Assembly (NCBI RefSeq): GCF_008271465.1
Contig: NZ_VMDU01000002.1
Span: 62,001 to 126,000 of the forward strand
Length of the DNA stretch: 64,000 bases
Source: Tabrizicola flagellatus
GTDB lineage: Bacteria > Pseudomonadota > Alphaproteobacteria > Rhodobacterales > Rhodobacteraceae
Direction of reading: 5' to 3'
Shown here: positions 1-64,000 of the stretch, in pieces
Position numbering within the stretch: the first letter of the stretch is position 1
Layout: each line of letters starts with the position of its first letter
Translations under genes and position numbers: made by a program
The notes under the pieces: generated by a model
The model's input: the letters and a program-made list of their open reading frames with translations, nothing else
What the model was told of the DNA's origin: nothing
Databases searched by the model: none

Positions 1-229
1 CACGCCTCGTGCGCGAGTTTGTCGCGCGCGGCAGCATTCCGTATTCGGCGGTGACCCAGCCCTGCCCGGTGTTCTTCAGGAAGGGAGGCGCCTTGTCCTC
101 GATCGTGGCGGAACACAGCACATGCGTCTCGCCCATCTTGATGAGGCAAGAGCCTTCGGCATGTTTCATCACGTTGGTTTCGATTGAAACCGTCCGAAGA
201 TCGCTTAGGTTTCTGCCTGACGGACGCAT
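1..229 (-). CDS. rph: Ribonuclease PH, 5' part only (cut by window edge)
   Basis: This is the start of ribonuclease PH, the phosphate-dependent 3'-5' exonuclease that trims the 3' ends of tRNA precursors. About 76 codons are visible on the minus strand. They begin [14 protein letters not shown] and continue with the family stretches [17 protein letters not shown] and [16 protein letters not shown], which is the usual N-terminus of the enzyme. The ATG lies at 229-227. The gene diverges from hrcA with 67 bp between the two starts, so both promoters must lie in that gap; this rph/hrcA divergence is common in Rhodobacterales. The rest of the gene lies outside the window. Confidence 0.93.
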
Positions 230-296
230 TGCCGGACCTTTCGCTGGGATGCGGCCACATACGCAACCAGTGACCAGGGATGCAACCCCGATTACC

Positions 297-1364
297 ATGA
301 CCAGCCAGCCCATGCTCAGCGACATGAACGAGCGGACGCGCGAAGTGTTTCGGCGCGTGGTCGAGGGGTATCTGTCGTCCGGCGAGCCTGTCGGATCGCG
401 CACGCTGTCCCGAACGCTGTCCGAGAAGGTCTCGGCCGCGACGGTTCGTAATGTGATGCAGGATCTGGAATACCTGGGATTGCTGGACAGCCCGCATGTC
501 TCGGCCGGACGGGTGCCGACCCAGTTGGGTCTCAGGATGTTCGTGGACAGCCTGCTGGAGGTGGGCCAGGTCGCGCCGGAGGATCAGGAGAAGATCGACG
601 CGACGCTGGGGGTCAACGATCAGGACGTGACCACGCTGCTGGATGAGGTTGGGGCGGCGCTGTCGGTCATCACCCGGGGGGCGAGCGTCGTGTTGGCGCC
701 CAAGCGGGAAGCGGCGATCCGGCATATCGAGTTCGTGAGCCTTGGGCCGGAGCGGGCGCTGGTGGTGCTGGTCTTTGCCGACGGGCAGGTGGAAAACCGC
801 ATCTTCGTCCCGCCGCCGGGGCAGACGCCATCCTCGATGCGGGAGGCGGCGAACTTTCTGAATGCCCTGGCCGAGGGGCGGACGCTGTCGGAACTGCGGG
901 CCAGCATGGTGACCGAGATCGCCAGGCGCCGGCAGGAGATCGATTCGCTCGCCAGGGAGCTGGTGGAAAGCGGGCTGGCCGTCTGGGAAAACGCTGGCGA
1001 GCCTTCCGAGCGGCTGATCGTGCGGGGCCGGGCGAACCTGATCGACAATGTGGCGGATCAGGCCGAGATCGAGCGGATTCGCGTGTTGTTCGACGATCTG
1101 GAACGCAAGCGGGACATCGCCGAATTCCTGGACCTGACCGAAGCGGGCGAGGGCGTGCGGATTTTTATCGGGTCGGAGAACAAGCTTTTCTCACTTTCCG
1201 GTTCAAGTCTGGTCGTTTCTCCCTATATGAACGCGGATCGGAAGATCATCGGCGCGGTGGGCGTCATCGGTCCGACTCGGCTGAACTATGGCCGCATCGT
1301 GCCGATCGTCGATTACACCGCCCAGCTGGTGGGCCGCCTGGTCAGTGACCGCGGCAAGGCGTGA
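297..1364 (+). CDS. hrcA: Heat-inducible transcription repressor HrcA
   Basis: HrcA is the repressor of class I heat-shock genes; it binds CIRCE operators and depends on GroEL for its active fold. The 355-residue product starts with a winged-helix region ([17 protein letters not shown], then [11 protein letters not shown] and [18 protein letters not shown]) and is followed by the GAF-like HrcA domain ending near [12 protein letters not shown]. The frame is open upstream to position 9, but that extension is antisense to rph. ATG 297 ([13 protein letters not shown]) matches the usual family start. grpE follows 15 bp downstream, giving an hrcA-grpE chaperone operon. I saw no CIRCE-like inverted repeat upstream. 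Confidence 0.95.
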
Positions 1365-1379
1365 CAGAAGGACGTGACG

Positions 1380-1925
1380 ATGTCGCAGGAAGAAACCACC
1401 GCTTCGCAGGTGGAGCTGGAACAGTTTGAAACCCCGGAAGTCGATGAGCCGGAAGTCGATGAGCTGGAGGCCCTCCGGGCCGAGCGCGACGAGCTGCGCG
1501 ACAAGTTCATGCGGGCGCTGGCCGATGCCGAGAACAGCCGCAAGCGGGCCGAGCGCGACCGGAAAGAGGCCGAGATGTATGGCGGGACGAAGCTCGCGCG
1601 CGATCTGCTGCCGGTCTATGACAACCTGAACCGTGCGCTCCAGGCGATCCCGGAGGAAAGCCGTGCGGCCTCGGCGGCGCTGATCGAAGGGGTGGAGCTG
1701 ACCCTGCGCGAGCTGACCAATGTGATGACCAAGCACGGGATCACGATGATTTCCCCGGCTGTCGGGGACCAGTTCGACCCGCAGCTGCACCAGGCGATGT
1801 TCGAAGCGCCCTTGCCGGGGACGAAGGCCGGTCAGATTATCCAGGTGGCGACGGAAGGCTTCCTGCTGCACGATCGGCTCTTGCGCCCGGCGCAGGTTGG
1901 GGTGTCGTCGAACACGGCTGGGTAA
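1380..1925 (+). CDS. grpE: Nucleotide exchange factor GrpE
   Basis: GrpE releases ADP from DnaK in the cytoplasmic DnaK-DnaJ-GrpE cycle. The product has 181 residues. It has an acidic N-terminus containing a tandem EVDEPEVDELE repeat, then a long coiled coil (about residues 28-80; ERDELRDKFMRALADAENSRK) and the beta domain with the family signature GDQFDPQLHQAMFE. A GTG at 1374 is in frame, but AGAAGGA at 1366-1372 is well spaced only for ATG 1380, so the latter was chosen. It is the second gene of the hrcA operon and ends just before a strong hairpin. Confidence 0.95.
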   Translation: MSQEETTASQVELEQFETPEVDEPEVDELEALRAERDELRDKFMRALADAENSRKRAERDRKEAEMYGGTKLARDLLPVYDNLNRALQAIPEESRAASAALIEGVELTLRELTNVMTKHGITMISPAVGDQFDPQLHQAMFEAPLPGTKAGQIIQVATEGFLLHDRLLRPAQVGVSSNTAG

Positions 1926-1927
1926 GG

Positions 1928-1980
1928 CGTAGGGTGCGCTACAGCGCACCTTCCGACGGTGCGCTGTAGCGCACCCTACG
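1928..1980. repeat. Perfect 23-bp inverted repeat (dispersed palindrome, grpE/mutS)
   Basis: Arms 1928-1950 and 1958-1980 are perfectly complementary (CGTAGGGTGCGCTACAGCGC and onwards) around a 7-nt loop. It can terminate the convergent grpE and mutS transcripts. The right arm contains the mutS TAG stop codon (1978-1976). A single arm with one mismatch recurs at 24437-24459, where it supplies the stop of pip in the same way. Confidence 0.85.
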
Positions 1981-4597
1981 ACAAGCCTTTGAGTTCATAG
2001 ATAAGTTTCAAGGCGTCCATCGGGGTGAGTTCATCCGGATGGACGCCCTTCAACCGCTCCTCCACTGCGGAAACCGTCTGTTTCTGCGGCGGGGGTGCAG
2101 GCGGTGCCGCACGAAAAAGGGGCAGGTCGTCGATCAGCGTGGCCTGCTTGCCGCCCTCGCGGTCGCCCTTTTCCAGGGCATCGAGGACGACCTTGGCGCG
2201 TTCGATGACGGAGGGCGGCAGGCCCGCCAGCCGCGCGACCTGCACGCCATAGCTGCGGTCGGCAGCACCTTCGCGGACTTCGTGCAGGAAGATCACCTCA
2301 CCTTCCCATTCCTTTACCGCAACGGTCGCGTTCCTGACCCCCGGCAGTTTGCCCGCAAGCGCCGTCATCTCATGGTAATGCGTGGCGAACAGCGCGCGGC
2401 AGCGGTTGACCTCGTGCAGGTGTTCCAGCGTCGCCCAGGCGATGGAGAGGCCGTCGTAGGTGGCGGTGCCGCGGCCGATCTCGTCCAGGATCACCAGCGC
2501 GCGGTCGTCGGCCTGGTTCAGGATCGCGGCGGTCTCGACCATCTCGACCATGAAGGTGGAGCGGCGCCGGGCGAGGTCGTCCGACGCGCCGACCCGGCTG
2601 AACAGTTGCGAGACGAGGCCGATCCGGGCTGACGTGGCGGGGACATGGGAGCCCGCTTGCGCCAGAAGGGCGATGAGGGCGTTCTGGCGCAGGAAAGTGG
2701 ATTTCCCGGCCATGTTCGGGCCGGTCAACAGCCAGATGGCGGGCGTGTCCCGGTCGGTCAGGGCGCAGTCGTTGGCGACGAAGGGCTGGCCCTCTCGCCT
2801 GAGGGCACGCTCGACCACCGGATGCCGGCCGCCGGCGATCTGGAACGCACGGCTGTCGTCCACCACCGGGGCGCACCAGTTTTCCTCGGCGGAGAGGTCG
2901 GCGAAGGCGGCGGCGAGGTCGATCTCGGCCAGCGCTCGGGCGGCCAGCGCTATGGGGGCGGAGTGGTCGAGGATTTCGACCTTGAGGGCAGAATAGTGCC
3001 GCTTCTCAAGCTCAAGCGCGTGGTTGGCCGAGTTCAGGATCCGGGTTTCGAGGTCGGACAGGGCAAGCGTGGTGAAGCGGACCTGGCCGGCGGTGGTCTG
3101 ACGGTGGATGAACAGCTCCGGCATGGCGCGCATGCGATCTTCGTGGGTCGTCGTCGTCTCGATGAAGTAGCCCAGCACGTTGTTGTGCTTGATCTTCAGG
3201 CTGGCGATGCCGGTTGCCTCGACATATTCGGCCTGCATCCGGGCGATGACACCGCGGCCTTCGTCGCGCAGGCTGCGCGTCTCGTCGAGTTCGGGGTCGT
3301 AGCCAGGCGCGATGTAGCCGCCGTCGCGGGTCAGAAGGGGCGGCTCGGCCACCAGTGCGCGGGTCAGGAGGTGCACCAGCGCATCGTGCCCGACCAGCGC
3401 GCGGGCGGCCTCGGCCAGGAGGGGCGGGGCGTCAGTCAGCAGGGTGGCAATCTGCCCCGCCTGTTCCAGCCCGGCGCGGATCGCCGCCATGTCTCGGGGG
3501 CCGTCGCGGTCGAGCGCAAGGCGTGAAAGCGCGCGGTCGATGTCGGGGACGCGGCGCAGCGCATCGCGCAGCCGCTCGCGCAGGGCGGGTCGTTCCAGCA
3601 GGAAATCCAGCGCTTCCTGGCGGGCGTGGATGACCTGCAGGTCGAGCGAAGGCGAGGAGAGGCGGCGTTCAAGGAGGCGCGCGCCGCCGGCGGTGACGGT
3701 CCGGTCGATGGCTGCGAGCAGCGAACCCTCGCGCCCGCCCGACAGCGCCTGCGTCAGTTCCAGGTTGCGCCGTGTCGCGGCGTCGATCTGCATGACCCCG
3801 CCCGTCGTCTCGCGCACCGGAGGCGAGAGGCGCGGCATCTTCCCGCGTTGGGTGAGGTGCAGGTAATCGACCAGTGCGCCCATGGCCGAAACTTCGGCAC
3901 GCTCGAAGGTGCCGAAGGCGTCCAGCGAGGCGACGCCGAAGAGATCGCAGAGCCGCCGTTCCGCGTTGGTGGAATCGAAGCTGCCGCGCGACAGCGGGGT
4001 GATCGAAAGGCCGGCATCAGCGAGGCCCGGCGCAATGTCGCTTTCCCGCGCCTCGTTCAGCAGAAGCTCGCGAGGGGCAATGCGCGCGAGGTCCGGGCCA
4101 AGGCGGCTCAGCGAGGATTGCATGACCCGGAACTCGCCGGTCGAGATGTCGGCCCAGGCCAGCGCCCCCTGGTCGCGGACCTCGGAGAAGGCGGCAAGGA
4201 AGTTGTGGCGGCGGGCTTCGAGAAGCGAATCCTCGGTCAGGGTGCCGGGGGTGACGAGGCGGACGACATCACGCCGGACCACGGCCTTTGAGCCGCGTTT
4301 CTTCGCTTCGGCCGGGTCCTCCAGCTGTTCAGCGATGGCGACGCGAAAGCCCTTGCGGATCAGGGTGAGGAGATAGCCCTCGGCCGAATGGACCGGAACG
4401 CCGCACATCGGGATCGGCTCGCCCAGGTGCAGGCCGCGCTTGGTCAGCGCGATGTCGAGCGCGGCGGCGGCGGCCACCGCGTCGTCGAAGAACATCTCGT
4501 AGAAATCGCCCATCCGGTAGAACAGCAACGCGCCGGGGTTCTGGGCCTTTATCTCCAGATACTGCGCCATCATCGGCGTCACGGCGTCGTCGGTCAC
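1976..4597 (-). CDS. mutS: DNA mismatch repair protein MutS
   Basis: MutS recognises base mismatches and small loops and starts methyl-independent or MutL-directed repair. The 873-residue product has full family length. The N-terminal mismatch-binding domain carries the Phe-x-Glu motif (GDFYEMF, residues 31-37). The C-terminal ABC ATPase shows Walker [10 protein letters not shown], signature [11 protein letters not shown], Walker [17 protein letters not shown] and the FATHYHEM histidine loop. ATG 4597 gives the canonical start [17 protein letters not shown]. The C-terminus ends inside a dispersed palindrome that provides the stop codon. Transcription is convergent with grpE. Confidence 0.97.
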
Positions 4598-4683
4598 GTC
4601 TGCTCTCCGCTTGGTCCGCTGAGACTACCCTTTGCGCTGCAAGTGGGAAAGGGCGCAGCATCTGGCTGCGGGTGGAGCCTCCG

Positions 4684-4709
4684 GCGGGAGTATTTGGGCA
4701 AAGGGCAAG
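4684..4709 (+). repeat. Dispersed GGAGTATTT repeat, copy 1
   Basis: GCGGGAGTATTTGGGCAAAG followed by GGCAAG, lying between the mutS start and the hslU stop. It matches copies at 12697-12720 and 18331-18353 and an inverted relative at 50211-50237. Here no start codon follows; the copy sits 3' of hslU (minus strand). Confidence 0.6.
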
Positions 4710-4712
4710 CGG

Positions 4713-6011
4713 CTAGAGGACGTAGCGCGAGATGTCGGCAGAGCGGGCGAGGGCGCCGATGTTGGTCTCGACGAAGGCGGCATCGACCACGACCGAGGCG
4801 CCGGATCGGTCCGGGGCGTCGAAGGACAGTTCCTCGAACACCCGCTCCATCACCGTGTAAAGCCGCCGGGCGCCGATGTTTTCCACGCTGCGGTTCACCT
4901 CGGCGGCGATGCGGGCCAGGGCGGCGATGCCATCAGGGGTGAAGTCAACCTTCACGTCCTCGGTCGCCATCAGCGCGGCGTATTGCCGGGTCAGGGCATT
5001 GTCGGTCTCGGTCAGGATGCGGACGAAGTCGTCCTCGGTCAGCGGCGCCAGTTCGACCCGGATCGGCAGCCGGCCCTGGAGTTCGGGCAGGAGGTCCGAG
5101 GGTTTCGCGATGTGGAAAGCGCCCGAGGCGATGAACAGGATATGGTCGGTCTTGACCGGGCCGTGCTTGGTGCTGACGGTTGTGCCCTCGATCAGCGGCA
5201 GGAGGTCGCGCTGGACGCCCTCGCGGCTGACATCGGCGCCGCGGGCGTCGGACCGGGCGCAGATCTTGTCGATCTCGTCGAGGAAGACGATGCCGTTTTC
5301 CTGCACCGCCTCCAGCGCCGCGGCCCGCACGGCCTCGTCGTCGAGCAGCTTGTCGGCTTCCTGGCCGATCAGCACCTCGTAGCTTTGCGCGACGGTCATC
5401 CGCTTGCGGCTGGAGCGGCCCCCGAAAGCCTTGAACAGGTCCTGCAAGCCCTGCATCTGGGTTTCCATGCCGGGCATCCCGAAGCCGAGCGGCATTGCGG
5501 GGGCGGCATCGGCGACCTCGATCTCGATCATCGTGTCGTCGAGTTCGCCGCGCTTCAGCTTGCCGCGGAAGGTCTCTCGCGTCTGTTCGCGCGCGTCCTT
5601 GCCGGCAATGGCCTCGATCACCCGGTCCTCGGCCGCGCGCTGTGCCTTGGCCTTCACCTCTTCGCGCATGCGGACGCGAGTGTCGTTGATCGCCACATCC
5701 ACAAGATCGCGCACGATTGAATCGACATCGCGGCCGACATAGCCGACCTCGGTGAACTTGGTCGCCTCGACCTTGAGGAAGGGCGCCTTGGCCAGCTTGG
5801 CCAGACGGCGGCTGATCTCGGTCTTGCCGACGCCGGTCGGGCCGATCATCAGGATGTTCTTCGGATAGACCTCGTCGCGCAGGTCGTCGCCCAGGCGCTT
5901 GCGGCGCCAGCGGTTGCGCAGGGCGACGGCGACGGCGCGCTTGGCTTCCCTCTGGCCGATGATGAAGCGGTCAAGCTCCGAGACGATTTCGCGGGGGGTG
6001 AGGTCGGTCAT
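4713..6011 (-). CDS. hslU: HslU, ATPase subunit of the HslVU protease
   Basis: HslU is the AAA+ unfoldase that feeds substrates to the HslV peptidase. The 432-residue product has Walker [10 protein letters not shown] (residues 57-65), the pore loop GYVGRDVDS, the I-domain with [15 protein letters not shown], Walker [12 protein letters not shown] and the C-terminal sensor region [19 protein letters not shown], ending RYVL, whose tail normally docks into HslV. A much longer open frame exists upstream, but ATG 6011 ([14 protein letters not shown]) is the family start and overlaps the preceding gene by 4 bp (ATGA), indicating translational coupling. hslV is not adjacent: an antitoxin-like gene on the other strand and the DUF2157 gene lie between them. 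Confidence 0.96.
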
Positions 6012-7066
6012 TCGGTGGATCCGTATGGCGGCAGGCGGGATTTGCCGGGGAAATCGGGCAGCATCTGCATGACCCTGGCGCGCAGCTGGACCCACCAGGT
6101 GCCGATTGCCGTAATGAAGGCGCCAAGCAGGAGGAGGACGAAGATCCAGCTGGTGCCGCCGCCTTCGCCCATCAGCCAGGAGATCACGATGGCGATGTAG
6201 ACGATGGCTGCGGTCAGGAAGCTGCGGCGGTCGATGACGAGGGCCAGGATCGCGATCAGAACCAGGGCGACGGCGAGTGCCCCGGTTCCGCCGCCATTCA
6301 AGAGCGTCACGGCGACAGTGTTCACCAGCGCCGGCGCGGCGAGGAGGTGGCACCAGAAGGCGGTGGCGGAATGGCGGCCAAGGCGATGCGGATCGCGCGT
6401 GTCGAACCACATGCCGACGAGGAAGGCGCCGATGCCGAAGACCAGGGTTGCGGTGGCAAAGGCCGGGCTTTCGCTCAGGTCGAACATGGCGCGATAGCCT
6501 TCGGCTCCGGCAAGGCCGATGAGGTTGGAGGCCGATGCGGTAAGGGAGTAGATCGCCCCCAGCAGCGCGGCCCCGGTCAGGAAGGCCGCGAAGGGCAGGC
6601 GGAAGCGCCGGTACCACAGCATCAGCGCAACGGCCGAGGCGAGGAAACCCAGGATACCGAGGGCGCGGGCCTCAAGCCCGACCTGACGAAGGACAGAAAA
6701 GACGAAGAGCATGACTCCGGCGCCGAACGCGCTGGCAAGGACCATGGAGGGCAGGGTCATCCGGCGTTTCAGCGTGAAGTAGCCTGCCCACCACCACGCG
6801 ATCGCCGCCGTCGCGAGCGGCACCAGGGTCAGGAGGGCAAAGCCTCCGAAGGCTGCGAGCAGGGCAGTGACGCCGGACAGCAGGATCACCAGGCCGACCG
6901 AGATGAAGATTTCCGAGAAGCCGCGGAAGAACTCGAACGGTTCGTCTTCCTGGGGTAGCGTGGCGCGCTTGCCTGCACGCTCGTTGGCCAGAGCGGAAAG
7001 CGAGGCGGCCTGCGCTTCGCTGACAATTCCGGCGGCAACGGCGGCGCGCAGATCTTCAGGGGTCAT
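6008..7066 (-). CDS. DUF2157-like multi-pass membrane protein
   Basis: The product has 352 residues and no known function. A short soluble N-terminus ([20 protein letters not shown], the DUF2157-type helical segment followed by a linker) precedes roughly ten hydrophobic helices, for example [20 protein letters not shown] and [15 protein letters not shown]. It is probably an inner-membrane protein. ATG 7066 was chosen because it starts the DUF2157 segment; an upstream ATG at 7123 is in frame but runs into the AT-rich promoter region. The stop overlaps the hslU start (ATGA), so the two genes form an operon and a role linked to HslU is conceivable but unproven. Confidence 0.75.
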
Positions 7067-7141
7067 TCGGGGCCTCTTCGGCAGGAAACCGTGCAGCCAC
7101 AGATAAGGGGTTTGTGGCGCCAAACCAAGTCAGGTATTCTG

Positions 7142-7194
7142 GTATCTACCTCTGGTATATACGTCCGAAAAGTGTAGTTACACGATGTGTATAC
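7142..7194. promoter_or_regulatory. Cluster of GTATATAC-type palindromes in a divergent promoter region
   Basis: Four related sites lie in 53 bp: GTATCTAC (7142), GTATATAC (7155), GTGTAGTTACAC (7172, two 5-bp arms) and GTATAC (7189). They sit between the start of the DUF2157-hslU operon and the BrnA-like antitoxin gene. Antitoxins of this type usually repress their own promoter through such short palindromes. The same octamers recur throughout the window. Confidence 0.6.
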
Positions 7195-7267
7195 CTTCAG
7201 ACAGGCTTGCAAGAGCCTGAAAAAGAAGAATAACAGAATTGCAGTTGGCGTTCGTGGGAGTGCGTGA

Positions 7268-7558
7268 ATGTTGGAAGAAGGCCCGAAGCGGTTGAGCATC
7301 GCCGAGAAGCGAGCGCTGAACGGCACCCTGGTGCTCGGCACCGGCAGCCAGGTCGAGGACCGGCCGGACGAAATCCTGGGCGACGCCCGCTGGACCGATA
7401 CCGTCGTTCCCGAACAGGCGCGCAAGAAGCTGATCTCCCTTCGGGTTGATCCGGCGGTCCTGGAGTTCTTCAAGGCGCAAGGGCCCGGCTACCAGACCCG
7501 GATGAACGCCGTCCTCCAGGCCTACATGCAGGTCAAGAAGGAGATGGGCCAGGGCTGA
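7268..7558 (+). CDS. Orphan BrnA-like antitoxin (ribbon-helix-helix)
   Basis: The 96-residue product ends in a segment typical of BrnA/DUF4415 antitoxins: [19 protein letters not shown] followed by [14 protein letters not shown], i.e. a ribbon-helix-helix DNA-binding fold. In BrnTA systems the toxin BrnT is encoded immediately upstream and BrnA represses the promoter. No BrnT-sized ORF lies within 140 bp upstream or downstream here, so this is an orphan. It is transcribed against its neighbours, its 3' end overlaps the hslV stop by 26 bp, and it separates hslV from hslU. Its promoter carries four GTATATAC-like palindromes. Confidence 0.75.
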
Positions 7559-8117
7559 CCGGCTGGCCGATCCGTTCGACGGTCAGGTTGCCGTTGGTAT
7601 AGACGCAGATGTCGGCCGCGATGGCCATGGCGCGACGCGCGATCTCCTCGGCGGAAAGGTCGGTCGCCATCAGGCCGCGGGCTGCGGCCAGCGCGAAGTT
7701 CCCGCCCGAACCGATGGCGGCCACGTCGTGTTCCGGCTCCAGCACGTCGCCCGCGCCGGTGATGACGTAAAGCGCACTGCCATCGGTCACGATCAGCATG
7801 GCCTCGAGGTTGCGCAGATACTTGTCCATGCGCCAGTCCTTCGCCAGATCGACGCAGGCACGGGCCAGCTGACCGGGGGCGGCCTCGAGCTTCTTTTCCA
7901 GCCGTTCCAGAAGCGTGAAGGCATCCGCGGTCGATCCGGCGAAGCCGGCCACCACGTCGTGCCCCCCGGGAGACAGGCGGCGCACCTTCCGGGCAGTGCC
8001 CTTGATTACGGTCTGACCCAGCGAGACCTGGCCGTCGCCGGCAACGACGACCTCTCCGCCGCGGCGGACCGCAAGGATCGTGGTTCCGTGCCAGCCCGGG
8101 AACTTTTCGTCCGCCAT
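7533..8117 (-). CDS. hslV: HslV, peptidase subunit of the HslVU protease
   Basis: HslV is a proteasome-like N-terminal-threonine peptidase that works with HslU. The 194-residue product begins [21 protein letters not shown]; removal of the first 11 residues would expose Thr12 as nucleophile. The family landmarks [39 protein letters not shown] and [17 protein letters not shown] are all present. It lies downstream of rpsO on the same strand, with a terminator between them. The last 26 bp overlap the convergent orphan antitoxin gene. Confidence 0.96.
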
Positions 8118-8175
8118 CTCGCCCTCCGTTTGTCCCTATATGGCGGCGACGACCGCCGGGCTCAAGTCAAACGAA

Positions 8176-8204
8176 AACGCCCGCGCTGTGGGGGCGCGGG
8201 CGTT
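8176..8204 (-). terminator. Intrinsic terminator of rpsO
   Basis: An 11-bp perfect stem (8176-8186 with 8194-8204, AACGCCCGCGC type) with a 7-nt loop is followed on the minus strand by TTTTCGTTTG. It begins about 20 nt after the rpsO stop codon. Confidence 0.85.
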
Positions 8205-8224
8205 CCTTGCAATCCCGGGTCGGA

Positions 8225-8494
8225 TCAGCGGCGCAGGCCGAGGCGGGTGATCAGCGAGGTGTACCGCGCTTCGTCCGTCCTCTTCAGGTAGTCCAGCAGC
8301 TTGCGGCGCTGGGCGACGAGCATGAGAAGGCCACGACGCGAATGGTTGTCGTTCTTGTGGCTCTTGAAATGCTCGGTCAGGGTGGCGATCCGCGAGGACA
8401 GGATGGCGACCTGGACTTCGGGCGAACCGGTGTCGCCTTCCCTGGTCGCGTATTCCTTGATGACGCGGGCCTTCTCTTCAACGGTGATCGACAT
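8225..8494 (-). CDS. rpsO: 30S ribosomal protein S15
   Basis: S15 binds the central domain of 16S rRNA and is a primary assembly protein of the small subunit. The 89-residue product has the normal length and the full signature, including [36 protein letters not shown] and [10 protein letters not shown]. The start is preceded by AGGAGA. It is not followed by pnp as in many bacteria; hslV is the next gene on this strand, after a strong terminator. Confidence 0.98.
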
Positions 8495-8802
8495 CGTGGT
8501 CTCCTGTGAAAGGGGTTATGGCGCAAGCCGGGATGTCGTCCAGCAGGGCCCTTGGAGGTTCCGCCACGGCGGCGGATGCGGGCGTATAGGCGGATTCGCC
8601 TGCGATGGGAAGGGGTTTCGCGGTGAGTTCGGCAACCGCCCTTTAACCAAGACGTCAGACTCCGGGTGTGAATCTTCGGGAAAGACTTGGGCAGCCGCGC
8701 GCATTGTGGTAAGGTCAGGGTGATTTTCCATTCGTTAACAAAAGGTTAACGGCTGGATCTGATGTAAAGTGGTCCTGCCGGCCCAGACAGGGAGTTGACA
8801 AG
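8495..8802. other. Intergenic region between rpsO and the RTX gene
   Basis: About 308 bp of divergent promoter space. I see no coding region or RNA gene. The only clear structure is a pair of GTTAAC palindromes at 8734-8739 and 8745-8750, 11 bp (about one helical turn) apart, upstream of the RTX gene. Confidence 0.5.
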
Positions 8803-9819
8803 TTGCTGGCACTGCTCGGTTTGTTTGGGGTCCTTGCGGCCGGCCTTGCGGCCGATGCCATGCTGTTCGGCCGTGGTGAAGCTGCCGGCGCCGAGGACGG
8901 GTCGGCGGAGGACGGGGCCCCGCAAGATGATGTGCCCGAAGGCGACAGCGAGATTCTGGACCTCGTGATCCTCGAGCCCGGCGTCCCTACGTCGGACGAC
9001 CTTCCCGACGCGGGGGACGATCCGTTGACGGTCGATGGCACCGACAATGCCGATGCCCTGTCTGGCGGGTCTGGTGACGATGCCATTCATGCCGACGGCG
9101 GAGACGACGTGATCGACGGTCGAGCCGGAGATGACTGGATCGACGCCGGCGGCGGAAATGACGCGGTCTGGGCCGGCGACGGCGCCGACACGATCCTCGG
9201 TGGCGACGGGACCGACAGTGTTCAGGGGCAAGCGGGGGACGATGCGCTGATTGGCGGGTCGGGTCACGACAGTCTTGCCGGTTGCGAGGGCAATGACAGC
9301 GTGGAGGGCGGCGCCGGTCGTGACACCCTGATCGGCGGAGAGGGCGACGACTGGATTGATGGCGGCGAGGACGAAGACTGGCTGGTCGGCAGTGCTGGCA
9401 ACGATGCGCTGGACGGGGGCCAGGGCAGCGACATTCTTGACGGCGGCAGCGGTGACGACCGGATTTCGGGGGTCGAGACGGGGCCGGGCGGGCAGGAGCT
9501 GGACTACATCAACGGCGGTGCGGGCAGCGACCGGCTGATCCTCGGCGCCGGAGACATCGCCACAGGTGGCAGCGGTGCAGACGAATTCGTTCTGGACAAG
9601 TGGCTTCCGGAGACCTCGGTCACCCGGATCATGGATTATGACCCGGCCGAGGACACCCTGGTCATCATCTATGATCCCGAGGTACATGCCGATCCGGTCG
9701 TGACGGTTGGCCCGAACGATGGCGGTCAGGGCCAGGCAGTCTATCTTGACGGTGCGAAGATTGCCGTTGTCAGTGGAGCGCCGTTCGGGGTGTCGGACAT
9801 CAGGCTGATGGCTTCCTGA
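8803..9819 (+). CDS. RTX-type calcium-binding repeat protein
   Basis: The 338-residue product has an N-terminal hydrophobic helix (about residues 1-22, LLGLFGVLAAGLAADAML), an acidic linker, and then about sixteen glycine/aspartate nonapeptides (GGSGDD, GGAGRDTLIGGEGDD and similar) from about residue 80 to 225, typical of calcium-bound RTX beta-rolls. A C-terminal beta-rich segment with RIMDYDPAEDTLVIIYDP resembles the tail of Rhodobacterales RTX proteins. The first codon appears to be TTG at 8803; no ATG or GTG gives the hydrophobic N-terminus. It is probably membrane-anchored or exported. No adjacent type I secretion genes are seen. The substrate or role is unknown. Confidence 0.75.
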   Translation: MLALLGLFGVLAAGLAADAMLFGRGEAAGAEDGSAEDGAPQDDVPEGDSEILDLVILEPGVPTSDDLPDAGDDPLTVDGTDNADALSGGSGDDAIHADGGDDVIDGRAGDDWIDAGGGNDAVWAGDGADTILGGDGTDSVQGQAGDDALIGGSGHDSLAGCEGNDSVEGGAGRDTLIGGEGDDWIDGGEDEDWLVGSAGNDALDGGQGSDILDGGSGDDRISGVETGPGGQELDYINGGAGSDRLILGAGDIATGGSGADEFVLDKWLPETSVTRIMDYDPAEDTLVIIYDPEVHADPVVTVGPNDGGQGQAVYLDGAKIAVVSGAPFGVSDIRLMAS

Positions 9820-9822
9820 CGC

Positions 9823-10329
9823 TTACCACGGCAGCGGCCTCTGGTCATACCCGACATACAGGGGGTGGCGGGGCTGGTTCTGACCGGTCAGCCCAAGATG
9901 GAAGAGTTGCGCCCCGGCCTGTCGCAACATTGCGCTCACCGCTGCGCCTCGGCCCAGGTGAAGGCCGTGGTTTCCCCAGGCGCAGAGGACCAGGTCGGCC
10001 CAGGGAACGCTGTCCACAATGGCAGAGTCATTGTCCGGCCCGACCGGATCGGGCTGGGCGCGCATCTCTCTTGGATCGGTGGCGCGGAAGGCGAAGATGT
10101 TGGTCACCCGGAAGGACCCGAAACCCAGCGCCACGGCGCGGCGCTGGCATCGCTCGACCGTCGGGTCGTTCTGGATCTCGGTCGCGGTCGAGGGATTGAG
10201 CATGACGAAAAGCGCTCGTGGCCCCGATCCCCAGGTCCGCGTCAGCAGATAGCGATACCGTCCGCAGTCGGAATAGACCGCCTCGGACGCGGTGCCGTTT
10301 GCCGAATGCGTGCGCGAAATCAATCCCAT
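9823..10329 (-). CDS. DUF1643 family protein
   Basis: The 168-residue cytoplasmic protein belongs to DUF1643, whose function is unknown. Its landmarks are CGRYRYLLTRTW, ALFVMLNPSTATEIQNDPTV, CQRRAVALGFGSFRVTNIFA and the C-terminal segment LFHLGLTGQNQPRHPLYV, all typical of the family. It converges with the RTX gene (3 bp between stops). The ATG at 10329 gives a family-length product. It stands alone. Confidence 0.8.
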   Translation of the reverse strand: MGLISRTHSANGTASEAVYSDCGRYRYLLTRTWGSGPRALFVMLNPSTATEIQNDPTVERCQRRAVALGFGSFRVTNIFAFRATDPREMRAQPDPVGPDNDSAIVDSVPWADLVLCAWGNHGLHLGRGAAVSAMLRQAGAQLFHLGLTGQNQPRHPLYVGYDQRPLPW

Positions 10330-10573
10330 ATCCCTCCCTGAGGCTACCCGACCCCATGTGGCAGCCGGCTTCCCGCACCGACCCGGCCGCTCCGGTCGGG
10401 ATCGGTCCGAGGGAAACCCCGCCCAGCTGTGGGGTCAAGGCCCCTCTCGCCGGGACGGTTCGGTTTCGTGCCGATCAGCCGGCAGCGACGCAAGACCGAC
10501 CCGAAATCCGCTTGTCGCGAGTCCGCCGCGCCGACTAGATAAGTGCCGAGCGGCCCGAACCCGAGAGCGCCAG

Positions 10574-11098
10574 GTGTCAGATCTGATCATTTCCGTGTTT
10601 CGCAGTGAGGCTGCTGCCTTTGCGGCTGGCGAACAGCTTGCGGCCTTGCAGCAGGCGGCCGGAACCGAGCCGGAGGACATCGTCGTGGTATCTCGCAGCG
10701 CGGCAGGTCGCATCACCGTCAACCAGTCGATCGACCTTGCCAGCGGCGCACCCCTGGGCGGTGGTGGCTGGGGCGTGATGATCGGCCTGATGTTCCTGGA
10801 CGGACGCAAGCCGAAGCCCGAAAGCCAGGGGCTTGCGGCACAATTGGTGGCTGCCGGCCTGGACCGGACTTTTCTGGATGACGTCGTGCAGTCGCTGAAG
10901 AAGGGCGGAGCCGCTGTCGGGATGCGCGTTCGGCTTCTGGGCAAGGAAAGGGTCATGGCGAAACTGGACAGCCTGCAAGGGTCACCCCGGACCTACTGGA
11001 CCCGTCTTGATGCGCGGACCGAAGAGGCCTTGACCGACATCATGGGCCAGATTCCGCAGGCTGCGCTGAGCCGGCCCCACGATCTGCCCGCAGACTGA
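10574..11098 (+). CDS. DUF1269-like protein
   Basis: The 174-residue product starts with GTG (VSDLIISVFRSEAAAFAAGE), a ferredoxin-like fold typical of DUF1269, and has a glycine-rich hydrophobic stretch (LGGGGWGVMIGLMFL, about residues 60-75) that may touch the membrane. The C-terminal half contains LKKGGAAVGMRVRLLG and helices. DUF1269 proteins are uncharacterised. The long in-frame extension upstream to 10292 overlaps the divergent DUF1643 start and is arginine-rich, so it was rejected. mtgA starts 48 bp downstream. Confidence 0.6.
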   Translation: MSDLIISVFRSEAAAFAAGEQLAALQQAAGTEPEDIVVVSRSAAGRITVNQSIDLASGAPLGGGGWGVMIGLMFLDGRKPKPESQGLAAQLVAAGLDRTFLDDVVQSLKKGGAAVGMRVRLLGKERVMAKLDSLQGSPRTYWTRLDARTEEALTDIMGQIPQAALSRPHDLPAD

Positions 11099-11146
11099 CA
11101 GAGTTACGGCTTGACGGGCGCGTCGTGCCTGCGGCCTTGTGGCGGA

Positions 11147-11914
11147 ATGAGCGACAAATCAGCAGACAGGACCGCGGCCAAGCCGCCCGCAAGCGCGCGG
11201 AAGCGGAGGGCTGCCGCAAAGGAGGCGCCGCCCGCGCGGCCGTCGGTGTTGCGACTTGGCCTGCGGTGGCTTGCCCGCGCCGGAGTCACCGTGGCGGGCT
11301 TCTACGCGGTTCTGATCCTGCTGTTCGCCTTTCTGCCGCCGCCGATCAATCTGTACCAACTGGGCGAGTCCTGGCGGTTGGGCGGGATCGAGAAGGACTG
11401 GGTCGGCTGGGACGAGATCGCCCCGGTGATGGGCAGGTCGGCGGTCGCGGCCGAAGACGCGAACTTCTGCAATCACTGGGGCTTCGACATGGCGGCCATC
11501 CGACAAGCCATCGAATCCGGCAGCAATCGCGGAGCCTCGACCATCAGCCAGCAGGTGACGAAGAACGTGTTCCTCTGGCATGGGCGCAGCTGGGTCCGCA
11601 AATCTCTGGAGGCGATCCTGACGCCCGTCGTCGAGCTGGCATGGTCCAAGCAGCGTATCCTGGAGGTCTATCTGAACGTTGCCGAGTTCGACGAAGGCGT
11701 GTTCGGCGTGCAGGCCGCGGCGCAGCACTATTTCGGTGTCGATGCCCGCGACCTGACCGCCCTGCAGGCCGCGCGGCTTGCTGCCGTCCTGCCGGACCCG
11801 AAAGGACGCAGCGCCTCCAAGCCGTCGACCTTTGTGCGCAGCCGGACACGGGCGATCATGTCGGGCGCCGAAACCATCGCCGCAGACGGCAGATCCGCCT
11901 GTTTCGAGGGCTGA
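11147..11914 (+). CDS. mtgA: Monofunctional peptidoglycan transglycosylase
   Basis: MtgA polymerises lipid II into glycan strands at the periplasmic face of the inner membrane. The 255-residue product has a basic N-terminus, one membrane anchor (about residues 45-66, AGVTVAGFYAVLILLFAFLP) and a GT51 domain. Within the domain are the catalytic glutamate motif VAAEDANFCNHWG (Glu103), GASTISQQVTKNVFLW, RKSLEAILTPVVELAWSKQR and EVYLNVAEFDEGVFG. No transpeptidase domain follows, so it is monofunctional. ATG 11147 after GGCGGA is preferred over the in-frame TTG at 11111. Confidence 0.95.
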   Translation: MSDKSADRTAAKPPASARKRRAAAKEAPPARPSVLRLGLRWLARAGVTVAGFYAVLILLFAFLPPPINLYQLGESWRLGGIEKDWVGWDEIAPVMGRSAVAAEDANFCNHWGFDMAAIRQAIESGSNRGASTISQQVTKNVFLWHGRSWVRKSLEAILTPVVELAWSKQRILEVYLNVAEFDEGVFGVQAAAQHYFGVDARDLTALQAARLAAVLPDPKGRSASKPSTFVRSRTRAIMSGAETIAADGRSACFEG

Positions 11915-11982
11915 TCCCGCGCGGGGATTGAATTCCGCCCCCCGGCGCGGCAATGAGGGGAAAGACCGGAGATCTCCGCCCG

Positions 11983-12660
11983 ATGAACCGCCCCACGAAC
12001 CGCCTTTATCACGTTCCTCTGTCGCCGTTCTGCCGCAAGGTGCGCCTGACGCTGGCGGAAAAGAAGATCGAGGCCGAACTGGTGGAAGAGCGGTACTGGG
12101 AGCCCTCGCCCGACTTCCTGCGCCGGAACCCGGCGGGCAAGGTGCCGATCCTGAAGATGGGCAACCGTATGCTGAGCGAAAGCCAGGCGATCTGCGAATA
12201 CCTGGAGGAAATCGCGCCGCAGGTTCCCCTGATGCCCAAGGATCCCGAGGGTCGCTATGAGGTGCGGCGGCTTTGCGCCTGGTTCGACGACAAGTTCCAC
12301 CAAGAGGTGACTTCGAAGTTGTTGTACGAACGGGTGAACAAGAAGGTCACCGGGCAGGGCTACCCGGATTCGCGCAACGTCAAGATGGGCTCGACCCGGA
12401 TCAAGTATCATCTCGACTACATGGCCTGGCTCCTGGACCAGCGGCGCTGGCTGGCGGGGGATGTGATGACGCTGGCGGATTTCACCGCGGCGGCGCATCT
12501 GAGTTGTCTGGACTACATCAGCGATGTCGACTGGAACCGGCATGCCGTGCTGAAGGACTGGTATGCGAAGATCAAGTCGCGGCCCTCGTTCCGGCCCTTG
12601 CTCGCGGACCAGATCTCGGGCTTTCCGCCGGCGCCGCATTATGCCGACCTGGATTTCTAG
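11983..12660 (+). CDS. Glutathione S-transferase family protein
   Basis: The 225-residue product has a thioredoxin-like N-terminal domain (NRLYHVPLSPFCRKVRLTLAEK, here split by the active-site SPFCRK) and the glutathione-binding turn NPAGKVPILKMG with LSESQAICEYLEE. It is followed by an all-helical C-terminal domain (ADFTAAAHLSCLDYISDVDW). The substrate is unknown. ATG 11983 (MNRPTNRLYHV) fits the family start better than ATG 11953. queG follows 63 bp downstream after a GC-rich hairpin. Confidence 0.88.
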   Translation: MNRPTNRLYHVPLSPFCRKVRLTLAEKKIEAELVEERYWEPSPDFLRRNPAGKVPILKMGNRMLSESQAICEYLEEIAPQVPLMPKDPEGRYEVRRLCAWFDDKFHQEVTSKLLYERVNKKVTGQGYPDSRNVKMGSTRIKYHLDYMAWLLDQRRWLAGDVMTLADFTAAAHLSCLDYISDVDWNRHAVLKDWYAKIKSRPSFRPLLADQISGFPPAPHYADLDF

Positions 12661-12720
12661 GGGCTGGCGTCGGCCGGGGGCCAGCCCCCGGACCCCCGGA
12701 GTATTTCGGAAAAGGGCAAG
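12660..12720 (+). repeat. GC hairpin plus GGAGTATTT repeat (copy 2) used as queG leader
   Basis: GGGGCTGG (12660-12667) pairs with CCAGCCCC (12681-12688), a hairpin right at the GST stop. It is followed by CGGAGTATTTCGGAAAAG plus GGCAAG (12697-12720). Three bases later comes the queG ATG, so the repeat supplies the ribosome-binding region. The same layout precedes the HDAC-like gene at 18357. Confidence 0.65.
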
Positions 12721-12723
12721 CCC

Positions 12724-13776
12724 ATGCAGGGTTTGAAGGCCCGCCTGATCGCGCGCGCGCTGGAGGAAGGGTTCGTGAAGGCCGGGGTCTGCCGGCCCGA
12801 CGCTGTCCCCGAGGCGGCCGGGCGGCTGCGCCAGTTCCTCGCCGAAGGTCGGCATGGGCAGATGGGCTGGATGGCGGATCGGGAGACCTGGCGCGGCTCT
12901 CCGCAGGCTTTGTGGCCTGAGGCGCGGTCTGTCGTCATGTTGGCCGAGGCGTACACGCCCGGATCCGACCCGTTGTCCGGATTGTCCCAGCACGACCGGG
13001 GGGTGGTGTCGGTCTATGCCCAGGGGAAGGATTATCATGACCTCGTGAAGCGCCGGTTGAAGCGGCTGGGGCGCTGGCTCATCCAGGAGGCGGCCCGGCA
13101 AGAGACAGACTGCGAGATCAAGGTCTTTGTCGATACGGCACCGGTGATGGAAAAGCCGCTGGCCCAGGCGGCGGGGCTGGGTTGGCAGGGCAAGCATACC
13201 AACCTTCTGGGCCGCGACCTGGGGAACTGGGTGTTCCTGGGCGCGATCTTCACCACGCTGGAGCTGGAGCCCGACGCGGCGGAAGTCAGCCATTGCGGCA
13301 GTTGCACCGCCTGTCTGGACATCTGCCCGACGGAAGCCTTCCCCGCACCCTATCAGCTTGATGCGCGGCGATGCATTTCCTACCTGACCATCGAGCATCG
13401 CGGGCCGGTGGACGAGGCGTTGCGCGGGTTGATGGGCAACCGGATCTATGGCTGCGACGACTGTCTCGCCGTCTGTCCCTGGAACAAGTTCGCCGTCGCC
13501 GCGCGGGACATGGGGTATAAGCCCCGGGTAGGATTGCCGGAACTGTCCAGTCTTGCGCGGCTGGACGATGCCGGATTCCGGGCGATGTTCGCGGGCAGTC
13601 CGATCAAGCGGATCGGGCGCGATCGGCTGGTGCGGAACGTGCTGTATGCGATCGGAAACTCGCGTTTGCCGGGTCTGGCTACCCTTGCCGCGGAACGACT
13701 GGAGGACCCCGATCCCGCGGTGGCGGATGCCGCGGCTTGGGCCTTGCGGCGCCTGACCGGGGCCGCCACGACCTAG
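12724..13776 (+). CDS. queG: Epoxyqueuosine reductase QueG
   Basis: QueG is the cobalamin- and iron-sulfur-dependent enzyme that reduces epoxyqueuosine to queuosine in the wobble position of tRNA. The 350-residue product has the N-terminal cobalamin-binding domain, two 4Fe-4S motifs ([12 protein letters not shown] and [10 protein letters not shown]) and a C-terminal HEAT-like segment ([11 protein letters not shown] with [18 protein letters not shown]). The start [17 protein letters not shown] is preceded by a GGAGTATTT repeat containing AAAGGGCAAG as ribosome-binding site. It converges with the FAH gene, overlapping by 4 bp. Confidence 0.96.
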
Positions 13777-14627
13777 GTCCGCACCACGCGCTGGGTCTGC
13801 ACGCCCAGCCCCTCGATCCCCAGCCGCATGACCTCGCCACCCTTCAGGTAGACCGGGGGTTTCTGCCCCAGGCCGACGCCGGGCGGGGTGCCGGTGGAGA
13901 TCACGTCGCCGGGTTCCAGCGACATGAACTGCGAGAGATAGGAGACGATGTGGGCCACGCCGAAGATCATCGTCGCGGTCGAGCCGTTCTGGTAGCGATG
14001 GCCGTCCACCTCGAGCCACATCTTGAGATTTCCGATGTCGCCGGCCTCGTCCTTCGTGACCAGCCAGGGGCCGGTCGGACCGAAGGTGTCGCAGCCCTTG
14101 CCCTTGTCCCAGGTGCCGCCGCGTTCGGTCTGGTATTCGCGTTCGGACACATCGTTGACCACGCAATAACCGGCGACATGGTCCAGCGCGTCGGCCTCGT
14201 CGATATACTTGCCTCCGGTGCCGATCACGACGCCCAGTTCGACCTCCCAGTCGGTCTTGACCGAGCCGCGCGGGATCTCGACATCGTCGTCAGGGCCGCA
14301 CATGGCGGTGATCCACTTGTTGAAGACGACAGGCTCCTTGGGGATCGCCGCGCCGGTCTCGGCGGCGTGGTCGGCGTAGTTCAGGCCGATGCAGACGAAT
14401 TTCCGCGTGCCGCCGACACAGGGGCCAAGGCGGACATCCTTCTGCGGGATGCCCGGGACGAGGGGGAGGCTGCCCGGATCCAGCGCCGCCAGGCGTTGCA
14501 GACTGGCAGGGGACAGGGCCTCGCCGCCGATATCCGCGACATGGGCCGAGAGGTCGCGGATGCGGCCGGCCGCGTCGAGGAGGCCGGGCTTCTCCTTGCC
14601 CTTGGGCCCGTATCTCAGCAATTTCAT
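13773..14627 (-). CDS. Fumarylacetoacetate hydrolase-family protein
   Basis: The 284-residue product is an FAH-superfamily metal-dependent C-C bond hydrolase or lyase. The core motifs are [54 protein letters not shown] (the metal-ligand acidic residues) and [18 protein letters not shown]. Close relatives are annotated as ureidoglycolate lyase or 2,4-diketo-3-deoxy-L-fuconate hydrolase, but the neighbours give no pathway context, so the substrate stays open. It is a single gene that converges with queG. Confidence 0.88.
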
Positions 14628-14785
14628 TGCGTGTCCTTTGTCCGGGTCGAAAACTGGATGCCGGGCGCAGGCTAGCCGCCCGGACGGTGGACTGGCAAGA
14701 TCATGCGGACGGACCTTTCGAAAAGGTTGGCGACTGGGCGATTCGGGTGCAAGCTGTCGGTCCTGCAGACTTCTGGGAGGAGAGC

Positions 14786-14953
14786 ATGAGCCGTCATCTT
14801 GCCGACCATCGCGCCCGGTCCACCGGAGCCCGCGTCAAGCATTTCCTGCGCCTGTCCCGCACGCCCCGTGACACCTGGCTGCGCGCCAGGGGGGCTTCGG
14901 GTGCCGCCCGGCTGGTCCAGTTCCTGCGGATCGAGCGGGGCCGAACCGTCTGA
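14786..14953 (+). CDS. Small basic protein, 55 residues (hypothetical)
   Basis: An ATG at 14786 follows an excellent ribosome-binding site (GGGAGGAGA at 14776-14784) and opens a 55-codon frame (MSRHLADHRARSTGARVKH...) rich in Arg and His with no acidic cluster. I do not recognise the family. A longer in-frame extension upstream lacks a good start context. The TGA is followed directly by the palindrome TGTCCAGCGTGGACA, the same arrangement as after dxs, which supports a real gene end here. It could be a small nucleic-acid-binding protein; this is a guess. Confidence 0.45.
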   Translation: MSRHLADHRARSTGARVKHFLRLSRTPRDTWLRARGASGAARLVQFLRIERGRTV

Positions 14954-14955
14954 GC

Positions 14956-14970
14956 TGTCCAGCGTGGACA
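14956..14970. repeat. Palindrome TGTCCA-N3-TGGACA after a stop codon (copy 1)
   Basis: TGTCCAGCGTGGACA starts 2 nt after a TGA. The second copy, TGTCCACGGTGGACA at 23307, starts 1 nt after the dxs TGA. Confidence 0.55.
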
Positions 14971-15022
14971 AGTTCCCGTGGCAAGTCCTTTCAAGGGCTT
15001 GCCTGTCCGCGTTAACACTTCG

Positions 15023-15454
15023 TCAGGGTTTTGCAGGCTTCAGCTTGTCCCGCAGGGCGGCGAGAATGTCCCGCAGGTCCGCGATCTCGGACATCTGGAG
15101 CCCTGTCTTTTGCGCAAAGGCGCGGGGCACCTCGGACGCGCGTTCGGCAAGGTTGCGGCCAGCGTCGGTCAAGGACAGGCGCACCTGCCGCTCGTCGCGG
15201 CTGTCGCGGCTTCGGGTCAGCCAGCCGGCAGCTTCCATCCGCTTGAGCAAGGGAGTCAGCGTGTTGGACTCCAGCCGCAATTCGGCGCCGAGTTGGCTGA
15301 CGGTCATTCCGTCCCGGGCGCTGAGCGCCGAGATGGCCAGATATTGCGGGTAGGTCAGGCCCAGCGGATGCAACAGCGGGGCGTAGGCGGCATGCACTGC
15401 GTGGGCAGTGGAGTGCAGCGCAAAGCAGAGCATGTCGGACGGCGGCAGGGTCAT
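15023..15454 (-). CDS. ohrR: Organic hydroperoxide sensor OhrR (MarR family)
   Basis: OhrR is a MarR-type repressor that loses DNA binding when organic hydroperoxides oxidise a conserved N-terminal cysteine. The 143-residue product begins MTLPPSDMLCFALHSTAHAV, with Cys10 in the expected sensor position. The winged helix follows (LTYPQYLAISALSARDGMTV, LRLESNTLTPLLKRMEAAG, RDERQVRLSLTDAG). An upstream in-frame ATG at 15526 would overlap the ohr promoter, so ATG 15454 was chosen. It is divergent from ohr with an 18-bp operator between them. Confidence 0.94.
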   Translation of the reverse strand: MTLPPSDMLCFALHSTAHAVHAAYAPLLHPLGLTYPQYLAISALSARDGMTVSQLGAELRLESNTLTPLLKRMEAAGWLTRSRDSRDERQVRLSLTDAGRNLAERASEVPRAFAQKTGLQMSEIADLRDILAALRDKLKPAKP

Positions 15455-15505
15455 GGCGAAATGATAGGTCGCAAGCGATCTAGACGCAACCTTGTGCAAA
15501 CGGGC

Positions 15506-15536
15506 TTGACTTGGGCAGTTCACCATGACTTATAAA
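15506..15536 (+). promoter_or_regulatory. Putative ohr promoter
   Basis: TTGACT (15506-15511) and TATAAA (15531-15536) are separated by 19 bp, 38 bp before the ohr ATG. The -10 box overlaps the left arm of the OhrR operator. Confidence 0.55.
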
Positions 15537-15550
15537 TCGTAGACGATTTA
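15533..15550. promoter_or_regulatory. Probable OhrR operator
   Basis: TAAATCGT-AG-ACGATTTA is a perfect 8-bp-arm palindrome placed over the ohr -10 region between divergent ohrR and ohr. Its position and symmetry fit a MarR-type operator, with repression relieved on peroxide oxidation of OhrR. Confidence 0.8.
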
Positions 15551-15573
15551 ATCGTGTGTGAAGGATACTTGAA

Positions 15574-16002
15574 ATGACTGTGGACGCGAAATACTGGACT
15601 GAAGCAAAGGCAACTGGCGGCGGGCGCAACGGGGTTGCCACCCTCGCGAACGGACAACTGACCATCACGCACGCCAGCCCGAAGGAACTGGGCGGATCCG
15701 GTCTTGGTCACAACCCGGAGGAGCTGTTCGCGCTGGGTTACAGCGCCTGCTATCTCGGGGCGATGCGGTTTGCAGCGGCGAGCGAGAAGCTGGGCACGGT
15801 GCCGGAGGCGGCAACCGTCACCGCCCATGTCGGGATCGGCGGTCGCAGCGACGGCGGCTTTGGTCTGAAGGTGCGGCTGGTGGTGTCGATGCCGGGGGTG
15901 GACCGCGCCGTGGCGGAGCGGATCGCCGAGCGCGGCCATTTCATCTGCCCCTATTCGCACGCGACCAGGGGCAACATCGAGGTGGTGACGGAAATCGTCT
16001 GA
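15574..16002 (+). CDS. ohr: Organic hydroperoxide resistance protein Ohr
   Basis: Ohr is a thiol peroxidase that reduces organic hydroperoxides. The 142-residue product has both catalytic cysteines in their family contexts: Cys59 in ALGYSACYLGAM and Cys125 in GHFICPYSHATRGN. The OsmC-like fold is clear (NPEELFALGYSACY, VTAHVGIGGR). It starts at ATG 15574 after AAGGA. It is divergent from ohrR and is expected to be induced by peroxides through the operator at 15533-15550. Confidence 0.97.
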   Translation: MTVDAKYWTEAKATGGGRNGVATLANGQLTITHASPKELGGSGLGHNPEELFALGYSACYLGAMRFAAASEKLGTVPEAATVTAHVGIGGRSDGGFGLKVRLVVSMPGVDRAVAERIAERGHFICPYSHATRGNIEVVTEIV

Positions 16003-16019
16003 CCCCCGAACGAACAGAA

Positions 16020-16045
16020 AAGGCCAGGCGTAGCGGCCCGGCCTT
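16020..16045. terminator. Bidirectional terminator between ohr and ilvE
   Basis: AAGGCCAGG (16020-16028) pairs with CCCGGCCTT (16037-16045) with one mismatch. A-rich DNA lies on the left and TCCTT on the right, so it can serve both convergent genes. Confidence 0.65.
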
Positions 16046-16061
16046 CCTTGTCTCGGATCGC

Positions 16062-16928
16062 TCAGGCGCGGACGAGGCGTTCGTATTCGGTGGCCACGCG
16101 GCGGGTCATTTCGCCCACTTCGAACGTGTAATCGCCGATCTGGCCGACCGGGGTGACCTCGGCCGCCGTGCCGGTCAGCCAGCACTGTTCGAAACCCTCC
16201 AGCTCTTCCGGCAGGATGTGGCGTTCGTGCACCTTGATCTGCATGTCGCGCAGCATCCCGATCACGGTCTGGCGGGTGATGCCGTTCAGGAAGCAGTCCG
16301 GCTTGGGCGTGTGCACCTCTCCGTCCTTGACGAAGAAGATGTTGGCGCCGGTCGCCTCGGCCACATAGCCGCGATAGTCCAGCATCATCGCGTCCGAGCA
16401 GCCCTTGGCCATGGCGGCATGCTTGGACATGGTGCAGATCATGTAGAGACCGGCGGCCTTGGCCTCGGACGGGATGGTTTCGGGCGAGGGGCGCTTCCAC
16501 CTGGCGATGTCGAGCTTGGCGCCCTTCATCTTGGCGTCGCCGTAATAGGCGCCCCAGGACCAGCAGGCGATGGCAAGACGGACCGGGTTGCCGAGGGATG
16601 CGACGCCCATCTCGTCCCCCACGCCGCGGAAGGCGATGGCGCGGACATAGGCGTCGGTCAGGCCGTTGGCCTTCAGCACCTCGTCCTTGGCGGCGTCGAT
16701 CTGTTCCGCCGTCCACGGGATCGGCATGTCCAAGAGCTCACCCGAGCGCAGGAGGCGCAGGGAATGTTCGTGGCTCTTGAAGATCCTGCCGTTGTAGCAC
16801 CGTTCACCCTCGAACACCGAAGAGGCGTAATGCAGCGCATGGGTCAGGATGTGGACCTTGGCGGAGCGCCATTCCACCAGCTTGCCATCCATCCAGATGA
16901 ACCCGTCGCGATCGTCGTAGCCTGCCAT
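16062..16928 (-). CDS. ilvE: Branched-chain amino acid aminotransferase
   Basis: IlvE transfers the amino group between glutamate and the keto acids of Val, Leu and Ile, using PLP. The 288-residue fold-type IV product shows ILTHALHYASSVFEGERCY, the PLP-lysine region IPSEAKAAGLYMICTMSKHA (Lys157), MMLDYRGYVAEATGANIFFV and the ITRQTVIGMLRDM segment. Family length and start (MAGYDDRDGFIWMDG) are normal. It diverges from petP with 139 bp between starts. Confidence 0.95.
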   Translation of the reverse strand: MAGYDDRDGFIWMDGKLVEWRSAKVHILTHALHYASSVFEGERCYNGRIFKSHEHSLRLLRSGELLDMPIPWTAEQIDAAKDEVLKANGLTDAYVRAIAFRGVGDEMGVASLGNPVRLAIACWSWGAYYGDAKMKGAKLDIARWKRPSPETIPSEAKAAGLYMICTMSKHAAMAKGCSDAMMLDYRGYVAEATGANIFFVKDGEVHTPKPDCFLNGITRQTVIGMLRDMQIKVHERHILPEELEGFEQCWLTGTAAEVTPVGQIGDYTFEVGEMTRRVATEYERLVRA

Positions 16929-17067
16929 TTCCGCCTCCGGTTTTGCGAATGTTGCGCCCGAAAGGTCCGTTCCGGACAGATTCTTGCGCGAAATCGGCCG
17001 AGAGTTACGGGTTCATACTTGGAAAGTCAACAAGGCTGACGTAAATTCCGCCGAAATGGAGGTGGTG

Positions 17068-17562
17068 ATGGCAGAGGCACCCGGCGGCGAGAACCTGCTG
17101 TTCCTGACGGATGAGCAGTTGCGCAAGGGGATCGAGGCGATGTTCTTCGCCTATCGCGGCTTTACCGCCGACCCGGACCGGATTCTGGAGGGGATGAATT
17201 ACGGGCGGGCGCATCACCGGGCGATCCATTTCATCCACCGCTCTCCCGGAACGACGGTTTCCAATCTCCTGTCGATCCTCGGTGTTACAAAGCAGTCGTT
17301 GAATCGTGTGTTGCGCACCCTGATCGAGGATGGCCTTGTTCGCAGCGAGAAGGGCAAGGTGGATGCACGGGAACGGCATCTGCATTTGACGGACAAGGGA
17401 CAGATGCTGGAACGGGAACTGTCGGACGCGCAGCGGGCGCGGATGCGGGCGGCCTATCGGGCGGCGGGGCCGCAGGCGGTGGCTGGCTTCCGGCAGGTGC
17501 TGGAAGCGATGATGGATCCCGAGATGCGGCGCCAGTACAACCGCCTGAAGGAGGGTGGGTGA
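17068..17562 (+). CDS. petP: MarR-family regulator PetP
   Basis: This is a MarR-type winged-helix regulator of 164 residues (HHRAIHFIHRSPGTTVSNLL, GVTKQSLNRVLRTLIEDGLV, DARERHLHLTDKG). It is followed directly by a response regulator, as in the Rhodobacter capsulatus petP-petR operon, where the response regulator gene was reported to be needed for photosynthetic and respiratory growth with the cytochrome bc1 genes nearby. ATG 17068 has GGAGG at 17058-17062 with 5-nt spacing; an ATG at 17056 overlaps that site. The stop overlaps the petR start (TGATG). The bc1 genes are not in this window. Confidence 0.82.
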   Translation: MAEAPGGENLLFLTDEQLRKGIEAMFFAYRGFTADPDRILEGMNYGRAHHRAIHFIHRSPGTTVSNLLSILGVTKQSLNRVLRTLIEDGLVRSEKGKVDARERHLHLTDKGQMLERELSDAQRARMRAAYRAAGPQAVAGFRQVLEAMMDPEMRRQYNRLKEGG

Positions 17563-18257
17563 TGGTCCCGGACGCGCATTTGCTGATCGTGGACGATGAC
17601 GAGCGCATCCGGGGGCTTCTGCAGAAGTTCCTGATCCGCAACGGCTTCCTGGTATCGGTCGCGCGCGATGCGTCTCAGGCCCGGCGGATCCTGGCCGGGC
17701 TGGAGTTCGACCTGATCGTGCTTGACGTGATGATGCCCGGCGAGGACGGGGTGACCCTGACGCGGGACCTCCGCAAGAGGATGACCACGCCGATCCTGCT
17801 CTTGACCGCGCGGGGCGAGGCGGCGAACCGGATCGAGGGGCTGGAAGCGGGCGCGGACGACTACCTTGTCAAGCCGTTCGAGCCGAAGGAGTTGCTGCTT
17901 CGGATCAACGCGATCCTGCGGCGGGTGCCCCAGGTGAAACCGGCCGAGCCGGCGCGGACGGTCCTGCACCTGGGCGCGGTGCGCTATGACCAGGACCGGG
18001 GCGAGATGTGGCGCGGAGAGGTTCCGGTGCGCCTGACGGCGACCGAGGCGCAGCTGATGCGGGTCTTTGCCGCGCATCCCGGAATCCCTTTGAGCCGCGA
18101 GAAGCTGGCGAGCGAGACCGGCGGCGAGGATGCCGCGCAGGAGCGGGCGGTGGACGTGCAGATCACCCGGCTGCGGCGGAAGATCGAGGACGACCCGAAA
18201 GTGCCGCGCTATCTCCAGACGGTGCGGGGCGAGGGTTACATGCTGCAGCCGGATTGA
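17562..18257 (+). CDS. petR: Response regulator PetR (OmpR family)
   Basis: This is a two-component response regulator of 231 residues. The receiver domain (about residues 5-120) has the acidic pocket DDDERIRG, the phosphoacceptor Asp55 in LIVLDVMMPGEDG and the conserved lysine in DDYLVKPFEPKEL. The C-terminal OmpR-type winged helix has LTATEAQLMRVFAAHPG and VDVQITRLRRKIEDDPK, followed by YLQTVRGEGYML. ATG 17562 shares one base with the petP stop; a GTG three bases upstream is possible. No histidine kinase gene is next to it; in R. capsulatus petR is likewise not paired with an adjacent kinase gene. Confidence 0.88.
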   Translation: MVPDAHLLIVDDDERIRGLLQKFLIRNGFLVSVARDASQARRILAGLEFDLIVLDVMMPGEDGVTLTRDLRKRMTTPILLLTARGEAANRIEGLEAGADDYLVKPFEPKELLLRINAILRRVPQVKPAEPARTVLHLGAVRYDQDRGEMWRGEVPVRLTATEAQLMRVFAAHPGIPLSREKLASETGGEDAAQERAVDVQITRLRRKIEDDPKVPRYLQTVRGEGYMLQPD

Positions 18258-18330
18258 GGCTTGACCGGCCCCGGGGCGCTGCCCCCAGCCACTCGGTTTC
18301 TCGAACCGATGGCGAAACCAATTGGCTACC

Positions 18331-18353
18331 CGGAGTATTTCGAAAAGGGCAAG
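18331..18353 (+). repeat. GGAGTATTT repeat (copy 3) used as 5' leader
   Basis: CGGAGTATTTCGAAAAGG followed by GCAAG ends 3 nt before ATG 18357. It is nearly identical to the copy before queG (12697-12720), with one base fewer. Upstream lies a GC-rich hairpin region following petR. Confidence 0.65.
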
Positions 18354-18356
18354 AGC

Positions 18357-19265
18357 ATGCTGGTTTTCACGCATCCCGACTGCGCGCGCCATGTGACCCC
18401 GCCCGGGCATCCGGAGCGGGTGGAGCGTCTTGAGGCTGTCGAGCGCGGGCTTCGGGGCAGCGCGGTCGAGCGGCGGGAGTGTCCTTCGGGGGACGAGACG
18501 GAGGTGCTGCGCTGCCATCCGGCCGGGTATCTGGCGCGGGTGAAGGGGGCGGTGCCGGCAGAGGGCTGGGTGCAGCTGGATGGAGATACCTTCCTGTCCC
18601 CGGGATCGTACGAGGCGGCGCTGCGGGCGGTCGGGGGGATCTGCGCGGCGGTCGATGCGGTGGTATCGGGCGAGGCCCGGACCGTCTTTGTTGCCGGGCG
18701 GCCCCCGGGGCACCATGCCGAGCGCGAGACGGCGATGGGCTTCTGCCTGTTCGGGACGGTGGCCATCGGGGTGAAGCGGGCGCTGGATCATCACGGGCTG
18801 GGCCGCGTCGCCATCGTGGACTTCGATGTGCATCACGGCAACGGAACGCAGGATCTGCTGTGGAACGAGGGGAGGTGCCTGTTCGTCTCCAGCCACCAGA
18901 TGCCGCTCTATCCGGGGACCGGGCAGCCTGATGAGCGGGGGGCGCAGGGGCAGATCCTGAACTTGCCGCTGCGACCCGGATCTGGCGGACGGGCGATGCG
19001 CGAGGTTTATGAGGGCGCGGTGTTTCCGGCCCTGCGCGACTGGAAACCTGAGTTGCTGCTCATATCGGCCGGCTTCGATGCCCATGCCCATGATCCGCTG
19101 GCGGGATTGGAGTGGCAGGCCGATGACTATCGCTGGCTGACCGAGCGCCTGTGCGATTTCGCCGGGGGGCGGGTGGTATCCTCACTGGAGGGTGGCTATG
19201 ATCTCGATGCGCTGGCGGCCTGCGTTGCCGCGCATGTGGGTGTGCTGGAGGAGCGGGGCCGATGA
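18357..19265 (+). CDS. Histone deacetylase-family protein (class II HDAC / polyamine deacetylase-like)
   Basis: The 302-residue product is a zinc-dependent deacetylase of the arginase/HDAC fold. Visible motifs are RPPGHHAERETAMGFCLFG (catalytic His pair), VAIVDFDVHHGNGTQD (zinc ligands Asp and His), SSHQMPLYPGTG and LISAGFDAHAHDPLAG (third zinc Asp). Bacterial members act on acetylated polyamines or small amides; the substrate here is unknown. ATG 18357 is preferred because upstream in-frame starts would translate the repeat leader as PEYFEKGK. The stop overlaps xseB (ATGA), placing the gene at the head of an xseB-ispA operon. Confidence 0.88.
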   Translation: MLVFTHPDCARHVTPPGHPERVERLEAVERGLRGSAVERRECPSGDETEVLRCHPAGYLARVKGAVPAEGWVQLDGDTFLSPGSYEAALRAVGGICAAVDAVVSGEARTVFVAGRPPGHHAERETAMGFCLFGTVAIGVKRALDHHGLGRVAIVDFDVHHGNGTQDLLWNEGRCLFVSSHQMPLYPGTGQPDERGAQGQILNLPLRPGSGGRAMREVYEGAVFPALRDWKPELLLISAGFDAHAHDPLAGLEWQADDYRWLTERLCDFAGGRVVSSLEGGYDLDALAACVAAHVGVLEERGR

Positions 19266-19501
19266 GCGACAAGGCAGTTGAGACGATGAGCTTCGAGGAG
19301 GCGATGGCCGCCCTGGAGCAGGTCGTGGGGGCTTTGGAGCGCGGCGAGGTTCCGCTGGAGCAGTCGATCGCGCTGTATGAGCGCGGGGCGCAGCTCAAGG
19401 CGCATTGCGCGAAGAAGCTGGCCGAGGCCGAGGAGAAGGTGGAACTGATCCGGGCGCAGGAAGGCCGGGCGGTGGGCACGACTCCGGCGGAGGGGATGTG
19501 A
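19262..19501 (+). CDS. xseB: Exodeoxyribonuclease VII small subunit
   Basis: XseB is the small subunit of the single-strand-specific exonuclease VII. The 79-residue product shows the family pattern SFEEAMAALEQVVGALERGE, VPLEQSIALYERGAQLKAHC and LAEAEEKVELI. The start overlaps the upstream deacetylase stop by 4 bp and its stop overlaps the ispA start by 4 bp. xseB-ispA-dxs is a frequent proteobacterial order. The large subunit xseA is not in the window. Confidence 0.95.
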   Translation: MSDKAVETMSFEEAMAALEQVVGALERGEVPLEQSIALYERGAQLKAHCAKKLAEAEEKVELIRAQEGRAVGTTPAEGM

Positions 19502-20367
19502 CCTTTCAGGAGCGGCTGACGGCGGATGCAGCGCTGTGCGAGGCGCGGCTTCTGGCGGCCTTGCAGGGCCGTGCGGACCAGCCGGTGACCGACGCGATGC
19601 GCTATGCGGTGCGGGGCGGTAAGCGGCTGCGCGGGTTCCTGGTGCTGGAAGGCGCGCGGATGCTGGGGGTTCCCGAGGGGCAGGCGGTCAGCGCGGCGGC
19701 GGCGATCGAGGCGCTGCATGCCTATTCGCTCGTGCACGATGATCTGCCCTGCATGGACGACGACGACCTGCGGCGCGGGCAGCCCACGGTGCACCGGAAA
19801 TGGGACGAGGCGACGGCGGTGCTGGCGGGCGATGCCTTGCAGACGCTGGCCTTCGAGCTCTTGTGCGATCCGGCGCTTGGCTCGGCCGAGGTGCGGATGG
19901 AGCTGGTGCGGGGGCTGGCGGTCGCCTCGGGTATCGACGGCATGGTGCTGGGCCAGGCGCTGGACATCGCGGCCGAGACGGCGGGGCGGAGCCTGACGCT
20001 GGAGGAGATCACCGCGCTGCAGGCGGGCAAGACCGGCGCGCTGATCGGCTTTGCCGCCGAGGCCGGGGCGATCCTTGCCGGGGCGGACCGCGCCCCGCTG
20101 CGCGCCTATGCGGCGGCGCTGGGCCTCGCCTTCCAGATCGCCGACGACATCCTGGACGTGACCGGTGACAGCGCGACCCTGGGCAAGCGGGCGCAGAAGG
20201 ATGCCGAGGCCGGCAAGGCGACTTTCGTCTCGCTTCTCGGGCTGGAGGCGGCGCGAGCCAAGGCGCGCGACCTGGTGGCCGAGGCAGAGGCGGCGCTGGC
20301 CCCCTATGGCGAGCGGTCGGCGCATTTGCGCGCCGCCGCCCGTTTTGTCATCGAGCGGCAGGCCTGA
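19498..20367 (+). CDS. ispA: Farnesyl/geranyl diphosphate synthase
   Basis: IspA condenses DMAPP with isopentenyl diphosphate to geranyl and farnesyl diphosphate. The 289-residue product has the first aspartate-rich motif in SLVHDDLPCMDDDDLRRG, the second in LAFQIADDILDVTGD, and GKTGALIGFAAEAG. The likely start is GTG 19498, overlapping xseB (GTGA). The open frame upstream of this lies within xseB. dxs, about 1 kb away, supplies the same pathway. Confidence 0.94.
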   Translation: MTFQERLTADAALCEARLLAALQGRADQPVTDAMRYAVRGGKRLRGFLVLEGARMLGVPEGQAVSAAAAIEALHAYSLVHDDLPCMDDDDLRRGQPTVHRKWDEATAVLAGDALQTLAFELLCDPALGSAEVRMELVRGLAVASGIDGMVLGQALDIAAETAGRSLTLEEITALQAGKTGALIGFAAEAGAILAGADRAPLRAYAAALGLAFQIADDILDVTGDSATLGKRAQKDAEAGKATFVSLLGLEAARAKARDLVAEAEAALAPYGERSAHLRAAARFVIERQA

Positions 20368-20388
20368 TCGGCCTGTCGTCGAAGGCCC

Positions 20389-21159
20389 TTACAGCGACTG
20401 GATCTGGCCCTTCAGCGTCGCGATCAGGTTCGAGACCAGGGCCGGATCGAAGGCGACCGGGCCGCGGGCCGCCGGATCGGGGGCGAACATCACCACGTCG
20501 TCGAAGGCCAGTGCCATCTTCGTGGCCTGCTGCTTGACCGCCGGATCGCGGCTGAAGACCAGCAGATCCAGCTCTCCCCTGGCCGCCATCAGCAGGCTCC
20601 ACGCCTTCTGATACTGCGGCACCGCCGTCGTGCCCGAGGGATCGAGCTGCGCCAGCGCCTCTTCGGCGTTCAGGATCAGGGCGTGGAGCAAGTCCTGTTC
20701 GGTGGGGGCCAGCGCCTCTTTCGCCCGCTTCAGGCCGGTCAGCGCGTCGATGTAGGTCTCATCCGTAGGGCCCTGGGCCAGCGCGGCGAGCAGCGGCTCC
20801 AGGTCCGGGGCGCCGGCCTGGGCCAGGGCCTCGCGGATCTGGGGAAAGTCGGTCTTCCAGGCTTCCTCGAACTGGGCGGCGCCGCCGCCTGCTGCGCCTT
20901 CCTGCCGCAGCAGATGACCGAGGAGCAGGTTGCCCTGGATGCCGACCAGTTGGGCCATCACGCCGATCACGTCGTTGCTGACGGTCTGCAACCGGGCCTT
21001 TGCATCCGCAGGCGCAGGGTGAGGAAAGGCCAGGCCCGGCGTAGCTGCCTGGGCCAGGGGTGCCAACGCCAGCCCGGCGAGCAGCGCGAGGCAGGCGACG
21101 CGGCGCCCTGCGGTGGCCACGGTCAGGGTGTGCGGGAGTGTCGGGGTGCGGTTCGGCAT
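20389..21159 (-). CDS. Secreted or periplasmic hypothetical protein
   Basis: I do not recognise the family. The 256-residue product begins with a signal peptide: a basic region, then VACLALLAGLALAPLAQA with an AQA-A cleavage site near residue 41. The mature part is alpha-helical with no cysteines (LVGIQGNLLLGHLLRQEG, LLHALILNAEEALAQLDP). It lies opposite the isoprenoid genes between ispA and dxs and converges with ispA. ATG 21159 follows GAGGA; the longer frame upstream lacks a good start context. Confidence 0.6.
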   Translation of the reverse strand: MPNRTPTLPHTLTVATAGRRVACLALLAGLALAPLAQAATPGLAFPHPAPADAKARLQTVSNDVIGVMAQLVGIQGNLLLGHLLRQEGAAGGGAAQFEEAWKTDFPQIREALAQAGAPDLEPLLAALAQGPTDETYIDALTGLKRAKEALAPTEQDLLHALILNAEEALAQLDPSGTTAVPQYQKAWSLLMAARGELDLLVFSRDPAVKQQATKMALAFDDVVMFAPDPAARGPVAFDPALVSNLIATLKGQIQSL

Positions 21160-21391
21160 GGGCTCCTCTGGGCTGTTGCACGGGATCTCGCGGATGCGGT
21201 CCGTTGGGTTGCCGCGGAGGAAGCAGGAAATTGTGACCAATATTCGCTAAGGTTGTGGCGGCACTGGGCAAAGTTGCTTGCGGCTGTGGACAAGCCGCGC
21301 GGCCTGCGTCACTTGCGCCGGTCGCGGCTGCGCGATTGCCCCTTGTGGCGATTCCGTCTAGATGCTGCGGAAACGGCCCGAGGGTTTCCGC

Positions 21392-23305
21392 GTGCAAGAC
21401 CGTCCCCATACGCCCCTGCTTGACCGGGTGCATCTGCCATCGGACCTGAAGGCGCTGTCCGACCGCGAGCTGCGGCAACTGGCCGACGAGCTGCGGGCCG
21501 AGACGATCAGTGCCGTCAGCCAGACCGGCGGGCACCTGGGGGCCGGTCTCGGGGTTGTCGAGCTGACGGTGGCGATCCACGCCGTCTTCGACACGCCGCG
21601 CGACAAGCTGATCTGGGACGTGGGCCATCAGTGCTATCCGCACAAGATCCTGACCGGGAGGCGGGACCGGATCAGGACCCTGCGGCAGGAGGGGGGCCTG
21701 AGCGGCTTCACCAAGCGGTCGGAAAGCCCCTATGACCCGTTCGGGGCAGCGCATAGCTCGACCTCGATCTCGGCGGCGCTGGGGTTTGCCATGGCGGCGG
21801 ATCTGGGCGGCGATCCTGGCGACGCGATCGCGGTGATCGGCGATGGCGCGATGAGCGCCGGCATGGCCTTCGAGGCGATGAACAACGCGGGCCATCTGGG
21901 CAAGCGGCTGTTCGTGATCCTGAACGACAACGAGATGTCGATTGCCCCGCCGGTGGGAGCGTTGTCGGCCTATCTGAGCGGGCTCTATGCCGCCGCGCCG
22001 ATGCAGGACCTGAAGCAGGTGGCGAAGGGGATCGTGGGGCTTTTGCCCTCGCCGTTCCAGGAGGGGGCGAAGCGGGCCAAGGACATGCTGAAGGGCATGG
22101 CGGTGGGCGGAACGCTGTTTGAGTCCCTGGGGTTCGAATATGTCGGTCCCATCGACGGGCATGACCTGGACCAGCTTCTGCCGGTGCTGCGGACGCTGAA
22201 GGCGCGGGCGACGGGGCCGGTGCTGCTGCATGTGCTGACGAAGAAGGGCAAGGGCTATGCCCCGGCCGAAACGGCACGGGACAAGGGGCACGCGACGGGC
22301 AAGTTCGACGTGCTGACGGGCGTGCAGGTGAAGGCGGCGTCAAATGCTCCGTCCTACACCAAGGTCTTCGCGCAGAGCCTGGTGGCCGAGGCGGAGCGGG
22401 ACGAGAAGATCGTCGCGGTGACGGCGGCGATGCCGGACGGGACGGGGCTGGACCTCTTCGCCGCGCGGTTCCCGAAGCGGTGTTTCGACGTGGGGATCGC
22501 CGAGCAGCATGCGGTGACCTTCAGCGCGGGGCTGGCGGCGGGGGGGATGAAGCCGTTCTGCGCGATCTATTCGACCTTCCTCCAGCGTGGCTACGATCAG
22601 GTCGTGCATGACGTGGCGATCCAGCGCCTGCCGGTTCGGTTTGCGATCGACCGGGCGGGGCTGGTGGGGGCGGACGGGGCAACCCATGCGGGGGCCTTCG
22701 ACGTGGCCTTCCTCGCGAACCTGCCGGGGATGGTGGTGATGGCGGCCGCCGACGAGGCGGAACTGGTCCACATGGTGGCCACTGCGGCGGCCTGGGATGA
22801 GGGACCGATCGCGTTCCGCTATCCGAGGGGCGAGGGCGTGGGGGTGGAGATGCCCGCGCGGGGCGTCCCGCTGGAGATCGGCAAGGGCCGGGTGATCCGC
22901 GAGGGGTCGCGGGTGGCGATCCTGTCCTTCGGCACGCGGCTGTCGGAAAGCCTGAAGGCGGCGGAGGCCCTGGGCTCGCGCGGCGTGTCGGTGACGGTCG
23001 CGGATGCCCGGTTTGCGAAGCCGCTGGACCGGGACCTGGTCCTGCAACTGGCGCGGGGGCACGAGGCGCTGGTGACGGTGGAAGAGGGCGCGGTGGGGGG
23101 CTTCGGGTCCCATGTGGCGCAGCTTCTGGCCGAGGAAGGGGTGTTCGACCGGGGGCTGAAGTTCCGGTCGCTGGTCCTGCCGGACATCTTCATCGACCAG
23201 GCCTCGCCCGAGGCGATGTACCGTGTCGCGGGGCTGGATGCGGGGCATATCGAGGCCAGGGTGCTGGAGGCGCTGGGCGTCGCGGTGGTGGGGAAGAGGG
23301 CGTGA
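21392..23305 (+). CDS. dxs: 1-deoxy-D-xylulose-5-phosphate synthase
   Basis: DXS makes deoxyxylulose 5-phosphate from pyruvate and glyceraldehyde 3-phosphate, the entry step of the MEP isoprenoid pathway. The product (about 637 residues) has the thiamine-diphosphate motif [19 protein letters not shown]-terminal [20 protein letters not shown] and [17 protein letters not shown], the transketolase pyrimidine domain [18 protein letters not shown] and the C-terminal domain. GTG 21392 ([13 protein letters not shown]) matches the usual family start; ATG 21362 is an alternative. The TGA is followed at once by a TGTCCA palindrome. Confidence 0.95.
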
Positions 23306-23306
23306 G

Positions 23307-23321
23307 TGTCCACGGTGGACA
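23307..23321. repeat. Palindrome TGTCCA-N3-TGGACA after a stop codon (copy 2)
   Basis: TGTCCACGGTGGACA begins one base after the dxs TGA. It has the same 6-bp arms and 3-bp centre as the copy at 14956-14970. Confidence 0.55.
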
Positions 23322-23423
23322 AATCCGCCAAACTGTTGATTTACATTGAAAAGGCTTGCGGCTGTTAAGGTGGTGTTAACCCCTTGCCGCGATGATTTGC
23401 AGGGCTGCTGAACCGGGGGTGAG

Positions 23424-24359
23424 ATGCCTATTCCGACGATGGGTGAATTCCTGTTGCCCTGTCTGCGCCTGTTGGCAGCCGATGCGCGTAACACGCGGGA
23501 TTGTCTGCCTGCGCTTCGGGTGGAGTTCGGGCTGACGGACGACGAGATGGCCGAGATGCTGAACAGCGGCACCCGCACCCGCGTCTTTGATCGGGCCGAC
23601 TGGGCAGTGTTTCATCTGCTGAAGGCGGGGCTGGTCGAACGGCCGGAGCGGGGGGTTTATCGTGCCTCGGCCGAGGGGCGGGCGTGGCTGGCGGCGGGAA
23701 AGCCGCTGGACTGGCGGATCATCAAGTCGATCCCGGCTCATCAGGCGGCCATGGCCGAGGCCGCCGAAAGGAACGCGTCGAAAGAGGCAGCCCCCGGTCT
23801 GTCGCGCGACGTTGCCGACCTGCCAGACGAGACCCCGGAAGACCTGATCGAGCGGGCATCCAAGGAAGCCGAGGCCGGGCTGATCGAAGACCTGTTGCAG
23901 CGGCTTTACCGGATGAATCCCGTCCGGTTCGAGCGCCTGATCCTCGATCTCCTGAAAGCCATGGGCTACGGCGCGGGGTCGTTCGGCAAGCACGAGATGA
24001 CCAAGGCCAGCGGCGACGGAGGGATCGACGGGATCATCCACGAGGACGCGCTGGGGCTGGATGCGGTCTAAATCCAGGCGAAACGCTATCAGGCCGAGAC
24101 CAAGGTCGGACGCCCGGCGATCCAGCAGTTCATCGGCAGCCTGACGGGGGAAGGCGCGACCAAGGGGGTGTTCGTCACCACCTCGGATTTCTCGGCCGAG
24201 GCGCAGGGATACCTGTCCAAGGTGCAGCACCGGGTCAAGCTGATCGGCGGGCGGGAACTGGCGCGGCTGATGATCCGGCATGGCGTGGGCGTGCGCGACC
24301 GGGTGTCCTATGTCATTCGCAGCGTGGACGAGGACTATTTCGCCGACCCCGAAGGGTGA
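23424..24359 (+). pseudogene. mrr: Mrr-type restriction endonuclease with an in-frame stop
   Basis: The full frame would encode a 311-residue Mrr-like enzyme, a type IV restriction protein cutting modified DNA. It has an N-terminal winged-helix Mrr_N domain (about residues 1-110; GEFLLPCLRLLA, DWAVFHLLKAGLV) and a C-terminal nuclease domain (about 170-311; MNPVRFERLILDLLKAMGYG, GDGGIDGII, IQAKRYQ, GVFVTTSDFSAEA, IGGRELARLMI). Codon 216 is TAA (24069-24071), one codon before the catalytic QAK. Tyr (TAT/TAC) is expected here, so one substitution explains it. The downstream 96 codons remain intact, so the mutation is recent, a sequencing error, or read through. Confidence 0.85.
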
Positions 24360-24436
24360 TGTCCGCCGCGCTGTGGGAGAGTCGCCGGTCCTTTTGCCCG
24401 ACCCGGGGACAATCGCGGAAAGCCTGACCTGCGGAT

Positions 24437-24459
24437 GGTGCGCTGTAGCACACCCTACG
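24437..24459. repeat. Single arm of the GTAGGGTGCGC palindrome at the pip stop
   Basis: 23 nt identical to 1958-1980 except for one base. As in mutS, the arm provides the TAG stop (24457-24455) of the minus-strand gene. The partner arm is missing, so it cannot form the hairpin. Confidence 0.75.
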
Positions 24460-25426
24460 ATTGACGTAACCCGTCCATCACCCGCACCAGCGCCTCGCTG
24501 ATCCCCGGTTCGGACAGGGCATGGCCGGCCATGGGGACCATCTTCAGCTCGCATTTCGCCCAACCCCGCGACAGGGACCAGGCCGACTGTGGCGGGCAGA
24601 TCATGTCATAGCGGCCCTGGACGATGGTCGTCGGGATGTGTTCGATCCGGCGGCGTTCGCGCAGGATCCAGCCGTCGCATTCCAGGAAGCCCGCGTTCTG
24701 GAAATAGTGGTTCTCCAGCCGCGCGAAGGCGCGGGCATAGTCCGAGGGGCTTTCGCCCAGCGCGCCTTCGTTCTGGATCGAGGCAAGGGCGTTTTCCCAG
24801 TTGGCCCAGATCCGGCCGAAGCGGGTTTCCTCGACCAGGTTGCCGGAAAAGAGCCGGCGGTGATAGGCGGCGATCAGGTCGCCTCGTTCGGCCTCGGGGA
24901 TGACTTCGACAAAGCGCGACCAGAGATCGGGGAAGAAGGCCCCGGCGCCGCCGCCGTAGAACCAGGTGAGCTCGGCCCGGGTGGCGAGGAACACGCCGCG
25001 CAGGACCAGGTGGGAGACGCGGTCGGGATGCGTGATCGCATAGATCAGCGCCAGCGTCGCGCCCCAGCTGCCGCCGAAGCCGATGAAGCGGTCGATGCCG
25101 AGGGTAGAGCGGATGGTCTCGACATCCTGGACGAGGTGCCAGGTGGTGTTGGCGGTGACGCTGGCATGGGGACGCGACCGGCCGCAGCCGCGCTGGTCGA
25201 AGAGGACGACGCGGAAGGCGCGTGGGTCGAAATAGCGCCGCATCGCGGGAGAGCAGCCGCCGCCGGGGCCGCCGTGGAAGACGAGGACGGGGATGCCCTC
25301 GGGGTTGCCGCATTGCTCGACATAGACCCGGTGGCCGTCGCCCACGTCGATCACGCGCTGATCGAAGGGATCGATCGGCGGGTAAAGGTATTCGACTGCG
25401 CGCTTTTGACCTGATCTCTGATCCAT
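24455..25426 (-). CDS. pip: Prolyl aminopeptidase (proline iminopeptidase)
   Basis: Pip removes N-terminal proline from peptides. The 323-residue alpha/beta hydrolase has the oxyanion-hole motif [24 protein letters not shown], the nucleophile elbow [15 protein letters not shown] (Ser120), the acid region [10 protein letters not shown] and the histidine in [10 protein letters not shown]. The order and spacing match proline iminopeptidases. ATG 25426 gives the normal start. It diverges from ubiG with 68 bp between starts. Confidence 0.93.
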
Positions 25427-25494
25427 GTTCGACCTATATAGCCATGGGAAGGCCCGGAGTCGAAGGGCAATCGGTGGACGGACGGGAGACGGCG

Positions 25495-26232
25495 ATGACG
25501 GTGGACACGGTTGACCCGGCAGAGGTGGCCAAGTTCGAGGCGATGGCCGCGGAATGGTGGGACCCGGAGGGCAAGTTCAAGCCGCTGCACATGCTGAACC
25601 CCTGCCGGCTGGACTATATCACCCGCCAGATCGCCGCCGAGTTCGGGCGCGACCTGGCGGGGCCGGCGCCGTTCAAGGGGTTGCGGATCCTCGACATCGG
25701 CTGCGGCGGGGGCCTCTTGTCCGAGCCGATGGCGCGGCTTGGCGCCGACGTGGTGGGCGCGGATGCGGCCGAGAGGAACATTCCGGTGGCGCGGGTTCAT
25801 GCCGAGCAGTCGGGGCTGGCGATCGACTATCGCCACACCACGGCCGAGGCGCTGGCCGCGGCGGGCGAGCGGTTCGACGTGGTGCTGAACATGGAAGTGG
25901 TCGAGCATGTCGCCGACCCGCAGGCCTATCTGACCGCCTGCCAGGAGCTGCTGAAGCCGGGCGGCCTGATGATCTGTTCCACGCTGAACCGGAACCCGAA
26001 GTCCTTCCTGATGGCGATCATCGGCGCGGAATGGGTGATGCGCTGGCTGCCCAAGGGCACGCATGACTGGGCGAAGTTCATCACGCCGGACGAGCTTTAC
26101 GCGCTGATCGAGAAGGCGGGGCTGCGGCCGGTGGACCGCAAGGGCATGGTGTTCAACCCGGTGACCTGGCGCTGGGGCATGTCGGACCGCGACCTGAGCT
26201 GCAACTACGTCACCGCCTCGGTGAAGCCCTAG
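25495..26232 (+). CDS. ubiG: Ubiquinone biosynthesis O-methyltransferase UbiG
   Basis: UbiG carries out both O-methylations of the ubiquinone ring. The 245-residue product has [20 protein letters not shown], the SAM motif [36 protein letters not shown] and [20 protein letters not shown] with LRWLP-like membrane-facing residues, all typical. ATG 25495 after GGGAGA was chosen; the upstream frame is open but lacks family similarity. The stop overlaps the convergent PLP-fold gene by 4 bp. Confidence 0.96.
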
Positions 26233-27434
26233 GCCGGAACCGTGCGTCGCGCCGGCAGACGGTCGAAAGCGCGGGAAACATCGCGGATCAGGTCGGCGAG
26301 GTCGTCGATATCGGCCAGGCCGTGCAGGGCGGAAAGTTCGATCCGCCAGCGCGGGGCGTGAATCGGCACCTGCGGGGCCATGAGCAGGCCCACCCTCGGT
26401 CCGGCGCTTTCCAGAAGGGCGGTCCTGGGCAGTGCGGTGTCCGCCGGCAGCAGCACCGGCACGAACGGTGCCGAACTGCCCGGGACGCGCAGCCCGTCGG
26501 CCATCAGGTGATTGCGCAGCCGCAGCGAAAGGCCATGCAGCCTGCGCCGGCGATGGCGGCCCTCGGGGCTGAAGACGACCTCGGCCGCGGCAAGGATGAC
26601 CGCGGCGCGATCGGCAGACAGGCGCGCCGGACCGGGATTGTCACGCCATGGCGCGGGGGTCAGGTCAGGATCGCGCCAGGCCGCGAAGCCTCCGGTCGCG
26701 CCGAAAGCCGCCGCGAAGCAGCCCAGCACGAGATCGACGCGGCCGAGGCAGCCCTGGATCTCCATCACGCCGCACCCGTCCTGGCCCATGACCCCGAAAT
26801 CCTGGGCCAGATCGACGATCAGGCGTGCGCCATACTCTCGGGCAAGCAGGCAGAGGTCCGCGAGGTCCGCCACCCGCGAGCCATGGGCGGAAACCGTCGG
26901 CACGACGATGAACACCCGGTCCGCATCCGGTTGCCCGGCCAACCTGCGCAGGCGACGCTCGACCCCTTCCAGCGACGCGAAGGGAAAGCGGAACAGTCCG
27001 GCACGGGAGGCAAGACCCGTCTCGAGGAAGGCGGCATCGGCGCCGGCATCGACAAGCAAGACATCGCCCGGGCGAAGAACGGACGACAGGACGAGGCGGA
27101 TCGCATCCGCTGCCGAGGCGAAGGCCACCGCCTCCGGAAGCCTGAGTTCCGAGGCGATCCGGCGTTCCAGAGCCTTGACCGGACCGTCCTGCACCGTCGC
27201 CAGGTCGGCCCCGGGACGGGGATGCGGATCGGGCAGGCAGGGGTCGAAGGGTTCGGAAACCGAAAGCCCGCCCAGCCCAAGCGGATCGCGCGTGGCGAAA
27301 TCGAGCCGAGGCCGGCGCCGGGCGTCGGTGTGCGCACTGAAATCCCGAAGCGGGCCGCCGTCGATCAGATCGCGCGGACGGACGGCCTGTGCATCGGCGC
27401 CGGGGAGCTCGTCCGAGCGTGCGGGTCCGGGCAT
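26229..27434 (-). CDS. AONS/KBL-like PLP-fold protein lacking the catalytic lysine
   Basis: The 401-residue product aligns by eye with the alpha-oxoamine synthase family (KBL, AONS, SPT). It has [13 protein letters not shown], an N-terminal substrate arm and [19 protein letters not shown], where active enzymes have a glycine-rich turn. The pyridine-N aspartate is in [18 protein letters not shown], and [18 protein letters not shown] stands where active members have the PLP lysine. The lysine is replaced by alanine and the histidines around the cofactor are also absent. It is probably a non-catalytic relative, perhaps regulatory or a partner subunit. ATG 27434 follows AGAGGT. It faces a divergent SARP-like regulator. 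Confidence 0.7.
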
Positions 27435-27756
27435 GTCGTGACCTCTTCCAGTTCCGGGTTCGATCTGCGGCCGCGGTTCGTCTGCCGCCTTCTGGTGCCA
27501 CCCTGCGATCAAGGGGGAGAAGCGCGCGTTAATTCCCCGTGAAACGCCGGGAAGGCGCGACATCGCGGCCCGCCGGAGGGCCTGGAACCGGCGAATCGAC
27601 CGTCTGGACACCCCAAAGGAGAGGGCAGATTTCACGCGATTTCACGATTTTCTCGCGGTCCGCGGTGACGCTCCGCGGCGATTGACGAAGATTTCACGCA
27701 GGCTTTCCGAACATGGCCCCCGATCGAGAGATGCGAGCACAAGCAGGGCCAAGACG
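27435..27756. promoter_or_regulatory. Divergent intergenic region with three GATTTCACG direct repeats
   Basis: This 322-bp gap separates the PLP-fold gene from the SARP-like gene. It holds GATTTCACG at 27628-27636, 27638-27646 and 27690-27698; the first two are exactly one helical turn (10 bp) apart. These may be activator sites for the SARP-like protein, since SARP regulators favour direct repeats with turn spacing. No gene is seen in it. Confidence 0.5.
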
Positions 27757-28557
27757 ATGTTCATCCGGCTGATAGGGCAGTTCCAGGTGCAGGATGCGAC
27801 CGGACGGGACCACACGCCACGCGGGGCGAAGGCACGCGCCATTCTGGCGATGCTGAGCCGAACGCCAGACCATTGCCGACCCCGGCGCTGGCTGGAAAGC
27901 CGGCTCTGGTCGGACCGCGGGCAGGAACAGGCATCGGGAAGTCTCCGTCAGGCCCTGACCGAGTTGCGCAAGAGCCTGGGTCCGCTTGCCTCGCACCTGA
28001 AGAGCGACCGTGACTGCGTGGGGCTGACCGGCTTCACGACCGACCTCGACAGCGATCCCGAGGCGGCGCGTCTGGCCCTGGCGGACGGGCGCGAATTCCT
28101 GGAAGGCATCGACATCGTCGATCCGGCATTCTGCGCATGGCTGGCCGACGAACGGCAGCGTCTGGCAGAACGGATCGGCACGCAGGACGTGACCGCGCCG
28201 GGGCTCCGGGACAGCCAGCCATTCACCCTGAGGCTCGGGTCGCTGCCCGCGTGGACCGGGGCCGATGTGGCCCGCGACCTGGCCGAGGCGGTTGCCCGGC
28301 TGGCAGCCGAACATCTGCTGCGCGATCGCGCTGCCGGCTTCGGCGCATCGGCGGCCGGTTTGCAGGAAGGGCTTGACCTGCAGATCGAAGGCGCCTGGAG
28401 CGAGGACCGCGCGCATCTGAAACTGCGGCTGCTTGCCCGGTCGAACCAGAAGACCATCTGGATTCGGCGGCTGATCGCGACCCGGCATATCGCCGAAGAG
28501 GGACAGGGTGCCTTGCCCGCGCTTGTTATCGAGACGACGGACGCGCCGATCATGTAG
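27757..28557 (+). CDS. SARP-like winged-helix transcription regulator
   Basis: The 266-residue product has an N-terminal OmpR/SARP-type winged helix (about residues 1-90; IRLIGQFQVQDATGRDHTPR, AKARAILAMLSRTPDHCRPR, SLRQALTELRKSLGPL). A C-terminal domain follows whose pattern (LQEGLDLQIEGAWSEDRAHL, LKLRLLARSNQKTIWIRRLI) resembles the TolB/FlgO-like domain of related regulators that ends in LxGxxxxxGxxxRLxxxLxxxxxGxxLW. There is no bacterial transcription-activation TPR domain and no cyclase. ATG 27757 was chosen over the in-frame 27682 start. Divergent from the PLP-fold gene, it may control it. Confidence 0.65.
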   Translation: MFIRLIGQFQVQDATGRDHTPRGAKARAILAMLSRTPDHCRPRRWLESRLWSDRGQEQASGSLRQALTELRKSLGPLASHLKSDRDCVGLTGFTTDLDSDPEAARLALADGREFLEGIDIVDPAFCAWLADERQRLAERIGTQDVTAPGLRDSQPFTLRLGSLPAWTGADVARDLAEAVARLAAEHLLRDRAAGFGASAAGLQEGLDLQIEGAWSEDRAHLKLRLLARSNQKTIWIRRLIATRHIAEEGQGALPALVIETTDAPIM

Positions 28558-28620
28558 GCTTGCCGCCCGGCCGACCGACGGGATAGCTGGGTGGCGGGTC
28601 CGGACCGAACGGGGGCTGCC

Positions 28621-29337
28621 ATGACCACCACGCGCTATTTTCGCGACTTTCCGGCGCGAAGCGGCGACCGGATGCTTCTGAAAATGGAGCACTACCTGGA
28701 GGTCTATGACGAGCTTCTGTCCGACTGGCAGGGGCGCGACGTGTCGTTCCTGGAAATCGGGGTCTACAAGGGAGGCTCGCTGCCGATGTGGCAGGGATTC
28801 CTCGGGGCGGGTTCGCGCCTGGTGTTCCTCGACATCGACCCGGCCTGCCGCGACCTGGCCCTGCCGGGGACCGTGGTGGAGATCGGCGACCAGGCAGACC
28901 CGGTCTTTCTGGAGCGGATCGCCCGGGACCACGGGCCTTTCGACCTGATCGTCGATGACGGCGGGCACAAGATGCACCAGCAGATCACCAGTTTCCGCCA
29001 CCTCTGGCCCCGGCTGCGCGACTGCGGCCTGTATATCGTCGAGGACGTGCACACGAGCTATTGGCCGGGCTTCGGCGGCGGGTTCCGGGAGCCGGCGAGT
29101 TTCATCGAATTCGCCAAGGACCTGATCGACCGGATGCATTCCTGGTACACCGAGGACGACGCGGGCTTTCCGCTGCATCCGCTGGCGCGCGAGATCGGGT
29201 CGATCCGGTTCCACGACAGCCTGGTGGTCTTCGAGAAGCGGTTGAAGGAGCCGCCGGTCTCGATCGCGGCGCAGGACGGGAAGGTCACGCGGTCGCGAAA
29301 GATCCTCGAAGTGCGTGGTCGGCGGTCGATCTTCTGA
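28621..29337 (+). CDS. Class I SAM-dependent methyltransferase (CmcI/Methyltransf_24-like)
   Basis: The 238-residue product has the SAM-binding start SFLEIGVYKGGSLPMWQGFL, the acidic strand RLVFLDIDPACRDLALPG and FDLIVDDGGHKMHQQITSFR, followed by GLYIVEDVHTSYWPGFGG. This set is typical of cephalosporin-hydroxylase-like and macrolide or sugar O-methyltransferases. The substrate is unknown. The start is ATG 28621. pheS follows 57 bp downstream on the same strand. Confidence 0.75.
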   Translation: MTTTRYFRDFPARSGDRMLLKMEHYLEVYDELLSDWQGRDVSFLEIGVYKGGSLPMWQGFLGAGSRLVFLDIDPACRDLALPGTVVEIGDQADPVFLERIARDHGPFDLIVDDGGHKMHQQITSFRHLWPRLRDCGLYIVEDVHTSYWPGFGGGFREPASFIEFAKDLIDRMHSWYTEDDAGFPLHPLAREIGSIRFHDSLVVFEKRLKEPPVSIAAQDGKVTRSRKILEVRGRRSIF

Positions 29338-29394
29338 ACCTTGCATTGCGGGACCTTCGCCGCTAGCAGAAGGTCGGTTCTCAGGAGACGGATG

Positions 29395-30477
29395 ATGGAC
29401 GGGATCGACACGCTGAAGGCCAGGTATCTGGCGGCGGTGGCTGGCGCGGCGGATGAGGCCGGGCTGGAAGAGGTCCGCGTTGCTGCCCTCGGCAAGAAGG
29501 GCGAGATTTCCGCGCTGATGGCGGGTCTGGGCAAGATGGACCCCGAGGCGCGCAAGGCGGCGGGGGCGAGCCTCAACGCATTGAAGGACGAGATCGACGC
29601 GGCCCTGCGCGCGCGCAAGGTGGCGCTGGCGGATGCGGCTTTGGACGAGCGGTTGAAGTCGGAATGGCTGGACGTGACCTTGCCGGGGCGGCCAAGGCCC
29701 CGGGGCACGGTGCATCCGGTGCCGCAGGTGATGGAGGAGCTGACGGCGATCTTCGCCGACATGGGCTTTTCGGTGGCCGAGGGGCCGCAGGTCGAAAGCG
29801 ACTGGTACAACTTCGACGCCCTGAACATTCCGCCCGAGCACCCCGCGCGGCAGGAGCATGACACCTTCTTCATGGCCCGGGCCGAGGGCGACAATCGCCC
29901 GCCGCACGTCCTGCGCACGCATACCTCGCCGGTCCAGATCCGCGCGATGCAGGAGCGCGGCGCGCCGATCCGGGTGATCGCTCCCGGTCGGGTCTACCGG
30001 ATGGACATGGACCAGACGCATACGCCGATGTTCCACCAGGTCGAGGGGCTGGCGATCGACCGCGACATCAGCATGGCGAACCTGAAATGGTGCCTCGAGG
30101 AATTCTGCCGGGCCTTCTTCGAGGTGGACAAGGTGGAACTGCGGTTCCGCGCCAGCCATTTCCCGTTCACCGAGCCGTCGGCGGAGGTGGACATCCGCTA
30201 TTCCAACGTCGGCGGTCAGCTGAAGATCGGCGAGGGCGACAAGTGGATGGAGATCCTCGGGTCGGGCATGGTGCATCCCAAGGTGTTGCAGGCGGCGGGG
30301 GTTGATCCTTCGCAGTGGCAGGGCTTCGCCTTCGGGATGGGGATCGACCGGATCGCGATGCTGAAATACGGCATCCCGGACCTGCGGGCCTTCTTCGAGG
30401 CCGACCTGCGCTGGCTGCGACATTACGGGTTCAGCGCGCTGGACGTGCCGGACCTGGCCGGGGGCTTGTCGGCCTGA
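29395..30477 (+). CDS. pheS: Phenylalanine-tRNA ligase alpha subunit
   Basis: PheS is the catalytic subunit of the alpha2beta2 enzyme charging tRNA-Phe. The 360-residue product has the N-terminal coiled coil (about residues 5-85), motif 1 region [20 protein letters not shown], motif 2 [20 protein letters not shown] with [11 protein letters not shown], and motif 3 [26 protein letters not shown] at 29383-29388 favours ATG 29395 over 29392. pheT does not follow within the window; two DUF4304-like genes follow instead. Confidence 0.96.
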
Positions 30478-30927
30478 ATGGACGACCCGGACCTTTCCGC
30501 GCGCAAGCACCTGGCCGCCAATGACCCGGCCTTCCCCGCGCGGCGGGAAGAGGCCTGGGGGCGGATCGTGGCGGCGCTGGATGGGGTGCTGGGGCCGGCG
30601 GGTTATGTGCTGGCGCGGACGACCTGGAACAGGGTGACGGCGGCGGGGAAGTCGGCGGTGCATCTGCAGCGGGACCGTTATGGCTGGGACGTGCGGATCG
30701 TGCTGCGGTTCGTGACGCCCGATGGCGAGGTGCCGGACCATCCGGACTGGCCGGGCGGCGAGGATGTGGCGCTGGCGGAGTTCTTCGAGCGGGCGGACAA
30801 CGATCCCGGGACGCTGGCCTTCATCGATGTGCTGGAGCGGCCGGACTGCCTGGATCGGGCGGTGGACATCCTGCGCGAGCAGGTGCTGCCCTGGTTCGAG
30901 GCGCTGCATGGCGAGGCCATGACGTGA
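30478..30927 (+). CDS. DUF4304-like protein A
   Basis: The 149-residue product starts directly at the pheS stop (TGA-ATG with no gap), so it is translated with pheS. The pattern VAALDGVLGPAGYVLARTTW, AVHLQRDRYGWDVRIVLRF and DILREQVLPWFEALHG matches DUF4304-type proteins of unknown function, a group often found near immunity or toxin-related genes. It overlaps the next gene by 4 bp (GTGA), which looks like a diverged paralogue. Confidence 0.55.
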   Translation: MDDPDLSARKHLAANDPAFPARREEAWGRIVAALDGVLGPAGYVLARTTWNRVTAAGKSAVHLQRDRYGWDVRIVLRFVTPDGEVPDHPDWPGGEDVALAEFFERADNDPGTLAFIDVLERPDCLDRAVDILREQVLPWFEALHGEAMT

Positions 30928-31502
30928 TCCGTTGGCTGCGGCGGATGCTGACGTCCAATGCTTCCGGTCGCGTGTCGGGCGGCGTGCCACCCAGGCCCGG
31001 TTGGCAACTGCCAGAGCCGACAGAGGCGGAGAAGGCGGTCGTCCTGGCCTTTCTGAACCGTCCCGACCGCAAGACCCGGCGCGAAGCGGTGATCCGGGCG
31101 CTGCGCGATCGGCTGGACAGGCTGATGCTTCCGATGGGATTCGTGCGGGACGGCGCGGACTGGGAACGAGACCTTCCGGCAGGTCAGGCCAGGGTTGCGA
31201 TCCAGCGGTTCAGCGGGGGAGTGAACGCGACACTGGTCGTGGCGTTTGTACCCAAGAGAAGGCCTGCGCATGTCCACGCCGACCGCCTTTGGACGCAACT
31301 GCCGAATTTCGTGCTGACGGGCGAGCACCGCTTTGCCCGTGATGGGACAATCCACTATGCCTTGGCCGACCACGATGCCGCGACGATGGACTTTCCGCTG
31401 GCGGTCCTGCGCGACCGGGCGCTGCCATGGCTGCTTGCGCACGGGCAAGGAGATTTTCCCGATCTGCAAGACTTTCGGAAGCGCCCGCTAGGCGAGCCGT
31501 GA
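30924..31502 (+). CDS. DUF4304-like protein B
   Basis: The 192-residue product starts with GTG 30924, overlapping the preceding stop. The core RLDRLMLPMGFVRDGADWER, ARVAIQRFSGGVNATLVVAF and FPLAVLRDRALPWLLAHGQG shows the same order as the upstream protein, so the pair probably arose by duplication. Function unknown. The 3' end overlaps the convergent flavoprotein gene by 15 bp. Confidence 0.55.
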   Translation: MIRWLRRMLTSNASGRVSGGVPPRPGWQLPEPTEAEKAVVLAFLNRPDRKTRREAVIRALRDRLDRLMLPMGFVRDGADWERDLPAGQARVAIQRFSGGVNATLVVAFVPKRRPAHVHADRLWTQLPNFVLTGEHRFARDGTIHYALADHDAATMDFPLAVLRDRALPWLLAHGQGDFPDLQDFRKRPLGEP

Positions 31503-32699
31503 CGCCGCCGCCCGTCCTGCCCAGCGGCCGGTGGCCCAGGCGGCGGTGAGGAGGTAGCCGCCGGTCGGGGCCTCCCAGTCCAGCATTTCCCCGGCGGCGA
31601 AGATCCCCGGGATGGCCTTCAGTTCGAGGTCGGGGGTGAGGGCGTCCCAGGCGATGCCACCCGCCACGCTGATCGCCTCGTCCAGCGGGCGGGGGCCTTG
31701 CAGCGGGATGGGCAGGTTCTTCAGGTGGGCGAAGGGCTCGGCGCGAGAGAACTCCATCACCAGGGCGATCCGGGTGGGGTCGAGGCCGAGCTTGCGCAAG
31801 CGGTTGGTGACGCTGTCGCCAGGTTTTATTTTCGACAGGCGGCGGGTGATCTCGTCCTGGCTGAGGTCGGGGAGGAGGTCGATGGCGAGTGTATATGCGT
31901 CGCGTAGATACTTGTATATACTGTAAATGCCGCCGCCCTCCAACCCCTTGGCGGAGATGACGAATTCTCCGCGCTGCTCGTCGAGCACTTCGTGCACTCC
32001 TCGCGGAGAGACGGTGCGAGGAGTGGATGAAATCCTCGACGAGCAGACTCTGAGGGCGACGCCCTTGACGGGCTGGCCGAAGAACGGGGTCATGTGGGGG
32101 GACCAGTCCACGCGGAAGCCCATGTTGGCGGGTTGCCAGTTGGAGACCTGCACGCCTTTCGCGCGCAGCCAGGGGACCCAGGCGCCGTCGGAACCGAGGC
32201 GGGACCAGCTGGCGCCGCCGAGGGCGAGGATCGTGACCCTGGGGGCAAGGGTTTGCTGGCCGGCGGGGGTGTCGAAGGTGAGGGCGCTGCCGTCGAACCC
32301 GGTCCAGCGCCAGCGGGTGCGGATCTCGACGCCTTGCGAGGTCAGGCGTTGCAGCCAGGCGCGGAGAAGGGGCGAGGCCTTCATCGCCACGGGGAAGACG
32401 CGGCCGGAGGAGCCTGTATATACAGCCTGGCCGAGGGCGCGGCACCAGGCCTGCACCTCCTTTGGGCCGAAGTCCTGCAGGATCGGTCGGAGATGGGGGC
32501 AGTCGTAGCGGGAGACGAAGGTCTCCCAATCCTCGTCCTTGGTGACGTTCAGGCCGGATTTCCCGGCCATCAGGAACTTGCGGGCGACGGAGGGTTTGGC
32601 CTCAATCACAACGACTTGTGCGCCGGACTTCACAAGTTCCTCGGCGGCCATCAGGCCGGCGGGGCCTGCGCCGATGACGAGGGCATCAAGTGGCGGCAT
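31488..32699 (-). CDS. HI0933-family flavoprotein (TIGR03862-like) with an in-frame palindromic insertion
   Basis: This is an FAD-dependent oxidoreductase of the HI0933/BaiN family, physiological substrate unknown. The 403-residue product has the dinucleotide fold ALVIGAGPAGLMAAEELVKS, RKFLMAGKSGLNVT, GSSGRVFPVAMKASPLLRAW, ITILALGGASWSRLGSDGAW-type residues and the C-terminal AGEMLDWEAPTGGYLLTAAW. Around residues 220-243 it carries an unusual Ser/Arg-rich stretch (SSRISSTPRTVSPRG) encoded by a 73-bp palindrome; homologues normally pass straight from the PVKGVAL strand to RGEFVISAKGLEGG. The following codons (31889-31930) are AT-rich with several GTATATAC-type octamers. It overlaps mscS by 14 bp. 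Confidence 0.85.
   Translation of the reverse strand: MPPLDALVIGAGPAGLMAAEELVKSGAQVVVIEAKPSVARKFLMAGKSGLNVTKDEDWETFVSRYDCPHLRPILQDFGPKEVQAWCRALGQAVYTGSSGRVFPVAMKASPLLRAWLQRLTSQGVEIRTRWRWTGFDGSALTFDTPAGQQTLAPRVTILALGGASWSRLGSDGAWVPWLRAKGVQVSNWQPANMGFRVDWSPHMTPFFGQPVKGVALRVCSSRISSTPRTVSPRGVHEVLDEQRGEFVISAKGLEGGGIYSIYKYLRDAYTLAIDLLPDLSQDEITRRLSKIKPGDSVTNRLRKLGLDPTRIALVMEFSRAEPFAHLKNLPIPLQGPRPLDEAISVAGGIAWDALTPDLELKAIPGIFAAGEMLDWEAPTGGYLLTAAWATGRWAGRAAASRLA
31891..31921. repeat. GTATATAC/GTAGATAC cluster inside the flavoprotein gene
   Basis: GTATAT (31891), GTAGATAC (31904) and GTATATAC (31914) lie within 31 bp. In the minus-strand frame they are read through codons AGT, ATA, CTA and ACA, which are otherwise rare in this DNA. 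Confidence 0.6.
31974..32046. repeat. Palindromic element inserted in a coding sequence
   Basis: Arms 31974-32004 and 32016-32046 (31 nt each) match as an inverted repeat around an 11-nt loop. The outer 12 bp (CTGCTCGTCGAG) and inner 10 bp (CACTCCTCGC) are perfect and the middle 9 bp diverged. It stays in frame in the HI0933-type gene, adding about 24 residues. It resembles protein-coding palindromic elements such as those of Rickettsia in concept; no second copy was seen in this window. Confidence 0.6.
32414..32425. repeat. CTGTATATACAG perfect 12-bp palindrome
   Basis: An intragenic copy of the iterated octamer, read on the minus strand as codons GTA TAT ACA (Val-Tyr-Thr) in the flavoprotein gene. 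Confidence 0.6.
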
Positions 32700-33975
32700 T
32701 GCGCAGTTCGACGACGCGGTGGGGATAGGGCATCTGGATCCCGGCCTCCTTCAGCGCGTTCCAGATCGCGAAGAGGACGGCCGAGCCATACTTGTTCTTG
32801 CCGTCGTCGATGCCCGAGACCCAGTATTCCACCGCGAAGTCCACCGAGGATTCGCCGAAGCCGCGCAGCTCGCAGTCGGGGCCGTCGGGCTGTTGCAGGA
32901 CGAAGGGAAGCTGCGATACAGCGCGCTCGATAATATCGGGCACGATGTTGATGTCGGTCTCGTAAGACACTGAAAACAGGGCCTCGTAGCGATTGGCGCT
33001 GCCCTGGTCTGAGTAGTTGACGACGCGGCTGGTGATGAAATGTTCGTTCGGGACGACGATCCACTTGCCGTCGAAGGTTTCCAGCACGCAGGCCCGGGCG
33101 GTCATCTTGACGATGGTGCCCTTCTCGCCCCCGTCGAGCTCGACATAATCGCCCACGGTCGTCTGGCCTTCGAGGAGGAGGATGATGCCGGAGACGAAGT
33201 TGGCGGCGATCTGTTGCAGGCCAAGGCCGATCCCGACGCCGAGGGCACCGCTGAGGACGGCGACGGCAGTCAGGTCGATGCCCATGATCGACATGAGGAG
33301 GAGGAAGGCCGCGCCGAAGATGGCGACCTCGGAGGCCTTGATCGCCAGTTCCCGGGTGGCGGGGCGCAGGTCGGCCTGAGCCTTGATGTAGCCCGAGCTT
33401 TGCCGGTTCGACCACGAGCCGAGCCAGAACAGAAGCGCCCCGGCGATGACGCCACGGATCAGGCCAAGCGCGGTGAAGCGGATCTCGCCGAGGTTCACCT
33501 GCGCGGCGTCGAGCCAGGCCGTGACCTCGTCCAGCACGCCCAGCGCGTTCAGCGCCATGACGGGCAAAAGGATGTAGCGGCCCATGAATTTCAGGAGGCC
33601 GGGGGGCAGGATGCGGCGGACGAGTTCGAGGGCGGCGAGAAAAAGGAAGACCCGCTTGCCGAAGGCGATGACCTCGCCCGTGCCGAAGGTGGCGCGGGTC
33701 AGCCCCTCGCCCACGGCGGTCAGGGCATAGGCGAGGAGGGGCAGGAGCAGCGGCAGGAATTGCAGCGCAAAGCGGCGGAGTCGGGCGATGGGGTGCGTCG
33801 CCTCGGCCTTCGGGGTGAGGGTGCGCTCGAGGGCGGGCGTCAGGCGGCGGGACAGGAGGGTGGCAAGGATGTAGGCGGCGATCAGAAGGCCGAACTGCAT
33901 CAGCGCGGGCGGCGAAGAGAGCCAGCCGAGCGCGATGTCCACCGCCTCTTGCAGCCAGAGTTGCAACCGGTCCAA
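32686..33975 (-). CDS. Mechanosensitive ion channel, MscS family
   Basis: A small-conductance mechanosensitive channel that releases solutes on hypo-osmotic shock. The 429-residue product has about five membrane helices. The pore helix and beta domain signature is LSGALGVGIGLGLQQIAANF followed by SGIILLLEGQTTVGDYVELD and IVVPNEHFITSRVVNYS. The C-terminal domain has GFGESSVDFAVEYWV. It is longer than E. coli MscS (286) owing to extra N-terminal helices. It is the third gene of a crotonase-agmatinase-MscS-flavoprotein run (3 bp after speB, overlapping the flavoprotein gene). Confidence 0.92.
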   Translation of the reverse strand: MDRLQLWLQEAVDIALGWLSSPPALMQFGLLIAAYILATLLSRRLTPALERTLTPKAEATHPIARLRRFALQFLPLLLPLLAYALTAVGEGLTRATFGTGEVIAFGKRVFLFLAALELVRRILPPGLLKFMGRYILLPVMALNALGVLDEVTAWLDAAQVNLGEIRFTALGLIRGVIAGALLFWLGSWSNRQSSGYIKAQADLRPATRELAIKASEVAIFGAAFLLLMSIMGIDLTAVAVLSGALGVGIGLGLQQIAANFVSGIILLLEGQTTVGDYVELDGGEKGTIVKMTARACVLETFDGKWIVVPNEHFITSRVVNYSDQGSANRYEALFSVSYETDINIVPDIIERAVSQLPFVLQQPDGPDCELRGFGESSVDFAVEYWVSGIDDGKNKYGSAVLFAIWNALKEAGIQMPYPHRVVELRNAAT

Positions 33976-33978
33976 GGC

Positions 33979-34923
33979 TTACCTCCGGTTATGGGCGATG
34001 CGCCCGATGGTGTTGAGCAGGACTTGCGCGGCAAGGATCGCGGTTGTGCCGGTGTGGTCGTAGTCGGGGGCGACCTCGACCAGGTCGATGCCGATGATGT
34101 TGCCCTGTTTCGTCAGGCCGTCGATCAGTTCCAGCACCTCGTAATACAGGAACCCGCCGTGCGAGGGGGTGCCGGTGCCGGGCGCGATCGAGGGGTCGAA
34201 GCCGTCGATGTCGAGGGTCAGGTAGTAGTCGACGCCCTTCGGGATGCGGGCGAGGGTCGCCTCGACGCCCAGCTTGCGGACTTGCCGGACCGAAAGGATA
34301 TCGTCCCCCATCTTGCGGGCGGCCTCATACCCGTCTTTCGCGGTGGAAGAGACGTTGCGGATGCCAAGCGCGGTGATGCCCTTGACGTGGTCCTGTTCGG
34401 CGGCGCGGCGCATCGGGTTGCCGTGGCCGTGGCGGACGCCGTGGCGGACATCGACGAAATCGAGATGGGCGTCGATCTGGACGATGTGCAGGGGCCGGCC
34501 CGCGAAGGCGCGGATGCAGGGGATGTTGACGGAGTGGTCGCCGCCCAGCACCACGGGGACGGCGCCAGCGGCGAGGATGGCGCGGACGCCGGCTTCGATG
34601 TTGGCGTGGCTGGTTTCGGTGTCGGTGTGGACGATGTCGGCATCGCCGATGTCGAGGATGCGGACACCTTCGAGGTAGGTCACGTCGTCCTCGTGGTCGT
34701 AGGCCCCGGCGTGGCCGAAGGAGAAGAGGGTCGAGGCCTCGCGGATGGCGCGGGGGCCGAAACGGGCGCCGGCGCGGAACTGGGTGCCGAAGTCGAAGGG
34801 CGCGCCGAGAATGGCGAAGTCGGCGTCGATGGCGGACCAGTCGGGCTGGTAGGGGTTCTTGCCGAAGGTCGAGATGCCGACGAAGGGCAGGTTCAGGCGG
34901 CCTTTGTCGTAGGCGTTGGTCAT
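33979..34923 (-). CDS. speB: Agmatinase (ureohydrolase family)
   Basis: The enzyme hydrolyses agmatine or a related guanidino compound to putrescine and urea with two Mn ions. The 314-residue product has all ureohydrolase metal motifs: VVLGGDHSVNIP, IVQIDAHLDFVDVRHG and YYLTLDIDGFDPSIAPGTGT, plus RFGPRAIREAS. Agmatinase is the commonest function of this subgroup, but guanidinopropionase- or guanidinobutyrase-like activity is possible. ATG 34923 overlaps the crotonase stop (ATGA). The upstream-extended frame is spurious. Confidence 0.85.
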   Translation of the reverse strand: MTNAYDKGRLNLPFVGISTFGKNPYQPDWSAIDADFAILGAPFDFGTQFRAGARFGPRAIREASTLFSFGHAGAYDHEDDVTYLEGVRILDIGDADIVHTDTETSHANIEAGVRAILAAGAVPVVLGGDHSVNIPCIRAFAGRPLHIVQIDAHLDFVDVRHGVRHGHGNPMRRAAEQDHVKGITALGIRNVSSTAKDGYEAARKMGDDILSVRQVRKLGVEATLARIPKGVDYYLTLDIDGFDPSIAPGTGTPSHGGFLYYEVLELIDGLTKQGNIIGIDLVEVAPDYDHTGTTAILAAQVLLNTIGRIAHNRR

Positions 34924-35537
34924 GGCGTATCCCCGTTGGTCATGCGTTTCAGGGCGGCAACATGCCCCGGATCGGCCGAAAGCGCATGTTCGGCGAGCGA
35001 CATGGCGGTGTCGATCAGGGCGTGGGCATCGCAGATCCGGTCGATCAGGCCCCAGGCAAGCGCGGTCTCGGCGTTGATCCTTTGGCCGGCGAGGAGGATC
35101 ATCTTCGCGCGGGAGGGGCCGATCAGGGCGGCAAGGCGTGCGGGGTCCGAGGGCTGCGGACGGTAGCCCAGCCGCATGACGGGGTAGAAGAAGGTCGCCG
35201 CGGGCACGGCGATGCGGATGTCGCAGGCCAGCGCCGCCCCCATGGCGCCCCCGGCGAGCGTGCCGTTCAGCGCGGCGATGGAGAGGCCCGGAAATGCGGC
35301 GATGGCGCCTGAGGCGGCCTCCCACGCGGGCGAGAGGCCAAGGCCTGCCTTCATCCCGTCGAGGTCGGCCCCGGCGGAGAAGACCTTGCCCTCGCCGGTC
35401 AGGATCAGGACCCTGGCAGTGCTCTGCGTGACGGCGGCGGCGATGTCGTGCAGCATCGGCTCGGTCAGCGCGTTCGCCTTTTCGGGGCGGGCGAGCGTGA
35501 TCGTGCAGCAGCCGCCCCGGTCTTCGACCCGTATCAT
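34920..35537 (-). CDS. Enoyl-CoA hydratase/isomerase family protein (short)
   Basis: The crotonase-fold protein has 205 residues, shorter than the usual 255-270. It has RPEKANALTEPMLHDIAAAV, ILTGEGKVFSAGADLDGMK (first oxyanion-hole region) and NGTLAGGAMGAALACDIRIA (second), followed by FYPVMRLGYRPQPSDPARLA, where the glycine and glutamate typical of hydratases are partly altered. The C-terminal trimerisation helices are short. The substrate is unknown. It leads the four-gene minus-strand operon with speB. Confidence 0.82.
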   Translation of the reverse strand: MIRVEDRGGCCTITLARPEKANALTEPMLHDIAAAVTQSTARVLILTGEGKVFSAGADLDGMKAGLGLSPAWEAASGAIAAFPGLSIAALNGTLAGGAMGAALACDIRIAVPAATFFYPVMRLGYRPQPSDPARLAALIGPSRAKMILLAGQRINAETALAWGLIDRICDAHALIDTAMSLAEHALSADPGHVAALKRMTNGDTP

Positions 35538-35652
35538 CCGTCCCCCGTCCGCCTTTCCTGACCCATGCGCCCCGGCCTTCGAGAATCCCTTGACGCACGC
35601 CGGACGAGATAGAAAGGTTGCGCCCGCGAATTCAACCCGAAAGGCATAAGCC

Positions 35653-37167
35653 ATGACCCGCGCCCTGACCTGTTCCTCCGCGATCGGTCTTGTTTTCCTT
35701 GCAACCTCGGCCGGCGCCGATGTGACCCCGCAGGAGGTCTGGGCAAGCTGGCAGGCCATGCTGACCTCTGCCGGGCAGGAGCTGACGGTCGGCAACACCG
35801 CCGACAGCGGGAACACGGTGGACGTGACCGGGGTGGTGGTGGCCTTCAAGGACCAGATGGGCGGCAGCGCCTCGGTCTCGTTCGACAAGCTGAGCTTCGC
35901 GGCCAATGGCGACGGCACGGTGACGGTGACGATGCCGGAGAGCTACCCGCTCCAGATGGCCTTCCCGGCCGAGGGCGACGGTCCGGGCTCGCTGAAGCTG
36001 ACCGTCAAGCAGCCGGGCATGAAGATCGTGGCGGGGGGCAGCGCGACCGAGACCAGCTATGACTTCGCCGCGCCCAGTGTCACCGTGACGCTGGACGAGA
36101 TCACCGACGAGGACGGCAAGGTGCTGGACACCAAGGGCGATCTGACGGTGGCCGGGATGACTGCCCGCTATCTGGTGGCGCTGGACGGCGACAAGACCAA
36201 CCTGGATTCGAGCTTCCAGGCGGACTCGATGCAGTTCAACCTTTCGGGCGCGGACATGGAGGACGAGGGCGGCGGCCGCGGCACGCTTGCGCTGACGCTG
36301 GCGGACCTGAGCGGTGCGACCAAGGGCACCTTCCTGGGCGCCGACATGATGGCCAACATGGCGGTCGCGCTGAATTCCGGCTTCACGATGGACTCGTCGT
36401 TCAACTTCGGTGCCATGACGATGAACGTCGATGTCGAGGAGGCGGCGGGCCCGACCAAGGTGGGGGCGACTGCCACGGGTGGCGGCTTCGTGCTGGTTAT
36501 GGACAAGACCAGGATGAACTACGGGACCTCGCTGAACGGCGGGAAGTTCACCGTCTCGGGACCCGAGATCCCCTTCCCGCAGGTCGAGCTGGCCTTTGCC
36601 GAAAGCGGCTTCAACCTGCTGATGCCGGTATCGAAATCGGACAGCCCGCAGGATTTCGCCTTCCTGACCAAGTTCGTCGATTTCACCGTGTCCGAGGACA
36701 TCTGGGCCATGGTCGATCCCGGTGCCACGCTGTCGCGCGAACCGGCGACGGTGATCGTGGACCTGAAGGGCACCGGCAAGTGGAAGCAGGACATCATGGA
36801 TCCCGCGGTGCAGATGGACGGGGCCGAGCCTCCGGGCGAGCTGAACAGCCTGGACGTGACGCAGGTGCTGGCGAAGGCGGCCGGCGCCGAGGTTTCGGCG
36901 ACCGGCGGGCTGACCTTCGACAACAGCGACATGACGACCTTCGCCGGCATGCCGCGGCCGGATGGCAAGATCAGCATCGGGATCAAGGGGGCGAACAAGC
37001 TGGTCGAGAACCTGATCGCGCTGGGCATCCTGAGCGAGGATGACGCGATGGGCTTCCGCATGGGGCTGGCGATGTTCGCGCGGCCGGGGGCCGGGCCGGA
37101 CGAGCTGACCTCGGAGATCGAGTTCAAGGAGGGCGGCCTGTTCGCCAACGGCCAGCGGCTGCAGTAG
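35653..37167 (+). CDS. DUF2125 family secreted protein
   Basis: The 504-residue product has an N-terminal signal peptide (SSAIGLVFLATSAGA, cleavage near residue 22) and a long beta-rich mature part with repeating strands such as GDLTVAGMTARYLVALDGD and GGFVLVMDKTRMNYGTSLNG. The composition and length match DUF2125 proteins of Rhodobacterales, probably periplasmic or outer-membrane-linked, function unknown. It is divergent from the crotonase gene and followed by a perfect 9-bp hairpin. Confidence 0.75.
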   Translation: MTRALTCSSAIGLVFLATSAGADVTPQEVWASWQAMLTSAGQELTVGNTADSGNTVDVTGVVVAFKDQMGGSASVSFDKLSFAANGDGTVTVTMPESYPLQMAFPAEGDGPGSLKLTVKQPGMKIVAGGSATETSYDFAAPSVTVTLDEITDEDGKVLDTKGDLTVAGMTARYLVALDGDKTNLDSSFQADSMQFNLSGADMEDEGGGRGTLALTLADLSGATKGTFLGADMMANMAVALNSGFTMDSSFNFGAMTMNVDVEEAAGPTKVGATATGGGFVLVMDKTRMNYGTSLNGGKFTVSGPEIPFPQVELAFAESGFNLLMPVSKSDSPQDFAFLTKFVDFTVSEDIWAMVDPGATLSREPATVIVDLKGTGKWKQDIMDPAVQMDGAEPPGELNSLDVTQVLAKAAGAEVSATGGLTFDNSDMTTFAGMPRPDGKISIGIKGANKLVENLIALGILSEDDAMGFRMGLAMFARPGAGPDELTSEIEFKEGGLFANGQRLQ

Positions 37168-37181
37168 CGGTGCCGAAATCT

Positions 37182-37207
37182 CCCGCGACCTTGCGAAGGG
37201 TCGCGGG
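37182..37207 (+). terminator. Hairpin after the DUF2125 gene
   Basis: CCCGCGACC (37182-37190) pairs perfectly with GGTCGCGGG (37199-37207). There is no T-run after it, so it may act as an mRNA end stabiliser or a weak terminator upstream of pmbA. Confidence 0.55.
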
Positions 37208-37245
37208 TGGGGCTACCTGATCCGCAGATCACAGGGAACCCCGCA

Positions 37246-38589
37246 ATGACGCCCAACCTTGCCGACCTGAGCCATGCCCTTCTGGACGCCGCCCGCAAGG
37301 CCGGCGCCGATGCCGCCGACGCGCTGGCCGTGGCGGGCACGGCGGTGTCGATCGAGATCCGCAAGGGCGCGCTGGAGAAGGCGGAGCGCTCGGAAAATGT
37401 GGAGATCGGGCTGCGCGTGCTGATCGGGCAGCGGCAGGCCTGCGTATCGGCCTCCGACACCTCGGAGGCGACGATCCGGGCGCTGGCCGAACGGGCGGTC
37501 GCGATGGCGCGGGAAGCGCCGGAGGATGCGACGGTCGGGCTGGCCGACCCCGGTCAACTGGCGCAGGGCTGGGACGCGGCCGCGCTGGACCTGGCCGATC
37601 CGGCCGGAGAGCCGGGGGCGGCGGTGCTGGAGGCGCAGGCCCGGGCGGTCGAAGCGGCGGCGCTGGCGGCGAAGGGTATCACCCAGGTCGAGGCGGCGGC
37701 GAGCTACAGCCAGCGGGCGCTGCACCTGGCGGCGACGAACGGGTTTTCGGGCGGGTATGGGCGGACCTCGACCAGCCTGTCGGCGGTGGCCTTCACCGGA
37801 CAAGGCACCGAGATGCAGCGCGATTATGCCGGGGAGGGGCGTATATACGCATCCGACATGCCCTCGGCCGAGGAGATCGGGCGGCTGGCGGCAGAGCGGA
37901 CCGTGGCGCGGGTCGGGTCGGTGAAGCCGCGGACCGGGACCTATCCGGTGGTCTATGACGAACGGGTGGCGGCCTCGCTGGTCGGGCATCTGTTGTCGGC
38001 GATCAACGGAACCTCGATCGCGCGGGGGTCAAGCTGGGCGCGGGATCTCTTGGGCAAGCAGGTGCTGCCCAATGGTCTGTCGCTGATCGAGGACCCGCAT
38101 CGGGTGCGGATCGGGTCGTCCCGGCCGTTCGACGGTGAGGGGCTGGCGACCCGGCGGCGCGAGATCGTGGCCGACGGGGTGCTGACCGGCTGGGTGCTGG
38201 ACCTGGCGACGGGGCGGAAGCTGGGGATGCCGTCCACAGCCAATGCCTCGCGCGGGACTTCGGCGCCGCCGTCGCCCTCGACGACGAATATCGATCTGAC
38301 GCAAGGGGATTTCAGCCGCGCGGACCTCTTGAAGCAGATGGGAACGGGGCTCTTGGTGACTTCGATGATCGGGTCCACGATCAACCCGACGACGGGGGAT
38401 TATTCGCGCGGGGCGAGCGGGTTCTGGGTGGAGAACGGCGAGATCGCCTATCCGGTCCACGAATGCACCATCGCGGGGAACCTGCGCGACATGCTGCTGC
38501 GGATCATCCCGGCCAATGACGCGCGGCCGCATCTTTCGACGCGGGTGCCGTCGATCCTTGTGGACGGGATGACCCTTGCCGGCGCGTGA
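37246..38589 (+). CDS. pmbA: TldE/PmbA-type metalloprotease subunit
   Basis: PmbA (TldE) forms the TldD-TldE protease, which degrades unfolded peptides and matures some peptide antibiotics. The 447-residue product has the N-terminal VSIEIRKGALEKAERSENVE, TNGFSGGYGRTSTSLSAVAF and C-terminal GLLVTSMIGSTINPTTGDYS with RGASGFWVENGEIAYPVHE. TldE subunits lack the TldD HExxxH motif and none is seen here. ATG 37246 was chosen over 37207. A 12-bp palindrome GCGTATATACGC lies in the coding sequence. It overlaps the next gene by 14 bp. Confidence 0.93.
   Translation: MTPNLADLSHALLDAARKAGADAADALAVAGTAVSIEIRKGALEKAERSENVEIGLRVLIGQRQACVSASDTSEATIRALAERAVAMAREAPEDATVGLADPGQLAQGWDAAALDLADPAGEPGAAVLEAQARAVEAAALAAKGITQVEAAASYSQRALHLAATNGFSGGYGRTSTSLSAVAFTGQGTEMQRDYAGEGRIYASDMPSAEEIGRLAAERTVARVGSVKPRTGTYPVVYDERVAASLVGHLLSAINGTSIARGSSWARDLLGKQVLPNGLSLIEDPHRVRIGSSRPFDGEGLATRRREIVADGVLTGWVLDLATGRKLGMPSTANASRGTSAPPSPSTTNIDLTQGDFSRADLLKQMGTGLLVTSMIGSTINPTTGDYSRGASGFWVENGEIAYPVHECTIAGNLRDMLLRIIPANDARPHLSTRVPSILVDGMTLAGA
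37839..37850. repeat. GCGTATATACGC perfect 12-bp palindrome
   Basis: A copy of the iterated octamer in pmbA, read as CGT ATA TAC GCA (Arg-Ile-Tyr-Ala), using the rare Ile codon ATA. Confidence 0.6.
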
Positions 38590-39352
38590 CCTGGCCCTTC
38601 TGACCGAGGCCGCGCGCGAGGCGGGGCGGATCGCGCTGCGCTATTGGCGCAAGGACCCGAAGGTCTGGGACAAGGGCGGCGAGCACGGGCCGGTCAGCGA
38701 GGCGGACCTAGCGGTCAACGACATGCTGAAGGCGCGGCTGATGGACGCACGGCCGGATTATGGCTGGCTGTCCGAGGAGACGCCGGATTCCGCCGACCGG
38801 CTGGCTGTAGATACGGTGTTCATCCTGGACCCGATAGACGGCACGCGCGCCTTCATCGCGGGCGAGGAAACCTGGGCCCATTCGCTGGCCGTGGCGCACA
38901 AGGGCAAGGTGACGGCGGGGGTGGTGTATCTGCCGGCGCTGGATTGTATCTACACGGCGTCCGAGACCTCGGCCCCGATGAAGGACGGTCAGATGATCCG
39001 GGTCAGCGGGCGGGACCGGCTGGAAGGGGCCAACATCCTGACGACAAAGGCAAACATGGCGCCCGAGAAATGGCCCGGCGGGGTGCCGGAGATCATCCGC
39101 GGCTTCCGCGCCTCATTGGCTTACCGGATGTGCCTGGCGGCAGAGGGGAAGTTCGACGGGATGCTGACGTTGCGCGACGCCTGGGAATGGGACATCGCGG
39201 CCGGCGCCCTGATCGCAGAGCGGGCGGGGGCGGTGGTGACGGACCGGACGGGCGCTGCGCTGCGGTTCAACAGCCCCGCTGCGCAGGCGCGGGGGGTGCT
39301 GGCGCTGCCTTCCCGCCTGCATGCCGAGGCCTTGGCGCTGCTCAGGGGTTAG
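38576..39352 (+). CDS. Inositol monophosphatase-family protein (CysQ/HisN-like)
   Basis: This is a Mg-dependent phosphatase of 258 residues. It shows the family motifs GPVSEADLAVNDML, YGWLSEETPDS (metal glutamate), FILDPIDGTRAFI (the DPxDGT motif) and DAWEWDIAAGALIAERAG (the WDxAA motif). It may be a 3'(2'),5'-bisphosphate nucleotidase (CysQ) or a histidinol- or inositol-phosphatase; the sequence alone does not decide. The only start that covers the first helix is TTG 38576, overlapping the end of pmbA by 14 bp. Confidence 0.85.
   Translation: MPARDLALLTEAAREAGRIALRYWRKDPKVWDKGGEHGPVSEADLAVNDMLKARLMDARPDYGWLSEETPDSADRLAVDTVFILDPIDGTRAFIAGEETWAHSLAVAHKGKVTAGVVYLPALDCIYTASETSAPMKDGQMIRVSGRDRLEGANILTTKANMAPEKWPGGVPEIIRGFRASLAYRMCLAAEGKFDGMLTLRDAWEWDIAAGALIAERAGAVVTDRTGAALRFNSPAAQARGVLALPSRLHAEALALLRG
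38807..38953. repeat. GTAGATAC (38807) and GTATCTAC (38946) in the phosphatase gene
   Basis: Two near-palindromic octamers of the iterated family. The first is read as GTA GAT ACG (Val-Asp-Thr), the second as part of TGT ATC TAC ACG. Confidence 0.5.
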
Positions 39353-39497
39353 GTCTATACAGGCTGCCCGATCTGGGATAGGTGCGGCCCTACGGTCGAG
39401 ATTCCTGCGACTGCGGGCGAGGAGGCCCGCGACCCGAAGGGACAGAGGCCGTTTGGCTTTGATGGGCGCATGGCTTCGCCCCCTTTGGAAAGACATC
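39353..39497 (+). promoter_or_regulatory. Structured 5' leader of the DEAD-box helicase gene
   Basis: The 145-nt region before the helicase ATG contains a perfect hairpin GCGGGC/GCCCGC (39413-39418 with 39425-39430) whose loop exposes GAGGAG, and a second stem GGGCG/CGCCC (39464-39468 with 39477-39481) close to the start codon. RNA helicase genes often carry long self-regulated leaders; that this one does so is an inference. Confidence 0.5.
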
Positions 39498-41870
39498 ATG
39501 ACGATTGAGAACGTGGCCGCGCCGCTGGCGCAGGCTTTGGCCCTGAAGGGCTATGAGACGCTGACCCCGGTGCAGGAGGCCGTGCTGGCGGAAGGCGTCG
39601 CGGGGCGCGATGCGCTGGTCTCGGCGCAGACGGGGTCGGGCAAGACGGTTGCCTTTGGCCTTGCCATCGCGCCGGAGATCCTGGGCGGTCAGGACGTGCT
39701 GCTTTACGCCGACAAGCCCATTGCCCTGGCGATTGCCCCCACGCGGGAGCTGGCCTTGCAGGTCGCGCGCGAGCTGGAGTGGCTTTATGCGGGCGCGCAG
39801 GCCAAACTTGCGACCTGCGTCGGCGGGATGGACTACCGGACGGAGCGCCGGGCGCTGGAGCGCGGGGCGCATATCGTCGTCGGCACTCCGGGGCGTCTGC
39901 GCGACCACATCGAGCGGGGGTCGCTGGACCTGTCGGGCATCCGCGCCGTGGTGCTGGACGAGGCGGACGAGATGCTGGACCTGGGCTTTGCCGAGGACCT
40001 GGAGTTCATCCTGGCCGCCGCGCCCGAGGATCGGCGGACGCTGATGTTCTCGGCCACCGTGCCGAAGGAAATCGAGAAGCTGGCGGGTGAGTTCCAGAAG
40101 GACGCGCTGCGGATCGTCGCCCAGGGCGAGGCGAAGCAGCATGTGGACATCGAGTACAAGGCCTTCTCGGTGGCACCGCGGGACCGGGAGCATGCGATCT
40201 TCAACGTGCTGCGCTTCTACGAGGCGCGGACGGCCATCGTCTTCTGCAAGACGCGGGTGAACGTGAACCACCTGCTCGCCCGGATGGGGAACCGGGGGTT
40301 CCAGGTCGTCGCCCTTTCCGGCGAGTTGAGCCAGCAGGAGCGGACCCATGCGCTTCAGGCGCTGCGCGACGGGCGGGCGCGGGTCTGCATCGCGACGGAC
40401 GTTGCGGCGCGGGGGATCGACCTGCCGGGGCTGGAGCTGGTGGTCCATGCCGACCTGCCCTCGAATTCCGAGACGCTGCTGCACCGGTCGGGGCGCACGG
40501 GGCGGGCGGGGAAGAAGGGGGTCTCGGCACTGATCGTGACCCCGGCCGAGTTCAAGAAGGCGCAGCGGCTTCTGGCGGGAGCCAAGGTCGTGGCGGAATG
40601 GGGCGCGGCGCCGGGCGCGGATGACGTGCAGGCGAAGGACGACCTGCGGATCCTGGAGCATCCGGCGCTGACGGCGCCCCTGGGCGAAGAGGCCGGGATT
40701 GCCGGGGAGCTTCTGGAGCGGTTCGGCCCCGAGGCGCTGGCGGCGGCCTTCGTGCGGCTGTGGCGCGAGGGGCGGTCGGCGCCGGAGGTCTTGTCCACGG
40801 ACAACCCGATGCCGGCACCTGCCGCCCCGCGCGAACGCGGGGAGTTCGGGCCTTCGGTCTGGTTCCGCATCAACGTGGGCCGGGCCGGTCGCGCCGAGGC
40901 GCGGTGGCTGCTGCCGAAGATCTGCGATGCGGGGTCGATCGGGAAGGATTCGATCGGCGCGATCCGGGTGCGCGAGGACGAGACCTTCGTCCAGATCGCC
41001 GAGGGCGTGGCGGACAAATTCCGGTCGCAGATCGACCTGGACAAGGGCCTGCTGATGGAGCGGATCGAGGGCGAGCCGGAGTTCGACCGTCCGCGCTTTG
41101 ACAAGCCACGATTCGAGCGTACGTTGCGACCGGAACGGGCTGAGCGTCCGGCACGGGCCGAGAAACCGGCCTATACGCCAAAGCCGCCCCGGGTGGTCGA
41201 GGAGGAGGGTGAGGCCGTTGCGGAAGCCCCGACGAAGCCGAAATACGAACCGCGTCCGAGAGTGACGCCATCCGAGGCCCGACCCGAGCGGGGCGAGCGT
41301 CCGGTGCGGAAGGCGTATGAGGAGCGCCCGCCTCGGCAAGAGGTAGAGGACGAGCGTCCGCGCAAGCCGCGCTGGTCGCCGGACCAGAAGGCGGCCCCGC
41401 GGTCGGCGGGCTACAAGAGCCATGGCGGGTCAGCGGACCGTCCGGGCCGTGCGGCGGGTTACAAGAGCCATGCGGCCGAGGGCGGCTACAAGGGCAATCC
41501 GCGCGAGGATGGGGATCGGCCGAAGAAGCCGTATGCCAACAAGCCGGAAGGCTGGAAACCCCGCGAGCGGTCCGAGGACGGCGAGCGCCCGGCTCGGAAG
41601 CCCCATGCGGGGAAGGCCGAAGGCTGGAAACCCAGGGGCGATTCCAAGCCGCGCGAGGAGGGAGAGCGCCCGAAACGGACCTTTGCGCCCAAGGGTGACC
41701 AGTCGCGGCCCTTCGTGAAGCGCGAGGGTTCAGGCAAGGCGGCCGGGTTCAAGGGCGCTGCGGGGCAAGGGAGGAAGTCGTTCGAACGCGCGGAGCGTCC
41801 GGCCAGGCCCCAGCCGGACCCGCGCGACACCTCGAAGCGGTTCGTGCCGCCGAAGGGTCCGAAACGCTAG
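39498..41870 (+). CDS. DEAD-box RNA helicase with DbpA-type domain and long basic tail
   Basis: An ATP-dependent RNA helicase for ribosome assembly or mRNA decay. The 790-residue product has helicase motifs SAQTGSGKT (residues 42-50), PTRELALQV, TPGRLRDHI, VVLDEADEMLDLGF, MFSATVPKEIEK, FCKTRVNVN, TDVAARGIDLPG and HRSGRTGRAG. Next comes a DbpA/CsdA-like RNA-binding domain (about 455-545; VWFRINVGRAGRAEARWLLP). About 240 residues of low-complexity basic tail follow, with recurring units GYKSHGG/GYKSHAA and EGWKPRERSED/EGWKPRGDSKP. ATG 39498 was chosen; the extension upstream falls in the leader. A strong terminator follows. Confidence 0.93.
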   Translation: MTIENVAAPLAQALALKGYETLTPVQEAVLAEGVAGRDALVSAQTGSGKTVAFGLAIAPEILGGQDVLLYADKPIALAIAPTRELALQVARELEWLYAGAQAKLATCVGGMDYRTERRALERGAHIVVGTPGRLRDHIERGSLDLSGIRAVVLDEADEMLDLGFAEDLEFILAAAPEDRRTLMFSATVPKEIEKLAGEFQKDALRIVAQGEAKQHVDIEYKAFSVAPRDREHAIFNVLRFYEARTAIVFCKTRVNVNHLLARMGNRGFQVVALSGELSQQERTHALQALRDGRARVCIATDVAARGIDLPGLELVVHADLPSNSETLLHRSGRTGRAGKKGVSALIVTPAEFKKAQRLLAGAKVVAEWGAAPGADDVQAKDDLRILEHPALTAPLGEEAGIAGELLERFGPEALAAAFVRLWREGRSAPEVLSTDNPMPAPAAPRERGEFGPSVWFRINVGRAGRAEARWLLPKICDAGSIGKDSIGAIRVREDETFVQIAEGVADKFRSQIDLDKGLLMERIEGEPEFDRPRFDKPRFERTLRPERAERPARAEKPAYTPKPPRVVEEEGEAVAEAPTKPKYEPRPRVTPSEARPERGERPVRKAYEERPPRQEVEDERPRKPRWSPDQKAAPRSAGYKSHGGSADRPGRAAGYKSHAAEGGYKGNPREDGDRPKKPYANKPEGWKPRERSEDGERPARKPHAGKAEGWKPRGDSKPREEGERPKRTFAPKGDQSRPFVKREGSGKAAGFKGAAGQGRKSFERAERPARPQPDPRDTSKRFVPPKGPKR

Positions 41871-41892
41871 GCTGACCGGCGAGGAAGACAAC

Positions 41893-41925
41893 AAGGCCGC
41901 CGTGTCCAGAGGGACCGGCGGCCTT
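41893..41925 (+). terminator. Intrinsic terminator of the helicase gene
   Basis: A perfect 10-bp stem AAGGCCGCCG (41893-41902) with CGGCGGCCTT (41916-41925) and a 13-nt loop, followed by TGCCTT. Confidence 0.75.
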
Positions 41926-41941
41926 TGCCTTCAGGGAAGGA

Positions 41942-42017
41942 TGGTGCCGGTGAAGGGACTCGAACCCCCGACCCCATCATTACGAATGACGTGCTCTACC
42001 AGCTGAGCTACACCGGC
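41942..42017 (-). tRNA. tRNA-Thr, anticodon CGT
   Basis: A 76-nt cloverleaf on the minus strand. The acceptor stem is GCCGGTG/CACCGGC, the D arm GCTCAGCTGGTAGAGC, the anticodon arm CGTCA-TTCGTAA-TGATG with CGT at positions 34-36, and the T arm GGGGGTTCGAGTCCCTT. The 3' CCA is encoded. It reads ACG threonine codons. Confidence 0.95.
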
Positions 42018-42068
42018 ATCCTTCGCTGACGCGCGGCTATTATCACTGCCGTCCGGCACTGTGTAGCC

Positions 42069-43523
42069 CTAATTTGCGCGGCGTGCGATCTCGTCCGGTG
42101 CGAGGGCCTCGGGCTCGGGCAGCGCAGGTTCGGGTTCGGGTTCGGGGCGGGCGTCCATCAGCGGCAGGAGCTCGGCCAGAGCCGGCGAGGTGGTGGCACT
42201 GGCCGGCGGCGTCTTCCAGGACAGCGTGTCGAAGCTGCCGCAGTTGTCGCAGACCGGTTGCCAGCCGTCATGGATCGCATGGCACTTGTCGCAAACCCAT
42301 TGCGGACCGCGCGGAGCGGAAATAGCCTTGGCGACAAGATCGCGCACGATCACATCGTCAGCGCCTTCACCGCGCGCGATGGCGGCCAGGATCGCCAGCG
42401 ACCGTTGGGTCGGCGCCCGGGTCGCGACATCCGCGAGCGCACGGCGGGCCGCCGGAAAGTCCTCGGCGGCAATCAGAAGCTCGGCCAGAAGCATCCGGGT
42501 CTCGTCGTTGTCCGGGCGCAGGTTCGTCAGGGTCCGGAACCGCTTGAGGCGGTCCTGCGGACTCTCGTCCGGCTCGATCTCCGCGAAGGCGGCTGCGAGG
42601 TCGGGATGCGGCATGACCTCCCAGGCCTTCTTCAACACCCGGGTCGCATTCTTGCGATCGCCCTTGGCGATATAGCCGCGCGCGGCCATGGCGGCGGCGG
42701 GAATCAGGTCGGGGGACAGGCGGTTCGCCTCGATGGCGGCCTCGCGGGCCTCGATGCTGGCGGTATCGTCGAACACCGTCCTGGCCTGTTGCAGCGCCAG
42801 AACCGCATCGCGGCGGCGATAGACATCCTTCGGCAGACCGCCGGATTTCAGCTTGGCACCCAGCGTCTCGCGCGCGCCGGACCAGTCGCCGGCATCCGAT
42901 TGCAGCTTCAGGAGGATATCCTGCGTCTCCGCGTGCTTCGGCCGCAGCTGGAACGCCTTCTCGGCCAGCTTCAGTGCCACCTCGCGGTCGCCCTCGGCCA
43001 GTTTCTGCTGCAGGAGGCCGCGGACACCGACAAAGCGCGTGGCATCGTCGGCCAGCAGGGTCTTGTAGGCCTCGGTCGCGCGCTTGCGGTCGCCGGCGGC
43101 CTCGGCGGCCTGGGCCACCAGAAGCGTGGTCAGTTCCGGCTTGCCCAGCAGCCGCTCGGCGTTCTGCGCGCGGCTGAGCGCAAGGCGCGGCTCGCCCGAG
43201 GCCAGCGCCATCATCGCCTCGGACAGGGCACGATAGCCCTTGCGTTCGCGATTGCGGTCGAAATAGCGCGACAGCGCGGTTTCGTCGCCGTTGAGAAAGC
43301 GGAAGATGGCGCCGAGCAGACCCAGCGCCTTCAGCAGCAGCCAGACCGCGAGGATCAGAAGCAGGCCCAGGACCAGCGCCTGCACCGGACCGATGGTGAA
43401 CTCCCACCCGGCCACGATGATGCGCAGCGAATCGCCGCTTTCCGCCAGAAGGCCCGCCGCCAGCGCAAGGCCGGCAACGAGCACCACGAAGAGGACGACC
43501 TTTGTCAGCGACCAGAGCATCAT
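42069..43523 (-). CDS. hemY: HemY-like TPR protein with C-terminal rubredoxin-type zinc ribbon
   Basis: The 484-residue product has two N-terminal membrane helices (about residues 5-28 and 45-70) and a HemY_N domain (GDSLRIIVAGWEFTIGPVQA). TPR-like helices follow to about residue 400, and a C-terminal CDKCHAIHDG...CDNCG metal ribbon comes before an acidic, proline-rich tail. HemY-type proteins sit in haem-biosynthesis loci but their role is unclear; the ribbon recalls LapB. The start overlaps the stop of the Mic60-like gene by 4 bp (ATGA), and hemD is two genes upstream. Confidence 0.88.
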   Translation of the reverse strand: MMLWSLTKVVLFVVLVAGLALAAGLLAESGDSLRIIVAGWEFTIGPVQALVLGLLLILAVWLLLKALGLLGAIFRFLNGDETALSRYFDRNRERKGYRALSEAMMALASGEPRLALSRAQNAERLLGKPELTTLLVAQAAEAAGDRKRATEAYKTLLADDATRFVGVRGLLQQKLAEGDREVALKLAEKAFQLRPKHAETQDILLKLQSDAGDWSGARETLGAKLKSGGLPKDVYRRRDAVLALQQARTVFDDTASIEAREAAIEANRLSPDLIPAAAMAARGYIAKGDRKNATRVLKKAWEVMPHPDLAAAFAEIEPDESPQDRLKRFRTLTNLRPDNDETRMLLAELLIAAEDFPAARRALADVATRAPTQRSLAILAAIARGEGADDVIVRDLVAKAISAPRGPQWVCDKCHAIHDGWQPVCDNCGSFDTLSWKTPPASATTSPALAELLPLMDARPEPEPEPALPEPEALAPDEIARRAN

Positions 43524-44659
43524 TCCCCCCGTGCCGAGCGCAGGGCGGCGGCGGCATCGACATGTGCGGTGGCCGCGCCGATCCAGGCCTCCAGTGGTGC
43601 CTTCACCGCGGGGTCAAGCGCGGCAAGCTCGGTCAGGGCGTCCGCGACGCGGCCCTCGGACAAGGCGAATTCGGCCCGGGACAGGATCGCATCCGGCGTG
43701 GTGCCGGCCTGCGGTGTCAGGGGGCGCGCCTCGGTCTGTGCGGCGAGGAAGTCGAGGACCCGGTCGGTCCAGCCATCCTCGGCACTAGTGGCGCGGGCGA
43801 TTCGCAGGGCTTCGCGGGCGGCATCGGGGAAGCCTTCCTGCAGCGCGGCCAGCGTGGGAACTCCGGTTTCCGCGACGGCGCCAAGCGCGGCCGACAGGTC
43901 TGGGTCGTCCAGCGCCTGAAGCTCGGCGGCGAAGGGGCGCCCGCCGCTGACAGCGGCACTGAGGGCGTCCAGCGCCGCAGCCCGGCGGGCGGCTGCCGCC
44001 GCGGTCTCGGCTTCGGCGGCGCGCGCCTTGGCCTCGGACTCTGCGGCATCCAGCCGGGCCAGAGCCTCGTCCAGTTGCTGCTGGACCTCCGCCGAGGCTC
44101 CGCCCGCGGGCAGCGCGGCGAGTTTGCGTTCGATCTCGGCCAATTTGGCGGTGAGGGCGGCAGTGCTGCCGGTGCCACCTGCCGGCACGGCCTCGATTGC
44201 GGCCAGTCTCTGCTCGAGACCGTCAAGCCGGGAGAGGTCGGGAGCGGCGGGGCCGGGCGCAGACTCCAGGGCCGAAATCCGCGCGGCGAGGGCGGCGACC
44301 TCTGCGGTCACGGCATCGGCCGATCGGGCCTGTTCGACCACAAGAGCGTCGATCCTGCTCTCGATCGCAGCAAGGTCTTGCGGAACGGCGGGCGCAGTCA
44401 GGCCGAGCAGGTTGAAATGCGACAGCGCAAAGCCGCCGACGGCTGCCAGGGCCCCGCCGAGGAGCGGGCCGAGGATGCCCGGACGGCGCGGCGCCTGCTC
44501 CGGGTGCGTCCGGGGCGGAGGAGCGTCCGCCACCGCTGCGGGCGGTGGTTCGATCACGGTGGACTCGACGGCCTCGACCGTCGCTGCCTCTGGTTCGATG
44601 GTCTCGGGCGCGGTCGGTTCGGCCGTTGCCTCGGGCGGGGGATCCTTGCGTCTGGTCAT
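43520..44659 (-). CDS. Alphaproteobacterial mitofilin/Mic60-like membrane protein
   Basis: The 379-residue product has an acidic, proline-rich N-terminus and one transmembrane helix (about residues 61-90; ILGPLLGGALAAVGGFALSH). Long coiled coils follow (IESRIDALVVEQARSADAV, then about 95-230), and a C-terminal mitofilin-like domain (ARPLTPQAGTTPDAILSRAE, LTELAALDPAVKAPLEAWIG). Bacterial Mic60 homologues are encoded between hemD and hemY in alphaproteobacteria and shape intracytoplasmic membranes; both neighbours are present here. Located in the inner membrane with the bulk in the periplasm. Confidence 0.82.
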   Translation of the reverse strand: MTRRKDPPPEATAEPTAPETIEPEAATVEAVESTVIEPPPAAVADAPPPRTHPEQAPRRPGILGPLLGGALAAVGGFALSHFNLLGLTAPAVPQDLAAIESRIDALVVEQARSADAVTAEVAALAARISALESAPGPAAPDLSRLDGLEQRLAAIEAVPAGGTGSTAALTAKLAEIERKLAALPAGGASAEVQQQLDEALARLDAAESEAKARAAEAETAAAAARRAAALDALSAAVSGGRPFAAELQALDDPDLSAALGAVAETGVPTLAALQEGFPDAAREALRIARATSAEDGWTDRVLDFLAAQTEARPLTPQAGTTPDAILSRAEFALSEGRVADALTELAALDPAVKAPLEAWIGAATAHVDAAAALRSARGE

Positions 44660-44723
44660 GCGTCAGCCCCTTGCAGCCCTTCATCCTCGCTGGTCCCAAC
44701 CTAAGCACTGGCGGCCGGTCGGT

Positions 44724-45494
44724 TCAAGGCGGAGGGGGTGCGGCAAGCAAGCTTTCGACCGCATCCAGCATCGCCCCGGCATCCGGTCGCGCGGCGATCA
44801 CCAGCCGGGACCTGGGGATATCCAGGCAGGCTTCGGCGACGGCGGCGCTCATCGCCGCGATCCGCAGGTCGGCGCGCGTGTCGGCGGGCATTGCAGCGCG
44901 GAACAATCGGGCGCTGCGGGGCGAGAACAAGGGCAGGATCACCGGGCCCTGTCGCCGCAGAAGCTGGGTCGCCTCGCCCTCAAGAGGAATGGCCTTCTGT
45001 AGATACACCTGTAAAGATACTGTCGAAAATCCGTTGTTTTGCAATTGGTTATCTACATCTCCTGATGTATCTACGCCGTGTAGATATAGAATTCTGCCAT
45101 CCGGCGGATCTTTCAGGATGGCGGCAATCAGGGCCTTTGCATCGCCGTCGGCGGACCGGGTCTCGAACCCGGCTGCGGCCGCGGCGGCTGCGGTGGAGCG
45201 GCCGACGCACCAGGCCAGCCGTGGCAAGCTTGCCCCCAGCCTGACCGCACCGGCCACGCCTTGCGCCGAAGTGAAGACGACGGCGGCAAAGCGGCCCTTT
45301 GGCACCGTGGGCGAGAGGTATTCCGGCGCCATGAGCGGAGCGATGACCGGCTGCACCCGGCTGTCGAACCGGGCGACCAGACGGGACGCGAAGGATTCGG
45401 CCTGATACCTGGGCCGGGTGACCAGCACAGGCACAGCCGAGACCGGGTCGCCGGAAAGATCGGGGGACGCATCGGATTGTCTCGCCATGCCCAT
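44724..45494 (-). CDS. hemD: Uroporphyrinogen-III synthase
   Basis: HemD cyclises hydroxymethylbilane to uroporphyrinogen III. This fast-diverging family is recognised from AVPVLVTRPRYQAESFASRL, VVFTSAQGVAGAVRLGAS, WCVGRSTAAAAAAAGFE, GRILYLHGVDTSGDVDNQL and ILPLFSPRSARLFRAAM, and from its neighbours (Mic60-like, hemY). The product has 256 residues from ATG 45494 (45488 is possible). Codons for residues about 130-167 are strikingly AT-rich (AGA, ATT, CTA, GTA, ACA, TTA), unlike the rest of the gene. It diverges from tsaD with only 39 bp between starts. Confidence 0.87.
   Translation of the reverse strand: MGMARQSDASPDLSGDPVSAVPVLVTRPRYQAESFASRLVARFDSRVQPVIAPLMAPEYLSPTVPKGRFAAVVFTSAQGVAGAVRLGASLPRLAWCVGRSTAAAAAAAGFETRSADGDAKALIAAILKDPPDGRILYLHGVDTSGDVDNQLQNNGFSTVSLQVYLQKAIPLEGEATQLLRRQGPVILPLFSPRSARLFRAAMPADTRADLRIAAMSAAVAEACLDIPRSRLVIAARPDAGAMLDAVESLLAAPPPP
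44999..45087. repeat. Cluster of GTAGATAC/GTATCTAC octamers in an AT-rich hemD patch
   Basis: GTAGATAC (44999), GTATCTAC (45067), GTAGATAT (45080) and the near miss TTATCTAC (45049) fall in about 90 bp of unusually AT-rich coding DNA, read on the minus strand through CTA, GTA and ACA codons. Confidence 0.6.
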
Positions 45495-45533
45495 GGTGTT
45501 ACCTGCCGATGACCTTTCGCGCAACGGCAGGCC

Positions 45534-46625
45534 ATGGACCGGACGCTGACACTTCTGGGGATCGAGACAAGCTGCGACGACACCGCGGCCGCGGTCGTCC
45601 GTGCACCTGCACAAGGTGGACCCGAGATCCTGTCGAGCGAAGTCCTGGGGCAGACGGCGCTGCACGAAGCCTATGGCGGCGTGGTTCCCGAGATCGCCGC
45701 GCGCGCGCATGCCGAGCGGCTGGATGTGGTGGTCGAGACGGCCCTCGCCCGCGCCGGGGTCGGGCTGGGCGCAATCGACGCGATCGCGGTGACGGCAGGG
45801 CCGGGGTTGATCGGGGGAGTCCTTTCTGGGGTGATGCTGGCCCGCGGCCTTGCGGCGGCGCGCGGGCTGCCGCTGGTGGCGGTGAACCATCTGGCAGGAC
45901 ACGCCCTGACCCCGCGGCTGACCGACGGGATCGGCTTTCCCTACCTCATGCTGCTGGTCTCGGGCGGGCATTGCCAGTTCCTGCTGGTCATGGGTGCCGA
46001 CAGTTTCCGGCGGCTGGGCGGCACGATCGACGATGCTCCGGGCGAGGCCTTCGACAAGACGGCCAAGCTTCTGGGCCTGCCGCAGCCGGGCGGGCCGTCG
46101 GTCGAGGCCGAGGCGGCGCTGGGCGATCCCGCGCGGTTCCGCTTCCCGAGGCCGCTCCTGGACCGCGAGGGCTGCGACATGTCCTTCTCGGGGCTGAAGA
46201 CGGCGCTGCTCAGGGCGCGCGATGCGCTGGTGGCCGAGAAGGGCGGCATCACCGTGCAGGACCGCCGCGACCTTTGCGCCGGGTTCCAGCTGGCGGTGGC
46301 CGAGGTTCTGGCCGCGAAAACGGCGCGCGCGCTGGCCATGGTGGCGGGGGAGCATCCGACCACCCTTGCCGTTGCCGGGGGGGTGGCCGCAAACAAGACG
46401 ATTCGGGCCATGCTGGAGACCGTGTCGGAGCAGGCCGGGCTGCCCTTCCTCGCGCCGCCCCTACGGCTGTGCACGGACAACGCGGCGATGATCGCCTGGG
46501 CGGGGATCGAACGGATGCGCGCCGGTCTGGAGAACCCGCCCGATTTCGTCGCGCGACCGCGCTGGCCGCTGGACCAGACGGCGCCGGCCTTGCTCGGCTC
46601 GGGCAAGAAGGGGGCCAAGGCATGA
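45534..46625 (+). CDS. tsaD: tRNA threonylcarbamoyladenosine biosynthesis protein TsaD
   Basis: TsaD transfers the threonylcarbamoyl group to A37 of tRNAs reading ANN codons. The 363-residue product has [36 protein letters not shown], the metal-binding [11 protein letters not shown] region (HxxxH), [32 protein letters not shown] and [13 protein letters not shown]. The start [13 protein letters not shown] is standard. It overlaps gpsA by 4 bp, beginning a tsaD-gpsA-YciI-EVE operon. Confidence 0.97.
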
Positions 46626-47578
46626 TCGGCGTGCTTGGCGCGGGGGCCTTCGGGACGGCGCTGGCCGTGGCGCTCGGCCGGGCCGGTCGGGAGGTGCGGC
46701 TCTGGGCGCGGGATGCCGCGCAGGTGGAAGACATGCGCCGGACACGGCGCAACGACCTGGCGCTGCCAGGGGTCGATCTGCCAGACGCCGTCTCGGTTCA
46801 TGCGGAGATCGGCGAGACGACAGGCGGCGAGGCGCTGCTTCTGGCCGTGCCGATGCAGGCTCTGGGGTCGCTCTTGTCCAGCCATCCCGAGATCGGCGAG
46901 GCGCAACCGCTGGTCGCCTGCTGCAAGGGCGTGGACCTGAACAGCCTGCGCGGCCCGGTGGCGCTGATCCGGGACCGGCGGCCGGGGGCCGTCGCGGCGA
47001 TCCTGACCGGACCGAGCTTTGCCGCCGACATCGCCCGAGGCCTGCCGACCGCCCTGACGCTGGCTGCGACCGACCGGGGCGCGGCGTTGCAGGATCTGCT
47101 GTCCACCCCGACGCTGCGGCTCTACCGGACGGACGACATCGTCGGGGCCGAACTGGGCGGGGCACTGAAGAACGTGATCGCCATCGCCGCCGGGGTGGTG
47201 ATCGGCTCGGGTCTGGGCGACAGCGCCCGGGCCGCGCTGATGACGCGGGGCTATGCCGAGATGCTGCGGTTGTCGGCTGCTTTGGGGGCGCGGCCCGAGA
47301 CACTGGCCGGCCTGTCGGGTCTGGGCGATCTGGTCCTGACCTGCACCTCCACGCAATCGCGCAACTTCCGCTATGGCCAGGCGCTTGGCCGGGGCGAGGG
47401 CTTCGATCCCTGGGTGACGGTCGAGGGCATCGCCACCGCCCGCGCCGTGCTGCGGCTGGCCGAGGGCCGGGGCATCGACATGCCGGTCACGGCGATGGTC
47501 GATGCCCTTGCCTCGGGCCGGATCGCGCTGGATGATGCCGTCGCCCGGCTGATGAGCCGGCCGCTGAAACAGGAATGA
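46622..47578 (+). CDS. gpsA: Glycerol-3-phosphate dehydrogenase [NAD(P)+]
   Basis: GpsA makes sn-glycerol 3-phosphate from dihydroxyacetone phosphate for phospholipid synthesis. The 318-residue product has the Rossmann start [20 protein letters not shown], the catalytic-lysine and substrate regions [10 protein letters not shown] and [40 protein letters not shown] and [23 protein letters not shown] 46622 overlaps the tsaD stop (ATGA); the longer frame upstream lies in tsaD. The tsaD-gpsA order is common in Rhodobacterales. Confidence 0.97.
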
Positions 47579-47580
47579 CC

Positions 47581-47853
47581 ATGCGCTATGCCCTGATCTG
47601 TATCGACAAGCCGAACGCCCTGCAGACCCGGACCGAGAACCGGCAGGCGCATCTGGAGTATATACAGGCCACTGGCGTGGTCGAGCAGGCCGGCCCCTTC
47701 ATCGACGCCGCCGGCCAGATGTGCGGCAGCCTCATCATCCTGTCGGTCGGGTCCAAGGCCGAGGCCGATGCCTGGGCGGCGGGCGATCCCTATGCCAAGG
47801 CGGGCCTGTTCCAGTCGGTGATGGTGCAGGAATGGAAGCGGGTGGTCGGATGA
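47581..47853 (+). CDS. YciI-family protein
   Basis: The 90-residue ferredoxin-like YciI/YCII-domain protein (MRYALICIDKPNALQTRTEN, HLEYIQATGVVEQAGPFIDA, SKAEADAWAAGDPYAKAGLF) is of unclear biochemical role. AGGAA at 47571-47575 suits ATG 47581; ATG 47575 overlaps the gpsA stop and is the alternative. Tyr-Ile-Gln is coded TAT ATA CAG within a GTATATAC octamer (47658). The stop overlaps the EVE-domain gene by 4 bp. Confidence 0.85.
   Translation: MRYALICIDKPNALQTRTENRQAHLEYIQATGVVEQAGPFIDAAGQMCGSLIILSVGSKAEADAWAAGDPYAKAGLFQSVMVQEWKRVVG
47658..47665. repeat. GTATATAC octamer in the YciI gene
   Basis: Read in the frame GAG TAT ATA CAG (Glu-Tyr-Ile-Gln), using the rare ATA codon. Confidence 0.5.
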
Positions 47854-48269
47854 ACTACTGGCTGTTCAAGTCCGAACCCGATGTCTGGGGCTGGGAGCAT
47901 CAGGTCGCCAAGGGCGAGGCCGGCGAGGAGTGGCATGGCGTGCGCAACTATCAGGCGCGCAACAACATGCGGGCGATGAAGCTGGGCGACCGGGGCTTCT
48001 TCTACCACTCCAACATCGGGAAGGAGATCGTCGGGATCGTCGAGGTCTGCCGCGAAAGCGCCCCGGACAGCACCACCGACGACCCGCGCTGGGACTGCGT
48101 CTGGATCAAGGCGGTCAAGCCCTTGCAGCGCCCGATCAGCCTTGAAGAATGCAAGGTCACGCCGGGGCTGGAACAGATGGTTCTGGTCAACAACACCCGC
48201 CTGTCGGTGCAGCCCGTGCGCCCCGAGGAATGGCGGATCATCTGCCGGCTGGGCGGCATCGAACCCTGA
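47850..48269 (+). CDS. EVE domain-containing protein
   Basis: The 139-residue single-domain EVE protein has a PUA-like fold that binds modified bases; eukaryotic THYN1 is a relative. The landmarks MNYWLFKSEPDVWGW, WHGVRNYQARNNMRAMKLGD, GFFYHSNIGKEIVGIVEV and LVNNTRLSVQPVRPEEW are all present. It is the last gene of the tsaD operon. EVE proteins in such core operons are thought to sense modified nucleic acids, but the function is not established. Confidence 0.92.
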   Translation: MNYWLFKSEPDVWGWEHQVAKGEAGEEWHGVRNYQARNNMRAMKLGDRGFFYHSNIGKEIVGIVEVCRESAPDSTTDDPRWDCVWIKAVKPLQRPISLEECKVTPGLEQMVLVNNTRLSVQPVRPEEWRIICRLGGIEP

Positions 48270-48322
48270 CCCGGGGCCGGACGGCCCCGGCCTGTCATGA
48301 AAACTTCACTCGACAGCGCATG

Positions 48323-48346
48323 ATGTTTCCTGATTTCTGGAAACAT
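48323..48346. promoter_or_regulatory. Palindrome over the arsR-arsC start codon
   Basis: ATGTTTCC (48323-48330) pairs perfectly with GGAAACAT (48339-48346) around an 8-bp centre. The right arm covers the first bases of the ATG at 48345. It is the probable autoregulatory operator of the ArsR domain encoded just downstream. Confidence 0.6.
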
Positions 48347-49184
48347 GGAACAGAATCGCGCCGTCCATGCCTTTGCGACGCTTGGCCATCCCGGCCGGCT
48401 GGCGGTGTTTCGGCTGCTGATGCGCTTTGCCCCGCGCGGCGTGCGCCCGACCGAGATCGCCGAGGCGCTGGGCCTGAAACAGAACACCCTGTCGCACCAT
48501 CTGGCCGATCTGACCTCGGCGGGGCTTGTCCATGTCACCCGCGACGGCCGGTCGCTGTTCTACGCCGCCGACCTTGACGCGACCGAGGCGCTGATCGGCT
48601 ACCTCGCGCTGGATGTCGGCCGCGCCCGCCCCGAGCTCATCGCCCCCCTTTTCCCCGCGCAAAAGGACCCTGCCATGCGTGACACCGATTTCGACGTGCT
48701 GTTCATCTGCTCGGGCAACTCGGCCCGGTCGATCTTTGCCGAGGCGCTTCTGCGCGATCTGGGCAAGGGCAAGTTCCAGGCCTTCTCGGCCGGCTACAGG
48801 CCCGGCACCGAGCTGAACCCCTTCGCCATCGAGATCCTCAAGCGCAATGGCCACGACATCTCGGGCCTGCGGTCCAAGCATATCTCGGAGTTCCAGAAGC
48901 CCGGTTCCATCGTGATGGATTTCGTCTTCACGGTCTGCGACACGGCGGCGGCCGAGGAATGTCCGCCCTGGCCGGGCCAGCCGATCACCGGCCACTGGGG
49001 CCTTCCCGACCCGGTGAAGGCAACCGGGACCGATGCGGAAAAGGCGCTGGTCTTCGCCCAGACCTATGCCGCCCTGCGCCGCCGGATCGCGGCCTTCGTC
49101 GAACTCCCCTTTGAAAGCCTCAGCCGCCTGTCCTTGCAGGCCCGCGTGGATGCCATCGGCGCCGATACCGAAGCGAAGGCCTGA
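48345..49184 (+). CDS. ArsR regulator fused to LMW-phosphatase-type arsenate reductase
   Basis: This is a 279-residue fusion. Residues 1-100 form an ArsR winged helix (LGHPGRLAVFRLLMRFAPRG, GLKQNTLSHHLADLTSAGLV, DGRSLFYAADL). Residues 112-279 form a thioredoxin-coupled-type arsenate reductase with the P-loop FICSGNSARSIFAEALL (Cys122) and further cysteines at 198 and 206 (FTVCDTAAAEECPPWPG). It should both sense arsenic and reduce arsenate to arsenite. Its role next to an ArsJ system, which handles arsenate directly, suggests two parallel detoxification routes. It lies 3 bp upstream of the GAPDH gene. A palindrome overlaps the start codon. Confidence 0.88.
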   Translation: MEQNRAVHAFATLGHPGRLAVFRLLMRFAPRGVRPTEIAEALGLKQNTLSHHLADLTSAGLVHVTRDGRSLFYAADLDATEALIGYLALDVGRARPELIAPLFPAQKDPAMRDTDFDVLFICSGNSARSIFAEALLRDLGKGKFQAFSAGYRPGTELNPFAIEILKRNGHDISGLRSKHISEFQKPGSIVMDFVFTVCDTAAAEECPPWPGQPITGHWGLPDPVKATGTDAEKALVFAQTYAALRRRIAAFVELPFESLSRLSLQARVDAIGADTEAKA

Positions 49185-49187
49185 AAG

Positions 49188-50195
49188 ATGCCCCGGATTG
49201 CGCTCAACGGCCTTGGCCGGATCGGAAAACTTGCCCTCCGCGACCTGATCGATACCGGCGCGGGCGGCGACATCGTGCTGCTGAACGATCCGGTCGGCGA
49301 TGCGGAACAGCACGCGCTGCTCATGGAGTTCGACTCTGTCCACGGCCGCTGGCATACCCCGGTTTCGGCGGCAGACGGCGCACTGGTGCTGGGCGGGCAG
49401 AGGATCCGCCTGACCCACGAAAAGACCATCGAGGCCCTGCCGCTGGCCGAACTGGGCGTCGATCTGGTGATCGACTGCACCGGGGTCTTCAAGACCGGCG
49501 CAAAGGTCGCGCCATATTACGCCGCCGGGGTAAAGAAGGTCGTCGTCTCCGCCCCGGTCAAGGACGGCGGCGCCTTGAACCTGGTCTACGGGGTCAACCA
49601 CCACCTCTACGACGGGTCGCAGGCGCTGGTGACGGCGGCCTCCTGCACGACGAACTGCCTCGCGCCGGTGGTCAAGGTGATCCATGAAAGCCTCGGCATC
49701 CGGCACGGCTCGATCACCACGATCCATGACGTGACCAACACCCAGACCATCGTGGACCGCCCCGCCAAGGACATGCGCCGGGCGCGCTCGGCGCTGATGA
49801 ACCTGATCCCCACCACCACGGGCAGCGCCACCGCGATCACGCTGATCTACCCGGAACTGAAGGGCCGGCTGAACGGCCACGCCGTGCGGGTGCCGCTGCT
49901 GAACGCCTCGCTGACCGATTGCGTGTTCGAGGTCGAACGGCCCACCACGGCGGAAGAGGTCAACGCCCTCTTCGCCGCTGCCGCCGAGGGCCCGCTGAAG
50001 GGGATCCTCGGCTACGAAACCCGCCCGCTCGTGTCCTGCGATTTCACCAACGACCCGCGGTCCTCGATCGTCGACGGCCCCTCGACCATGGTCACGGGCG
50101 GCACCCAGGTGAAGGTCTATGCCTGGTACGACAACGAATGGGGATATGCCTGCCGACTGGCCGACATCGCGCGGATGGTCGCAGCCAGCCTCTGA
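49188..50195 (+). CDS. ArsJ-associated glyceraldehyde-3-phosphate dehydrogenase
   Basis: The GAPDH homologue has 335 residues with the NAD-fold start [18 protein letters not shown], catalytic Cys153 in [15 protein letters not shown], the histidine in [17 protein letters not shown] and C-terminal [20 protein letters not shown]. Placed directly before ArsJ, it is expected to use arsenate to make 1-arseno-3-phosphoglycerate, which ArsJ exports (established for ars gapdh-arsJ pairs). The central metabolic gapA would normally lie elsewhere. A hairpin and an inverted GGAGTATTT-type repeat follow. Confidence 0.92.
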
Positions 50196-50210
50196 CCCTT
50201 TCATCTGTCC

Positions 50211-50250
50211 GCAAATATCCTCCGGGGGTCCGGGGGTGGAAAACCCCCGG
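50211..50250. repeat. Inverted GGAGTATTT-type repeat with hairpin after the GAPDH gene
   Basis: On the minus strand the sequence reads CCCCCGGACCCCCGGAGGAT followed by ATTTGC, matching the flank and core before queG (12684-12706) apart from two extra bases. CCGGGGGT (50230-50237) and ACCCCCGG (50243-50250) form a hairpin. Confidence 0.55.
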
Positions 50251-50277
50251 TCCGCCCGCCAGTCACAGGCGCCGCCG

Positions 50278-51525
50278 ATGACCGAACCGAACCCCATCCG
50301 AGCCTATGCCGCCGTCACCGCGGCCTACTGGGCCTTCATGCTGTCGGACGGCGCGCTGCGGATGCTGGTGCTCTTGCACTTCAACAGCCTCGGCTTCACC
50401 CCGATCCAGCTGGCCTGGCTGTTCCTGCTGTATGAAGTCGCCGGCATCGTCACCAACCTCGCCGCCGGCTGGCTCGCCGCGCGTTTCGGACTGGCCGCGA
50501 CGCTTTACGGAGGGCTCGCCTTGCAGATCGGAGCCCTGGTGGCGCTGGCGCAGCTGGACCCCGGCTGGTCGATCGCGGCCTCGGTCGCCTTCGTGATGGC
50601 GGTGCAGGGCGTGTCGGGCGTGGCGAAGGACCTGGCCAAGATGTCTTCGAAATCGGCCGTGAAGCTGCTGGCACCGAAGGAGGACGGCGGGCTGTTCCGC
50701 TGGGTTGCCCTGCTCACCGGGTCGAAGAACGCGGTGAAGGGCCTGGGCTTCTTCCTCGGTGCGGCGCTTCTGGCGCTGGCGGGGTTCCCGGCGGCGGTCT
50801 GGGGGATGGCCGGGGTGCTGGCGGTGATCCTGGTCGCGGTCGTCCTGTTCCTGCCCGCGGGCCTGCCGGGCCGGATGAAATCGGAAGAGGCCTGGGGCGG
50901 CTGGCGGTCGAAGGACGCGCGGGTGAACCGGCTGAGCCTGGCACGCATGTTCCTGTTCGGCGCCCGCGACGTCTGGTTCGTCGTCGGCATCCCGGTCTAT
51001 TTCCAGGCGGTGCTTTCCGACGGCACCCCCGAGGGCCGGCGCGCGGCCTTCTTCCTGATCGGCGGGTTCCTCGCGCTCTGGATCATCGCCTATGGCGCGG
51101 TGCAGGCCGCAGCCCCACGCCTGCTGGGTGCCAAGGGCCAGCCCGAGGCCGAGACGACGCGCAAGGCGATCCTCTGGGCGGGACTGCTGGTGCCGATCCC
51201 GTTCCTGCTGGCCGGGGCGGCCTGGGCGGCGGGCGGGCCGGCGCCCTGGCTGACGGCGACGCTGATCGCGGGCCTCCTGCTCTTCGGCTTTGTCTTCGCG
51301 GTCAATTCCTCGGTCCATTCCTACCTGATCCTCGCCTTCGGATCGGCCGAGCGCATCACGCGGGACGTGGGGTTCTACTACATGGCCAATGCGGCGGGGC
51401 GGCTGATCGGGACGCTTCTGTCGGGCCTCAGCTACCAGGTCGGCGGGTTGCCGCTGTGCCTGGCCACGGCGGGCGCCATGGCGCTGGCAAGCTGGCTGGC
51501 GGCCCGCAGGCTCAGCCGCGCCTGA
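50278..51525 (+). CDS. arsJ: Organoarsenical efflux MFS transporter ArsJ
   Basis: ArsJ is a major-facilitator permease exporting 1-arseno-3-phosphoglycerate, which then breaks down to release arsenate outside the cell. The 415-residue product has about 12 helices. Its landmarks are YWAFMLSDGALRMLVLLHFN, GVAKDLAKMSSKSAVKLLAP, LTGSKNAVKGLGFFLG and FYYMANAAGRLIGTLLSGLS, which are characteristic of ArsJ. It follows the arsenic GAPDH by 82 bp. The 3' end overlaps a convergent MFS gene by 14 bp. Confidence 0.92.
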   Translation: MTEPNPIRAYAAVTAAYWAFMLSDGALRMLVLLHFNSLGFTPIQLAWLFLLYEVAGIVTNLAAGWLAARFGLAATLYGGLALQIGALVALAQLDPGWSIAASVAFVMAVQGVSGVAKDLAKMSSKSAVKLLAPKEDGGLFRWVALLTGSKNAVKGLGFFLGAALLALAGFPAAVWGMAGVLAVILVAVVLFLPAGLPGRMKSEEAWGGWRSKDARVNRLSLARMFLFGARDVWFVVGIPVYFQAVLSDGTPEGRRAAFFLIGGFLALWIIAYGAVQAAAPRLLGAKGQPEAETTRKAILWAGLLVPIPFLLAGAAWAAGGPAPWLTATLIAGLLLFGFVFAVNSSVHSYLILAFGSAERITRDVGFYYMANAAGRLIGTLLSGLSYQVGGLPLCLATAGAMALASWLAARRLSRA

Positions 51526-52666
51526 TCGCCAGAAGCGCCAGCGTCGCCAGCACCCCGATCCCCGCGGTCAGCCAGATCGCATGCAGCCCCCAGGCCGCCA
51601 GCGCCGCCCCGAAGATCAGCGGCGCTGCGGCCTGCAGCACCCGGGCCGGGGCATTCAGCCAGCCCAGCCGCGCGCCATAGCCGGCCGCGCCGAACAGCGC
51701 CAGGGGAAGGGTGCCCTTGGCGATGGTCAGGATCCCGTTGCCCGCCCCGTGCAAGAGTGCGAAGGCATAGGCGGCAGGTCCCCCGAAGCCCACCAGGCAG
51801 ACGGCGGCCAGAGGATGCGCCGAGGCCGCCAGCCGGGCCGAGATCAGCGGATGGAACCGCCGAAGAAGCCCGAACTCCAGCACCCGCGCGGCCACCTGCG
51901 CCGGGCCGATCAGCGCCCCGGCGGCGATCGCCATGGCGCTGCTCGCCCCCGCCGCCTGCAGAAGCCCCGGCAGATGCGCGGCCATCGCGGTCGAGTTGAA
52001 CCAGGTCACCGCAAAGACGAAGGCCAGCAGCCACAGCACCCGGCGCGAGGGCGGCGGGCCTGCGACCGCCTCGGGTGCCTCTGCCACGATCCGCTCGGTC
52101 CCCTTGGGCAAGAGCGCATTCAGCGGCAGGGCGAGCGCCAGATGGATCAGCGCCCAGCCCAGACAGGCCTCGCGCCAGCCCCAGGTCGCCAGCATCAGGC
52201 CCGACAGCGGCCAGCCTACCGTGCTGGCAAAGCCGGCGATCAGGGTGATGCCGGTGATCGGGCCGCGCGCCTCCTTGCCATAGATGCCGGCCAGGGTGGC
52301 GAAGGCCGCTTCGTATAGCCCCATCCCCATCCCCATCCCGATCACCGCCCAGCCCAGGAACAGCAGGCCTGGCGAGCCCGCGACGGCCAACAGGGCCAGA
52401 CCGGCGGCGAAGACAAGGTTGGACAGGATCAGAACGCCCCGCCCCCCGATCCGGTCGATCCGCGCCCCGGCCCAGGGTCCGACCGTCGCCGAGACGACCA
52501 TCGCCATCGAGAAGGCGCCGAACACCCAGACCGGGGACAGCGCGAAGCTTGCCGCCATCGGCGCGGCCAGCACGGCTGGCACATAATAGCTGGAGGCCCA
52601 GCCGATGGTCTGCGCCGTGCCCAACGCGGCGACGATCCAGCCTTTGCGGGCAGGCGAAACTCTCAT
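51512..52666 (-). CDS. MFS transporter controlled by an ArsR-type regulator
   Basis: The 384-residue major-facilitator permease has about 12 helices (SSYYVPAVLAAPMAASFALS, GRGVLILSNLVFAAGLALLA, MGMGMGLYEAAFATLAGIYG, GPITGITLIAGFASTVGWPL). The substrate is unknown. The start overlaps the stop of an arsR-like gene by 4 bp, and it sits tail-to-tail with arsJ, so it may export an arsenical or another toxic small molecule. ATG 52666 was chosen; the upstream frame is inside the regulator. Confidence 0.82.
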   Translation of the reverse strand: MRVSPARKGWIVAALGTAQTIGWASSYYVPAVLAAPMAASFALSPVWVFGAFSMAMVVSATVGPWAGARIDRIGGRGVLILSNLVFAAGLALLAVAGSPGLLFLGWAVIGMGMGMGLYEAAFATLAGIYGKEARGPITGITLIAGFASTVGWPLSGLMLATWGWREACLGWALIHLALALPLNALLPKGTERIVAEAPEAVAGPPPSRRVLWLLAFVFAVTWFNSTAMAAHLPGLLQAAGASSAMAIAAGALIGPAQVAARVLEFGLLRRFHPLISARLAASAHPLAAVCLVGFGGPAAYAFALLHGAGNGILTIAKGTLPLALFGAAGYGARLGWLNAPARVLQAAAPLIFGAALAAWGLHAIWLTAGIGVLATLALLAIRRG

Positions 52667-52977
52667 TCCGGGGACCGATCTCCCGCGCCGGACGCCCCCG
52701 CGCAACATTCGGCGGCCAGGTGCTCGATCAGGGCCCGCATGACAGGGTAGTTGGCATGACAGATCAGCGAGGTCCCGACGCGCTGTTGCCGGATCAGGCC
52801 GACCTGCACCAGCGCCCGGCAATGATGCGACAGGGTCGATCCCGGGATGCCGAGCTGCTCCTGGATCTGACCCATGGTCTGCCCGGGTTCGCCCGCCCGC
52901 ACGAGCAGCCGGTAAAGCCGAAGGCGGGTCGGGCTGCCCAGGGCTGCAAGACGCGCGGCGGCAAGGTTCGTATCCAT
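52663..52977 (-). CDS. ArsR-family metalloregulator
   Basis: This 104-residue winged-helix repressor (AARLAALGSPTRLRLYRLLV, GIPGSTLSHHCRALVQVGLI, GTSLICHANYPVMRALIEHL) has a C-terminal vicinal cysteine pair (AAECCAGA), resembling arsenite-sensing ArsR proteins with C-terminal cysteines. It leads the two-gene operon with the MFS transporter. ATG 52977 (MDTNLAAARLAALG) is preferred over 53034, which would place the operator inside the gene. Confidence 0.88.
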   Translation of the reverse strand: MDTNLAAARLAALGSPTRLRLYRLLVRAGEPGQTMGQIQEQLGIPGSTLSHHCRALVQVGLIRQQRVGTSLICHANYPVMRALIEHLAAECCAGASGAGDRSPE

Positions 52978-52992
52978 GACCGCACCTAATTC

Positions 52993-53010
52993 GATATTTC
53001 CAGAAATATC
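52993..53010. promoter_or_regulatory. Probable ArsR operator
   Basis: GATATTTC-CA-GAAATATC is a perfect 8-bp-arm palindrome 16 bp upstream of the arsR-like ATG, in an otherwise GC-rich context. Confidence 0.7.
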
Positions 53011-53236
53011 AAAACAAATCTTGCGCCCGGTCATGGTAACGGATGTCCTTGTGTGGGCCCTGTGCTAGGCTGCTGTGGTAACCGGATGGCACGAAGATCG
53101 TGCCCTGTGTGTAAGCGTATGGATTTCAATCAATTGACATCCGCCTGTGCCAGTTTCCGGTGAAGGTGCGCCTATCCAGACAAATCCGTTGCTCTGCCGG
53201 GCCTGTGCTGTATTCGTGTCTCGATCAGGGGGCCAG

Positions 53237-53938
53237 ATGACGACCAGTGACGACCTGCAAGAGCGCAAGCGCGGGACCGGAGCCCGCCTGGTCTATGAAA
53301 GGCTGCGCGAGGAGATACTGGATCTCGTGCTGCAACCCGGAGAGCCGGTGGACGAGATCGGACTGGCCGAGCGGCTGTCGATGTCGCGCACGCCCATTCG
53401 CGAGGCTCTGGTCCGGCTGGCCTCCGAGGGGCTGGTGACGCTTCTGCCCAACCGCTCGACGGTCGTGTCGCAGATCGACTTTCCGAACCTGCATCACTTC
53501 TTCGACGCCCTGACCCTGATGTACCGCATGACGACCCGACTTGCGGCCGAGTTCCATGACGATGCCGACCTTGCCGCCATTCGCGGGCGGCAGCACGACT
53601 TTGCGCGGGCGGTCCTGTCCGGAGACACGGCCGGGATGATCCGGCTGAACCGCGATTTCCACATCGCCATCGCCGAGGCGGGTCGCAATCCCTATTACCT
53701 GCAACTCTTCGTGCGCCTTCTTGATGAAGGTCGCCGGATCCTGCGCCTCTACTACTATCCGGCCTTCGAGCCGCGCCTGCCGCATCCGTATATACAAGAG
53801 CACGAGGCGATCATCGCCGCCCTTGCCGCCCGCGATGTAGATACATGCGATCGCCTGGCCAAGGACCACGCCGACAAGATCGTGCAGCAGATCCAGGCGA
53901 TGATCGCGCGCGATCTGCGGCGCGATGTTCCGCTGTGA
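53237..53938 (+). CDS. GntR-family (FCD) transcription regulator
   Basis: This 233-residue regulator has an N-terminal winged helix (GARLVYERLREEILDLVLQP, GLAERLSMSRTPIREALVRL, GLVTLLPNRSTVVSQID) and a C-terminal all-helical FCD effector domain with metal-type histidines (RDFHIAIAEAGRNPYYLQL, HPYIQEHEAIIAALAARD). It lies directly upstream of hydroxyproline catabolic genes and probably represses them; a TTGTCGACAA palindrome follows the gene. The start is ATG 53237. The coding sequence contains GTATATAC (53788) and GTAGATAC (53837). Confidence 0.88.
   Translation: MTTSDDLQERKRGTGARLVYERLREEILDLVLQPGEPVDEIGLAERLSMSRTPIREALVRLASEGLVTLLPNRSTVVSQIDFPNLHHFFDALTLMYRMTTRLAAEFHDDADLAAIRGRQHDFARAVLSGDTAGMIRLNRDFHIAIAEAGRNPYYLQLFVRLLDEGRRILRLYYYPAFEPRLPHPYIQEHEAIIAALAARDVDTCDRLAKDHADKIVQQIQAMIARDLRRDVPL
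53788..53844. repeat. GTATATAC (53788) and GTAGATAC (53837) in the gntR gene
   Basis: Read as CCG TAT ATA CAA (Pro-Tyr-Ile-Gln) and GAT GTA GAT ACA TGC (Asp-Val-Asp-Thr-Cys), again using rare ATA, GTA and ACA codons. Confidence 0.55.
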
Positions 53939-53943
53939 GATTC

Positions 53944-53953
53944 TTGTCGACAA
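53944..53953. promoter_or_regulatory. Probable GntR operator before the hydroxyproline genes
   Basis: TTGTCGACAA is a 10-bp perfect palindrome six bases after the gntR stop and about 70 bp before the HPC deaminase ATG. It fits the xTGTnnACAx pattern of FadR-type GntR regulators. Confidence 0.55.
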
Positions 53954-54020
53954 ATAAAATACAAAGCCTATGCTGAATGTCACGTCGGCGGGAATCATCC
54001 GCAAAACGGAGGAGTGGCGC

Positions 54021-54980
54021 ATGAACTCGGAGATCTTCTCGGGCACCATCCCGGCCCTGATGACCCCCTGCAAGGCGGACCGCACGCCTGACTTCGACAC
54101 CCTGGTCGCCAAGGCGAAAGAACTTGTCAGCCTCGGCATGTCGGCGGTCGTCTACTGCGGCTCCATGGGCGACTGGCCGCTTCTGACCACCGAGCAGCGG
54201 ATGGAGGGGGTGGAACGGCTGGTGAGGGCGGGCATCAAGGTCGTCGTCGGCACCGGCGCGGTGAACACGCAGACCGCCGCGGCGATCGCGGCTCATGCCC
54301 AGAAGGTGGGCGCGCATGGGCTGATGGTCATCCCGAGACTGTTGTCGCGTGGCACCGTGGTTGCCGCCCAGCGCGCGCATTTCAAGGCGGTGCTGTCCGC
54401 CGCGCCAGAGCTGCCCGCAGTGATCTACAACAGTCCGTATTACGGTTATTCGACCAAGGCCGACCTCTTCTTCCAGATCCGGGCCGAGCATCCGAACCTC
54501 GTCGGCTTCAAGGAATTCGGCGGCTATGAAGACCTGTCCTATGCCGCCAATGCGATCACCGGGGCCTCACCGGACCTGAAGCTGATGATCGGTGTCGATA
54601 CGGCGGTCTACCACGGCTATGTCAACTGCAACGCCGACGGGGCGATCACCGGGATCGGCAATGTCCTCCCGCGCGAGGTGCTGCATCTGGTCTCGCTGTG
54701 CCGCGCCGCCCAGAAGGGCGATGCCGAGGCGCGGCGGCTGGCCTATGAACTCGATCAGGCGATGCAGGTCCTGTCCGAGGTGGACGCGGGCCCGGACCTG
54801 GTGCTGTTCTTCAAGCACATGATGGTCCTGCGCGGCGAGACGGCGTATCTACACCACTTCAACGAGGGCGATGAACTGTCGGCCAGCCAGAAGGGCTTCA
54901 TCGAGGCGCAACTGAAGATGTTCGACGCCTGGTATGCCGATTGGGCCAAGCAACCGGAGGCGCGGAAATACGCCGCCTGA
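54021..54980 (+). CDS. Dihydrodipicolinate synthase-family protein, probable HPC deaminase
   Basis: The class I aldolase-fold enzyme has 319 residues. The Schiff-base lysine is Lys164 (LVGFKEFGGYEDL) and the catalytic tyrosine Tyr140 (YNSPYYGYSTKADLF). With the neighbouring oxidase and epimerase it most likely deaminates cis-4-hydroxy-pyrroline-2-carboxylate to alpha-ketoglutarate semialdehyde. A strong ribosome-binding site (GGAGG) precedes ATG 54021. The next gene starts 1 bp after its stop. The usual follow-on semialdehyde dehydrogenase and the transporter are not in the window. Confidence 0.85.
   Translation: MNSEIFSGTIPALMTPCKADRTPDFDTLVAKAKELVSLGMSAVVYCGSMGDWPLLTTEQRMEGVERLVRAGIKVVVGTGAVNTQTAAAIAAHAQKVGAHGLMVIPRLLSRGTVVAAQRAHFKAVLSAAPELPAVIYNSPYYGYSTKADLFFQIRAEHPNLVGFKEFGGYEDLSYAANAITGASPDLKLMIGVDTAVYHGYVNCNADGAITGIGNVLPREVLHLVSLCRAAQKGDAEARRLAYELDQAMQVLSEVDAGPDLVLFFKHMMVLRGETAYLHHFNEGDELSASQKGFIEAQLKMFDAWYADWAKQPEARKYAA
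54845..54852. repeat. GTATCTAC octamer in the deaminase gene
   Basis: Read as GCG TAT CTA CAC (Ala-Tyr-Leu-His), using the rare CTA codon. Confidence 0.5.
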
Positions 54981-54981
54981 C

Positions 54982-56211
54982 ATGAAGGTCACCGTCATCG
55001 GGGCCGGGGTCATCGGCCTGTCTGCCGCGCTGATGGCGCAGGCGCGGGGTCTGGCGGTCACGGTCGTCGACCGGGAAGGCCCCGCCGCAGGCGCCTCGGC
55101 CGGAAATGCCGGGGCCTTTGCCTTCACCGACATCCTGCCGCTGGCCTCGCCCGGCATCCTGCGGAAGGCGCCGAAATGGCTGCTGGATCCCCTCGGCCCA
55201 CTGACCATCCCGCCCGCCTATGCGTTGCGGATCGCCCCGTGGCTGTATCGCTTCTGGCGGGCCTGTTCGCCCCGGGCCGTCGCGGCCTCGACCTCTGCCC
55301 AGACCGCGCTGATGGACCTGAGCCGCGCCGAGCTGGAGCCGTTCCTCGTGTCCACCGGCACCTTGCCGATGCTGCGCAAGGACGGCAACCTGCAGGTCTA
55401 CGAGAGCGAGGCGGAGTTCCGCGCCTCGCTGCCCGGCTGGGAGGCGCGGACTGCCCACGGGATCGAGTTCCGGCACATGGGACCGGAGGAGATGGCTGCG
55501 CTGCAACCGGGCCTCTCGCCGCGTTTCATCAAGGGCACCTTCACCCCCGGCTGGTGGTCCATCGCCGACCCGAAGCTGTATGTACAGGCTCTGGCCGAGC
55601 GATTCCGCGCCCAGGGCGGGACGATCCTGCGGGCCGAGGTCACAGGTTTGGCGCCTCAGGGTGAGGGCGTGTCGATACAGACCACGGACGAGCCGATGAG
55701 CGCCGACAAGGTCGTCCTTGCCGCCGGGGCCTTCTCGCACCGGATCGCCGCCACGCTGGGCGAGCGCATCCCGCTGGAGACGGAACGCGGCTACAACACC
55801 ACCCTGCCGCCCGAGGCGCTGGATCTGCGCTGCCAGATCACCTTCGGCGGTCACGGCTTTGTCGTCTCGCGCCTGTCCACGGGTATCCGGGTGGGCGGCG
55901 CTGTGGAACTGGGCGGGCTGTCGCTGCCGCCGAACTACAGGCGGTCCGAGGCCATGCTGCGGAAGGCGAAGGCCTTTCTGCCGGGTCTGAACACAGAAGG
56001 CGGCGTGCAGTGGATGGGCTTTCGGCCGTCGCTGCCAGACAGTCTGCCGGCCATCGGGCGGTCAAGGGCCTCGCCCAACGTCGTCCATGCCTTCGGCCAC
56101 GGCCACCTGGGCCTGACCCAAAGCGCCGGGACCGCGCGGCTGGTGGCCGACCTGTTGACCGACAGATCGCCCGCGATCAACCTGACCCCGTTCTCTCCAC
56201 ACCGTTTCTAG
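54982..56211 (+). CDS. FAD-dependent D-hydroxyproline oxidase/dehydrogenase
   Basis: The DAO-family flavoprotein has 409 residues with the dinucleotide fold VTVIGAGVIGLSAALMAQAR, GASAGNAGAFAF, a substrate domain (PGWWSIADPKLYVQALAERF) and a C-terminal FGHGHLGLTQSAGTARLVAD. It should oxidise cis-4-hydroxy-D-proline to the pyrroline carboxylate used by the upstream deaminase, with electrons going to the respiratory chain. It is separated from the deaminase by 1 bp and from the epimerase by 30 bp. The coding sequence contains the near-palindrome CTGTATGTACAG (55576). Confidence 0.87.
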   Translation: MKVTVIGAGVIGLSAALMAQARGLAVTVVDREGPAAGASAGNAGAFAFTDILPLASPGILRKAPKWLLDPLGPLTIPPAYALRIAPWLYRFWRACSPRAVAASTSAQTALMDLSRAELEPFLVSTGTLPMLRKDGNLQVYESEAEFRASLPGWEARTAHGIEFRHMGPEEMAALQPGLSPRFIKGTFTPGWWSIADPKLYVQALAERFRAQGGTILRAEVTGLAPQGEGVSIQTTDEPMSADKVVLAAGAFSHRIAATLGERIPLETERGYNTTLPPEALDLRCQITFGGHGFVVSRLSTGIRVGGAVELGGLSLPPNYRRSEAMLRKAKAFLPGLNTEGGVQWMGFRPSLPDSLPAIGRSRASPNVVHAFGHGHLGLTQSAGTARLVADLLTDRSPAINLTPFSPHRF

Positions 56212-56241
56212 AAGCGGGCCTGCGCCCGCGGAGGTTCCAAA

Positions 56242-57243
56242 ATGGCCGTATATACGTTCTCCTGCCTCGACGGGCACACCTGCGGCAACCCGGTCCGGCT
56301 GGTCTCGGGCGGCGGCCCCCGGTTGGAAGGCGCGACGATGCTGGAACGCCGGGCGCATTTCCTGCGGGACTACGACTGGATCCGCACTGGCCTGATGTAT
56401 GAGCCGCGCGGGCACGACATGATGTCGGGCTCGATCCTCTATCCGCCGACGCGGGCGGATTGCGACGTGGGGGTGCTGTTCATCGAGACCTCGGGCTGCC
56501 TGCCGATGTGCGGGCATGGGCTGATCGGGACGGTGACGATGGGGCTGGAGAACGGGCTCATCACCCCGCGCGAGCCGGGGCGGCTGGCGGTGGATGCTCC
56601 GGCGGGACGCGTTGAGGTTTCGTATATACAGGACGGGCGGTTCGTCGAGGAAGTGCGGCTGACCAATGTGCCGGGTTTCCTTTATGCTGAGGGACTTACG
56701 GCCGAGGTGGAGGGTCTGGGCGAGGTCGTGGTGGACGTGGCCTATGGCGGCAACTTCTACGCCATCGTCGAGCCGCAGAAGGCCTTCCGCGACATGGCAG
56801 ACCATACGGCGGGGGAGCTGGTGGGGTGGTCGCCGAAGCTGAGGGCCGCGCTGAATGCGAAGTATGAGTTCGTGCATCCCGAGCATCCGGCGATCCGGGG
56901 GCTGAGCCATATCCTGTGGACGGGCAAGCCCACGGTGCCGGGGGCCCATGCGCGTAACGCCGTGTTTTATGGGGAAAAAGCGATTGACCGCAGCCCCTGC
57001 GGAACGGGGACCTCGGCCCGGATGGCGCAGCTGGCGGCGAAGGGGAAGCTGTCGGTGGGGGACGTGTTCCACCATGAGAGCATCATCGGGTCGATCTTCA
57101 AGGGGCGGGTCGAGGCGGCGGCCACCGTTGCCGGGAGGGACGCGATTGTCCCCTCCATCGCCGGCTGGGCGCGGCAGACGGGGATCAACACGATCTTCAT
57201 CGATGACCGTGACCCGTTTGCGCATGGGTTCGTGGTGAAGTGA
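56242..57243 (+). CDS. 4-hydroxyproline 2-epimerase (proline racemase family)
   Basis: The enzyme converts trans-4-hydroxy-L-proline to cis-4-hydroxy-D-proline, the first step of the bacterial pathway. The 333-residue product has both catalytic cysteines, Cys90 (CLPMCGHGLIG) and Cys253 (RSPCGTGTSARMAQL), which distinguishes it from the dehydratase branch of the family. The start MAVYTFSCLDGHTCGNPVR is typical. GTATATAC octamers lie at codons 3-5 (56248) and at 56622. The gene ends 1 bp from the uvrC stop. Confidence 0.92.
   Translation: MAVYTFSCLDGHTCGNPVRLVSGGGPRLEGATMLERRAHFLRDYDWIRTGLMYEPRGHDMMSGSILYPPTRADCDVGVLFIETSGCLPMCGHGLIGTVTMGLENGLITPREPGRLAVDAPAGRVEVSYIQDGRFVEEVRLTNVPGFLYAEGLTAEVEGLGEVVVDVAYGGNFYAIVEPQKAFRDMADHTAGELVGWSPKLRAALNAKYEFVHPEHPAIRGLSHILWTGKPTVPGAHARNAVFYGEKAIDRSPCGTGTSARMAQLAAKGKLSVGDVFHHESIIGSIFKGRVEAAATVAGRDAIVPSIAGWARQTGINTIFIDDRDPFAHGFVVK
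56248..56255. repeat. GTATATAC octamer at the epimerase start
   Basis: Codons 3-5 read GTA TAT ACG (Val-Tyr-Thr), immediately after ATG GCC. Confidence 0.5.
56622..56629. repeat. GTATATAC octamer in the epimerase gene
   Basis: Read as TCG TAT ATA CAG (Ser-Tyr-Ile-Gln); the third Tyr-Ile-Gln encoded with ATA in this window. Confidence 0.5.
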
Positions 57244-57244
57244 C

Positions 57245-59101
57245 CTACCCCTTCGCCGAGAAGTAATCCGCGATGGTCTTGGCCATGGCCTGGGAGATGC
57301 CGTCCACGGCCTGCAGGTCCTCGACCCCCGCTCTCGCCACGGCCTTCGCTGACCCGAAATGTGCGAGCAGGGCGCGTTTGCGGGTGGCTCCGATGCCGGG
57401 GATGTCGTCGAGGGGGGTCAGGCTGACGGCCTTCGCCCGCTTGGCGCGGTGGGCGCCGATGGCCCAGCGGTGGGCCTCGTCCCGCAGGCGCTGGATGAAG
57501 TAGAGGACGGGGTCGTTCCGTTGCAGGGCGAAGGGGCGTTCGCCGGGGCGGTGGAATTCCTCTTTCCCGGCATCGCGGTCGATACCCTTGGCGACGCCGA
57601 CCATCGGGATGTCCTCGACGCCGAGTTCCGACATGATCTCGGCCACGGCGGACACCTGCCCTGCCCCGCCGTCGATCAGCAGGAGGTCGGGCCACATGTC
57701 GGTCTTGCGCTCGGGGTCTTCCTTCAGCAGGCGCTCGAAGCGACGGGTCAGGACTTCCTTCATCATGCCGAAGTCGTCGGAGTTGGCCCCGGCCTCGGAC
57801 CGGATGTTGAACTTGCGGTATTGCGATTTCAGGAAGCCTTCCGGCCCGGCGACGATCATGCCGCCGACGGCATGGGCACCCTGGATGTGGGAGTTGTCGT
57901 AAACCTCGATCCGCCGAGGGGGCGCGTCGAGGTCGAAGGCTTCGGCCAGGCCCTGGAGGAGCTTGTTCTGCGTGGTGGATTCGGCCATACGGCGGGCGAG
58001 GCTTTCGCGGGCGTTTCGCACCGCATTCTCCACCAGTTCCGCCTTCTCGCCGCGCTGGGGGACGGCGAGTTCCACCTTGCGGCCGGCGCGGGCAGAGAGG
58101 GCCTCGGCCACGAGGTCGGGGTTGTCCACCGGGTGGGAAAGGAGGATCAGCCGCGGCGGGTCCTTGTCGTCGTAGAACTGGGTGAGGAAGGCTTCGAGGA
58201 TTTCGGGCGCTTCGGCGCCGGCGCCGGTCTTGGGGTAGAAGTCGCGGTTGCCCCAGGACTGGTTGGCGCGGATGAAGAAGACCTGCACGCAGGCCTGGCC
58301 GTGTTCGAGGTGGAGCGCGACGACGTCGGCCTCTGCCACGCCCTGCGGGTTGATGCCCTGGGATTGCTGGACCTGGGTCAGGGCCTTGATGCGGTCGCGG
58401 AGCGCGGCGGCGCGTTCGAATTCCATCGCTTCCGAGGCGGCGGCCATGTCGCGGGCGAGGTCGGCCTGGACGGAGGTGGTCTTGCCTTCGAGGAAGCGCT
58501 TGGCGTCGTCCACCAGGGCCGCATAGGCCTCGGCGCTGATCTTGCCGACGCAGGGGGCCGAGCAGCGCTTGATCTGGTATTGCAGGCAGGGGCGGGTGCG
58601 GCTGTCGAAAATAGAGTCCGAGCAGTTGCGGAGAAGGAACACCTTCTGCAACTGGTTCAGCGTCCGGTTGACCGCGCCCGCGCTGGCGAAGGGGCCGAAG
58701 TAGGCGCCCTTCTCGGACTTCTTGCCGCGGTGCTTCTTGATCTGCGGAAAGGGGTGCTCGGCCGAGATCAGGATGTTGGGGAAGCTCTTGTCGTCGCGCA
58801 GAAGCACGTTGTAGCGCGGCTTCAGCTGCTTGATGAGGTTCTGTTCGAGGAGAAGCGCCTCGAGTTCCGTCCGCGTGGTCAGGAACATCATCGAGGCGGT
58901 TTCGTGGATCATCCGGGCAATCCGCGCCGAATGGCCCGAGGGCCGGGCGTAGTTCGCCACCCGCGCCTTCAGGTTGCGCGCCTTGCCGACATACAGCACC
59001 TCGGACGCCGCATTCAGCATCCGGTAGACGCCGGGCGAGCCATCGAGCGTCTTCAGGTAATCCTGGATCACCTCGTATCCGCTGCGGGGTTTGTCGTGCA
59101 T
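57245..59101 (-). CDS. uvrC: Excinuclease ABC subunit C
   Basis: UvrC makes both incisions in nucleotide excision repair. The 618-residue product has the GIY-YIG nuclease ([36 protein letters not shown]), the UvrB-binding UVR motif ([20 protein letters not shown]), the RNase H-like endonuclease domain ([37 protein letters not shown]) and C-terminal HhH motifs ([20 protein letters not shown]). The cysteines [13 protein letters not shown] are present. A longer frame on the same strand in another phase is spurious. Confidence 0.97.
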
Positions 59102-59401
59102 GGTCTACAGTCGGTCGATTCTCTGTCCGGGCTGCCACCGAACCGGGGCGGAGGCAAGAGCAAAGCTGTCCACGGAATCTGGGGATAACTCTGCGGAGAA
59201 GATTTCGGGACTGCGGATTTTCCCTTGTTTTCGGCCAGTTTCGTAAACTTGCCTATTTTTTGGGCAGTTTCGCAAGTGATTGATTTGCCGAAAAGAATTT
59301 TTGCTGATCGTGCAAATCTCTGAAATTCCAAACGAATTGTGACCATGCCGTGACAGATTCGTGAGAAGTGGACAAGTTGCCGCGGCTTCGGGATTTCGGT
59401 G
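59102..59401. other. AT-richer intergenic region upstream of uvrC
   Basis: 300 bp with no gene. It is markedly more AT-rich than its surroundings and contains two direct copies of CAGTTTCGYAA (59236-59246 and 59265-59275, 29 bp apart) and runs of T. These may be operator sites for uvrC or the SDR gene; I saw no alphaproteobacterial LexA box (GTTC-N7-GTTC). Confidence 0.45.
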
Positions 59402-60175
59402 CTATTCCACGCCCAGAACATCCGGCGTCTTCCACCCGAGATGCTGCCCGCCATCGACGGCGATGAACTGACCGGTCACGCCGGGGCTGTCGAGGAAGAA
59501 TCCAAGCGCGGCGGTGATGTCGGACGGGTTGGCGCCACGCTTCAGCACCGTCGCGGCGCGTTGGCGCGCGAAGTGGTCCTCGGTCTGACGGCCGCCCTTC
59601 AGAGTGGGACCGGGACCGATGGCGTTCACCCGGATGTTCGGCGCAAGGCCTTGGGCGCTGGTCTGCGTCAGTGCCCAGAGGCCCATCTTGGCGATGGTGT
59701 AGGTGGAAAACTCGGGCGTCAGCTTCAGGATGCGCTGGTCGATCATGTTGACGATCAGGCCCTGGGCAAGCGGCTCTCCCGCCGGGTCGAGCCTGGCCGG
59801 GGGGCATTGGCGCGCGAAGGCCTGCGTCAGCACATAGGGCGCGCGCAGGTTCGACTCGATGTGCCGGTCCCAGCTTTCCCGCGTCGCGGTGTCGATCCGG
59901 TCGTATTCGAAGATCGAGGCATTGTTGACAAGCACCGTCAGCGGACCCAGGGCCTCGGTGGCAGCGGGGATGAGGGCCTGGGTCTCGGCCTCGACCAGCA
60001 GATCCGCCCGGAAGGTCCGGGCGCGGCGGCCCAGGGCGCGGATCTCGGCGGCAACCGCTTCGGCCGCATCGGCCGAGCTTGAATAATGCACGGCCACGTC
60101 ATGCCCACGCTGCGCCAGGTAAAGAGCCATGGCCCGACCCAGCCGTTTGCCCGCCCCAGTCACCAGCGCCGTCAT
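59402..60175 (-). CDS. Short-chain dehydrogenase/reductase (FolM/pteridine reductase-like)
   Basis: The 257-residue NADPH-dependent SDR has the cofactor motif ALVTGAGKRLGRAMALYLAQ, NNASIFEYDRIDTA and the catalytic STYTIAKMGLWALTQT (Tyr-x-x-x-Lys). The C-terminus has VNAIGPGPTLKG. The TGxGKRLG pattern and VHYSSS follow pteridine or dihydromonapterin reductases (FolM). ATG 60175 overlaps the upstream miniprotein gene by 4 bp. It is the last gene of an sppA-miniprotein-SDR run. Confidence 0.82.
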   Translation of the reverse strand: MTALVTGAGKRLGRAMALYLAQRGHDVAVHYSSSADAAEAVAAEIRALGRRARTFRADLLVEAETQALIPAATEALGPLTVLVNNASIFEYDRIDTATRESWDRHIESNLRAPYVLTQAFARQCPPARLDPAGEPLAQGLIVNMIDQRILKLTPEFSTYTIAKMGLWALTQTSAQGLAPNIRVNAIGPGPTLKGGRQTEDHFARQRAATVLKRGANPSDITAALGFFLDSPGVTGQFIAVDGGQHLGWKTPDVLGVE

Positions 60176-60357
60176 TTCGCCTTGCCCCCGCAGTCGCATG
60201 TCCTCTGGCCGATCAGATAGCGACCGCATGTGCCGCAGCGAGGAGGAGATTGCCGTTTCCGCAGCACGCGCGGCAGGGCCGAGGGAAACAGCGCCCGGCC
60301 GACCAGAGCGATCAGGACCATCGCGGCCAGGAAGACAAGGATGATCTTGAACAGCAT
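60172..60357 (-). CDS. Membrane-anchored zinc-ribbon miniprotein
   Basis: This 61-residue protein has one N-terminal transmembrane helix (about residues 3-22; IILVFLAAMVLIALVGRALF), a basic stretch and a C-terminal CGTC-x10-CDCG knuckle that could bind zinc (RCGTCGRYLIGQRTCDCGGK). The ATG directly follows the sppA stop (TAG-ATG) and its stop overlaps the SDR start (ATGA), so it is translationally coupled on both sides. Function unknown. Confidence 0.75.
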   Translation of the reverse strand: MLFKIILVFLAAMVLIALVGRALFPSALPRVLRKRQSPPRCGTCGRYLIGQRTCDCGGKAK

Positions 60358-61149
60358 CTACAGCCCATACCTTGCCCAGAGCGCCCGGTCCTCGAGTGCG
60401 CCGAGGGTTTCGTCGGCCAGCGACAGGCCAAGGCGCTGGAACAGGCTGCGGCGGCGGCCGAAGGGCAGCGGCTTGACCTTGTCGCCGTAAAGCGCCTTCA
60501 GCTTGGGCACCAGATGCGCCACGCCATCGGTCAGGCCCAGGTCCACCGACTGCTGGCCCACCCAGATGTCGGCGTTGAACAGATCTGCCGTCTGGTCCAG
60601 GCGCGCACCCCGGCTGCGCTGCACATGGTCGATGAAGGCCTGGTGGATCGGCCCCTGAAGCGCCTTCAACCTTTCGACATCCTCGGGCTTCTGCGGCAGG
60701 AAGGGATCGGCGAAGCTTTTCGAGCGGCCGGCCGTCACCACCCGCCGTTCGATTCCGTGACGCGCCATCAGTTCGGGGAAGCCGAAGCTGGCGAAGATCA
60801 CGCCGATACTGCCCACGATCGAGCTATGATCCACCCAGATGTCATCGGCCGCGCAGGCCAGCCAATAGCCGCCCGAGGCCGCCACATCCTCGACGAAGGC
60901 ATGCACGGGCACCTTCTTCTCGTCTGCGAGCCGCCGGATGCGCGCGGCGATCAGGCTGGATTGCACAGCCGAGCCGCCGGGGGAATTGACCTGAAGCGCC
61001 ACGGCGGTGGGCTTGATGCGGAAGGCCTTCTCTATGAGGGGTGCAAGAGCCTCGTCGTTCAGGCTGCGGGCGCCGGTGCCGATGGTGCCGCCAAGGCGGA
61101 TCACCGGGACGAAGGCGGGTTTCGGCAGGAAGGGAATGAAACGGCGCAT
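60358..61149 (-). CDS. S49-family (SppA/SohB-type) serine peptidase
   Basis: This 263-residue membrane-associated signal-peptide or membrane-quality-control peptidase has the short SohB/archaeal-SppA type domain. The landmarks are ALQVNSPGGSAVQSSLIAAR, the nucleophile region FVEDVAASGGYWLACAADDI (Ser92), SSIVGSIGVIFASFGFP and the catalytic lysine in TAGRSKSFADPF (Lys144). It lacks an obvious long N-terminal anchor (FIPFLPKPAFVPVIRLGG). ATG 61149 was chosen. It is divergent from the LysR gene (61 bp between starts). Confidence 0.88.
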   Translation of the reverse strand: MRRFIPFLPKPAFVPVIRLGGTIGTGARSLNDEALAPLIEKAFRIKPTAVALQVNSPGGSAVQSSLIAARIRRLADEKKVPVHAFVEDVAASGGYWLACAADDIWVDHSSIVGSIGVIFASFGFPELMARHGIERRVVTAGRSKSFADPFLPQKPEDVERLKALQGPIHQAFIDHVQRSRGARLDQTADLFNADIWVGQQSVDLGLTDGVAHLVPKLKALYGDKVKPLPFGRRRSLFQRLGLSLADETLGALEDRALWARYGL

Positions 61150-61210
61150 GGGCCAGAGGTAAGCGGTAAGGGCCTTGCGGGCAAGGGCGGCGCGCGGCAG
61201 GGTCTGGCGC

Positions 61211-62092
61211 ATGATCGACAAGCTGGAAATGTTCATCGCCCTGGCCAAGGAACGGCATTTCGGCCGCGCGGCCGAGGTCTGCGGGGTGACGCAGCCGTCG
61301 CTGTCCAGCGCGATCCGGCAGCTGGAGGATCAGCTGGGCGTGCAGCTGGTGTTTCGCGGCAGCCGGTTCCAGGGCCTGACGCCGGAAGGCCAGCGGGTGC
61401 TGGACCGGGCACTGGGCATCGTCGGCGATGTGCGCGCGCTGAAGGACGAGATGCGGGTGGTGCGCAGCGGGCTGTCGGGCAACCTGCGCCTGGGCGTTAT
61501 CCCCACGGCGCTGCCGATGGTAGCAGATCTGACCGGCCCCTTCACCCAGAAGCACCCGAATGTCCGCGTCTCGATCCTGTCGCGCACCAGTGTCGAGATC
61601 CTGACCGGGATCGAGGCGCTGGATCTGGAGGCGGGGATCACCTACCTCGACAACGAACCCCTGGGCCGCGTCGCGCAGGTGCCGCTCTACACCGAGTTCT
61701 ACCGGCTTCTGATCGCACCGGGGGCGGAACTGGCGCATCGCCGGCAGGTCAGCTGGGCGGAGCTTTCCACGGTGCCCCTGTGCCTGTTGACCTCGGACAT
61801 GCAGAACCGGCGGATCGTCAACCAGCACCTCGGCGAGGCCGGGGTGGATGCGGCGCCGATGATCGAGTCGAACTCGACCATGGCGCTGGTGGCCCATGTG
61901 CTGACCGGTCGCTGGGCGTCCATCGTGCCGAAGAAGCTGGCCGACATGTTCGTGGCCGACGGGCGGCTGGCCTCGATCCCGATCGTCGAACCCGAAGCCG
62001 AACATACGGTGGGCCTGATCGCCGCCCGGCGTGATCCGCAGACGCCAGTGCTGCAGGCGCTGATCGACGAGGCCGTGCGGCTGTTTCGATAG
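61211..62092 (+). CDS. LysR-family regulator, probably of the fds operon
   Basis: This 293-residue LysR-type activator has an N-terminal winged helix (FIALAKERHFGRAAEVCGVT, QPSLSSAIRQLEDQLGVQLV) and a substrate-binding domain (SGNLRLGVIPTALPMVADLT). It lies upstream of fdsG on the same strand, as FdsR-type regulators do in other bacteria, so it probably controls formate dehydrogenase. ATG 61211 was chosen. The intergenic region to fdsG has two CCTATCAA copies (62099 and 62132). Confidence 0.85.
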   Translation: MIDKLEMFIALAKERHFGRAAEVCGVTQPSLSSAIRQLEDQLGVQLVFRGSRFQGLTPEGQRVLDRALGIVGDVRALKDEMRVVRSGLSGNLRLGVIPTALPMVADLTGPFTQKHPNVRVSILSRTSVEILTGIEALDLEAGITYLDNEPLGRVAQVPLYTEFYRLLIAPGAELAHRRQVSWAELSTVPLCLLTSDMQNRRIVNQHLGEAGVDAAPMIESNSTMALVAHVLTGRWASIVPKKLADMFVADGRLASIPIVEPEAEHTVGLIAARRDPQTPVLQALIDEAVRLFR

Positions 62093-62098
62093 GCTGGG

Positions 62099-62139
62099 CC
62101 TATCAAGCAACGGTATATCGAAATTGAGATTCCTATCAA
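62099..62139 (+). promoter_or_regulatory. Putative LysR/fds regulatory region
   Basis: Direct copies CCTATCAA at 62099-62106 and 62132-62139, 33 bp apart, with the AT-rich TATATCGAAATTGAGAT between them, lie 40-80 bp before fdsG. Confidence 0.4.
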
Positions 62140-62179
62140 TCGGCGTATACATGTGCATGCAAGCCAGAGGTATGCCCGC

Positions 62180-62638
62180 ATGCTCGATTCCCACGCCCAG
62201 ACCGACCGGATCGCCGAGATCCTTCAGGCCCATCAGGGGCTGGAGGGTCCGCTCTTGCCGATCCTTCACGCGATCCAGGAGTCCTTCGGTTACATCCCCG
62301 AAGCTGCCGTGCCGCAGATCGCCAAGGCGCTGATGCTGTCAAAGGCTGAAGTGCATGGGGTCATCAGCTTCTACCACGATTTCCGCAACAAGCCGTCCGG
62401 CCGGCATGTGCTGAAGCTCTGCCGGGCCGAGGCCTGCCAGACAGTTGGTGCGGATGCGGTGGCCGACCGGATCCGGCGCGCCCTGGGCATCGACTGGCAC
62501 GAGACCACGCCGGATGGCCGCGTGACGCTGGAGCCGGTGTTCTGCCTTGGCCTCTGCGCCTGCGGGCCGGCGGCGATGGTCGATGGCCGGCTGGTCGGCC
62601 GGGTGGACGAGGGCGTGCTGGCGGAGGTGGCGAAATGA
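62180..62638 (+). CDS. fdsG: NAD-dependent formate dehydrogenase gamma subunit
   Basis: FdsG is the thioredoxin-like 2Fe-2S subunit (related to NuoE) of the soluble molybdenum formate dehydrogenase. The 152-residue product has HQGLEGPLLPILHAIQESFG, KAEVHGVISFYHDFRNKPSG and the four cluster cysteines in CRAEACQTVGAD and CLGLCACGPAAMV. ATG 62180 follows AGAGGT; an in-frame upstream GTG lies inside the promoter. The stop overlaps fdsB (ATGA). Confidence 0.93.
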   Translation: MLDSHAQTDRIAEILQAHQGLEGPLLPILHAIQESFGYIPEAAVPQIAKALMLSKAEVHGVISFYHDFRNKPSGRHVLKLCRAEACQTVGADAVADRIRRALGIDWHETTPDGRVTLEPVFCLGLCACGPAAMVDGRLVGRVDEGVLAEVAK

Positions 62639-64000
62639 AGCTCTATGTTCCGCTGGACAGCGCCGCCGTGGCGCTGGGCGCCGACCGCATCGCCCAGGCG
62701 ATCCGGGACGAGGCCGCCGCGCGCGGGGTGGCGGTGGAGATCATCCGCAACGGCAGCCGCGGCATGGTCTGGCTGGAGCCGCTGGTCGAGGTGGTGACGG
62801 ACGCGGGCCGCATCGGCTTTGGCCCGATGACCCCGGCTGATGTGCCGGGGCTGTTCGGCGATCTTGCCTCGCATCCCAGGGCGCTGGGGCTGGTCGAGGA
62901 TCTGCCCTGGATGAAGGGGCAGACCCGGCTGACCTTTGCCCGCGTCGGCGTCATCGACCCGCTGTCGCTGGACGACTACCGCGCGCACGGCGGGCTTGCG
63001 GGGCTGGAGCGCGCGAGGGGGATGAGCAAGGCGGAGATCGTCGCCGAAGTGACGGAGTCCGGCCTGCGGGGCCGGGGCGGCGCGGGTTTCCCGACCGGGA
63101 TAAAGTGGAAGACGGTCTCCGAGGCCCCCGGCGCGCAGAAATACATCGTCTGCAACGCGGATGAAGGGGACAGCGCCACCTTCGCCGACCGCATGTTGAT
63201 GGAGGGCGATCCCTTCTGCCTGATCGAGGGCATGGCGATTGCCGGGCTCGCCTGCGGGGCGAGCAAGGGCTATGTCTATCTGCGCTCGGAATACCCGGTG
63301 GCGATCCGCATCATGCGCGAGGCCGTGCGCATTGCCCGCGCCGCCGGCATCCTGGGCCCGGAATTCGACATGGAAATCCGCGTCGGCGCCGGGGCTTATG
63401 TCTGCGGCGAGGAAACGAGCCTCCTCAACAGCCTGGAAGGCAAGCGCGGCATCGTCCGCGCCAAGCCGCCGCTGCCGGCGCTGCAAGGCTTCCTGGGTCG
63501 ACCGACCGTGGTGAACAACGTGATCTCGCTGGCCTCGGTGCCGGTGATCATGGCCAGGGGCGCGGCCTTCTACAAGGACTTCGGCCTTGGCCGGAGCCGC
63601 GGGACGATCCCGCTGCAGATCGCCGGCAATGTCCGCTTCGGCGGGCTTTACGAATGTGCGTTCGGTTTGACGCTTGGCCAGATCGTGAACGAGATCGGCG
63701 GTGGCACCGCCTCGGGCCGTCCGGTCAAGGCGGTGCAGGTGGGCGGCCCTCTGGGCGCGTGGTTCCCGCCGGCGCTGTTCGACACCCCCTTCGGCTATGA
63801 GGAGTTCGGCGCGCAGGACGGGCTGATCGGCCATGCCGGGCTGACGGTGGCCGACGACACGGTGGACATGCTGCAAATGGCGCGCTTCGCCATGGAGTTC
63901 TGCGCCATCGAAAGCTGCGGCAAGTGCACCCCCTGCCGCATCGGATCGACCCGCGGGGTCGAAACCATCGACCGGCTGGCCCGCGGCGACGCTTCGGCGC
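62635..64000 (+). CDS. fdsB: NAD-dependent formate dehydrogenase beta subunit (cut by window edge)
   Basis: FdsB is the flavin and NADH-binding subunit (NuoF-like). The 455 visible codons contain an N-terminal thioredoxin-like domain (about residues 1-110; RNGSRGMVWLEPLVEV) and the FMN/NAD domain with GLRGRGGAGFPTGIKWKTV, CNADEGDSATFADRMLMEGD and GAGAYVCGEETSLLNSLEG. The C-terminal 4Fe-4S motif ESCGKCTPCRIGSTRG follows. The 3' end and the catalytic fdsA lie beyond the window. The start overlaps the fdsG stop by 4 bp. Confidence 0.95.
   Translation, partial: MKLYVPLDSAAVALGADRIAQAIRDEAAARGVAVEIIRNGSRGMVWLEPLVEVVTDAGRIGFGPMTPADVPGLFGDLASHPRALGLVEDLPWMKGQTRLTFARVGVIDPLSLDDYRAHGGLAGLERARGMSKAEIVAEVTESGLRGRGGAGFPTGIKWKTVSEAPGAQKYIVCNADEGDSATFADRMLMEGDPFCLIEGMAIAGLACGASKGYVYLRSEYPVAIRIMREAVRIARAAGILGPEFDMEIRVGAGAYVCGEETSLLNSLEGKRGIVRAKPPLPALQGFLGRPTVVNNVISLASVPVIMARGAAFYKDFGLGRSRGTIPLQIAGNVRFGGLYECAFGLTLGQIVNEIGGGTASGRPVKAVQVGGPLGAWFPPALFDTPFGYEEFGAQDGLIGHAGLTVADDTVDMLQMARFAMEFCAIESCGKCTPCRIGSTRGVETIDRLARGDASA

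What the first reader, a model, noticed from the sequence alone, without database searches (positions are those of the whole stretch)
7142..56629. Highly iterated AT-rich palindrome GTATATAC / GTAGATAC in a GC-rich genome
By hand I count GTATATAC at 7155, 31914, 32416, 37841, 47658, 53788, 56248 and 56622, and GTAGATAC/GTATCTAC at 7142, 31904, 38807, 38946, 44999, 45067, 53837 and 54845. With independent bases at about 65% GC, rough arithmetic gives about 0.2 expected for the first and under 1 for the second pair. Most copies are inside genes and are accommodated by rare codons (TAT ATA CAG, GTA TAT ACA, GTA GAT ACA, TAT CTA CAG), so the DNA sequence itself seems to be maintained. Several extend to 12-bp palindromes (32414, 37839). 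This behaves like a HIP1-type or uptake-type iterated motif, or sites for an abundant DNA-binding protein or methylase. I know of no such motif described for this group.
Basis: seen in the sequence. Interest (0 to 1): 0.85.

Follow-up and report, generated by a model that had tools for sequence, protein, structure and literature searches.

The report
Orphan antitoxin marks origin and terminus
A short DNA word repeated around the start and the end of replication of this bacterium's chromosome is very probably the binding site of a small protein that was once the antitoxin half of a toxin-antitoxin pair, has lost its toxin, and may now help to organise the chromosome.

Summary
Across 32 genomes of the genus GTATATAC is bimodal. 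All 15 genomes encoding one 96-aa protein (window 7268-7558) have 14-28 copies; the 17 without it have 0-12, and the only one above 8 is a 59%-complete assembly. The protein is a BrnA-type ribbon-helix-helix antitoxin without its BrnT toxin; its upstream region carries GTATATAC in 15 of 15 genomes. In nine other genera the related brnA still has brnT beside it (hslV nearby in eight), with the same core word upstream in six. Gene-less relatives lack the gene cleanly. Copies persist at orthologous positions in gene-bearing relatives (54 of 79), not in gene-less ones (0 of 11). Best reading: an orphaned antitoxin still binding its operator word was exapted into a MatP-like protein with origin- and terminus-proximal site clusters. 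Binding is strongly inferred, the organising role much less; no experiment was run. HIP1, uptake and parS readings fail; a methylase is not supported.

The parts
7268..7558 (+). gene of the inferred binding protein: 96-aa orphan BrnA-type ribbon-helix-helix protein; C-terminal residues 49-87 match PF14384
   Evidence: PF14384 BrnA_antitoxin, E 2e-16, 60.6 bits against a cut-off of 26.1; orthologs in exactly the motif-rich genomes except one incomplete assembly; no BrnT in this genome
7142..7194 (.). inferred operator: GTATCTAC 7142, GTATATAC 7155, and two looser copies GTAGTTAC 7174 and GTGTATAC 7187 (starts 13, 19 and 13 bp apart)
   Evidence: sequence; GTATATAC in the 260 bp upstream of the gene in 15 of 15 orthologs
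31904..31921 (.). sites GTAGATAC 31904 and GTATATAC 31914, inside a gene, 10 bp apart
32416..32423 (.). site GTATATAC (12-bp palindrome CTGTATATACAG), inside the same gene
37841..37848 (.). site GTATATAC (12-bp palindrome), inside a gene; kept in 5 of 5 gene-bearing genomes aligned
38807..38814 (.). site GTAGATAC, inside a gene
38946..38953 (.). site GTATCTAC, inside a gene; GTATATAC at the same place in 4 of 5 gene-bearing genomes aligned
44999..45074 (.). sites GTAGATAC 44999 and GTATCTAC 45067 in an AT-rich stretch inside a minus-strand gene, with looser copies between and after
47658..47665 (.). site GTATATAC, inside a gene; kept in 4 of 5 gene-bearing genomes, 0 of 1 gene-less genome, 0 of 20 loci of other genera
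   Evidence: coordinate 109658 there
53788..53844 (.). sites GTATATAC 53788 and GTAGATAC 53837, inside a gene
54845..54852 (.). site GTATCTAC, inside a gene
56248..56255 (.). site GTATATAC at the start of a gene; kept in 4 of 4 gene-bearing genomes aligned
56622..56629 (.). site GTATATAC, inside the same gene; kept in 3 of 4 gene-bearing genomes aligned
7533..8117 (-). hslV-type protease gene (fixed neighbour of the brnA locus)
   Evidence: PF00227 Proteasome, E 3e-27; the name HslV is by my reading
6008..7066 (-). gene without a Pfam match; in gene-less relatives it directly follows hslV
4713..6011 (-). AAA ATPase gene, hslU by my reading
   Evidence: PF07724 E 1e-32

Best explanation
YGTAKMTACR (GTATATAC, GTAGATAC, GTATCTAC) is the binding site of the 96-aa ribbon-helix-helix protein encoded at window 7268-7558. 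The protein descends from the antitoxin BrnA of a brnT-brnA toxin-antitoxin pair of the kind that other Rhodobacteraceae still carry at this locus; here the toxin is gone, the antitoxin keeps its own operator (autoregulation), and about two dozen further sites are kept under selection in two regions, one within about 80 kb of the origin beside parS, one around the replication terminus. I think the protein works there like MatP or CdbA: dimers or tetramers bind scattered sites inside genes and, by bridging them or by tethering them to another partner, compact or position the origin and terminus domains. Steps shown by sequence: gene-site co-occurrence, operator position, toxin absence, regional clustering, conservation of sites. 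Inferred: physical binding (about 0.93), selection for a chromosome-scale role rather than for local regulation or titration (about 0.55), bridging or tethering as the mode (about 0.4).
For: (1) Co-occurrence: 15 of 15 genomes with the ortholog have 14-28 GTATATAC, 17 of 17 without it have 0-12; Fisher p 6e-8 with a cut at 12, Mann-Whitney p 7e-7 (not corrected for kinship). On a 21-genome tree the gene-less genomes G025, G001, G006, G002 and G005 are nested among gene-bearing ones, so gene and sites were gained or lost together several times. (2) GTATATAC upstream of the gene in 15 of 15; two pairs 13 bp apart in the window. (3) In nine other genera brnA has BrnT beside it, PF04365 in 9 of 9, hslV within the fetched 3.2 kb in 8 of 9, and one of the three core words upstream in 6 of 9. 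(4) Clean absence: in 8 of 8 gene-less genomes whose fetched stretch holds the locus, hslV and the next gene are 15 bp apart or less or overlap, with no brnA; about 470 bp with brnA in between in the window genome. (5) Site conservation 54 of 79 in gene-bearing, 0 of 11 in gene-less relatives, 0 of 22 in other genera; like for like at one site (60869) 5 of 10 against 0 of 10. 42 of 66 sites identical against 34% of AT-rich 8-mers in the same alignments. (6) Geography: parS 3.4 kb before the first origin-side site; in the nearly one-contig genome G004 the marker of the second cluster is antipodal to parS; GC skew extremes at C2:39 kb and C1:323 kb. (7) G316, another genus with the orphan gene, has 7 GTATATAC (control 2), 4 within 65 kb of each other around parS and brnA, 2 in the terminus-cluster region, where G000 has no site.
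Against: No binding was measured. Some copies are lost among gene-bearing genomes (G024 keeps 8 of 16), so single sites are dispensable. The gene-less comparison rests on few sites: 10 of the 11 are the same hemW-region site and I found no gene-less ortholog of most of the dense region; 20 of the 22 other-genus cells are one site. GTAGATAC is not enriched genome-wide. 9 of 35 places lie outside the two stretches. Three of nine brnTA loci (L176, L177, L184) have only a looser word upstream. The structure model without an alignment was unusable (mean pLDDT 45.8). No dif-like site was found by an E. coli-type search, so the terminus rests on skew and synteny.
Confidence: 0.72

Rival explanations
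1. The protein is an ordinary local transcription regulator and the sites are its operators.
For: BrnA-type proteins regulate their own promoters (recalled), and the site upstream of the gene fits. Five of 31 listed sites are intergenic.
Against: 26 of 31 sites in the two contig stretches read lie inside called genes, as expected from a coding fraction of 0.92; no preference for promoters; sites cluster by chromosome position, not by gene function.
Confidence: 0.12
2. The sites are a titration device: clusters near origin and terminus soak up the autoregulated protein so that its free level follows replication state, comparable to datA for DnaA (recalled).
For: Autoregulatory operator plus sites at the two ends of the replication programme.
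Against: No known target whose output would follow the free level; many sites are conserved one by one, more than a bulk titration needs.
Confidence: 0.15
3. A second centromere-like partition system: the protein is a ParG/omega-like centromere-binding protein using an ATPase of the ParA kind.
For: Ribbon-helix-helix fold family, origin-side cluster, an invariant basic N-terminal segment PKRLSxAxKRA; ParA and ParB genes nearby.
Against: No dedicated ParA gene next to it; canonical parS and ParB are intact; a terminus cluster is not expected.
Confidence: 0.1
4. HIP1-type, uptake-type or restriction/methylation-driven word.
For: Short palindrome, strongly over-represented in the window.
Against: Confined to 6% of the genome, same in G009 and G019; no genome of 244 other genera has 12 or more copies above its control; follows the brnA gene.
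Confidence: 0.03

Closest known systems
MatP/matS of enterobacteria
   Same: small site-specific DNA-binding protein; a few dozen palindromic sites in one chromosome region, mostly in genes; [quoted passage not shown] it has a ribbon-helix-helix part (recalled)
   Different: different word, origin cluster as well as terminus cluster, protein of 96 aa derived from an antitoxin, no MatP-type extra domains; no sequence match tested
ZapT of Caulobacter crescentus (PMC7188993, passages seen)
   Same: terminus-proximal binding positions, mostly within open reading frames, in an alphaproteobacterium
   Different: MerR family, 10 ChIP positions, no consensus motif; here a ribbon-helix-helix protein with a sharp palindrome and an origin cluster
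CdbA of Myxococcus xanthus (PMC7156744, abstract and passages seen)
   Same: small ribbon-helix-helix protein that acts on chromosome organisation with little effect on transcription
   Different: 569 ChIP peaks over the whole genome, direct-repeat motif, c-di-GMP control; here about 35 palindromes in two regions
BrnT-BrnA type II toxin-antitoxin systems
   Same: protein family PF14384, same chromosomal locus in other genera, same core word upstream
   Different: no BrnT beside it, and none at all in 11 of 15 gene-bearing genomes including this one; many sites away from the operator

Membership tests
BrnA antitoxin family (PF14384) | ribbon-helix-helix BrnA domain above the curated cut-off | tested here: met
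   60.6 bits against 26.1
BrnT-BrnA toxin-antitoxin system | adjacent brnT toxin gene | tested here: not met
   no BrnT-like hit in 15 of 15 ortholog loci of about 3.3 kb and no PF04365 match in this genome
BrnT-BrnA toxin-antitoxin system | antitoxin neutralises a cognate toxin | not testable with these tools
   no cognate toxin in the genome
MatP/matS-like chromosome domain organiser | specific sites clustered in one chromosomal domain and far more frequent there than elsewhere | tested here: met
   26 of 35 places in 6% of the genome; 25 of 28 in 65 kb plus 167 kb in G009
MatP/matS-like chromosome domain organiser | sites restricted to the terminus | tested here: not met
   larger cluster beside parS
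MatP/matS-like chromosome domain organiser | protein bridges sites or binds the division machinery | not testable with these tools
   needs experiment
ParABS centromere | word is parS bound by ParB | tested here: not met
   canonical parS words in 30 of 32 genomes and conserved ParB irrespective of GTATATAC
HIP1 or uptake-sequence type | spread over the whole genome | tested here: not met
methylase target | modified base at the word | not testable with these tools
   no methylation data

The most novel reading that the evidence does not exclude
A toxin-antitoxin module was domesticated in place: toxin lost, antitoxin turned into a chromosome-domain marker that writes its operator word into genes around both origin and terminus, giving one protein a hold on the two ends of the replication programme; several relatives have since lost protein and sites together.
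Probability: 0.5. Interest if true: 0.9.

Novelty: new variant of a known kind. Interest (0 to 1): 0.8.

Why it matters
Proteins that mark chromosome domains have no common ancestor, and where they come from is not clear. Here the donor, a toxin-antitoxin operon with the same core word in its operator region, is visible at the same locus in sister genera, and closely related species with and without the system offer natural before-and-after pairs. It predicts which protein binds, where, and what should change on deletion. It would also be an origin-plus-terminus arrangement, whereas the known examples I compared are terminus-only or genome-wide.

Tried and rejected
Genome-wide iterated word: rejected by whole-genome counts. 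parS variant: rejected, parS words and ParB are canonical. DnaA-box-like reading of the GTATCTAC copies in the AT-rich stretch at 44999-45090: considered, not pursued after the word followed brnA. Isolated copy on C18 as promoter of a binder gene: it lies inside a gene (for the others). Structure: single-sequence model mean pLDDT 45.8, not searched further. Solved structures: profile search, no match up to E 10. dif: search with E. coli-type arms found nothing convincing, best 16 of 22 letters. Six of the 20 dense-region requests were of little use because synteny differs or the contig ends (two 'no such stretch'); G016 has 21 copies genome-wide but none in the stretch I took. Papers: searches gave listings; none of the listed titles or abstract starts describes a BrnA protein in chromosome organisation or this word in Rhodobacteraceae (for GTATATAC 20 of 272 papers were listed). 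The library holds open-licence papers only. Read: PMC7156744 (abstract, outline, passages), PMC7188993 and PMC7901474 (passages).
Full report
What was claimed. All 16 are at the given places. They exceed dinucleotide, Markov and synonymous-codon nulls by a wide margin.

Where it lies in the genome. The window is C2:62001-126000 of a 3.62-Mb, 42-contig genome. The genome has 17 GTATATAC against 2 for the reversed word and 18 GTAGATAC against 40 for the reversed word. 26 of these 35 places fall in C2:60.9-118.6 kb and C1:181.6-341.0 kb. The first stretch begins 3.4 kb after a canonical parS word (C2:57444), next to ParA- and ParB-type genes. In G009, 15 of 28 GTATATAC lie in 65 kb after parS and 10 in 167 kb of another contig; the remaining 3 are scattered. 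The second cluster contains mfd (PF03461 etc.). In G004, whose main contig is 4.19 Mb, mfd is at 0.057 Mb and parS at 2.219 Mb, nearly opposite if the contig is the circular chromosome, which I could not show; G004 itself lacks the motif and serves only as a map. Within the stretches read, cumulative GC skew has its minimum at C2:39 kb and maximum at C1:323 kb. I therefore call the clusters origin-side and terminus.

Who has it. Among 32 genomes of the genus, GTATATAC counts fall in two groups. Among 246 genomes of the family (244 from other genera, one each), no genome of another genus has 12 or more copies without an equal or larger reversed-word control (clustering was not examined there). 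G316, not in that draw, was found later.

The protein. Directly downstream of the densest intergenic group of sites is a 96-aa gene (7268-7558) whose C-terminal part is a BrnA antitoxin ribbon-helix-helix domain. A search of the 32 genomes finds orthologs at 66-81% identity (E 5.8e-33 or better) in 14 others, and then a gap to weak matches of E 1.2e-8 or worse, which are other BrnA-like proteins. The 15 gene-bearing genomes have 14-28 GTATATAC and the 17 others 0-12. The exception in spirit is G010, 12 copies (control 0), no gene found, 59% complete. G020 has 8 copies and 8 of the control. All 15 have GTATATAC within 260 bp upstream. The N-terminal PKRLSxAxKRA and nearly the whole ribbon-helix-helix part are invariant.

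The locus and its history. In the eight gene-less genomes whose fetched stretch holds the locus (G002, G004, G005, G006, G012, G021, G023, G025), hslV and the next gene are adjacent; in gene-bearing genomes brnA and its upstream region sit between them (G001 and G011 stretches did not include the locus). A profile search of 394 family genomes finds BrnA relatives at E 1e-8 or better in 78. I looked at the ten best loci outside the genus only. Nine (L176-L184) have a BrnT gene next to brnA (PF04365), hslV is within the fetched piece in eight, and the upstream region carries one of the three core words in six (L178-L183), a GTAGCTAC variant in L176, and only GTAATTAC or GTACATAC in L177 and L184; words spaced 12-13 bp occur in four, or five with an imperfect partner in L176. 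The tenth, L175 (G316), has an orphan brnA with the same N-terminal segment, no BrnT, hslV next to it and a GTATATAC/GTAGATAC pair 13 bp apart. In this genus BrnT is absent from 11 of 15 gene-bearing genomes, and where present it is on another contig than this brnA. Plasmid relatives are at most 43% identical among the 15 rows listed, most of the top ones beside an annotated BrnT. The simplest history is toxin loss, then spread of sites.

Are the sites kept? At orthologous positions the word is present in 54 of 79 cells of 11 gene-bearing genomes, 0 of 11 of the 10 gene-less genomes with an aligned site (12 tried) and 0 of 22 in 20 loci of other genera (29 tried). The like-for-like comparison is position 60869: 5 of 10 against 0 of 10. 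Identity of sites to the window genome, 42 of 66, exceeds AT-rich 8-mers in the same alignments, 34% (cells are not independent, p 8e-7 is nominal). GTATATAC and GTATCTAC replace each other. On the tree of 21 of the 32 genomes, gene-less species are nested among gene-bearing ones, with node supports from 0.40 to 1.00 and midpoint rooting.

A second genus. G316 has 7 GTATATAC against 2: one upstream of brnA, three more within 65 kb around its parS words, two in genes aligning to G000 C1:302.7-303.8 kb, inside the terminus cluster, where G000 has no copy; the last, GGTATATACC on C13, matches G000 C2:17663. Small numbers, but same macro-positions with different sites.

What it does. Binding is the strong inference. 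Since sites follow chromosome position and not promoters (26 of 31 in genes at 0.92 coding), I favour chromosome-domain organisation or positioning over local regulation, with titration as a serious rival. The origin cluster is one-sided: in G009 one copy in the 309 kb before parS against 15 in the 68 kb after it.

Comparison. MatP, ZapT and CdbA are the nearest in working; none is shown to be a relative. MatP as ribbon-helix-helix protein and datA as titration locus are recalled. The genus is not named to me; G024 shares its contig length (269,993) with JAIXZY010000077.1, 'Rhodobacteraceae bacterium isolate D8_MAG_00066'.

Noticed in passing
G000 C2:1-206000 (window is 62001-126000): Other 8-mers are also strongly over-represented there, e.g. 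CGTAAAGC 21 counted on both strands against 0.89 expected by order-2 Markov; 6 against 0.31 in the window.
   Followed up: no
G000 C2:17663 and G316 C13:43027: GGTATATACC in an intergenic region, conserved between the two genera at 73% flanking identity with flanks unlike the other sites; perhaps the operator of another regulator.
   Followed up: partly
window 44995-45095: AT-rich 100-bp stretch inside a GC-rich minus-strand gene (hemD by my reading) with two exact and several looser copies; looks like an insertion tolerated by the protein.
   Followed up: partly
L182 (G111): Tandem duplicate of the brnT-brnA pair beside hslV, each copy with its own GTATATAC about 100 bp upstream of brnT.
   Followed up: no
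window 6008-7066: Gene between hslV and hslU without a Pfam match, conserved in the genus.
   Followed up: no
G000 C2:181821-182630: MipZ-like ATPase gene by my reading of the sequence; a possible partner to test.
   Followed up: no
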